Shown in pieces: positions 1 through 34,934 of a stretch of DNA of 34,934 nt. Numbering within the stretch: position 1 is the stretch's first letter; each line of letters begins with the position of its first letter. A program made the translations under genes and the position numbers. The notes beneath the pieces were generated by a model that worked only from the letters and a program-made list of their open reading frames with translations, was not told where the DNA came from and did not search any database. Origin of the DNA: Rhodocyclaceae bacterium (GTDB taxonomy: Bacteria > Pseudomonadota > Gammaproteobacteria > Burkholderiales > Rhodocyclaceae); the NCBI GenBank assembly GCA_003158255.1, contig PMIH01000193.1, positions 1 to 34,934 on the forward strand, written 5' to 3'.

Positions 1-381
1 ATGCCGGCCATGGGTAAGGATGCGACTACCTTGGCTCGCGACATCGAAAAGGCGCTCGCCAAGTACATTCGGGATCCGGTCGTCACTGTGGTCGTAACCA
101 ATTTCGTTGGCCCGTACAGCGAGCAGATTCGTGTCGTCGGCGAGGCTGCCAAGCCGCAGGTGCTGCCTTACAAGCAGAAGATGACGTTGCTTGACGTCAT
201 GATTGCCGTTGGTGGTATGACCGATTTTGCCGATGGCAACAGTGCATCCATTCTGCGTACTGCAGAGGGCAACAAACAGTACAGCGTGCGAATTGCGGAC
301 CTGGTGAAGCGTGGTGACATCTCAGCGAATGTCGAAATGCGCCCCGGCGATGTCCTGATTATTCCGCAAGGCTGGTTCTAA
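1..381 (+). CDS. Polysaccharide export protein (Wza/EpsE-like, XrtA-associated), C-terminal part, truncated by the window edge
   Basis: ALAKYIRDPVVTVVVTNFVGPYSEQIRVVGEAAKPQVLPYKQKMTLLDVMIAVGG...MRPGDVLIIPQGWF is a typical SLBB/export-protein C-terminus. The Met at position 1 is probably internal. Confidence 0.9.
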   Translation: MPAMGKDATTLARDIEKALAKYIRDPVVTVVVTNFVGPYSEQIRVVGEAAKPQVLPYKQKMTLLDVMIAVGGMTDFADGNSASILRTAEGNKQYSVRIADLVKRGDISANVEMRPGDVLIIPQGWF

Positions 382-443
382 TTTCCGGGCGTGGCGGACG
401 CAGTGGCTATCTGCGGGCCGAACGATAGAAATGGGTATGTTCA

Positions 444-2030
444 ATGAATGACAAGTTGCTCCTGCAACTGCTGTTGCATGTGCGGGCGATGTGGAAGTAT
501 CGCTGGCGCGGGCTGTTTACGGCCTTTGGGGTGGCGATTGTCGGCGCTGCCATTGTGCTGATGATCCCAAAGAAATACGAGGCCTCAGCGCGAATTTACG
601 CCAACACCGATTCCATCCTCAAGCCGCTGATGGCGGGCATGACCGTTCAGCCGGATATTAACCAGCGAGTGGTGATGCTGAGTCGGGTTGTAATCAGCCG
701 GCCGAATGTCGAGCACTTGATTCAGGCGACCGGTCTGGACCAAAACGTCAAGACCGAGGATGAGCGGGAGCGGCTGATCGATCAGGTCATCCAGGTGCTC
801 GATCTTCAAAGATCCGGTGAGCGGGGCGCCAACAATATCTACGTAGTCAAGTTTCGCGACACCAAGCCCGAGCGCGCCAAGCATGTTGTCGAACTGCTGG
901 TGTCGATGTTCATTGATACCAATACAGGAGGAGGGGCAACCGATACTGAAGCCGCCAAGACCTTTCTTGATGAACAGGCGGCTACGTACGAGAAGAAGCT
1001 GCAAGACGCGGAAAACCGGTTGAAGGAATTCAAGTTGCACAACATGGATAGCACCGCATCGGCCGACGGCAAGGACTACTTCGCGCAAATGGCGGCGGTC
1101 GGTGAGCAGCTTAACCAAGCTCAGTTGCAGTTGCGAGAAGCGGAGAATTCACGCGATGCATTTCGGCGTGGTTTGGCTGGTGAGGACTTGGCCGCCGCAC
1201 CAGCAACTGGTGCGGTAGTGCCTCCTGGGATGTCTGACGACAACTTGGTGGACATTGACAGCCGCATTGATGCGATGAAACGGAACCTCGACGGCCTCTT
1301 GCAGAAATATACGGAAAGCCACCCGGATGTTGTTGGGGCCAGACGGGTAATCCGCGAACTGGAGGATCAACGCCGGCGGTTCGTGGAGGGCTACCGTAAG
1401 GCCGGTGTTCCCTTAATTCAGGCCGTTTCTACGGGACCGCGCGCGTCCGAGCAGATCAAGGTATCGCTCGCCCAAGCCGAGGCGAATGTTGCGTCTCTGC
1501 GTGCTCGGGTTGCCGAGTACTCTTCGCGTTATCGTCAGCTACGCGAGAATGCGCGCCGTATGCCGGAATACGAAGCCGAACTCGCCCAGCTTAACCGGGA
1601 CTACGAGGTCAATAAGAAGAATTACGAGAGTCTGATTTCGCGTCGTGAATCGGCCAATATATCGGGGGACATGCAGGCAGTGTCTGGCGTAGCCGACTTT
1701 CGGTTGGTCGATCCGCCCCGTGTTTCACCCCACGCAGTATTTCCCAATCGTCCGTTGTTATTGATTGTGTCCCTTCTCGTGGCGCTGTTTGCCGGTTCGG
1801 GCATCATGTTCGTATCCAAAGAGATGCGCCCATGTATTTTCGACCGCCAGCAATTGCGTGCGATCACCGGGCAGCCGATCCTTGGCGTGGTCTCTCTTGT
1901 GATCAGCGATCAGATGCAGATGGAGAACAGGCAGAACTTGAGGCGTTTTGTCAAAGTGGCTGGCAGCTTGTCGGCAACATACTTCCTGTTTATAGCGGCG
2001 ATGGTATTGATGACGAAGGTCGCTGCGTGA
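444..2030 (+). CDS. Chain-length determinant protein (Wzz/Wzc-like, XrtA system)
   Basis: N-terminal TM (WRGLFTAFGVAIVGAAIVLMIPKKYEASARIYANT), long coiled-coil periplasmic region, C-terminal TM; no kinase domain. Followed directly by a separate tyrosine kinase gene. Confidence 0.9.
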   Translation: MNDKLLLQLLLHVRAMWKYRWRGLFTAFGVAIVGAAIVLMIPKKYEASARIYANTDSILKPLMAGMTVQPDINQRVVMLSRVVISRPNVEHLIQATGLDQNVKTEDERERLIDQVIQVLDLQRSGERGANNIYVVKFRDTKPERAKHVVELLVSMFIDTNTGGGATDTEAAKTFLDEQAATYEKKLQDAENRLKEFKLHNMDSTASADGKDYFAQMAAVGEQLNQAQLQLREAENSRDAFRRGLAGEDLAAAPATGAVVPPGMSDDNLVDIDSRIDAMKRNLDGLLQKYTESHPDVVGARRVIRELEDQRRRFVEGYRKAGVPLIQAVSTGPRASEQIKVSLAQAEANVASLRARVAEYSSRYRQLRENARRMPEYEAELAQLNRDYEVNKKNYESLISRRESANISGDMQAVSGVADFRLVDPPRVSPHAVFPNRPLLLIVSLLVALFAGSGIMFVSKEMRPCIFDRQQLRAITGQPILGVVSLVISDQMQMENRQNLRRFVKVAGSLSATYFLFIAAMVLMTKVAA

Positions 2031-2043
2031 GAAAGTCAATGCT

Positions 2044-2925
2044 ATGAGCCTAATCGAAAAGGCGGTTGAGCGTTTGGAGGGGTTGCCTAAGCAACCTGAC
2101 AGGGCTGGGGCAGGTGCCCACTCATCTTCGCTCCTCGTCCCCGGCGTGGAAGCCGGTATTGATTCCAATATGGCCCATTCAGGGTCTTCTGGTAGCGAAA
2201 GTCGGCGGATTGACATCGATCTCGTCAGACTTCGTGCGGCTGGCTTTATTACACCGGACACGCCTGGAAGTCTGACCGCAGAGGAGTTCAGGGTTCTGAA
2301 GCGCCCATTGCTGGCAAATGTGATGGGCCCAGCCGCGCCGATACGGAATGCCAATCTGATCATGGTGACCAGTGCGTTACCTGGCGAGGGGAAGAGTTTT
2401 ACTGCGGTAAATCTCGCAATGAGCATTGCGATGGAATTGGATCGCACCGTCCTGCTGGTGGATGCTGATGTTGCCCGACCGTCGTTGCCACGTGTCTTGG
2501 GGTTGCCGGAACAGAAGGGATTGATGGATGTCCTGCAGGACAAGTCGCTGAAACTGAGCGATGTCTTGCTGCGGTCCAATATTGACAAGCTCACCATACT
2601 GACCGCCGGTACTCAGGATGCCCATGCCACGGAATTGTTGGCGAGTGAGGTGATGGGGCGCTTGCTCAACGAGATGGCGCGGCGCTATCCGGACCGAGTC
2701 ATTATTTTTGATTCGCCACCTCTACTGATGACAACTGAAGCGCGGGTGCTGGCGACGCGGCTGGGACAGATCGTGTTTGTCGTGCGAGCGGAGCAGACCC
2801 CGCAAAGTGCGGTCAAGGAAGCGCTTGCCACTATTGAGACCTGCCCAGTCAAACTGATGGTCCTCAACCAGACGCGGAATGTTGAGCATGTGGCATATGG
2901 CTACGAATATGGCTACGGCTATTAG
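2044..2925 (+). CDS. Tyrosine-protein autokinase (BY-kinase, XrtA-associated)
   Basis: Walker A SALPGEGKSF, Walker A' VLLVDADVARPS, and a Tyr-rich C-terminus EHVAYGYEYGYGY. Confidence 0.9.
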   Translation: MSLIEKAVERLEGLPKQPDRAGAGAHSSSLLVPGVEAGIDSNMAHSGSSGSESRRIDIDLVRLRAAGFITPDTPGSLTAEEFRVLKRPLLANVMGPAAPIRNANLIMVTSALPGEGKSFTAVNLAMSIAMELDRTVLLVDADVARPSLPRVLGLPEQKGLMDVLQDKSLKLSDVLLRSNIDKLTILTAGTQDAHATELLASEVMGRLLNEMARRYPDRVIIFDSPPLLMTTEARVLATRLGQIVFVVRAEQTPQSAVKEALATIETCPVKLMVLNQTRNVEHVAYGYEYGYGY

Positions 2926-4456
2926 CCTTTCGACATTCAGATCAAGGCTCCCAACCTGGACCTGCCGGACTCTGGCGGGATTTATTGCCTCGCTGGGACT
3001 GGGCGTTGCGCATGGGGAATCGTGGACTTTCATTCCACAGGTCACTGCGGGAGAAACATATAGTACGAACATGGCCTTAGTCGGGGCATCGCCGCAAAGC
3101 GGCTGGATAACCGACATTGCACCCGGTATTCGTGTCGATGGCGCCGGGTCTCGCGTCAAGGCACATTTGGACTACAGTCGGGAGAATCTGTATTACCAAG
3201 GCAACTCAGAGTGGAACCGCCACCAGAACCTGCTGAATTCGCTTGCGACCATTGAAGCCGTTGATAAGTGGCTGTTTGTGGATGCCAGCGCTAACATCGT
3301 ACAGCGTAATCTTTCCGTATTCGGACCGGTATCTGTGGATCAAACAAATGCCGCGGCGAAGCAGGTTGAGACGAGAACCACGCAAGTGGCGCCGTACATT
3401 CGTGGCCACGTCTTTAATGATGCGGAATATTTGTTGCGCATCAACTCGATTGATGCCAAGTCTGATGATCCCACCTTGGTTACGACTCGAGTCAATCAGG
3501 TGGTCGGATCACTGAAGAATCTTGCGTCAGCCGGCGCGATTGGCTGGCTCGGCGATTTTAGCGCTACCAACGTCAAGAACGACATCGTGGGCAGCCGTGA
3601 CGACACGCGCTTTCGCGGCGGTCTTGCGCTGTCCATAGGTCCCCGTATGCATCTATCTCTTTCGACGGGACGGGAAACAACTAACTTTAACAGTAGCGAA
3701 AAGGAAAACACGGCGACGCCGGGAGTTGGCTTGGAGTGGTCGCCGACGTCACATACACAGGTTGCGGCCTTAGGCGAGAAGCGCTTCTTTGGTACTGGGC
3801 ACAATCTTCTCCTGTCCCATCGTACAGCATTGACAGCCTGGCGTTATTCGGATGTCAAGGATGTGGCGATCCTGCCGACATTGCTGGCTGGCTACAATCC
3901 GGGATCGATTTCTGAACTGATGTCGGACCTATTGGAGGCCAGTATCCCAGACCCTAGTGAACGTGGTCGCGAGGTACGTTCCAGAATGGACCAAATCGGG
4001 GCAGTGGCAAACCTGCCTGGCGGTGGTGGTGTGCAAACGTCGCGCTTTTACCTTGATCGCTTCCAGCAGGCTTCGGTGGCGCTTTTGGGACAGAGAAATA
4101 CTCTCACTTTGCTACTCAGTCAGCGCGTGCAGCAATTACTGAGCTTCGCGCCAGATGCGGTTGACAGTTTTAGCCAATTTGACACAGACATTCGCGAACG
4201 GGGTGCCAGTCTTGCCTGGCTTCACCGGCTAACGCCAGTAACCAATCTCAACGTTTCGATGGCGCGTTTGAAGTCTGAGGGCTTGACGACCGCGAATTTG
4301 GAATCAAATCAAACAACCGCGACGGCGGCCGTGACCATTCGCCTCACCGCCAAGGCGAGTGCTTCGGTAGGAGCACGTAGAACTAAGGTCGACAGCACTG
4401 TTTCCGGATCTATTAGAGAGAACGCATTGGTTGGTTCTCTGACGCAACGCTTCTAG
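2897..4456 (+). CDS. PEP-CTERM/XrtA system-associated outer-membrane beta-barrel protein
   Basis: Signal-like N-terminus, then FIPQVTAGETYSTNMALVG... and alternating beta-strand pattern ending in F (SLTQRF). The ORF opens at 2879; Met at 2897 or 2909 are plausible starts. Overlaps the kinase 3' end. Confidence 0.75.
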   Translation: MATNMATAISLSTFRSRLPTWTCRTLAGFIASLGLGVAHGESWTFIPQVTAGETYSTNMALVGASPQSGWITDIAPGIRVDGAGSRVKAHLDYSRENLYYQGNSEWNRHQNLLNSLATIEAVDKWLFVDASANIVQRNLSVFGPVSVDQTNAAAKQVETRTTQVAPYIRGHVFNDAEYLLRINSIDAKSDDPTLVTTRVNQVVGSLKNLASAGAIGWLGDFSATNVKNDIVGSRDDTRFRGGLALSIGPRMHLSLSTGRETTNFNSSEKENTATPGVGLEWSPTSHTQVAALGEKRFFGTGHNLLLSHRTALTAWRYSDVKDVAILPTLLAGYNPGSISELMSDLLEASIPDPSERGREVRSRMDQIGAVANLPGGGGVQTSRFYLDRFQQASVALLGQRNTLTLLLSQRVQQLLSFAPDAVDSFSQFDTDIRERGASLAWLHRLTPVTNLNVSMARLKSEGLTTANLESNQTTATAAVTIRLTAKASASVGARRTKVDSTVSGSIRENALVGSLTQRF

Positions 4457-4478
4457 TCGGGCCGCTTTGGCCGAAAAT

Positions 4479-5567
4479 ATGTACGAAGAGTACTACGGGC
4501 TTACCGAGAAACCGTTCCAGACTAACCCTGACCCTTCCTTCTATTTTGGCAGCCGCCAGCATAGGCGGGCGATGGCCTATCTGGAGTATGGGCTGCATCG
4601 CAACGAGGGCTTCATTGTAATTACCGGTGAGGTCGGTGCTGGCAAGACAACTCTTGTTCGGAGCCTGCTGAGTAAGCTTGATCCAGATAAGTTCATTGCC
4701 GCCCATTTGGTGAGCACCCAGTTGGATGCCGACAACGCGTTGCGGCTTGTGGCTTCCGTCTTTGGTATTCCCATCGCAAGCGAAACCAAGGCTGACCTCC
4801 TCGTTGCCTTGGAGGCTTTCCTTGTCAATGTCTATCGGGCGGGCAAGCGTTGCCTCCTCGTGGTCGATGAAGCCCAAAACCTCAGCATGCAAGCCGTTGA
4901 GGAATTGCGGATGCTTTCGAATTTTCAGCTCAATACGCACGCGCTGCTGCAGAGCTTCCTCGTTGGGCAGCCGGAGTTCAGATATACGCTGCAAAGCCCT
5001 CAGCTGACACAGCTCCGTCAGCGCGTTATCGCTGCTTGTCACATCGGACCGATGGACGCAAAGGAAACGCAGGCATACATCGAGCATCGACTGCTGCATT
5101 GCGGATGGACGAATTCCCCCAGCTTCTCCGCCGATGCATTTCCCGCTATATATGAAGGCAGTGCCGGCATACCTCGACGCATCAATGCGATTTGTGATCG
5201 TTTGCTTCTTTCTGGATTTCTTTCGAACACGAAGGCATTCTCGGAATCGGATGTGTTTGAAATCGTTCGCGAGATCGAGAACGAGACACTCGCTCCCAAG
5301 CCAACGTCGGCGGCGCCGATTGGAGGACGGACTTCTCCGAATTCGGATCCCGTCGCGATGGTGTCACTTGATCATGCGCGGTCAATGATCAATGCGTTGG
5401 GACAAGATGATTTCAACTTACGCATGACACAGGTCGAAGAGCGGATTGTTCGGGTCGAGGCGGCACTCGATGGCCTCCTGCGCAACAATTCGGGTGCCTT
5501 GGCATTGCTCGGGCGCTTGGTTGAGAGCTTTGAGAAGCTGACTCCAGAAACGAAAAACTCCGCCTAA
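4479..5567 (+). CDS. ExeA-like AAA ATPase (XrtA/PEP-CTERM-associated)
   Basis: MYEEYYGLTEKPFQTNPDPSFYFGSRQHRRAMAYLEYGL, Walker A GEVGAGKTTL, Walker B LLVVDEAQNL. The ORF track starts at TTG 4467; ATG at 4479 preferred. Confidence 0.9.
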   Translation: MYEEYYGLTEKPFQTNPDPSFYFGSRQHRRAMAYLEYGLHRNEGFIVITGEVGAGKTTLVRSLLSKLDPDKFIAAHLVSTQLDADNALRLVASVFGIPIASETKADLLVALEAFLVNVYRAGKRCLLVVDEAQNLSMQAVEELRMLSNFQLNTHALLQSFLVGQPEFRYTLQSPQLTQLRQRVIAACHIGPMDAKETQAYIEHRLLHCGWTNSPSFSADAFPAIYEGSAGIPRRINAICDRLLLSGFLSNTKAFSESDVFEIVREIENETLAPKPTSAAPIGGRTSPNSDPVAMVSLDHARSMINALGQDDFNLRMTQVEERIVRVEAALDGLLRNNSGALALLGRLVESFEKLTPETKNSA

Positions 5568-5644
5568 CGCAAATCCAAGTTCAGGCGCTTTGTGAATGGT
5601 AGCCATGGTGCTAACAACACCGGCAGTTGCGGTCGTTCGATGTG

Positions 5645-5860
5645 TTACTGACCCAGGCCATGAAGGCTCGACTGGTGAACTCCGGGCCGTTGTCGGTACG
5701 CACCGCCTTCGGGTAGCCCCGGAAGATGGCGGCCTGGTCCAGTAGCCGGGTCACATACTGACCCGAGATACCGAAGTCGGTAGCGACATAGACGCACTCG
5801 TGACTGAAGTCGTCCGCCACCGTCAGGCACTTGATGCGCCGGCCAGGGAGGTCACTCACA
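5645..5860 (-). pseudogene. IS3-family transposase (rve/DDE integrase core) internal fragment
   Basis: LPGRRIKCLTVADDFSHECVYVATDFGISGQYVTRLLDQAAIFRGYPKAVRTDNGPEFTSRAFMAWV is characteristic of the IS3 OrfB core. Both ends are missing and the reading diverges after AFMAWV. Confidence 0.85.
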
Positions 5861-7780
5861 CTAGAACGCGCCAACGCCCCATCTAATACGGGGGATGCCA
5901 GCGAAATTTGTGTTGAAGCTCGATTGTATGGTTCCACCACTTAATGTCGGCGAGATCCTCGCTGGGCCCGCCTTCCTATAATCGTAAGGGGTGGTTCCAG
6001 GGACTGAGAAAGCAGCTGGTTCGAGGAGCAGAGGATCTGCGTACGTGCTGTTTATCCCGGTTTCGTTGCCGCTCGACTTCCACAAAGTTAGTTTCCCTTT
6101 GCCCAATCTGATGCCTGCGACAAGCGGGCTGGAGCCCGATATGCTGAAATAGTCGTTGAAATTTAGAGTCACACCGTCAATGGCGCCGGCAGCTTCGCTG
6201 AATATCAGGTCTCCCACAAAGCCGTAGATAATGTTGTTCACTATCGTCGTGTTGGTGCTATTGCGCCCATTGTCCCGCAGGTATATGCCGAAGATATCGT
6301 TGCCTCCGTAGGGTGCGCTGCTGCGGGGCATGATGATGGTGTTGTTGGCTAGCAGGACATTCTTCAGACCGTGCGTTGCCACTTTTTCGGAATAGTCCCG
6401 AATTCCGATTCGGCAACCGGCAATGATGTTGTTATATACCTTGGTGCCTGCGAGGTTGGCATGATTGTTGGTGCCATCGCTGGAGCTGTACTCATCAGCA
6501 AGCATCAGACAAACGCTGTACTTGGCGAGCGAGGTATCGCCGTTGATGAAATTGGCAGCGCTGGGCGGATGATTGAAGATGAAGTTGTTTCGAGCGGTGT
6601 CGTTGGCCTGATTGTCAAAGTATATATTGACGCTCCAATTGTCGTAAACCACGTTTTGCTCGAATATGGCGTGTCCGCTCTGGACGCCATTGACAGTGCC
6701 GTAGGACGCAATGCCTTCGCCGCCATTCATGTGGACGACGTTACCGCGGGCGAGCGGACGCAGGTTGGCGAACCAGGTCAAAGTTCCGGGCCAGCCGCCG
6801 CCAGCCTGATCGTAGCCGTTGTTGCCCCGGGGCCAGTTTGCCAGGACGTTGTGGTAGATATGGCTAGTGAGTACCACATTGTCGCTGTCGCCCGCTCCCT
6901 GAAAGGCAATAGCCGCCTTGCCATTAAACTTGATGACGCAACTGTCGACAGTGATGTGGCTGCCCTGACCCCAGATGCCATTGGATCCAGAACCGCGAAT
7001 GGTGAGGCCCTTGAATGTATAGTAATTGCCCCAGAAGAAAACATGCGCCTGATCCTCCACACTATTCGGCACAACGATATCGGCGTGGTTGGGGTCACCA
7101 GCCCCCACACTGGAAGTACCCATGTCGGCGATGATGTAGCCACCACCCACGTACCAGACGCCACTGCAACTAGTGACTTTTGATGGCTTGGTCACCTGTT
7201 TGAGTGGAACTTCATTGACGACCACGGCAGAGGGAGCGAAGGCAATGGGAGCGCTCCATACAGTGCCATCGACCTGAGTCCATGGTCCCACCTTGGTCGA
7301 ACCGTCGAGAATGACTTCACCGTCGCCATAGGAACCGAAGGTAATGGGTTTGCCTGTTGTACCGGAAGCATGACCATTCAGATTGATGCCTTCCCGGTAG
7401 AAACCTCTCTTGATGAGAACAGTGTCGCCTGCTGCAACAAGTCGCAAGGATCTGGCTATGGTCTTTAACGGAGCGGTAGCGGTAGTACCACTATTTGAGT
7501 TGTTACCATTGGCCCCGTCAACGTAGTACGTGATACCCGTGATCGAGGCAGGAACCGAAGGCGGATAGTGGGCGGCATCAAACACTGGCCACGGCATCTT
7601 TCCCACTTCAGCACCAACTTCGCGATTGTCCTGACAGTGATCGGCGTTGGCTGAGCCGTCCACAGTTCCGCTGTTTCCATGGAATGCGAACACAGCGACG
7701 ATTCCCATTGCCAGAACAATAAGAGCGGCACCGGTCCAGCGACGTTTGATTTTGGCGCTAGGTTGAACGGTCGAGCTCAA
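5861..7780 (-). CDS. Right-handed parallel beta-helix repeat protein, N-terminal TM anchor
   Basis: ITYYVDGANGNNSNSGTTATAPLKTIARSLRLVAAGDTVLIKRGFYREG and repeated N/G-rich rungs (RNNFIFN, VYNNIIAGC, IANNTIIM). TTG start overlaps the stop of the upstream paralog (TTGA). Confidence 0.85.
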   Translation of the reverse strand: MSSTVQPSAKIKRRWTGAALIVLAMGIVAVFAFHGNSGTVDGSANADHCQDNREVGAEVGKMPWPVFDAAHYPPSVPASITGITYYVDGANGNNSNSGTTATAPLKTIARSLRLVAAGDTVLIKRGFYREGINLNGHASGTTGKPITFGSYGDGEVILDGSTKVGPWTQVDGTVWSAPIAFAPSAVVVNEVPLKQVTKPSKVTSCSGVWYVGGGYIIADMGTSSVGAGDPNHADIVVPNSVEDQAHVFFWGNYYTFKGLTIRGSGSNGIWGQGSHITVDSCVIKFNGKAAIAFQGAGDSDNVVLTSHIYHNVLANWPRGNNGYDQAGGGWPGTLTWFANLRPLARGNVVHMNGGEGIASYGTVNGVQSGHAIFEQNVVYDNWSVNIYFDNQANDTARNNFIFNHPPSAANFINGDTSLAKYSVCLMLADEYSSSDGTNNHANLAGTKVYNNIIAGCRIGIRDYSEKVATHGLKNVLLANNTIIMPRSSAPYGGNDIFGIYLRDNGRNSTNTTIVNNIIYGFVGDLIFSEAAGAIDGVTLNFNDYFSISGSSPLVAGIRLGKGKLTLWKSSGNETGINSTYADPLLLEPAAFSVPGTTPYDYRKAGPARISPTLSGGTIQSSFNTNFAGIPRIRWGVGAF

Positions 7781-9783
7781 TAGGCGCCCATATTCCAGGT
7801 TGAACGGGAAGTGCCGGCGAAATTGACGGTAAATGAACTGGACAACGAAGCACCGGCAGCCGCAGCAGGTGAACCGGTGCCGACGTTAGCCTTGGCGTAG
7901 TCGTAGACCGGCGTCGTTGCCGCCGTAGCAGAGAAGGCGGTGGCATCGACCAACAGCGGATTGGTGTACTTGCTGTGGGTATCGACGCTTGCCTTCGACT
8001 GCCACCAGGCAAACGCACCGAAGGTGATCGAGTTGTAGCCAACACCGAATGGGCTTGCTCCCGCACTGCTGTAATAGTCGTTGTAATCGACAATGACGCC
8101 GCTGATCGCGCCAGCGACTTCACTGAAGATCAGTGGATCACCGGTGAAGCCGTAGACGATGTTGTTCTCAATGATGGAATTGGTGTTGCGGTTGACCCCG
8201 CTGGGCGAGGTGTTGTCCTGCAAATAGATGCCGTAGATGTTGGTGCTGCTGTAGGGTGACCCGCTAGCCGGCATGATGATCGTGTTGTTGGCAATTAGGC
8301 TGTTCTTCAAGCCGTGATACAGGATGGCGTGGGCATTGCCTTCCGAGTAGTCCCGGATGCTGATCCGGCAACCGGCCAAGATGTTGTTGTAGACTGAGGT
8401 ATGGTCAAGCGCGGCATAGTTGGTGCCTGAATCGCCGGAATTCTCCTCGTCGGCCAACATCAGGCACACGCTGTACTTGGCCAGACTGGCATCGCCGTTG
8501 ATGAAGTTGGCGGTATTGGGGGGATGATTGAAGATGAAATTGTTTCTGGCCGTATCGTAAGGCTGGTTGTCAAAGTACATGTTGACGCTCCAGTTGTCGT
8601 AGGCCATGTTCTGTTCAAAAAGGGCGTAGCCGCTGGAGACGCCGTTGGCGGAGCCATAGGAGAGGATGCCTTCGCCGCCATTCATGTGCACGATGTTGCC
8701 GCGGGCAACCGGGCGCAGGTTGGCATACCAGACCAGGGTGCCCGGCCAGCCGCCACCGGAGGCCGCATAGCCGTTGTTGCCGCGCGGCCAGTTGTCGAGG
8801 ACGTTGTGATAGATGTGGCTGGTCAGAACGGCGTTGTCGGTGTCGCCGGCGCCCTGGAAGGCCACGGCCGCCTTGCCATTGAACTTGATCTGACAGCTCT
8901 CGACGGTGATATGGCTGCCTTGGCCCCAGATGCCGTTGGAGCCGGAACCACGTATGGTCAGGCCCTTGAAGGTCAAGTAGTTCTGCCCCGCGAAGTAGAC
9001 ATGCTGCTGGGCTTCCTGCGTATTCGGGACGACGACGTCGGCAGTACTCGGGCTGGTAGTACCCAGGTCGGCGGTGATGGTGCCGGAACCCCGGTACCAA
9101 TTGCCACTACCGCTGGTGACGCTGGCAGCGGAACTCACTTGCTTGAGCGGGACTTCATTGACCACCACGGCCCGAGGGGTGAAGCTGACCGCGGCAGTCG
9201 AGACGGTGCCGCCGCTTAGCGTCCAAATGACCTTGGTCGAGCCGTCGACGATGACTTCGCCGTCGCCGTAGGCGCCAAAGGTGATCGGCTTGCCGGCACT
9301 GCCAGAGGCATAATTGCTCATGTCTATGCCTTCCCGATAGAGACCCTTGCGAATCAGAACGTTGTCCCCGGCCACGACGAGTGGCAGCGTCCTGCTGATG
9401 GTCCTGAAGGCCAAGGCAGCGCTCAAGCCGGTGTTGCTGTCACTGCCGTTCGTGCCGTCGACGTAGTAGGTCTTGCCCGTCGTCGAGGCGGCCACGGCCG
9501 GCGGATAGGTGCTTTGATTGAACAGCGTCCACGGACCCGTGATGCCGCTCACGTTGCCGCTGCCGATACTACCGCTGCCGCCGCTACTGGTTGTGCTTCC
9601 GGTGCTGCTACCGCTGCTGGTCGTACTTCCGGTGCTGCTACCGCTGCTACTGGCGTTGTTAGTCCCACTGCTGCTTCCAACAACATTGCTGGAATCTCCA
9701 CCTCCACCGCCGCCGCAGGCGACAAGCACGATAGTCAGAGAAGAGACTAGAACGAAAGTTCGGGTTCTTCCACTGGCTGTCAT
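7777..9783 (-). CDS. Right-handed parallel beta-helix repeat lipoprotein
   Basis: Lipobox-like LTIVLVAC|GGGG, a Ser/Gly/Thr linker, then a beta-helix region highly similar to the neighbouring CDS. Confidence 0.85.
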   Translation of the reverse strand: MTASGRTRTFVLVSSLTIVLVACGGGGGGDSSNVVGSSSGTNNASSSGSSTGSTTSSGSSTGSTTSSGGSGSIGSGNVSGITGPWTLFNQSTYPPAVAASTTGKTYYVDGTNGSDSNTGLSAALAFRTISRTLPLVVAGDNVLIRKGLYREGIDMSNYASGSAGKPITFGAYGDGEVIVDGSTKVIWTLSGGTVSTAAVSFTPRAVVVNEVPLKQVSSAASVTSGSGNWYRGSGTITADLGTTSPSTADVVVPNTQEAQQHVYFAGQNYLTFKGLTIRGSGSNGIWGQGSHITVESCQIKFNGKAAVAFQGAGDTDNAVLTSHIYHNVLDNWPRGNNGYAASGGGWPGTLVWYANLRPVARGNIVHMNGGEGILSYGSANGVSSGYALFEQNMAYDNWSVNMYFDNQPYDTARNNFIFNHPPNTANFINGDASLAKYSVCLMLADEENSGDSGTNYAALDHTSVYNNILAGCRISIRDYSEGNAHAILYHGLKNSLIANNTIIMPASGSPYSSTNIYGIYLQDNTSPSGVNRNTNSIIENNIVYGFTGDPLIFSEVAGAISGVIVDYNDYYSSAGASPFGVGYNSITFGAFAWWQSKASVDTHSKYTNPLLVDATAFSATAATTPVYDYAKANVGTGSPAAAAGASLSSSFTVNFAGTSRSTWNMGAY
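9566..9655. repeat. Low-complexity region with a 30-bp tandem repeat (two clear copies at 9596-9625 and 9626-9655) encoding an SSGSSTGSTT linker
   Basis: cttccggtgctgctaccgctgctggtcgta / cttccggtgctgctaccgctgctactggcg read directly. Confidence 0.8.
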
Positions 9784-9871
9784 TGGGAGTCGCTCAGTTC
9801 ATTGAATGGGGCCGATGGGACGACCAAAACGTCGCCTTGGGCAGGCCATGCAATTGTACGGCGATCATATG

Positions 9872-11233
9872 TCACGACTTTGACTGTCGTTTATCAACGA
9901 CGGCAGATTGGATGCTCAGCCCCTGCACCGCGTTCACTGGTGGTGGCACAAGTGCCGTTTGCCTTTCAAGTTCTAGCGTGTAGTACCGGGCGACTAGCCC
10001 CGACAAGATCCAGAAATTCCCCATGACTTCGCCGTTGAAAAACCGACTACCAAACAGATTGGCAAGAATTGCCGCGATTACCGAAATCTGAAATGCAGTA
10101 CCAAGGGACTTTGCTTCTTCCGATGTATTGACTTGCTCAACCTTTCGACTGAGATTCAAGAGACTACCTAACAATATCACGAGCACAATCAAGCCTTGCA
10201 CGCCCATTTCGGTGGTGACGAGGATATAGCCGTTGTGGGCATCGAACTTGTTATAGCCCGGCACATACCTCCCCATTTCCCGCGGGAAATGGTTGAGCCC
10301 AATTCCCCATGGCCGTTCCGCGATCATTTGACTGGCGCCTTCCCAGATGATGAAGCGGCTTTCCGTACTCTCATCCAATTTCTTCTCGCCTTGTTCGTCG
10401 GTTTGCTCCGTCATGGTGAGGCGGTCGACCACGCCTTCCGGCACCCACACATCGTAGTTGAGGATGGCCATGGTCAGCAGCACGCCGAGGAACAGATGCC
10501 CGCGCAACATTCTTAGAAGCAGCAGGATGGCGAGAATGAAATAGGCTTGGCGCGAGTAGGTGAAGAACGCGGCGAAGACGCCGAAAATACCGAAGGCCAG
10601 GGCGGCGAGGCGTACCGTGACGGCTGACTTTCGGTACAGGGCCAGGGAGATGAACAATGGAACGAAGATGACGAAAAATGCCGCAGCAAGATTGGAGCCG
10701 CTAGAGTCGACCGCGAACGGTCCGCCGGCGCGGCGGCTCTCGTTGTAGACCCCAAGGCCATAGTCGAGTGCCTGACGGAAAGCATGTACGGAAACAATCA
10801 GGGTTACGAACAGGATAGCGCCCAACAGAAAGCGAATGCTCTTGACATCGCGCACGCCATGGTAGAAGAGGAAGTAGAACAGCATGTAGAAAATTCCGCT
10901 CTTGAGCGCCGTAAGGTCTTCGGGCATCCTTGAGCCATCGTACAATTGACCAATCAGGAACGACAGCGTCAGAACGGCAAAGAACGACAGAAATATCCCC
11001 TTGAGTGGCGTTGGCGATTCGGTGCTCGACTTGCGAACGAGAATCATCAACAACGCGAACAGGAACATCGTGTTGATCAGATTGAGCCCCTTGATGTCAA
11101 TGACGACGGGGTAGTGATTCTGATAGGGGATATAGATGATGATTGCGGCCAGCAACAGATTAAGAACCGTTACGGCGGAACGAGGTGATGCTGGGTTTGA
11201 CCGATTATGAGAGTCGAGGGAAATATTCGTCAT
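9872..11233 (-). CDS. O-antigen ligase/polymerase family membrane protein (Wzy_C-like)
   Basis: Multiple TM segments and the motif ESRFIIWEGASQMIAERPWGIGLNHFPREMGRYVPGYNKFDAHNGYILVTTEMG. Confidence 0.85.
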   Translation of the reverse strand: MTNISLDSHNRSNPASPRSAVTVLNLLLAAIIIYIPYQNHYPVVIDIKGLNLINTMFLFALLMILVRKSSTESPTPLKGIFLSFFAVLTLSFLIGQLYDGSRMPEDLTALKSGIFYMLFYFLFYHGVRDVKSIRFLLGAILFVTLIVSVHAFRQALDYGLGVYNESRRAGGPFAVDSSGSNLAAAFFVIFVPLFISLALYRKSAVTVRLAALAFGIFGVFAAFFTYSRQAYFILAILLLLRMLRGHLFLGVLLTMAILNYDVWVPEGVVDRLTMTEQTDEQGEKKLDESTESRFIIWEGASQMIAERPWGIGLNHFPREMGRYVPGYNKFDAHNGYILVTTEMGVQGLIVLVILLGSLLNLSRKVEQVNTSEEAKSLGTAFQISVIAAILANLFGSRFFNGEVMGNFWILSGLVARYYTLELERQTALVPPPVNAVQGLSIQSAVVDKRQSKS

Positions 11234-13128
11234 TTCGCACCACCGACAGTCAGCCGACCGGAACCGCGCCGATCCAGATAGTTACGCGCCCACATTTCAT
11301 AGGTCAGAACTAGCCAGAGCAGTTCGCTGAAATCCTGCAACCCGGACAAGTGGCGCTCATAGCAAGCCCTGACGCCTTCCACATTGAAGATGCCACGTTG
11401 CCGGAATGAGCGGTCGGCAAGCAGGTCGAGCATCAATGGTTTCAGGTCAGCGCGGAACCATTTGGCCAATGGAATCCCGAATCCCTGCTTGCGCTTCTGT
11501 AGGCATTCGGCCGGCAACAAATCGGCCGCGACTTTCTTGAGTAGATATTTGCCGACTCGACCGTTGTTTTTGAGTGGGAACGGCAACCGTGCGCAAAACT
11601 CGAGCAGGACATGGTCCAATAGGGGCGCTCTGGCCTCAAGGGAATTGGCCATTGTCATGCGGTCCACCTTGACGAGGATGTCATCAACCAGGTAAGTGTC
11701 CATGTCGCCGGAAAGAATTCGCTCCATTTCCTCATCGATATCGGTACGCCCGAAATGGTCGCGAATACGCGCGTAGGGGTCTAGGCCGGCAACGTCCGCC
11801 GACAGCAGTGGGTTGACGTCGGCCGCGGTGCTCAGGGCGACGCCGGACAAGTAACGTTCTGGATAGGGCAGCGCCATGCGGTCGGCAATGCGCTGTAGCC
11901 GGATTCCCAGACTTCCGCCTGCCGCAGTACCGGCGAGTGAAAGCGCCGGACCGGCCATGCCGAGGGACAGGCGGGCCATTTTCCTGAGCTGCATGTATTT
12001 CCGGTAGCGCTCGTAGCCGGCAAAGCCTTCGTCGCCGCCGTCACCGGACAAAACCATTTTCACATGCGCCACTGCCATCCGCGAGACGATAAAGGTCGGG
12101 ATCGACGAGGCATCGCCGAACGGTTCGTCGCAATACCAGGCGAGGTCCTCGACCATGCCGATCGCGTCCGGCGTTACGACCAGTTCGTGATGCTCGGCGC
12201 CGATATGCTCGGCGATGCGACGGGCGTCGGGAATCTCGTTGAAAGCGTCTTCATTGAAACCGATCGTGAAGGTCTTCACCGGGCTCGACAGATGTCGTGC
12301 CATCAGCGCCGCGACGACGCTGGAATCAATGCCGCCGCTGAGAAAGGCGCCGAACGGCACATCGCTGACCAGTCGCAGGCGCACTGCCTCGTCGAGATGC
12401 TCCCTCAACCGGCGACTGAGCGTAGCTTCGTCATCTTGCCACTTCGGCCTGAAGTCGAGCTTCCAATAGCGCTGGGTGGCGACCGTGCCGCGTTCGAAGA
12501 CGAGGTAGTGGGCCGGCGGCAGCTTAAGTACATCATCGTAGATTGTTCCGGGAGCCGGGACGTAGCCGAGCGAAAAGTATTCCCGCGTGGCACTCTTCGA
12601 GACCGTCGGCGCGAAGCCGGGTACCGCGAACATGGACTTCAATTCCGAGGCGAATGCCAGATAGCCGTCGGCGGTACGCGTGTAGTAAAGCGGCTTCTTG
12701 CCCAGCCGATCGCGCGCCAGCACCAGCCGGTTGCGGGCAAGATCGAGGATGGCGATGCCGAACATCCCGCGCAGCTTGCTGAAGCATTGATCGCCATATT
12801 GTTCGTAGGCATGGACGATGCACTCGGTGTCGGAATTCGTATAGAACGAATGTCCGCACTGCTGAAGTTCCCGACGCAATTCCTTGAAGTTGTATATCTC
12901 GCCGTTGAAGACGATCCAGATCGACTTATCCTCGTTGTGGATGGGCTGGTGGCCACCGGCAAGGTCGATGATGCTCAGGCGACGCATGCCTATCTGCGCT
13001 TGCCTGTCGGCATAGATGCCCTGGTCGTCGGGGCCGCGATGCACGATCAGTTGGCACATTGCCTCGGCGATGGGCGCATCGGGCAGCGGTCTTTCCTGTA
13101 AGGATGCGATTCCTGCTATTCCACACAC
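11230..13128 (-). CDS. Asparagine synthase (glutamine-hydrolysing)-type amidotransferase, XrtA/PEP-CTERM system type
   Basis: MCGIAGIAS N-terminus with Cys2, HRGPDDQG, FNGEIYN, LSGGIDSSVVAALMA, LSGDGGDEGFAGY. Confidence 0.92.
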   Translation of the reverse strand: MCGIAGIASLQERPLPDAPIAEAMCQLIVHRGPDDQGIYADRQAQIGMRRLSIIDLAGGHQPIHNEDKSIWIVFNGEIYNFKELRRELQQCGHSFYTNSDTECIVHAYEQYGDQCFSKLRGMFGIAILDLARNRLVLARDRLGKKPLYYTRTADGYLAFASELKSMFAVPGFAPTVSKSATREYFSLGYVPAPGTIYDDVLKLPPAHYLVFERGTVATQRYWKLDFRPKWQDDEATLSRRLREHLDEAVRLRLVSDVPFGAFLSGGIDSSVVAALMARHLSSPVKTFTIGFNEDAFNEIPDARRIAEHIGAEHHELVVTPDAIGMVEDLAWYCDEPFGDASSIPTFIVSRMAVAHVKMVLSGDGGDEGFAGYERYRKYMQLRKMARLSLGMAGPALSLAGTAAGGSLGIRLQRIADRMALPYPERYLSGVALSTAADVNPLLSADVAGLDPYARIRDHFGRTDIDEEMERILSGDMDTYLVDDILVKVDRMTMANSLEARAPLLDHVLLEFCARLPFPLKNNGRVGKYLLKKVAADLLPAECLQKRKQGFGIPLAKWFRADLKPLMLDLLADRSFRQRGIFNVEGVRACYERHLSGLQDFSELLWLVLTYEMWARNYLDRRGSGRLTVGGAK

Positions 13129-13160
13129 AACATCAGTCCTTCATGAGTTGGCCGTTCGGA

Positions 13161-14342
13161 TCAACCGGCCTTGAATTCGTGCGTGGCGTTGAAGCCGTAG
13201 CACGTGATCAGTTTCTTGGTGACTGCTTCGAGAGAAGCGGTCGAGACGATGCGCTGCTGCGCCTTTTCGCCCATGGCACGGAGTGCCGGCGCGCCAGCAG
13301 CGGCGGCAAGCGCAAGGCAGCGCGCGAGGTCATCTCCGTCTCCAGGCTCGAAGAGCCAGCCCGTTTCGCCGGGAACGACGAAATCCTCGGTGCCGCTGAT
13401 TCTCGAACCGATGACGGGCAAGCCGGCTGCCATGTATTCGAGCAGCGAGTTCGACAAGCCTTCGGCAAGGGAGGTCAACAAGCCAAAATCGGCAATGGCC
13501 AAGTAGCGCGCGATGTCGTTGCTGTGCCCTGCGAAAACAACCTGCGTGCCGATACCCATTCGGTTCGCCACTTCGGTCAAATGTTGCCGCAGAACGCCAT
13601 CGCCGACCAGGACCAGTTTCGCGTCGGTACGTCTTGCAAAGGTCTCGGCCCAGGCGTTAAGCAATGACTCATGGTTTTTTTCGGGCGCTAGGCGGCCGAC
13701 AAATATGCCGACAATTTCGGCCGCGCCACACAGTTGTGCCCGGAGTTCGTGGTCGCGCCCAACGCGCGTGAAGCGACCGACATCAACGCCGTTGGGGAGT
13801 ACCAGTGTGCGGGTGGGATCGAAGCCGCGGTCGATCAGGGTCTGACGAATCCGTTCGCTCGTTGCCTGGATCAGCGTCGCCTGCCTGATGGCCAATTTCC
13901 GCAGCCGGGCGCCGAAGTTGGGATGTGGATCGAGAATCCCTCCCACCAGTTCCCGCATGCCGGTCAACTTCACAACAACCGGCTTGCCCAGCAGTTTCCC
14001 CATAATCGCCGCGACGGACGCCATGTTGTGCGCGATATGCGCATGAATTACTTGGTAGTCTCGACGGTGCGCGAACAGGAACCAGGCAAGCTTCGCCAAC
14101 ATGATGACGCCACCGAGGACCCGCATCCTGGGATAGGTGATGCGCATGACATCGAGGCGGTCGACATGCTCGCGCTCGGCTTGCGGTCCTTCTGCAACCC
14201 TGGGTACGACGACCAACACTTGAACACCGCCATCACTGAGGCGGCCGCCAAGCGTGAGCACCTGACTTTCGGCGCCGCCCCCACCGTACGCCGGGAACTT
14301 GGCCTCCAATACCATGACGACCGAACGCGGAGAATCAGCCAT
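13161..14342 (-). CDS. Glycosyltransferase family 4
   Basis: GT-B fold motifs: GGAESQVLTLGGRL, VFVGRLAPEKNHESLL..., LAEGLSNSLLEYMAAGLPVIGSRISG. Confidence 0.9.
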   Translation of the reverse strand: MADSPRSVVMVLEAKFPAYGGGGAESQVLTLGGRLSDGGVQVLVVVPRVAEGPQAEREHVDRLDVMRITYPRMRVLGGVIMLAKLAWFLFAHRRDYQVIHAHIAHNMASVAAIMGKLLGKPVVVKLTGMRELVGGILDPHPNFGARLRKLAIRQATLIQATSERIRQTLIDRGFDPTRTLVLPNGVDVGRFTRVGRDHELRAQLCGAAEIVGIFVGRLAPEKNHESLLNAWAETFARRTDAKLVLVGDGVLRQHLTEVANRMGIGTQVVFAGHSNDIARYLAIADFGLLTSLAEGLSNSLLEYMAAGLPVIGSRISGTEDFVVPGETGWLFEPGDGDDLARCLALAAAAGAPALRAMGEKAQQRIVSTASLEAVTKKLITCYGFNATHEFKAG

Positions 14343-16191
14343 GATGGTCGAAATACTCGCGGTGCCAAAGCTCCAGCATCAGCAGGCGGAAGATGTCCGG
14401 CGCGTGATCCCACAGGTTGCGCTCGTGCCGATCGATCAGATCGCGGACGAATTCCGGATTGAAGTAGCCCCGGCTTTGGGCGCGCTCCGACAGGACGACG
14501 TCGTTGATCAACTCGCGGAGTTGTCCCTCGCGGCGCATCCATACCGCAATGGGCAAACCGAATCCCTGTTTCTTCTTCTTCCGGATTTCCAGCGGCAGAA
14601 TTTCTTCCATTGCCAGCTTGAACAGATAGCGTTTCTTAAGACCCTTGACCTTGAAGTGATCCGGAAGTCGACCGGTGTATTCGACCAGGCCGCGATCGAT
14701 ATAGGGGAATGCCACGTCGATGCCGGCCACGTTTGCGGAGCGGATGACTTTGACGAGATCGCTTTCGGCGATGGTCATCTTCAGATCAACGTACATCAAG
14801 CGGTGCAATTCGCTCTTGGTTTGAGCGCGGGCATAGACATCGCGCTGGAATTGCAGCGAATCGTCACGTTTTATGGCATTGCGAAAATCCGGACTGAGCA
14901 GTTCGTCGAAGTGCGTCGACGCGAACGCGTCGTCGCTGTAGAAGCGGTCGGGATTAGGCATTGCGCCACGGTGGATCATGTTTCGCACACGGTTTGCGGC
15001 GTGCAGGTCGACTGCGGACAGGGCGCCCGCTAACAGAGAGCCAGCCGCCCGCAACGGCGCTGGTGAGTTGTGGTACCAGTTGAAGACTTGATCCTTGGCG
15101 TAGCGTTCGTTGCCGCCGAATATTTCGTCACCGCCGTCGCCGGCGATAAGCAGTTCCTTGCCTTCCTCGCGCGCGAAGTCCGCGCAATAGAAAGAAGGGA
15201 TGGCCGACGAGTTTCCGAAGGGTTCATCGAAGCCCTTCACCAGCCGTGAAATGATGGCGACCGTGTCCTTTTCACCGACCAGGCGTTCGTGCGCATTGAG
15301 GCCGAAGTGTTGCGAAGCGATACGGGAATAGGACAACTCGTCATAGCCGTCCTCGGCAAACCCGATCGAAAAGCTGTCGACAGGCATACCGCGGGTACTG
15401 CGAGCGAGGATGCCGGAAATGCTTGAACTGTCGGTGCCGCCACTCAAGAACGTTCCCCAGCGTGTGGATTCCCCCGGGCGGTAGTCGCGCACTGTTTCGA
15501 CGATTTGGTCATGCAATTCCTTCGTCCGGGTTGCATCGTCGCCAACGAGATCTTCCTCGTAGGGGGCATCCCACAGACGGCGCGTAGTAGTCTTGCCGAC
15601 GCGGCCCTCGAGACAGGAACCGGGTTCCAGTTTTGCCACACCCGTGATGGCGCTGCGTGGCGATGGGATGTAGGCGAAGTTGAGGTAGTGGTAAAGCGCA
15701 ACCGGGTCGATCGTTGGTGTTTCCCTCAAGGCAGCGAGGATCAGCCGCAGATCGCTCGCGCACAGGAGCTTGGTCGGCGTGGAATAGTAGAAAACGGAGT
15801 AGGTGCGAAATGGATCGGTGTATGCGGTGAGTGTGCGCGCCCGCGTGTCCCAGAACGCGAATACGTAACGACCCCGACGGCTGTCGGCGCGCCATTCGCG
15901 GTTGCCAAGCCAGGAACGTAGGCCGGCATCTGCGCTCGCAGCCGGGTCGGCGCTCGCTCCGCCCTGTTCCGGTTCACGCGCCAAGCCGATGCCGCCCCGA
16001 CTGCCATCGACTGCGCAGCGTACATCGCCGCTATAGACGATCGATATTCCAGGGGCCGGCGCGACAAAAGTCAGCCGTGGTGGTACGCCACGCCAGCTCG
16101 GCCAGCGCGACGGGTCCATGACACGCTCCGGCAGGGACGAGTTGGCCTCGTCTGAAATGCAGATCAAAAAGTCTCCCAGCGCAGTGGACAT
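14335..16191 (-). CDS. Asparagine-synthase-family protein lacking the N-terminal Cys nucleophile
   Basis: C-terminal synthetase domain intact (FLSGGTDSSSISGILAR, LLIAGDGGDEIFGGNERY, KKKQGFGLPIAVWMR). The N-terminus (MSTALGDFLICISDEANSS...) has no MCGI motif. Confidence 0.88.
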   Translation of the reverse strand: MSTALGDFLICISDEANSSLPERVMDPSRWPSWRGVPPRLTFVAPAPGISIVYSGDVRCAVDGSRGGIGLAREPEQGGASADPAASADAGLRSWLGNREWRADSRRGRYVFAFWDTRARTLTAYTDPFRTYSVFYYSTPTKLLCASDLRLILAALRETPTIDPVALYHYLNFAYIPSPRSAITGVAKLEPGSCLEGRVGKTTTRRLWDAPYEEDLVGDDATRTKELHDQIVETVRDYRPGESTRWGTFLSGGTDSSSISGILARSTRGMPVDSFSIGFAEDGYDELSYSRIASQHFGLNAHERLVGEKDTVAIISRLVKGFDEPFGNSSAIPSFYCADFAREEGKELLIAGDGGDEIFGGNERYAKDQVFNWYHNSPAPLRAAGSLLAGALSAVDLHAANRVRNMIHRGAMPNPDRFYSDDAFASTHFDELLSPDFRNAIKRDDSLQFQRDVYARAQTKSELHRLMYVDLKMTIAESDLVKVIRSANVAGIDVAFPYIDRGLVEYTGRLPDHFKVKGLKKRYLFKLAMEEILPLEIRKKKKQGFGLPIAVWMRREGQLRELINDVVLSERAQSRGYFNPEFVRDLIDRHERNLWDHAPDIFRLLMLELWHREYFDHHG

Positions 16192-16198
16192 GCTCGCC

Positions 16199-17362
16199 TT
16201 ACCCCTGAATGGTGACGCCGCGGGCGGGATGCTCCGCCGCGCAGCATATATAGAAATCCTGCATGGTTCGTACCATTGCCGGGACCGTGAATTGTTCTAT
16301 GGCGCGCTGGCGCCCACGGGCACCGAACTTGTCACGCAGATCGGCATCGCCAGCCAACAAGCGCAGGGCGTCGGCTAGCGCGGCATCGTCGTCGCTTGGG
16401 AAGAGCAGGCCACTCTTCATCTGCTCGACCAATTCGACGCTGCCACCTACCGCCGACGCGATCACCGGCCGACCGACCATCATGGCCTCCAGGATCACAT
16501 TCGATAGCCCTTCGCGCAATGAAGGCAGCACAACGAAATCGGTTGCAGCCATCAGGGCGGGAACATCGGAGCGCTCGCCAAGTAGTTCGACGCGATCACC
16601 CAATTCCAGTTCGGCGATCATTTGTTCGCACAGCTTCCGCAACGGCCCATCGCCGGCAACCAGCAGCCGGAGTTTCGTGTCGGTATTCCGCAAGCGCTTC
16701 ATCGCCCGCAGCAGGACGGGCACGTTCTTCTGCTCGACCAGGCGGCCGACAAATAAGGCGGTCACCGCGCCCCCGGATTTGGATGCGGGCGGGGAGGCCG
16801 CCGCTTCGGGCGCGTCGCCAACGCCGTTGTACACAACGTCCACCGCTCCTTGCGGCAAGCCCATGGTCAGCCGGGCATGCTCGCCACCGGCATGCGAGTT
16901 GGCAATGACGCGGCTGGATTGAAGGGCGGCCCAGCGTTTCAGGCGCCATTGGAATGATGAGTACCAGTCATACTTGTTGCGAACAGAGGTGATTAGCGTT
17001 GGTCGGACCGCTGCCGGCAACAGGCGACGCGCGACCGCTCCCCACAGTTCGCCGCTGAAAGCGAAGCAATGCATGACGTCGAACTGTCCATCGCGGAGGA
17101 AGCGGCGAAGGCGGCGGACGAAGTCCGGATCGAAACGGCCGTTCTTGGGGATTTCCGCGACGGCGACGCCCGCTTGTTCCAGCTGATCGACCAGGAAAGA
17201 TCGGTTGCGAAAATAGGCGACCGTCGGTTCGAAGCGGCTCCGGTCGAGCGAGCGGGCAACATGGACGATCTGGCGCTGAGTACCGCCGACCTCCATTTCG
17301 TCGCTTAACAGCAAGACCCGGATCTTGCGTGGGGTGGGCTCAGTTGCTTGCAATGGCATCAT
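16199..17362 (-). CDS. Glycosyltransferase family 4
   Basis: RVLLLSDEMEVGGTQRQIVHVARSL, ALFVGRLVEQKNVPVLLRAM, LREGLSNVILEAMMVGRPVIASAVGG. Start refined from 17398 to ATG 17362. Confidence 0.9.
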   Translation of the reverse strand: MMPLQATEPTPRKIRVLLLSDEMEVGGTQRQIVHVARSLDRSRFEPTVAYFRNRSFLVDQLEQAGVAVAEIPKNGRFDPDFVRRLRRFLRDGQFDVMHCFAFSGELWGAVARRLLPAAVRPTLITSVRNKYDWYSSFQWRLKRWAALQSSRVIANSHAGGEHARLTMGLPQGAVDVVYNGVGDAPEAAASPPASKSGGAVTALFVGRLVEQKNVPVLLRAMKRLRNTDTKLRLLVAGDGPLRKLCEQMIAELELGDRVELLGERSDVPALMAATDFVVLPSLREGLSNVILEAMMVGRPVIASAVGGSVELVEQMKSGLLFPSDDDAALADALRLLAGDADLRDKFGARGRQRAIEQFTVPAMVRTMQDFYICCAAEHPARGVTIQG

Positions 17363-18539
17363 GGAGCTTTCGGACTTCCTTCTGGATATCGAATTCACGT
17401 TCGACCTGCTCGCGTGCCTTGATGGCGAGGCGGCCGCCGAGTTCGATGTCGTTCAAAAGTAACGCCAGGCAACGCGCCAGATCGTCCGCGCTTCCCGGGA
17501 GGGCCACCAAGCCAGAGACGCCGTCTTCGACCAGTTCCGGAATGCCCGATACCCGGGTCGAAACTACCGGAATCCCGCAGGCCATCGCTTCCATCAACGC
17601 TACGGGGATACCATCGCGGTCGCCGCGGGCGGTTACGACCGAAGGCAGGGCAAATACACCGGCCTCATAGAGACGCTTGCGAACGTCCTCCTGCTTTTGG
17701 GCGCCCAACAACCGAACATGGTTGGTAAGACCGAGGGAATCAATTTGCGCTTTCAACGTGCCTTCGAGTGGACCGCTGCCTATGATGTCGCATTGAAATG
17801 GTATTCCCTTGGCATGAAGGCGGGCGCAGGCATCGATCAGATGAGGGAAGCCCTTGATTTCGTCGAGACGGCCTACTGCAAGAATTCGCTGCTTGTCGCG
17901 CCCTTGTGGCACGAAGGAAAAACCTTCAGGCGATACGCCACAATGCACGATCTCGATTCGTGCTTGCTTGGCGTTAGCAACATGCTCATGCAGATAGCGC
18001 CGATTGAATTGAGAAATTGCGACAGTGAATTTTGCCGATTCCATTTTCTCTGCAAGCAGGTGATCTTCGAGAAAAATGTCGTGGGCGTGGGCAGTAAAAC
18101 TGAATGGAATTCCCAGCCGAGTCGCCAATAGCCATGCCGACGTGGATGGGTAGGTCGCCCAATGCGCATGAATGTGTGTGGGCGCGAGCGTTCGCACTGT
18201 CTCCTGCAGTCCCAATGTCCGCCACCAAACAACGAGTGTTTTTGCGAGTGCGCTCGGATGGCTTCGCATCCGTATCGCGATGCGAATAATGTCAGCGATT
18301 TCCCGAAAGGGATGTCGGAGAAAAGATCCCAGTACGGCGCTCAGGGAGCGCCACCAAGTCGTCGGATAGCTGACGCGACTCAATAGTTGCGCGGCATCCG
18401 ACTGAACCATGTCTTCCGAGGGATGTTTGAGGGAGATGATCCGGACGTCGACGCCGAGGCGAATCATCTCCTTGATCTCGCGGACAATGAAGGTTTCCGA
18501 CCAGCATGGGAACAGAGATACGATGTAGAGAACGCGCAT
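17340..18539 (-). CDS. Glycosyltransferase family 4 (colanic-acid GT/WcaL-like)
   Basis: MRVLYIVSLFPCWSETFIVREIKEM, RILAVGRLDEIKGFPHLIDA, GIPVALMEAMACGIPVVSTRVSGIPELV. Start refined from 18653 to ATG 18539. Confidence 0.88.
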   Translation of the reverse strand: MRVLYIVSLFPCWSETFIVREIKEMIRLGVDVRIISLKHPSEDMVQSDAAQLLSRVSYPTTWWRSLSAVLGSFLRHPFREIADIIRIAIRMRSHPSALAKTLVVWWRTLGLQETVRTLAPTHIHAHWATYPSTSAWLLATRLGIPFSFTAHAHDIFLEDHLLAEKMESAKFTVAISQFNRRYLHEHVANAKQARIEIVHCGVSPEGFSFVPQGRDKQRILAVGRLDEIKGFPHLIDACARLHAKGIPFQCDIIGSGPLEGTLKAQIDSLGLTNHVRLLGAQKQEDVRKRLYEAGVFALPSVVTARGDRDGIPVALMEAMACGIPVVSTRVSGIPELVEDGVSGLVALPGSADDLARCLALLLNDIELGGRLAIKAREQVEREFDIQKEVRKLHDAIASN

Positions 18540-18555
18540 GGATTCGAATGCGGAG

Positions 18556-19737
18556 TCAGGAAGTGGATCGGCCGTTGCTGGATGGCACTTGATGACTCTT
18601 CCACAAATGGGGACTGCGATTCGAGATGAACTCGATGAATCCAAGCACAACAAACCAGTTCAATGACACGAATGCCGATGCCAATTTTATCAGGCGAAAG
18701 CCGTTGGCTGGTGCCCAGAGTGCGCCAAGTGCGGCCACTGCATAGCCGATAGCCTGTAGCGCCAGTGTCGTTCGGAAGAATGCTGCCTTATTCGCATCAG
18801 CGACCAGAGCAATATTGGCAACAAATGCGCACAGAAGCGCCAGCGGCGCGACCAGCCGCATTACCTTATGTGAAATCAGCTGTAGCAAGACCGGATTGCG
18901 CCACGGCGCCAGCAACGCAGGGTGAGCGAACAGCAGCTGAAAATTACCGGCCAGCGTACGGACCTTGCGCACTCGTTCCTGGCTCGCGCTGGTCGATGGT
19001 CGATCATAAGCGAGTGCCCCATCCTCGAAGATAACGCGATATCCCTGCAGGACGGTATTCATCGGAATCAGAACATCGTCAAGGATCGTCTGTGGCGGAA
19101 TCTCACGGAAACAGCTACGACGCAGTGCATAGAGTGCGCCAGTAACACCGACCGTTGAGTGGATCAGACCTTCCAGTCGGCGCAGGTGCTTTTCATATCG
19201 CCAGTAAGCGTCAATGCTCTCGCCGAAGCCAGTCATCCCGCTACGCTCGAACATCAACTGCCCGCTGACGGCACCGACCGTGCTGTCTGCGAAGTTGTCG
19301 ATTAGATGGCGCACTGCCAGCGGGTTCAAGCGCTGCCGGACATCGGTGAAAACGATGATTTCCTCTTCACATGCTGCGACTGCATCGTTGAGGCAGGCGG
19401 CCTTACCACGGCGATCGGGGAACGGGAGTAGTCGTACCCGGGCATCGTTGAAGGTTTCGACAATATGGTTGGTTTCATCATCTGAGCCATCCGAAACGAT
19501 GAGCACACGCAATTGTTCAGGCGGATAGTCTTGGGCGAGACAGGTATCGATCTTCTTCTTGATCAATCCGGAACCGTTATGTACGACAACGACGATTGCG
19601 ACGGAAGGGTTGATCGGGGCCTGGCGCACCGGACGCGGCGCGAGCCGCGCCCATATCATTAGAAGTAACGCATAGCCGGCGAACGTGTACGCAACGGCGA
19701 TCACCGATGCGAAGAATACGGTGCCGGCAAATGTCAT
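18556..19737 (-). CDS. Membrane-associated glycosyltransferase family 2
   Basis: VAIVVVVHNGSGLIKKKIDTCLAQDYPPEQLRVLIVSDGSDDETN, N- and C-terminal TM segments. Confidence 0.87.
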   Translation of the reverse strand: MTFAGTVFFASVIAVAYTFAGYALLLMIWARLAPRPVRQAPINPSVAIVVVVHNGSGLIKKKIDTCLAQDYPPEQLRVLIVSDGSDDETNHIVETFNDARVRLLPFPDRRGKAACLNDAVAACEEEIIVFTDVRQRLNPLAVRHLIDNFADSTVGAVSGQLMFERSGMTGFGESIDAYWRYEKHLRRLEGLIHSTVGVTGALYALRRSCFREIPPQTILDDVLIPMNTVLQGYRVIFEDGALAYDRPSTSASQERVRKVRTLAGNFQLLFAHPALLAPWRNPVLLQLISHKVMRLVAPLALLCAFVANIALVADANKAAFFRTTLALQAIGYAVAALGALWAPANGFRLIKLASAFVSLNWFVVLGFIEFISNRSPHLWKSHQVPSSNGRSTS

Positions 19738-20525
19738 GGTGTGGTGCCGACCTCGTGGGAGGACCCAAGGATACGCGCGCGAAGTTGCTCGTAGCGACGA
19801 TTCCCAAGCAGGTATTTAGCGCCTGCCAGCATCCGGTCGCGGACCATTACCCGCGAAATTTCCCAGTTATCCTGGTCAATCCAGCGATGGAACTGACCTT
19901 CGCCAGTGGAACTTAGAACTGCGAAACGAGGGATCTGCCAAGCGCTCGCTTCAACCCGCCAGAGGCCTGCCCGAGATGAACAGATGCCGTGATATCCCAG
20001 GCGCTTGGCGATGGTGGCGACTGCCACGTTCATGCGTCCGCCCGGTGGCGCGAAAAGTGTAACTGGTCGGGCCAGTTTTCCTTCTATTTGGGCTTTCGAT
20101 ACATGCAGTTCCTGCTCGATTTCCGCCTCGGAAAGGCTGTCGAAATAGCGGTGTGTATCGCCATGTGACTGAATCGAAATTCCTTGATCGGCAAGGTCAC
20201 CGAGTGCCTGCCAATCAAGGTAATTGCGTTGCCCGACCGTTGCTGGATTGACGAAGAAGTCTGCGCTGCCGCCGTGTTCGACTATGTCGGCCGCTGCCGC
20301 CGCGTTGCTCTCGTGACCGTCGTCGAAGGTGAATGCGACTTTCCCGCCTTCAACGTCGGAAGCTAGAATCCCAGCGACGCTCGAAACGAGAAAGCCGCTA
20401 TCGCGCACTAGCGCCAAGTGTGTCCGAAAAGTCGATCGCGTGACTGCATAGTGGGGATCCGCGCCGCTGCACTCGCCACCCGAGTCGGTGATTGCGTGAT
20501 ACATCAGTACCGTCAATTTCGTCAT
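19734..20525 (-). CDS. Polysaccharide deacetylase (NodB-like)
   Basis: VAFTFDDGHESN (TFDDG), SHGDTHRYF, FAPPGGRMN. Start refined to ATG 20525 (MTKLTVLMYHAI). Confidence 0.88.
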   Translation of the reverse strand: MTKLTVLMYHAITDSGGECSGADPHYAVTRSTFRTHLALVRDSGFLVSSVAGILASDVEGGKVAFTFDDGHESNAAAAADIVEHGGSADFFVNPATVGQRNYLDWQALGDLADQGISIQSHGDTHRYFDSLSEAEIEQELHVSKAQIEGKLARPVTLFAPPGGRMNVAVATIAKRLGYHGICSSRAGLWRVEASAWQIPRFAVLSSTGEGQFHRWIDQDNWEISRVMVRDRMLAGAKYLLGNRRYEQLRARILGSSHEVGTTP

Positions 20526-20544
20526 GGGCGGTCGTTTACATGCG

Positions 20545-21522
20545 TCAGACGCGCGAAATTCCCGCAATTAGACATGCCATATCGGGAGTGCTATCGCCAC
20601 CATGGACGCGCTTGATCGCCATGGTGTCCGTGCCTTGATCATTGAGGCCTCCCATCGTGGAAAATGCCAACTCAAAGCCATGCTGCTTCAGGATGCGTCG
20701 CGTCGTGTCGTTGAAATCCTGCTGTCTTCCATTTGGGTAGGCAAAGTACTTGGGTGCTTGGCCTGTTTCGGCAAGAATCCGCTCGCGGCAGGCGCGGATC
20801 TCCGCATCGGCCTCGACTTCGTCGATTTGCGACATGATCGGATGGGTATGACTATGCCCGCCGAACGTCGTCAGCCCAATCGCCGCCCGTACCTCATCCC
20901 AATTGAGCATCTGTCGTTCGATTTGAGTTTGCGGGGGACTAGCTTCCAATAGCTTGAATAGTTGCGCGAGTTTCTCTTTCCGCTCGGCATTGGGAACCGA
21001 CTTGAGGTGCAGCTTTGCCATATATTCGAAGTGACCGCGTTCACGCTGCGAAGAAAAGTCAAATACCGTCTCTACGGACCATGGCAGTCTTGTGGGGCGT
21101 GATGTGGCATTGCGGATTGCCCAGGTAACCTCGTCGGTCCAGATCATGCCGCCGGCATCAATGAAAGAGGTGGCCAGGAACACGACGGCCGGTATATTCA
21201 GTTCCTTGAGAATCGGATACGCGTGGTCGAAGTAATCACGAAATCCATCGTCGAAAGTCACCAGAACCGGCGGCCGGACTTGTTTCAACTCCCGCGTGTG
21301 TTGAAGTAGCTCGTCAGGGCCGATAGGCAAGCAATAATGCTTTAGCCATTGCATCTGCGCCCGGAAAGTCTCGACCGGACAACCGTCGAAAGCGGATGAG
21401 GGCGGTGTCACGCGGTGATACATCAAGACGGAGACCCCAGGGGCTTTGAGCCATCGGCTCGTCAGCGGCCAGCCGAGCGACGATGCTATTGCACGCTTGA
21501 GCAGTGGCTTGGGAGTGATCAC
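20545..21522 (-). CDS. Polysaccharide deacetylase (NodB-like)
   Basis: VLMYHRVTPP, VLVTFDDGFRDYFDHAYPIL, GGHSHTHPIM, FAYPNGRQQDF. Confidence 0.9.
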   Translation of the reverse strand: MITPKPLLKRAIASSLGWPLTSRWLKAPGVSVLMYHRVTPPSSAFDGCPVETFRAQMQWLKHYCLPIGPDELLQHTRELKQVRPPVLVTFDDGFRDYFDHAYPILKELNIPAVVFLATSFIDAGGMIWTDEVTWAIRNATSRPTRLPWSVETVFDFSSQRERGHFEYMAKLHLKSVPNAERKEKLAQLFKLLEASPPQTQIERQMLNWDEVRAAIGLTTFGGHSHTHPIMSQIDEVEADAEIRACRERILAETGQAPKYFAYPNGRQQDFNDTTRRILKQHGFELAFSTMGGLNDQGTDTMAIKRVHGGDSTPDMACLIAGISRV

Positions 21523-22697
21523 TTGATGTGCCCCTTCATGTCAGTCGACCGATAGGCGCGCCGATTCCGATAGCGGTTCAGTAGCTTGCGTGGTAGAACG
21601 AGCTTTCCAATTACCTTCAGCGACGATAGATTGAATACGCCATGTGTCACGCTGCGCAACAAATGACCCGAAGCCGCAAACTTGTTCGTTTCCAGCGAGG
21701 CGTTGGCCGCATTCAGATAGCAAGTGCCGATTCGGCGTGTGAAGCGAAGCAGATGACGGCGGTACAGTTCCGGGTCAGTGCGCCGCAAAGTAGTGATCGT
21801 CGCGATTGAATCCAACGAAATCTGCGTAGTATGTCTTGGCGAGCTGAGCTGGTCGCCCGAATAACGATAATAAATCATCGGGCTATCCAGATATGCTGCG
21901 CGCCCAGTTCGGCATACCCGGAGGAGCCAGTCGTGTTCTGTTGCTATCGGAATACTCTCATCGAATACGCCCGCAGCATCGATGGCAGCACGTCGAACCA
22001 TGATGGTCGGCGGATGTATGAAATTGCCCCACGCGAGGTGTTCATAGACCGATCCGACAAGAATGCCAATCGATGTATCCGATCCTACGGCAGACCGATG
22101 AATTCCATCGTTGTTCAATGTCTGCCGCGAGGAATAGATCGCATCTAGGCCGCCAGGTGTGTCGGCCACAGTCCTGTAGTAGGTGGCGATATGTGAAGCT
22201 TCGAGCACTTTGCCTTCGTTAAATGCCGAGAAGTCGGACGAGCAGATGATGGCATCCGGCACTTGAAAGAAACAAGCAATTTGGGCCGCGATCCGTTGCG
22301 GCAAGCAGATATCATCAGAGTCAAGAAATGCTACGAACTCCCCGTGCGCAAGCTGGAGGCCAAGATTGCGCGCGGAAGCAACGCCACCGTTCTGCTTGCG
22401 CTGATATGTCACTTTGCCAATATAGCGTTCCATAACCTGCGCCGTGTGGTCAGTGGATCCATCGTCGACAACGACGATCTCCAAATTCGGATAGGTCTGC
22501 GCCAGCACGCTATCAATTGCTTCCGGAAGGTAGTGCGCGCGGTTATAGGTTGGAATCACCACGCTGACAAGCGGCATACGCGCGGAATCTGGCTGCACTT
22601 CAGCGGTATTCGAGCCATCGTTGGCCGGCCGAATAGGTTCGGTGGGCGTCATTGTTGGTGACAAGGGAGTGGGAATTGAGCTCACGGCGCTGGACAA
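21519..22697 (-). CDS. Glycosyltransferase family 2
   Basis: VSVVIPTYNRAHYLPEAIDSVLAQTYPNLEIVVVDDGSTDHT, FLDSDD, EHDWLLRVCR. Confidence 0.92.
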   Translation of the reverse strand: MSSAVSSIPTPLSPTMTPTEPIRPANDGSNTAEVQPDSARMPLVSVVIPTYNRAHYLPEAIDSVLAQTYPNLEIVVVDDGSTDHTAQVMERYIGKVTYQRKQNGGVASARNLGLQLAHGEFVAFLDSDDICLPQRIAAQIACFFQVPDAIICSSDFSAFNEGKVLEASHIATYYRTVADTPGGLDAIYSSRQTLNNDGIHRSAVGSDTSIGILVGSVYEHLAWGNFIHPPTIMVRRAAIDAAGVFDESIPIATEHDWLLRVCRTGRAAYLDSPMIYYRYSGDQLSSPRHTTQISLDSIATITTLRRTDPELYRRHLLRFTRRIGTCYLNAANASLETNKFAASGHLLRSVTHGVFNLSSLKVIGKLVLPRKLLNRYRNRRAYRSTDMKGHIK

Positions 22698-22704
22698 GTC
22701 AGGC

Positions 22705-24171
22705 TCATGCGGCGATGCCTATGAGAGCGGCGCGCACCGTCTTTCGCGTCGGTTCGTCGAAGGCAAGGACTAGAGCCGAATAGAGGATGATGCCGATCAC
22801 AATCCGGATGGCGATAAGGGCCCAATTATTGGCGACGGATATCGAGACAATTACCACGTACATGATTACAGACAGGAGCCCGAACTTGGCGGCACTAGCC
22901 CATGGAAACGAGATTGGGATGAGGCGATTGCCAGCGCAATGCGCACCGGACATCAGTGCCACAAATGCGATTAACGTAGCAACAGCGGCACCGGTAATGC
23001 CCAGTATGGGCACCAACCACAAATTCAGGGCCACGTTTAACACGGCGCAGACAGTCATCAAGCCGGCCATGATGATGGTGCGCTTGTGGATGTAGAGGGC
23101 GGCACCGATGATCGCCAGGGCGGCATCGGCAGCCATTCCACTTGATACATAGGGAATGATGGCGGCGCCGTCAGCGTACTTTTCCGAAGCAAGAACCACC
23201 AGCATTTCTCTCCCAACCGCAGATACACCTGCCACCAGCGGAAAGGCCAGCATCAAGTAGTAGTGCATCGTTTGACGCACGAATCGCGCTGTTTCGGCCG
23301 CGCCTTTTTCTTCCCAACTTCGTATGTACATCGGTACGACGGCTTGGCCTACAGCCACCAAAAATACCGCCTGAACATATTGACAAAAATTGTACGCCGC
23401 CGAGTACACGCCAAGTGGTCCAGCACCCAGTTTTGCCTCGATCACGTAGCGATCACCGATGTTGAGAATGATGCCAGAAAGTTCGTAGGCAATCATCGGT
23501 ATGCCGAAGATCAGCATTTTGCGGAAAAGTGCGGGGGAGAACTCATATATGGAGAAACGGTGGGTGCGGATCATCAGTGCGAATAGCAACGCTGTGCCAA
23601 TTGCTTCACCGATAACCGTTGCCCAGAAATAGCCATACAAATCGCGTGCCACGAAGAACAGTGTGCATAACACAAGCGCCAGCATTCCGTAGCGCTTGAT
23701 GACGTTATAGATATTCAGCTGGCCGCTACGCTCTTCCGCACGCAGAAAATTGACGAGGCAACTGTCAATATTGCGGACAAAAAGCAACGCGGAGGTCAAT
23801 AGGAATAGATCGCTTATCCGCGGATCGCTCCACCAGGACGTCGGAATGAGTTGGCTTACGGCAGCCCACGCCAGTGTGACCGCCAACGCTATCGCCATCA
23901 TCCCGAACAGCGTCGTCGATAGATACTCCGAAACTCCGGCACCACCGGCCTTTGACTTGCTTTCGCCGTAAAACCGCACGATCGAGTGCTGAATGCCCAG
24001 TTTCGAAATCGCAAGCAATAGTGCCAGCGTTGTGGCAATCAGATTCATTACACCGTATTCGTCTACCGTGAATACCCGCGTAAATATTGGGAAAGAAACG
24101 AGGCCTGAAATCGTGACTAGCAGATTCCCGATTGAGTAGTTGGAAATGTGCAACGCTAGTTTTCTAGACAT
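22705..24171 (-). CDS. Oligosaccharide flippase (Wzx/MATE-like polysaccharide translocase)
   Basis: Many TM helices; MSRKLALHISNYSIGNLLVTISGLVSFPIFTRVFTVDEYGVMNL. Start refined from 24219 to ATG 24171. Confidence 0.88.
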   Translation of the reverse strand: MSRKLALHISNYSIGNLLVTISGLVSFPIFTRVFTVDEYGVMNLIATTLALLLAISKLGIQHSIVRFYGESKSKAGGAGVSEYLSTTLFGMMAIALAVTLAWAAVSQLIPTSWWSDPRISDLFLLTSALLFVRNIDSCLVNFLRAEERSGQLNIYNVIKRYGMLALVLCTLFFVARDLYGYFWATVIGEAIGTALLFALMIRTHRFSIYEFSPALFRKMLIFGIPMIAYELSGIILNIGDRYVIEAKLGAGPLGVYSAAYNFCQYVQAVFLVAVGQAVVPMYIRSWEEKGAAETARFVRQTMHYYLMLAFPLVAGVSAVGREMLVVLASEKYADGAAIIPYVSSGMAADAALAIIGAALYIHKRTIIMAGLMTVCAVLNVALNLWLVPILGITGAAVATLIAFVALMSGAHCAGNRLIPISFPWASAAKFGLLSVIMYVVIVSISVANNWALIAIRIVIGIILYSALVLAFDEPTRKTVRAALIGIAA

Positions 24172-25333
24172 CTTTCGGTTTCCCGGCGTTGACGGTAGTC
24201 CGATGCGGATTTCTGTCAAGAAACGGTAGGGCTTTCTTGATTAGGCGTTTCAAACCCGGAATTGTTTCCTTATGCATCCGAAATAAGAAGGCAGCGACCC
24301 CCGGGCGATAGGTCGTCAGCGCGTGCGTTTCGCGCAACGACTTGCCCCACTGTGTCTTGTATGCGTGGTCGCCGCGAAGGAAATCAAAGGCTGTGTTGCC
24401 TTCTTCGATTGCGTGCTCCAGAGCGCAGCCAATCAGCACTAGCCCCGGTCGCAGCCGTTCGTATTCGGGATCGAATCCTGCCTGAAAATAGAATATTTGG
24501 TTGCGAAAGCGATAACAATAGAAGACCGCAATCAAGACTCCATCGGCCTCCAGGCAATAGAACCGTATCCATCCCCTGCGGGCACACGCGTGAATAACGT
24601 CGTGGTGAAATCCGTTGTATTCTGGGGTTGAGAAGGCATGCCCTTCCGCATGTCCCTTCCAACGTTTATGGTGCAAGCGGATCAGATTGCTCAGGATGCT
24701 GTCAACGTCTTCTTCCGCAGTCAGAACATAGAAGCGTCCTTGATGTTGGGACTCGACCTTCTTCCTGGTACGGCGGACGGTGTTGCGGCGATCACGATGG
24801 AGTCCGGCTAAGTAGTCGCTCCAAGTCGCCGGCAATGTGACATAGGCAATCCTTGTTGCCAAGCCAGTCACCTGTGGATAGCGCAGCAATGCACACCGGT
24901 TGGCGAGTTCCGCATAGAAGGCCGAACTGACGTCGAGGTCACTCAAATGCAGGATTTGCCATTCTGGAATGTTGTCAAAGATGAATCCGCCTAACGCGAT
25001 TATGGTCTCTCCGGCAGTTGTTGGCTCCAATAATGGACCAAGATAGTCTGGCGACGTATCGCCACCGGTACCGATAAATCTTGCCACCGCCAGCGGATAG
25101 AATTTGAAGATCTTTGAATGTTCAAGGTAGATCGGCAAGATACCCTGCAGACGATCGCTTTTCCAAGCGGTGACGATGCGAAGACTGTGTTTCGCAGAAT
25201 AGTGTTGCCACCAGTGGTAGTTCCACTCCCAACTCATAAAGATGCTGGCATTTTCTGCGGATGCAAGAAGTGCATCCCAAGCTTCACGGCATGCCAGGAA
25301 TTCCTCAAGCGAATCGATTACGCGAATGTCCAT
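24164..25333 (-). CDS. GNAT/FemAB-like acyltransferase (BioF2-like acetyltransferase domain)
   Basis: SWEWNYHWWQHYSAKHSLRIVTAWKSDRLQGILPIYLE..., HHKRWKGHAEGHAFSTPEYNGFHHDVIHAC, FDFLRGDHAYKTQWG. Confidence 0.82.
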   Translation of the reverse strand: MDIRVIDSLEEFLACREAWDALLASAENASIFMSWEWNYHWWQHYSAKHSLRIVTAWKSDRLQGILPIYLEHSKIFKFYPLAVARFIGTGGDTSPDYLGPLLEPTTAGETIIALGGFIFDNIPEWQILHLSDLDVSSAFYAELANRCALLRYPQVTGLATRIAYVTLPATWSDYLAGLHRDRRNTVRRTRKKVESQHQGRFYVLTAEEDVDSILSNLIRLHHKRWKGHAEGHAFSTPEYNGFHHDVIHACARRGWIRFYCLEADGVLIAVFYCYRFRNQIFYFQAGFDPEYERLRPGLVLIGCALEHAIEEGNTAFDFLRGDHAYKTQWGKSLRETHALTTYRPGVAAFLFRMHKETIPGLKRLIKKALPFLDRNPHRTTVNAGKPKDV

Positions 25334-25587
25334 GGATCGTTAACGGGGGCTAACCGGCTTCGCCGCCAGCGACAGAAAGTCCGTCGATTCGACTAACAGA
25401 GCCGGGTCACCGCTGGTACAGGCAATTGGGATTTGCATACTTTTGATTGCACTTCGCTCAACGGTTGGACTTAAGTACCAAAATGATATAGCTAATTGGT
25501 TCGTAGCCCATCCGAGGTTGGTTGTTCTCACACTATTATTTACGTTGTTGGATGAGGATTCTGGCCAACGTTGTGCGTTGTTCGACA

Positions 25588-25616
25588 CGCGAGAAAATTA
25601 CGTATCGTTTCTCGTG
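25588..25616 (-). terminator. Hairpin just 3' of the minus-strand hydrolase CDS (possible intrinsic terminator or attenuator without a T-run)
   Basis: cgcgagaaa (25588-25596) pairs with tttctcgtg (25608-25616): 8 Watson-Crick plus one G-T pair, 11-nt loop. No strong U-tract follows. Confidence 0.3.
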
Positions 25617-25625
25617 CCAGAAGAG

Positions 25626-26522
25626 TCAAGTCGGCGCGACTTTGGCAGGATCTGTCGCAGTGCGAATGGCGGGCATACCGTGGCTCTCAACTATGCCGAG
25701 GATCCAGTTGCGAATCACGTCAATCAAACGATTTTGAGATCGTAATGACAGCAGGGTATGGTCAATTTCCGGCAAGAAATTGCATCGGACTTTGTCGACA
25801 AAGGGTTCGTCGGCGAATCCATCGCGAAATTGGCGTGCGTAGCTATATGCATCGATTACTCCACCGGAGAATATGAGGAAGATGGCGACACCACGATCGA
25901 CCAAAGTTTGTATGGCGTGGCAGTACTCGGCGCGCGGTGGGTTGGCAGTCGATTCGTCAGACGAAAATATATTTGCAGATTCCGATCCACCTTCGTGGCG
26001 AATTAAGCTCCAACTTCCTACAAGGCGACGGGCAATTGCTGTGGCAGCGCTTTTCCAAGTGCCGGCGCGGAATCTCTTCCAATGACGCACAAGACGCGAC
26101 CACCTTGTGCGATACCAGAAGCCGTCAAACATTAGAATCCCTGCAACACGTTGGTCAGCGAGGGCGGTCCAGTACGCATGAACTGCCCCTGAGCAGTTGC
26201 CGATTAGAATGAAACGCCGAACGCCATGATGCAGTTCAAGGTAGTCTATTGCTGATCGTACATCCACAACCGCTTGTTGCAGGAAATCACATTGAGTGCT
26301 GGCTGGGCGACTGTCGCCCAGGCCGCTCAAGTCAAATCGCATACTGGTAACGCCTTCGTCGGCCAATGCACGAGATAGTTTGACGTTGAATCGGTGTGGA
26401 CCGAGGCGTGGAATTACGCCTGCATTGAAGGTTAGGACGGCGATATCGCTGGTAACGATTGGTTCGCATACTATTCCGACCAACGATGCATTGGGGCCGA
26501 ACAGGATTGGAGTCTCTTTCAT
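25626..26522 (-). CDS. Alpha/beta-hydrolase fold protein, exosortase-A-associated hydrolase-1-like
   Basis: MKETPILFGPNASLVGIVCEP..., FDLSGLGDSRP, LIGNCSGAVHAYW, FLPEIDHTLLS. Confidence 0.75.
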   Translation of the reverse strand: MKETPILFGPNASLVGIVCEPIVTSDIAVLTFNAGVIPRLGPHRFNVKLSRALADEGVTSMRFDLSGLGDSRPASTQCDFLQQAVVDVRSAIDYLELHHGVRRFILIGNCSGAVHAYWTALADQRVAGILMFDGFWYRTRWSRLVRHWKRFRAGTWKSAATAIARRLVGSWSLIRHEGGSESANIFSSDESTANPPRAEYCHAIQTLVDRGVAIFLIFSGGVIDAYSYARQFRDGFADEPFVDKVRCNFLPEIDHTLLSLRSQNRLIDVIRNWILGIVESHGMPAIRTATDPAKVAPT

Positions 26523-27364
26523 GCGGTCTCCCCAACCTGCTGCGTTATAGCCATTAGGGCGTTGGTCGGAACCAACGGGGTATTACCAGCCGTATCGGTT
26601 GTCCAGTTGGTGCCGTGATTTACCACATATACCCTTACGCGGTCGGGATCTCGAATCTGGACTTGGGCAAAATCATTCCCTTCGGGACTGGTCGGCTCGA
26701 TAACGACATGGATGTCCACAGGATTGGTTGGCCACCTATGCGTTTCGATGGAAACCTCCGAAAGTTGTGTTCGAAACAGTGGCGAGATGGCAAAGCCAAT
26801 TGCTTCGTCGCGATAACATGTTAGGTCTTGAGCGACCTCGCGCGGTGCTAGTCGGAGTGGCAAGCTATATACGTTTTCAAGGCTTGTAACATGGCGCTCG
26901 CGCAAGAACTCGAGATAACGCGTGCCGTCGAGAATCGGATCCCAAAGAATGAGCCGCGATAAACCTATTGGAGCCACGTGGGTCGCTCGAAGTGCTACGG
27001 TTGCCCCCAATCGCATGCCAACCCAAACAACACGAATTGCACCGGAAAGGTGTTGGAGTTCTCCATGCGCCATCAGCAAATCGCCGGACCAGCCATCCAA
27101 ATCGCCATCGGCATCTTCGCCCATTGAGTCGCCCGTACCAAAATAGTCAAAACGCAGGACAGCATGACCCGCACGGGCTAATCGTTCAGCCAGTGAACGT
27201 TGAAAGCGATGGGCGCGGATCGCTTCCTGACCAAAAGCATTGCATAGTACGACTGCTGGGCGTGAGACGGTTGCCTGTGTTTGTGGCGCGTGATAAATAC
27301 CAAAAAGGCGACGGTTTGGCGCGCCAAATGCGATTGGAGTAACGTTGGTCTGCGCATTATTCAT
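26519..27364 (-). CDS. Alpha/beta-hydrolase fold protein, exosortase-A-associated hydrolase-2-like
   Basis: IAFGAPNRRLFGIYHAPQ..., VVLCNAFGQEAIRAHRFQRSLAERLARAGHAVLRFDYFGTGDSMGE. Start refined to ATG 27364 (ATGA overlap with the PPTase stop). Confidence 0.8.
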   Translation of the reverse strand: MNNAQTNVTPIAFGAPNRRLFGIYHAPQTQATVSRPAVVLCNAFGQEAIRAHRFQRSLAERLARAGHAVLRFDYFGTGDSMGEDADGDLDGWSGDLLMAHGELQHLSGAIRVVWVGMRLGATVALRATHVAPIGLSRLILWDPILDGTRYLEFLRERHVTSLENVYSLPLRLAPREVAQDLTCYRDEAIGFAISPLFRTQLSEVSIETHRWPTNPVDIHVVIEPTSPEGNDFAQVQIRDPDRVRVYVVNHGTNWTTDTAGNTPLVPTNALMAITQQVGETA

Positions 27365-28152
27365 TTTGTGCAATGAGCAAGTTTGCTGTAGGTAGTAACC
27401 CATGCTGTGGCGGCAACATACCCGATACCAACATCAATGTTCTCGACTTGCACTTGAACTGACTCCTCTTCTGTTCTTAGTTCTGCTAGTGCCGATTGTT
27501 TCGAAAGGCCAACGTGAAATGATCTCGGGGGGACCATCAGACCACAGCCCAAGGCTTTTAGGCAGGCTTCTTTGCGTGTCCATCCGCGCAAGAATGCACG
27601 CGAGCGTTCATGGGCAGGGGTGTCGCTCAATTCCCAGTACTCGCGCGAGGTAAAGTTCTGCTCGGCCAGTTGCCAAATATCATCGAACTCACGCAATTTT
27701 TCGATATCGACACCGATTTCGACGTAATCCACTATTCCAAGCAATGCGACATCCCCGCTATGACTAAGATTGAAGCGGCATGACTCGAGGGTGTTTTCTG
27801 CCTGAGCGATAGAAGGTTTTCCATGCCGGCCGGCATGGAACACGACCGACGTCGCGTGGCGAGCGAGGCGTTGTGCCAGGATTTCGCGCAATGCGCAATG
27901 TGCCGCCCGGTAGCGACGCCGATCATCTTCAAATATGAAGCGGGCGGCGCGAGCAGTCTCGTCACGGCTCAACCACATCTCGTGGTTTTGGAATGGGTAG
28001 GCCAACAGGTCTATCGTCCATAGCTCAATATTGCGTGGACCGGCGGGCAAGGCGGTCAGACCTACCGACAACGTGGCGCATGGATTGGACACGTTCTCTA
28101 TCGCAATCGTCGACGAATTGCCTGGGACACAGCTGGTACTCAACACATTCAC
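27361..28152 (-). CDS. 4'-phosphopantetheinyl transferase (Sfp-like)
   Basis: GKPSIAQ...CRFNLSHSGDVALLGIV, VGVDIEKLRE-type motif (EIGVDIEKLREFDD), FLRGWTRKEACLKALGCGL. GTG start. Confidence 0.9.
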   Translation of the reverse strand: MNVLSTSCVPGNSSTIAIENVSNPCATLSVGLTALPAGPRNIELWTIDLLAYPFQNHEMWLSRDETARAARFIFEDDRRRYRAAHCALREILAQRLARHATSVVFHAGRHGKPSIAQAENTLESCRFNLSHSGDVALLGIVDYVEIGVDIEKLREFDDIWQLAEQNFTSREYWELSDTPAHERSRAFLRGWTRKEACLKALGCGLMVPPRSFHVGLSKQSALAELRTEEESVQVQVENIDVGIGYVAATAWVTTYSKLAHCTK

Positions 28153-28166
28153 TGCAAAGGTGACTG

Positions 28167-31100
28167 TTAGGGGCGACGCCCGAAGCGACCGAGTACGCGT
28201 GACAAGAGTCCGGATTTGTCCGGCTCCACCGAGCGTGTTTGGTCGGCAGAGTCCGCTGCGGCAATCGTGGGTGACGGTACGCCAAGCTGATGTAGCGTTT
28301 CGTACACCATGCGCGATGGTTCTATCTTCAATCCCAGATCCTTCTCCGCATCGCTTACCGCACGCATTGCCAACAATGAACTGCCTCCCAGATCAAAGAA
28401 GTTGTCGTTGCCTGTGATTTGCCCAACGTCGATGCCCAGCAGTCGCGCCCAAATCGTGGCGAGACCAATTTCGTCGGCGCTCTCCGTTGCGGCGGCGGGC
28501 AGAAGTGCTTGATGGGATGAGCCATCGGCAATGCTTAACTGTCCTAGCGTTTCAAAAACAAAACGGCGTGGATCGATCTTGAGGCCGAGGTTCTTATCGG
28601 CTTCGGCTACGGCACGCATTGCGAGTAGCGAACTGCCACCTAGGTCGAAGAAGTTGTCATTACCATGAATCTGGTCGGGACCTACACCTAGCAAACGAGC
28701 CCACAACTCAGCGAGCGCGCGCTCGTTTGGCGAGTCAATTGTCCCCGCGCGTTCTGTGGCGACGATTGCGGGGCCTTTGGGGGCCGGCCTGAGCCATCCT
28801 GCAAGACGGCCATCCGCAGTGGACAACAATTCCGACGGTGAGCGACGGGGATCCTGCTCGATTTGATTGAGTACAGTTAGAAATGTTTCATGTAGCAGAC
28901 TTGCTGTGGACTCGTCATAAAGATCAGCGTTGTACATCAGCCCACCTTCCATTCCGCCAGGCCCCTCCATCAACCACAGTCCCAGATCCTGCGTAGCAGC
29001 ATGCTGTTTGACCAAAATATTTTCGTGGTGCAGCGGTCCCCACTCCCGGCGACGCTCCCGAGCATCCTGGAAAGAGAATAATGCCTGATAGAGACCGGCG
29101 GTCTTGATATGCTCAGCAACCTCGCTCTCCTGCACCAGTATTTCGAACGGGACATCCGCATTGTTGAACAGCTTGATGATCAGCGTCTTGACGGCACCGA
29201 GATTGGCCAAGAAAGGAGCATCCGCGGCAATGTTAACGTGGATGGGCATGAGGTTGGTGAAGAAGCCCATGATCGGCTCCAACACACTTTCCAGACGCCC
29301 ACGCACTGGCACGCCCAGCGCCACTTGTGAGTGGCCGAGGGCCGCCGATACAACAACCGCAAAGGCTGACATGCACAACATATTCAATGTTGCATCGTTG
29401 GTGCGCGCCAATTCGCGCAGCCGGTCCGTCTGATCTTTCGGAATCTTCACCCATAGCGTCGCGCCCGTGCCCGTCATGTGCCCGGCCCGTGGCCTGTCTG
29501 TACGCGGCAAAAGGTCGGGGTGGAGTGCCTTGTAGTGAGACTTCCAAAACCCGAGCTGTTGTGCGAACTCTTCACCCTTTAGCCAATCGGCATGCCAACG
29601 CGAGAAGTCTGAGTAAGTGACCTCGAGCGGCGGCAGTTGGTGCGGGCGTTCCTCCACAAGTGCACCGTATAACTCCGACATTTCTTCGTATAGCAGGTCA
29701 AATGACCATCCGTCCCAGACGAGGTGATGGGTGACGAACAGGAATACGTGCTCCTGGTCGCTCAAGCGATAGAGTTCGGTCCGCATCATCGGTGCGCGAT
29801 TCAGGGGAATCGGCGTGTCGATCGCAACCTGTAGGCGATTCATCAACTCTGATTCGCGGTGCGCGGGAGCTATTGCGCTCAAGTCGATAACAGGCAGGTC
29901 GACCAAGCCGGTTTCCTGTACCGACTGGATGTAGGCAGATCCGTTGGCAGACGTATCTGGAACGACGATGGTGCGCAACGACGGCTGTCGCTGCACCATC
30001 ATATTCAGTGCCTCACGGAACTTCGGCAAGTCGAGTGGTCCGCGCAACCGATGTGCTGAAGGGACCGAATACGCGACCGTACCGGGAAGCAGTTCCTCGA
30101 CAAATCTGACTCGTTCCTGCATAACAGTCGCTGGCGCTTGGCGTTGATCGGCCGACTTGACAAGCGCAGCTCGGCGCGGAGCGTTACTGCCTTTGGCCTG
30201 TTCGACCGCCTGCGCCAGAAGTGCTGCCGTGGGCGATTGGAACAGAACGCCCAAAGGCATGCTCACGGCGAAGTCGCGGTTCAGTTGCGCAATCAGGCGC
30301 GCTGCGAGCAACGAGTGTCCGCCCAGTGCGAAGAAATCGTCTTCTACGCCGAGTCCCGGGAGATTCAGTACCTTCTCCATGGCGTCGAGAACTTGCCGTT
30401 CCAGCGGGGTGCGCGGTGCAACGCGATCGCGTCCCGCAGACCGATGGAGGTCCGGCGGTGGTAGCGCGGCCCGGTTGATCTTGCCGTTCGGCAGCAGCGG
30501 CAATCGATCCATTGGAACAAAGTGCTGGGGCAACATATAGGCGGGCAGGGCGCCGCGCAGATGTTCGTTCAATGTGTTTGCGTCGGGTGCACCACCACGG
30601 GGCACGAAGTAGGCCACCAGCCTGACGTCGCCAGGAACATCTTCCCGCGCCATGACTACGGTTTGCGCCACGGCAGGATGGCTGTCCAAAGCCGCCTCGA
30701 TCTCCCCCAGTTCGATACGGAAGCCGCGCACCTTGACCTGGAAGTCGTTGCGACCCAAATGTTCGAGTAGTCCGTCAGCGCGCCAGCGGCCACGGTCGCC
30801 CGTGCAGTAGAGTCGGGGGCCGGGCGTGGTCGAGAATGGATCTGGGATGAAGCGTTCGGCGGTAAGTTCTGGTCGATTCAGATAGCCCAATGTGACGCCA
30901 TCGCCGCCGATCCAGAGTTCACCGGGGGTGCCGATTGGACAAGGCTGTCGACGCTCATCAAGAATCCATATTGTTGTATTGGCGATCGGTCGGCCGATGC
31001 TGATGAAAGAGTCAGTCGTAGTGACACGCCAACAAGTAGACCACACAGTGGTTTCGGTCGGCCCATACATGTTCCACAGTTCCCCGACTGCGGGGAACAA

Positions 31101-33380
31101 ACGCGCCGATAGATCGGGCGACAGCGCTTCACCTCCGATCAGCGCCTTGAAGCCTTTCGGACCGCGCCAGCCGGAGTCGAGCAGCATGCGCCAAGTCCCT
31201 GGTGTCGCCTGCATGAATGTAGCCTGGCTGCGCGACAACAGATTGGCAAGGGCGAGCGGGTCAAGTGCCTGATCGCGGCTGGCGAGCACGACTTGAGCGC
31301 CGACAGTCAGCGGCAGCAGCAGTTCGAGTACCGCGATGTCGAAGGAAAGTGTGGTGACGGCGACCAGTCGGTCGTCGGCACTCATACCGGGCTCATTCTG
31401 CATGCTGGTCAGGAAATTCACCACTGCGCGGTGATGTACCTGTACTCCCTTGGGTTTGCCCGTGGAACCGGACGTATAGATGACATAGGCGGCATCATCC
31501 GGCGTCGCGTCGAGCGTACCCGCGGCGGGCGGTGCGGCCGGCTGCGCGTCGATCAGGAAGGCATCGACATCGAGCAAGACGGTTTGTTCGCGGGGCCACG
31601 ACAGTAGAGCGGCCAGGGATGATTCGGAGACGAGGGCTGCCAGTCTGGCGTCTTCGGCCATGTAGTGCAGGCGGTCGGCCGGGTAGGAGGGGTCGAGCGG
31701 GACATAAGCTGCGCCACTCTTCAAGATGGCCAGTTGGCTGGCAACCATATTCAGGCCGCGCTCGACACAGAGGCCAACCAATTGGCCACGACCGACACCC
31801 CGGCTGCGCAGCAGGTTGGCGAGACGATTGGCGCGCTGATCGAGTTCTCGATAACTCAGTTGCAGGTCTCCGAAGCTGATGGCGACCTTTCCCTCCATCG
31901 CTTCCACCTGCCGTTCGATCAAGGCATGAATCGCGGTGTCCCGCGCGTATAAGCGCTTGGTGTCGTTCCAGGCAGAGATGCCGGAAAGATCCGCGTCGGT
32001 TGCTGAGAAGGCGCTCGCTACGGTGACGTCGGGTTTCGACACGGCGCGTTCCAATGCAACTCGATACAAGTCGAGCCAGCGCTGTACTGTCTGCCGATCG
32101 AAAAGATCCGTGTTGTATTGCAACTCAAGCAGGATTCCGGATTCCAGCTGGCTCGCGTTGAGGAATAACTCGAAGTTTTCGAAATGGCGCGGATTTGACT
32201 GGAGATCGACGCGCAGTCCGGCGAGGGAAAGTTCCTTCGGAGAAATCCGTGAATCGAGATTGAAGAGTACGCCGACTAACGGAAGCCGGCTTGGATCGCG
32301 TTGCATCTGGAGCTTCTGAAGTATGCCGCCAAACGTACTGGACTGGTGTTCATAGGCGTCAAGGACTCGACTGCGCGTTTCGCCGATCAGCGTGGAAATG
32401 GGAGTGTTGTGATCAGTTGCGACGCGAATTGGCAGCAAGTTCACGCAGTGCCCGACCAGCGCATCCTTGCCCGAGGCTGATTGTCCTGCTGCAGGGACGC
32501 CAACAACCACATCGTCGCTGCCGGAGAGGCGTGCTACGAGGCCGGCAAACATTGCAAACATGGTCGCGAACAGGCTGGCACCCTGACGTCCGCCGTACTG
32601 ACGGACGGCACTGACCAACTGAGCTTCGATCAGCAGATCCTCGCGCCGCGAAGCGAATGTACGTCGGGGAGGACGCGGGTGATCGCATGGCAGCTGGAGT
32701 ACCGGTGCCGACGCGTTGTACAGCGACACCCAGTACTGAGTGTCACTCTCCGCAGCGGTCGCGTGCTCGGCATCGCGCTCGGCGATGGCGTAGGCGGCAA
32801 AGCTCTCAGCGGAAGCGAGTCCGTCGGGTCGTCCGGCGTCAAGCGCTGCATAGAGCTTCATCAGTTCGGGAGCGAGTATTCCGAAAGACCAGCCGTCGCA
32901 AATGACGTGATGACCGGTAAGAACTAGCTCGAACCTATCGTTCGCCAGAACGGCAAGGGTTGCTCGGAAAAGCGGTCCGTTCGAGAGATCAAACGGAGTT
33001 TCCACCGCGGCCGTACGCAGGCGGAACAGTGTGGTGTTGCGTTCACCTTCCATAACGCCAGATAACTGCACGACATCCGCTGCTAGTTGTCCTTGGGCAG
33101 CAATCAGGAGGCTCATGCCGTCATCAGCCACAGTTGCTCGTAGCGACTCATGTCGCTTCGACAGCGCTTGCAGCGCTTGCTGCAACGACTTGAGATTCAG
33201 CGCGCCATCGATATGTAACGACACCGACTCGTTATAAGCGAGTGATGCCTCAGTGCCTAGCTGGCAAGCCAGCCATATTTCCCGCTGAGCTTCCGTTGTC
33301 GGCGCGACGCGCTGTAGTTCTGGTTCGGCAAATGGGTCATAGTCGACTTCTATGGCGGTGGGTTGCACGGAATTCATCAT
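28167..33380 (-). CDS. Nonribosomal peptide synthetase, domain order C-A-T-C-T-T, no thioesterase
   Basis: C1 (about 33310-32000) LTGHHVICDGWSFG; A (about 31990-30470) YVIYTSGSTGKPKGVQVHHRAVVNF, YGPTETTVWS, NGKINRAAL; T1 (about 30420-30210) DDFFALGGHSLLAARL; C2 (about 30165-28830) VTHHLVWDGWSFD; T2 and T3 each with GNDNFFDLGGSSLLAMRAV. Coordinates of domains are approximate. Confidence 0.95.
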   Translation of the reverse strand: MMNSVQPTAIEVDYDPFAEPELQRVAPTTEAQREIWLACQLGTEASLAYNESVSLHIDGALNLKSLQQALQALSKRHESLRATVADDGMSLLIAAQGQLAADVVQLSGVMEGERNTTLFRLRTAAVETPFDLSNGPLFRATLAVLANDRFELVLTGHHVICDGWSFGILAPELMKLYAALDAGRPDGLASAESFAAYAIAERDAEHATAAESDTQYWVSLYNASAPVLQLPCDHPRPPRRTFASRREDLLIEAQLVSAVRQYGGRQGASLFATMFAMFAGLVARLSGSDDVVVGVPAAGQSASGKDALVGHCVNLLPIRVATDHNTPISTLIGETRSRVLDAYEHQSSTFGGILQKLQMQRDPSRLPLVGVLFNLDSRISPKELSLAGLRVDLQSNPRHFENFELFLNASQLESGILLELQYNTDLFDRQTVQRWLDLYRVALERAVSKPDVTVASAFSATDADLSGISAWNDTKRLYARDTAIHALIERQVEAMEGKVAISFGDLQLSYRELDQRANRLANLLRSRGVGRGQLVGLCVERGLNMVASQLAILKSGAAYVPLDPSYPADRLHYMAEDARLAALVSESSLAALLSWPREQTVLLDVDAFLIDAQPAAPPAAGTLDATPDDAAYVIYTSGSTGKPKGVQVHHRAVVNFLTSMQNEPGMSADDRLVAVTTLSFDIAVLELLLPLTVGAQVVLASRDQALDPLALANLLSRSQATFMQATPGTWRMLLDSGWRGPKGFKALIGGEALSPDLSARLFPAVGELWNMYGPTETTVWSTCWRVTTTDSFISIGRPIANTTIWILDERRQPCPIGTPGELWIGGDGVTLGYLNRPELTAERFIPDPFSTTPGPRLYCTGDRGRWRADGLLEHLGRNDFQVKVRGFRIELGEIEAALDSHPAVAQTVVMAREDVPGDVRLVAYFVPRGGAPDANTLNEHLRGALPAYMLPQHFVPMDRLPLLPNGKINRAALPPPDLHRSAGRDRVAPRTPLERQVLDAMEKVLNLPGLGVEDDFFALGGHSLLAARLIAQLNRDFAVSMPLGVLFQSPTAALLAQAVEQAKGSNAPRRAALVKSADQRQAPATVMQERVRFVEELLPGTVAYSVPSAHRLRGPLDLPKFREALNMMVQRQPSLRTIVVPDTSANGSAYIQSVQETGLVDLPVIDLSAIAPAHRESELMNRLQVAIDTPIPLNRAPMMRTELYRLSDQEHVFLFVTHHLVWDGWSFDLLYEEMSELYGALVEERPHQLPPLEVTYSDFSRWHADWLKGEEFAQQLGFWKSHYKALHPDLLPRTDRPRAGHMTGTGATLWVKIPKDQTDRLRELARTNDATLNMLCMSAFAVVVSAALGHSQVALGVPVRGRLESVLEPIMGFFTNLMPIHVNIAADAPFLANLGAVKTLIIKLFNNADVPFEILVQESEVAEHIKTAGLYQALFSFQDARERRREWGPLHHENILVKQHAATQDLGLWLMEGPGGMEGGLMYNADLYDESTASLLHETFLTVLNQIEQDPRRSPSELLSTADGRLAGWLRPAPKGPAIVATERAGTIDSPNERALAELWARLLGVGPDQIHGNDNFFDLGGSSLLAMRAVAEADKNLGLKIDPRRFVFETLGQLSIADGSSHQALLPAAATESADEIGLATIWARLLGIDVGQITGNDNFFDLGGSSLLAMRAVSDAEKDLGLKIEPSRMVYETLHQLGVPSPTIAAADSADQTRSVEPDKSGLLSRVLGRFGRRP
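28270..28735 (-). repeat. Tandemly duplicated carrier (T/PCP) domains at the NRPS C-terminus
   Basis: LWARLLGVGPDQIHGNDNFFDLGGSSLLAMRAVAEADKNLGLKIDPRRFVFETLGQL versus IWARLLGIDVGQITGNDNFFDLGGSSLLAMRAVSDAEKDLGLKIEPSRMVYETLHQL. Confidence 0.9.
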
Positions 33381-34930
33381 CCAACCTTCATGTATTTGCC
33401 GGGACCGGCGGGATTAGCTACAAACCATGCGGGACGACCCTGCTCGTCGCGGCCGAGTCGCGCGCCCGGAACGGGGGGGGCAGATGCATCAATGGAGACA
33501 ACCTTTGCAGCTCGATGCGGCAGGAAATCGGCTTCCTGCAACTCCAGTACTGATTCCTTAAAGGCCGCTTTGATTGCATTGAAGTCTTCCGTCGTGTGCG
33601 CAGTGGTAAAGAAGCACGGGAAATTATCGAGGATGTGAATACCTCGAGTACGCATCATGGCGAACAGCAGGTCTTGGAATGGATGGTCTTCGAGGAAGAA
33701 TGTCTTCCAGACGGAAGCGAAGGACTTGACCGCAATCGGGGCGCCAACTTCATTGCAGAAGGCATTTAGTTCCTCAATCATGTCGGCTGTCCGCTGCGTC
33801 AGCGCTGCCTGCAACTGCGGTCCCTCTCGCTTCAGATGTTCAAGGACAGCTTTCGCCGCAACCAGAGCCAGCGGATGGCGTACGAAGGTTCCTGCGAAGT
33901 AGGTGACGCCGACGGTGGGAATCGAGTCGTCGCCGAAGTTCCATTGGCCACCGTCAAGGGCATCCATGTATTCGCGTTTTCCAGCGATTACGCCGATCGG
34001 GAAGCCTCCGCCGACTACCTTGCCATAAGAGGCGAGGTCGGCACGGATGCCGAACAAGGCCTGGATACCTCCGGGATGACTGCGGAAACCTGTGACCACC
34101 TCGTCGAATATGAGCAGCGATCCAGATTCTTCGGTCAGCTTGCGCAAGTCGCGCAGGAATTCCACAGGTTGAAAATCGGGGCGACGGCTTTGAACGGTTT
34201 CCACGAGAATGGCGGCGAGTTCGCTGGCGTTGTCCTTGAGCCACTTGAGCGACTCGGGCGTGCCGTAGTCCAGAACGACGACATTCTCGGCTGTGTTCGG
34301 CATGATGCCCGGCGCGGCCGGAACGGCCCTGAGTTTCTTGGTTCCGCGCACGATGACTTCATCGAAGATACCGTGATAGGAACCGGCGAAGATGGCTATT
34401 TTGCTGCGACCGGTCACGGTGCGAGCAATACGAATGCAGCCCATTACAGCCTCTGAACCGGTATTGCACAGTCCTGCGCGATCATTGCCGGTCACTTCGC
34501 AAAACAGCTTTGCGACTTCACCGGCCAGCGGGTGCTGGGGGCCGATGTCGTAGCCATCATCGAGCTGTTTGCGTACGGCATCCAGAATGAAGTCGGGCTG
34601 CCAGCCAAACATGCTCATGCCGAAACCATTGAGCGCATCGACATACTCGTTGCCGTCCAGATCCCACATGTGCGAACCTTTGGAACGCTCGATCACGATT
34701 TGATAAATGATTTCCTTCAATTGCGGCCGGAAGCCGTTGACGACGCGCGGGTCTGCGAGGTGGGGTCGATGTTCGACGGTGTACGCCTTCGACTTCTTGG
34801 TGCGCTCAATGTAGCGCCGCATAAATGCGTCGAGGCGGGCTTGCTGTCTGTCGGTCAGCGAGGTACCGCCTGAATCGGTGTGAATGCGCGCAATTGCGCC
34901 AAACGCTTTCTTGACGTCGTATTTGATCAT
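33377..34930 (-). CDS. Class-III PLP aminotransferase (AMT domain of PKS/NRPS hybrids, GSA-aminomutase-like); probably the C-terminal part of a longer protein
   Basis: HRPHLADPRVVNGFRPQLKEIIYQIVIERSKGSHMWDLDGNEYVDALNGFG, NTGSEAVMGCIRIARTVTGRSKIAIFAGSYHG, LIFDEVVTGFRSHPGG, YGKVVGGGFPIG. The Met at 34930 is 4 bases from the window edge, with no stop upstream in frame. Confidence 0.88.
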   Translation of the reverse strand: MIKYDVKKAFGAIARIHTDSGGTSLTDRQQARLDAFMRRYIERTKKSKAYTVEHRPHLADPRVVNGFRPQLKEIIYQIVIERSKGSHMWDLDGNEYVDALNGFGMSMFGWQPDFILDAVRKQLDDGYDIGPQHPLAGEVAKLFCEVTGNDRAGLCNTGSEAVMGCIRIARTVTGRSKIAIFAGSYHGIFDEVIVRGTKKLRAVPAAPGIMPNTAENVVVLDYGTPESLKWLKDNASELAAILVETVQSRRPDFQPVEFLRDLRKLTEESGSLLIFDEVVTGFRSHPGGIQALFGIRADLASYGKVVGGGFPIGVIAGKREYMDALDGGQWNFGDDSIPTVGVTYFAGTFVRHPLALVAAKAVLEHLKREGPQLQAALTQRTADMIEELNAFCNEVGAPIAVKSFASVWKTFFLEDHPFQDLLFAMMRTRGIHILDNFPCFFTTAHTTEDFNAIKAAFKESVLELQEADFLPHRAAKVVSIDASAPPVPGARLGRDEQGRPAWFVANPAGPGKYMKVG

Positions 34931-34934
34931 CCCG

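Follow-up and report, generated by a model that had tools for sequence, protein, structure and literature searches.

AMT-containing PKS/NRPS hybrids are exemplified by MycA of the mycosubtilin/iturin systems and by McyE of the microcystin system, in which the order KS-AT-T-AMT followed by C-A-T leads to a β-amino acid. In the D-alanylation of teichoic acids, an adenylation domain and a carrier (DltA/DltC) feed a single amino acid to a pathway that includes a membrane acyltransferase. To our knowledge, few multi-modular peptide or polyketide assembly lines serve a secreted polysaccharide.

EPS loci of the exosortase-A (XrtA) type carry the families TIGR03098 (ligase_PEP_1), TIGR03099 (dCO2ase_PEP1), TIGR03100 (hydr1_PEP) and TIGR03101 (hydr2_PEP). 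EPS biosynthesis together with a PEP-CTERM system is described for floc-forming Aquincola and related bacteria, in a paper whose abstract names no NRPS (PMC9850573).

The locus described here resembles each of these systems in part. It shares export families, an AsnB-like amidotransferase family and the Cys/Arg pattern of hydr1 and hydr2 with XrtA EPS loci. However, a two-protein PKS/NRPS line takes the place of the single adenylation ligase and PLP decarboxylase, the hydr1, hydr2 and asnB1 proteins score below the curated cut-offs, and no exosortase A was found in the genome. As in MycA and McyE, KS-AT-T-AMT is followed by C-A-T, but the loader looks to be of amino-acid type, the chain is very short, there is no TE, and the genes are in the company of EPS genes. 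As with DltA/DltC, adenylation and carrier domains are proposed to supply an acyl substituent to a cell-surface polymer, although here through a multi-module PKS/NRPS and a soluble pair of α/β-hydrolases, one with a Cys nucleophile. In a literature search restricted to open-licence papers, no report was found of an EPS locus with such an NRPS. The PKS/NRPS pair is an unnamed family, and its product is probably a small peptide that either decorates the polymer or accompanies it.

Organization of the locus

The window, by which we mean the whole stretch of DNA analysed, makes up the first 34.9 kb of a contig that runs to 68.9 kb, from a genome that is ~85% complete. It contains the following features.

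1..5567, + strand: XrtA-type EPS export set (TIGR03027, TIGR03007, TIGR03018, TIGR03016, TIGR03015)
5861..7780 and 7777..9783, - strand: tandem β-helix-like paralogues (PF14592, 21-22 bits, below cut-off)
9872..11233, - strand: Wzy polymerase (Wzy_C, PF04932)
11230..13128, - strand: asnB1, AsnB-like amidotransferase with Cys2, TIGR03108-like (626 bits, cut-off 816.9; motifs)
13161..14342, - strand: GT4 glycosyltransferase
14335..16191, - strand: asnB2, AsnB-like synthetase without the glutaminase Cys, SGGTDS kept (motifs)
16199..17398, - strand: GT4 glycosyltransferase
17340..18653, - strand: GT4 glycosyltransferase
18556..19737, - strand: GT2 glycosyltransferase, PgaC/MftF-like
19734..20567, - strand: polysaccharide deacetylase 1 (PF01522)
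20545..21522, - strand: polysaccharide deacetylase 2 (PF01522)
21519..22697, - strand: GT2 glycosyltransferase (GT2 family matches)
22705..24219, - strand: Wzx flippase (PF01943/PF13440)
24164..25333, - strand: FemAB/GNAT-like (Acetyltransf_6) protein (PF13480, 130 bits; TIGR03019 only 24 bits)
25626..26522, - strand: hydr1-type α/β-hydrolase, Cys110 nucleophile, His255 (TIGR03100, 73.1 bits, cut-off 168.45)
26519..27403, - strand: hydr2-type α/β-hydrolase, Arg131 at the nucleophile position (TIGR03101, 91.4 bits, cut-off 202.75)
27361..28152, - strand: 4'-phosphopantetheinyl transferase (PPTase), Sfp/HetI-like (PF01648; NF042922 below cut-off)
28167..33380, - strand: NRPS, C-A-T-C-T-T (two PF00668, one PF00501, three PF00550)
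33377..34933, - strand: AMT (class-III aminotransferase) domain, the C-terminal end of a PKS (PF00202)

The minus strand from 34933 to 5861 is a single gene run in which several neighbours overlap by 4 bp, among them AMT/NRPS and hydr2/hydr1. A sequence-only reading of the window had placed the AMT, NRPS, PPTase and two hydrolase-fold genes, closely packed, on the strand that carries Wzx, a polymerase, five glycosyltransferases, two deacetylases, two amidotransferases and a FemAB-like protein. All of these genes were recovered there. For the FemAB-like protein, no homologue was found in the PDB. No RNA element was detected at the gathering threshold, and a promoter and terminator scan around 24000-28400 gave signals not above those of shuffled sequences.

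The same reading had called the EPS locus exosortase-A-type. The plus-strand families fit this description, and four exceed their cut-offs (bits/cut-off: TIGR03007, 475/279; TIGR03018, 281/231; TIGR03016, 298/91; TIGR03015, 414/325); the first gene, matching TIGR03027, is 5' truncated by the contig edge. However, the 85%-complete genome yielded a single exosortase, XrtB, encoded on a different contig, C125 (TIGR03113, 304 bits; TIGR03109, 110 bits against a cut-off of 208). The label should therefore be softened. Dependence on exosortase A is not supported, given this location of a type B enzyme and given that no exosortase was found in another genome, G045, despite its window-type EPS locus.

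The PKS/NRPS pair

The AMT reading frame extends past position 34934 into sequence for A, T, KS and AT domains, as far as about position 40285 of the contig (G000:C188). The PKS part thus lies mostly outside the window, and extension of the contig recovers A-T-KS-AT-T ahead of the AMT. Breaks in the frame coincide with N gaps in the assembly, and the orthologue from genome G003, of the same genus, is intact (2460 amino acids, A-T-KS-AT-T-AMT, L025:6473-13855:-). The split is thus a matter of assembly and not evidence of decay, and the possibility that the PKS is a pseudogene is rejected. Because of the gaps, motifs and domain order were taken from the G003 protein. The KS (HTACSTS), the AT (GHSVG and HAFH) and the PLP lysine motif of the AMT (GKVVGGG) are intact, and we take an AT with these motifs to be of malonyl type. 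The loading A domain looks like an amino-acid type, with Asp235 present, and not like a fatty-acyl ligase. This architecture supports the β-amino-acyl unit that had been proposed from the window. The N-terminal 239 amino acids have no significant match in the PDB; weak matches to the C-termini of C domains (E 1.4-1.7) may reflect the remnant of such a domain. Upstream of the PKS is a fragment of a gene for a TviB-like UDP-sugar 6-dehydrogenase.

The NRPS has two HHxxxDG motifs, three carrier Ser motifs and A3, A8 and A10. It has no TE, and its second C domain lacks an A domain of its own. KS, AT, carrier, class-III aminotransferase, C, A and T domains, which together mark AMT-containing PKS/NRPS hybrids, are thus all present with intact motifs. 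The G003 orthologue of the NRPS is 69% identical. The A-domain code, read by hand for the window from an alignment with G045, is DILQLGMVW in both of these, versus DISDITGVW in G003 (alignment A1), a difference that suggests A-domain exchange. DILQLGMVW resembles glycine codes. A relative in Dyella silvae (Lysobacterales) is C-A-T-C-A-T by Pfam, and the protein lengths and codes of other relatives likewise point to this order. No second A domain is present in the window-type NRPS, where A2 may serve both modules.

The hydrolase pair

The best NCBIfam matches of the two hydrolase-fold proteins are to hydr2_PEP (91 bits) and hydr1_PEP (73 bits). Both fall below cut-off, which makes the proteins related to, not members of, TIGR03101 and TIGR03100. 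The nucleophile elbow of hydr1, GxCS[GA], has Cys in 47/47 aligned proteins; hydr2 has Arg at the nucleophile position in 48 of the 49 aligned. In the alignments used for folding, C110, D254 and H255 of hydr1 and R131 of hydr2 are invariant. The pattern recurs in canonical exosortase-A loci (WGLCDAAS in hydr1, WGLRLGA in hydr2), and in one of these hydr2 and hydr1 adjoin ligase_PEP_1, with dCO2ase_PEP1 nearby. The predicted structures of both have an α/β-hydrolase fold (mean pLDDT 89 for hydr2 and 85 for hydr1). Foldseek matches to the hydr1 model are general esterases and do not fix its function. The Cys/Arg pattern and these models imply that hydr1 may be able to form an acyl enzyme of the thioester type and that hydr2 is probably a non-catalytic partner, that is, a pseudo-enzyme.

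Proposed function

From the domains, catalytic motifs, conservation and genomic coupling that were observed, we infer substrates, chain transfer and covalent attachment as follows. The loading A domain would place an amino acid on T1, the KS and malonyl-type AT would add two carbons, and the AMT would convert the β-keto group to a β-amine. C1-A2-T would then add a second residue, and C2 would pass the chain onto the tandem T domains, which A2 presumably charges, as a third A domain is absent. In place of a TE, Cys-nucleophile hydr1 and Arg-bearing hydr2 probably lift the chain off as a thioester, and would either move it to the sugar repeat unit (for example, onto an amino group exposed by a deacetylase) or release it. 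The predicted product is a short peptide that begins with a β-amino (possibly β,γ-diamino) acyl unit and is handed to the EPS pathway. Wzx/Wzy and the XrtA-type apparatus would flip, polymerize and export the repeat unit.

Covalent peptide decoration of the EPS is the best single reading of these data, and we hold it tentatively. A broader proposal is that a widespread PKS/NRPS family and the Cys/Arg hydrolase pair covalently install a β-amino-acyl peptide on EPS, of which the ligase, decarboxylase, hydr1 and hydr2 of exosortase-A loci are a one-module version. In this general form we consider it unlikely. If the assembly line does serve a secreted polysaccharide, polymers that bear peptides might be widespread among the Proteobacteria of soil and water. 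The exosortase-A parallel offers a testable role for hydr1 and hydr2, which NCBIfam names only as hypothetical "hydrolases". Because hydr1 and hydr2 are not nearby in the Dyella/Luteibacter loci, they cannot be a universal transferase.

Distribution and linkage to EPS genes

A pattern scan of genome contigs with the NRPS alignment as query confirmed 333 relatives, and the best 80 of these are mostly from Burkholderiales and Lysobacterales. The AMT domains of relatives are 66-84% identical to that of the window. Cultured carriers of the pair include strains of Luteibacter, Dyella, Lysobacter and Variovorax. The pair is sporadic in the window's order, where only 7 of 399 sampled genomes match at E 1e-180, and a high-identity match occurs in 2/6 genomes of its genus. 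The G003 locus is near-syntenic and keeps the order Wzy, asnB1, asnB2, two GT4, GT2, two deacetylases, Wzx, hydr1, hydr2, PPTase, NRPS and PKS; its gene calls include no counterpart of the FemAB-like gene or of two glycosyltransferases.

A Poly_export gene lies within 40 kb on the same contig in 26/49 genomes that carry the pair, versus 0/40 among the other condensation-domain (NRPS) loci listed for these genomes (Fisher test without correction for relatedness, p about 3e-9). When loci flanked by two or more EPS-type genes are added to these, 33 of 49 pair genomes have an EPS neighbourhood (Lysobacterales, 26/26; others, 7/23). The remaining 16, mostly Variovorax/Xenophilus, have none. In three Rubrivivax-labelled MAGs, the window's nearest relatives beyond its genus, neither a glycosyltransferase nor a Wzx gene was seen in the flanks examined. 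Thus, coupling to EPS genes is frequent and lineage-dependent, not obligatory; it is well supported for the window's lineage and for Lysobacterales. The functional coupling suggested by the sequence-only reading gains from conservation in G003, from the 26/49 versus 0/40 comparison and from co-occurrence in trans (below), but not as a universal rule. That reading had also named a location of the modules mostly away from EPS genes as an outcome that would speak against it; this pattern is absent overall and present inside Variovorax/Xenophilus.

Co-occurrence in trans comes from the genus of G045. There, 8/9 genomes have both PKS/NRPS and hydr1, with two hydr1 copies each, and the ninth, 81% complete, has neither. 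Window-type EPS genes elsewhere in the genome were seen in the two members examined. In G045, contig C6 has PKS, NRPS and PPTase by themselves, and contig C2 carries an EPS locus that matches the window in gene content: export, ChnLen, TyrKin, ATPase, Wzx, deacetylase, GT2, GT4s, asnB2, asnB1, Wzy and hydr1. In G218, Poly_export and hydr1 lie close to the asnB2 homologue (49%) at 514-516 kb; the PKS is at 1.94 Mb. Although the counts are small, this is how a functional link would be expected to look where physical linkage is missing.

Alternative interpretations

The main rival to covalent decoration is that the product is a free, secreted small molecule (an antibiotic, signal or metal binder) that is only co-regulated with the EPS or trapped by it, with hydr1 and hydr2 releasing the chain or acting as type-II thioesterases. 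In many loci, including many of the 16 without EPS linkage, the NRPS has PPTase and hydr genes next to it, and stand-alone PKS-NRPS-PPTase-hydr2-hydr1 loci without EPS genes occur in Variovorax/Xenophilus and in a Piscinibacter-like genome. Moreover, G001, of the window's genus, has hydr2-hydr1 after an NRPS cluster of another kind, and a gene for a type-I secretion adaptor lies close by. However, all sampled Lysobacterales loci are EPS-linked and other NRPS loci of the same genomes are not, the two hydr1 copies in the G045 genus reside in EPS loci away from the NRPS, and canonical XrtA EPS loci have hydr1 and hydr2 without any NRPS. We regard a free metabolite as possible, though somewhat doubtful.

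If the product is instead attached to the polymer, asnB2 (14335-16191), not hydr1, might join it, by adenylating the carboxylate of a uronic acid and coupling the amine of the NRPS product. β-Lactam synthetase, which couples an amine, serves as the model. The glutaminase Cys is present in asnB1, whereas asnB2 lacks it and keeps the PPi loop (SGGTDS), a combination shared by its relatives from G003, from G045 and from a canonical XrtA locus; the TviB-like dehydrogenase fragment also fits. With TIGR03108 scores of 626 and 270 bits, both AsnB-like proteins fall outside the curated family (cut-off 816.9). From these motifs, the amine that asnB2 couples to a uronate may not be ammonia. However, it could simply be some amine other than the NRPS product, and asnB2 is matched in only 3 of 31 pair genomes at E 1e-40, and so does not track the NRPS from genome to genome. 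Its candidacy as the universal attachment enzyme is rejected, and joining by asnB2 at this locus is improbable.

A mobile NRPS/PKS island inserted by chance into an EPS locus, with no functional link, would be consistent with the sporadic distribution and with horizontal transfer, but it is very improbable given that the linkage recurs in several lineages and in many glycosyltransferase contexts, and that the genes are interleaved with 4-bp overlaps.

The tandem β-helix-like genes at 5861-9783, which are not in the earlier gene list, are possible polymer-acting lyases.

Divergence and architecture of the assembly line

The NRPS of the same-genus genome G003 (L025:1278-6476) and that of the window (28167-33380, - strand) are far more diverged in the A-domain region than in the C domains, and their A-domain codes are not the same. 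Because of this pattern, an A-domain exchange between the two species is probable. The first 239 amino acids of the G003 PKS (L025:13139-13855) match no Pfam domain and show weak, non-significant similarity to C-domain C-termini, which suggests a truncated condensation domain.

In G001, another genome of the genus, the α/β-hydrolase pair hydr2-hydr1 follows a larger NRPS cluster unlike that of the window (C22; L030/L031). CoaBC and a type-I secretion adaptor gene come after the pair, and no EPS genes were seen at this NRPS cluster.

In the AMT tree, L100, from Nostoc sp. CHAB 5824, is placed within the Pseudoxanthomonas clade; thus, this contig is probably contamination. L073, from a Planctomycetota MAG, forms a long branch among Burkholderiales.

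Other EPS-associated genes

Two tandem beta-helix-like paralogues (window 5861-9783) have weak, below-cut-off similarity to Chondroitinase B, and the polymer is possibly their target. The AsnB-like protein (window 14335-16191) retains the SGGTDS loop and lacks the glutaminase Cys, a type also found in a canonical XrtA locus.

The source genome carries a second EPS locus on contig C125, where GDP-sugar, glycosyltransferase and other EPS-like genes accompany the following feature:

L039:10291-14409, XrtB-type exosortase and B-type EpsI

DUF218 genes recur near surveyed loci in several lineages (L160:10130-11062; cluster 26 loci, for example, L047:21400-22206).
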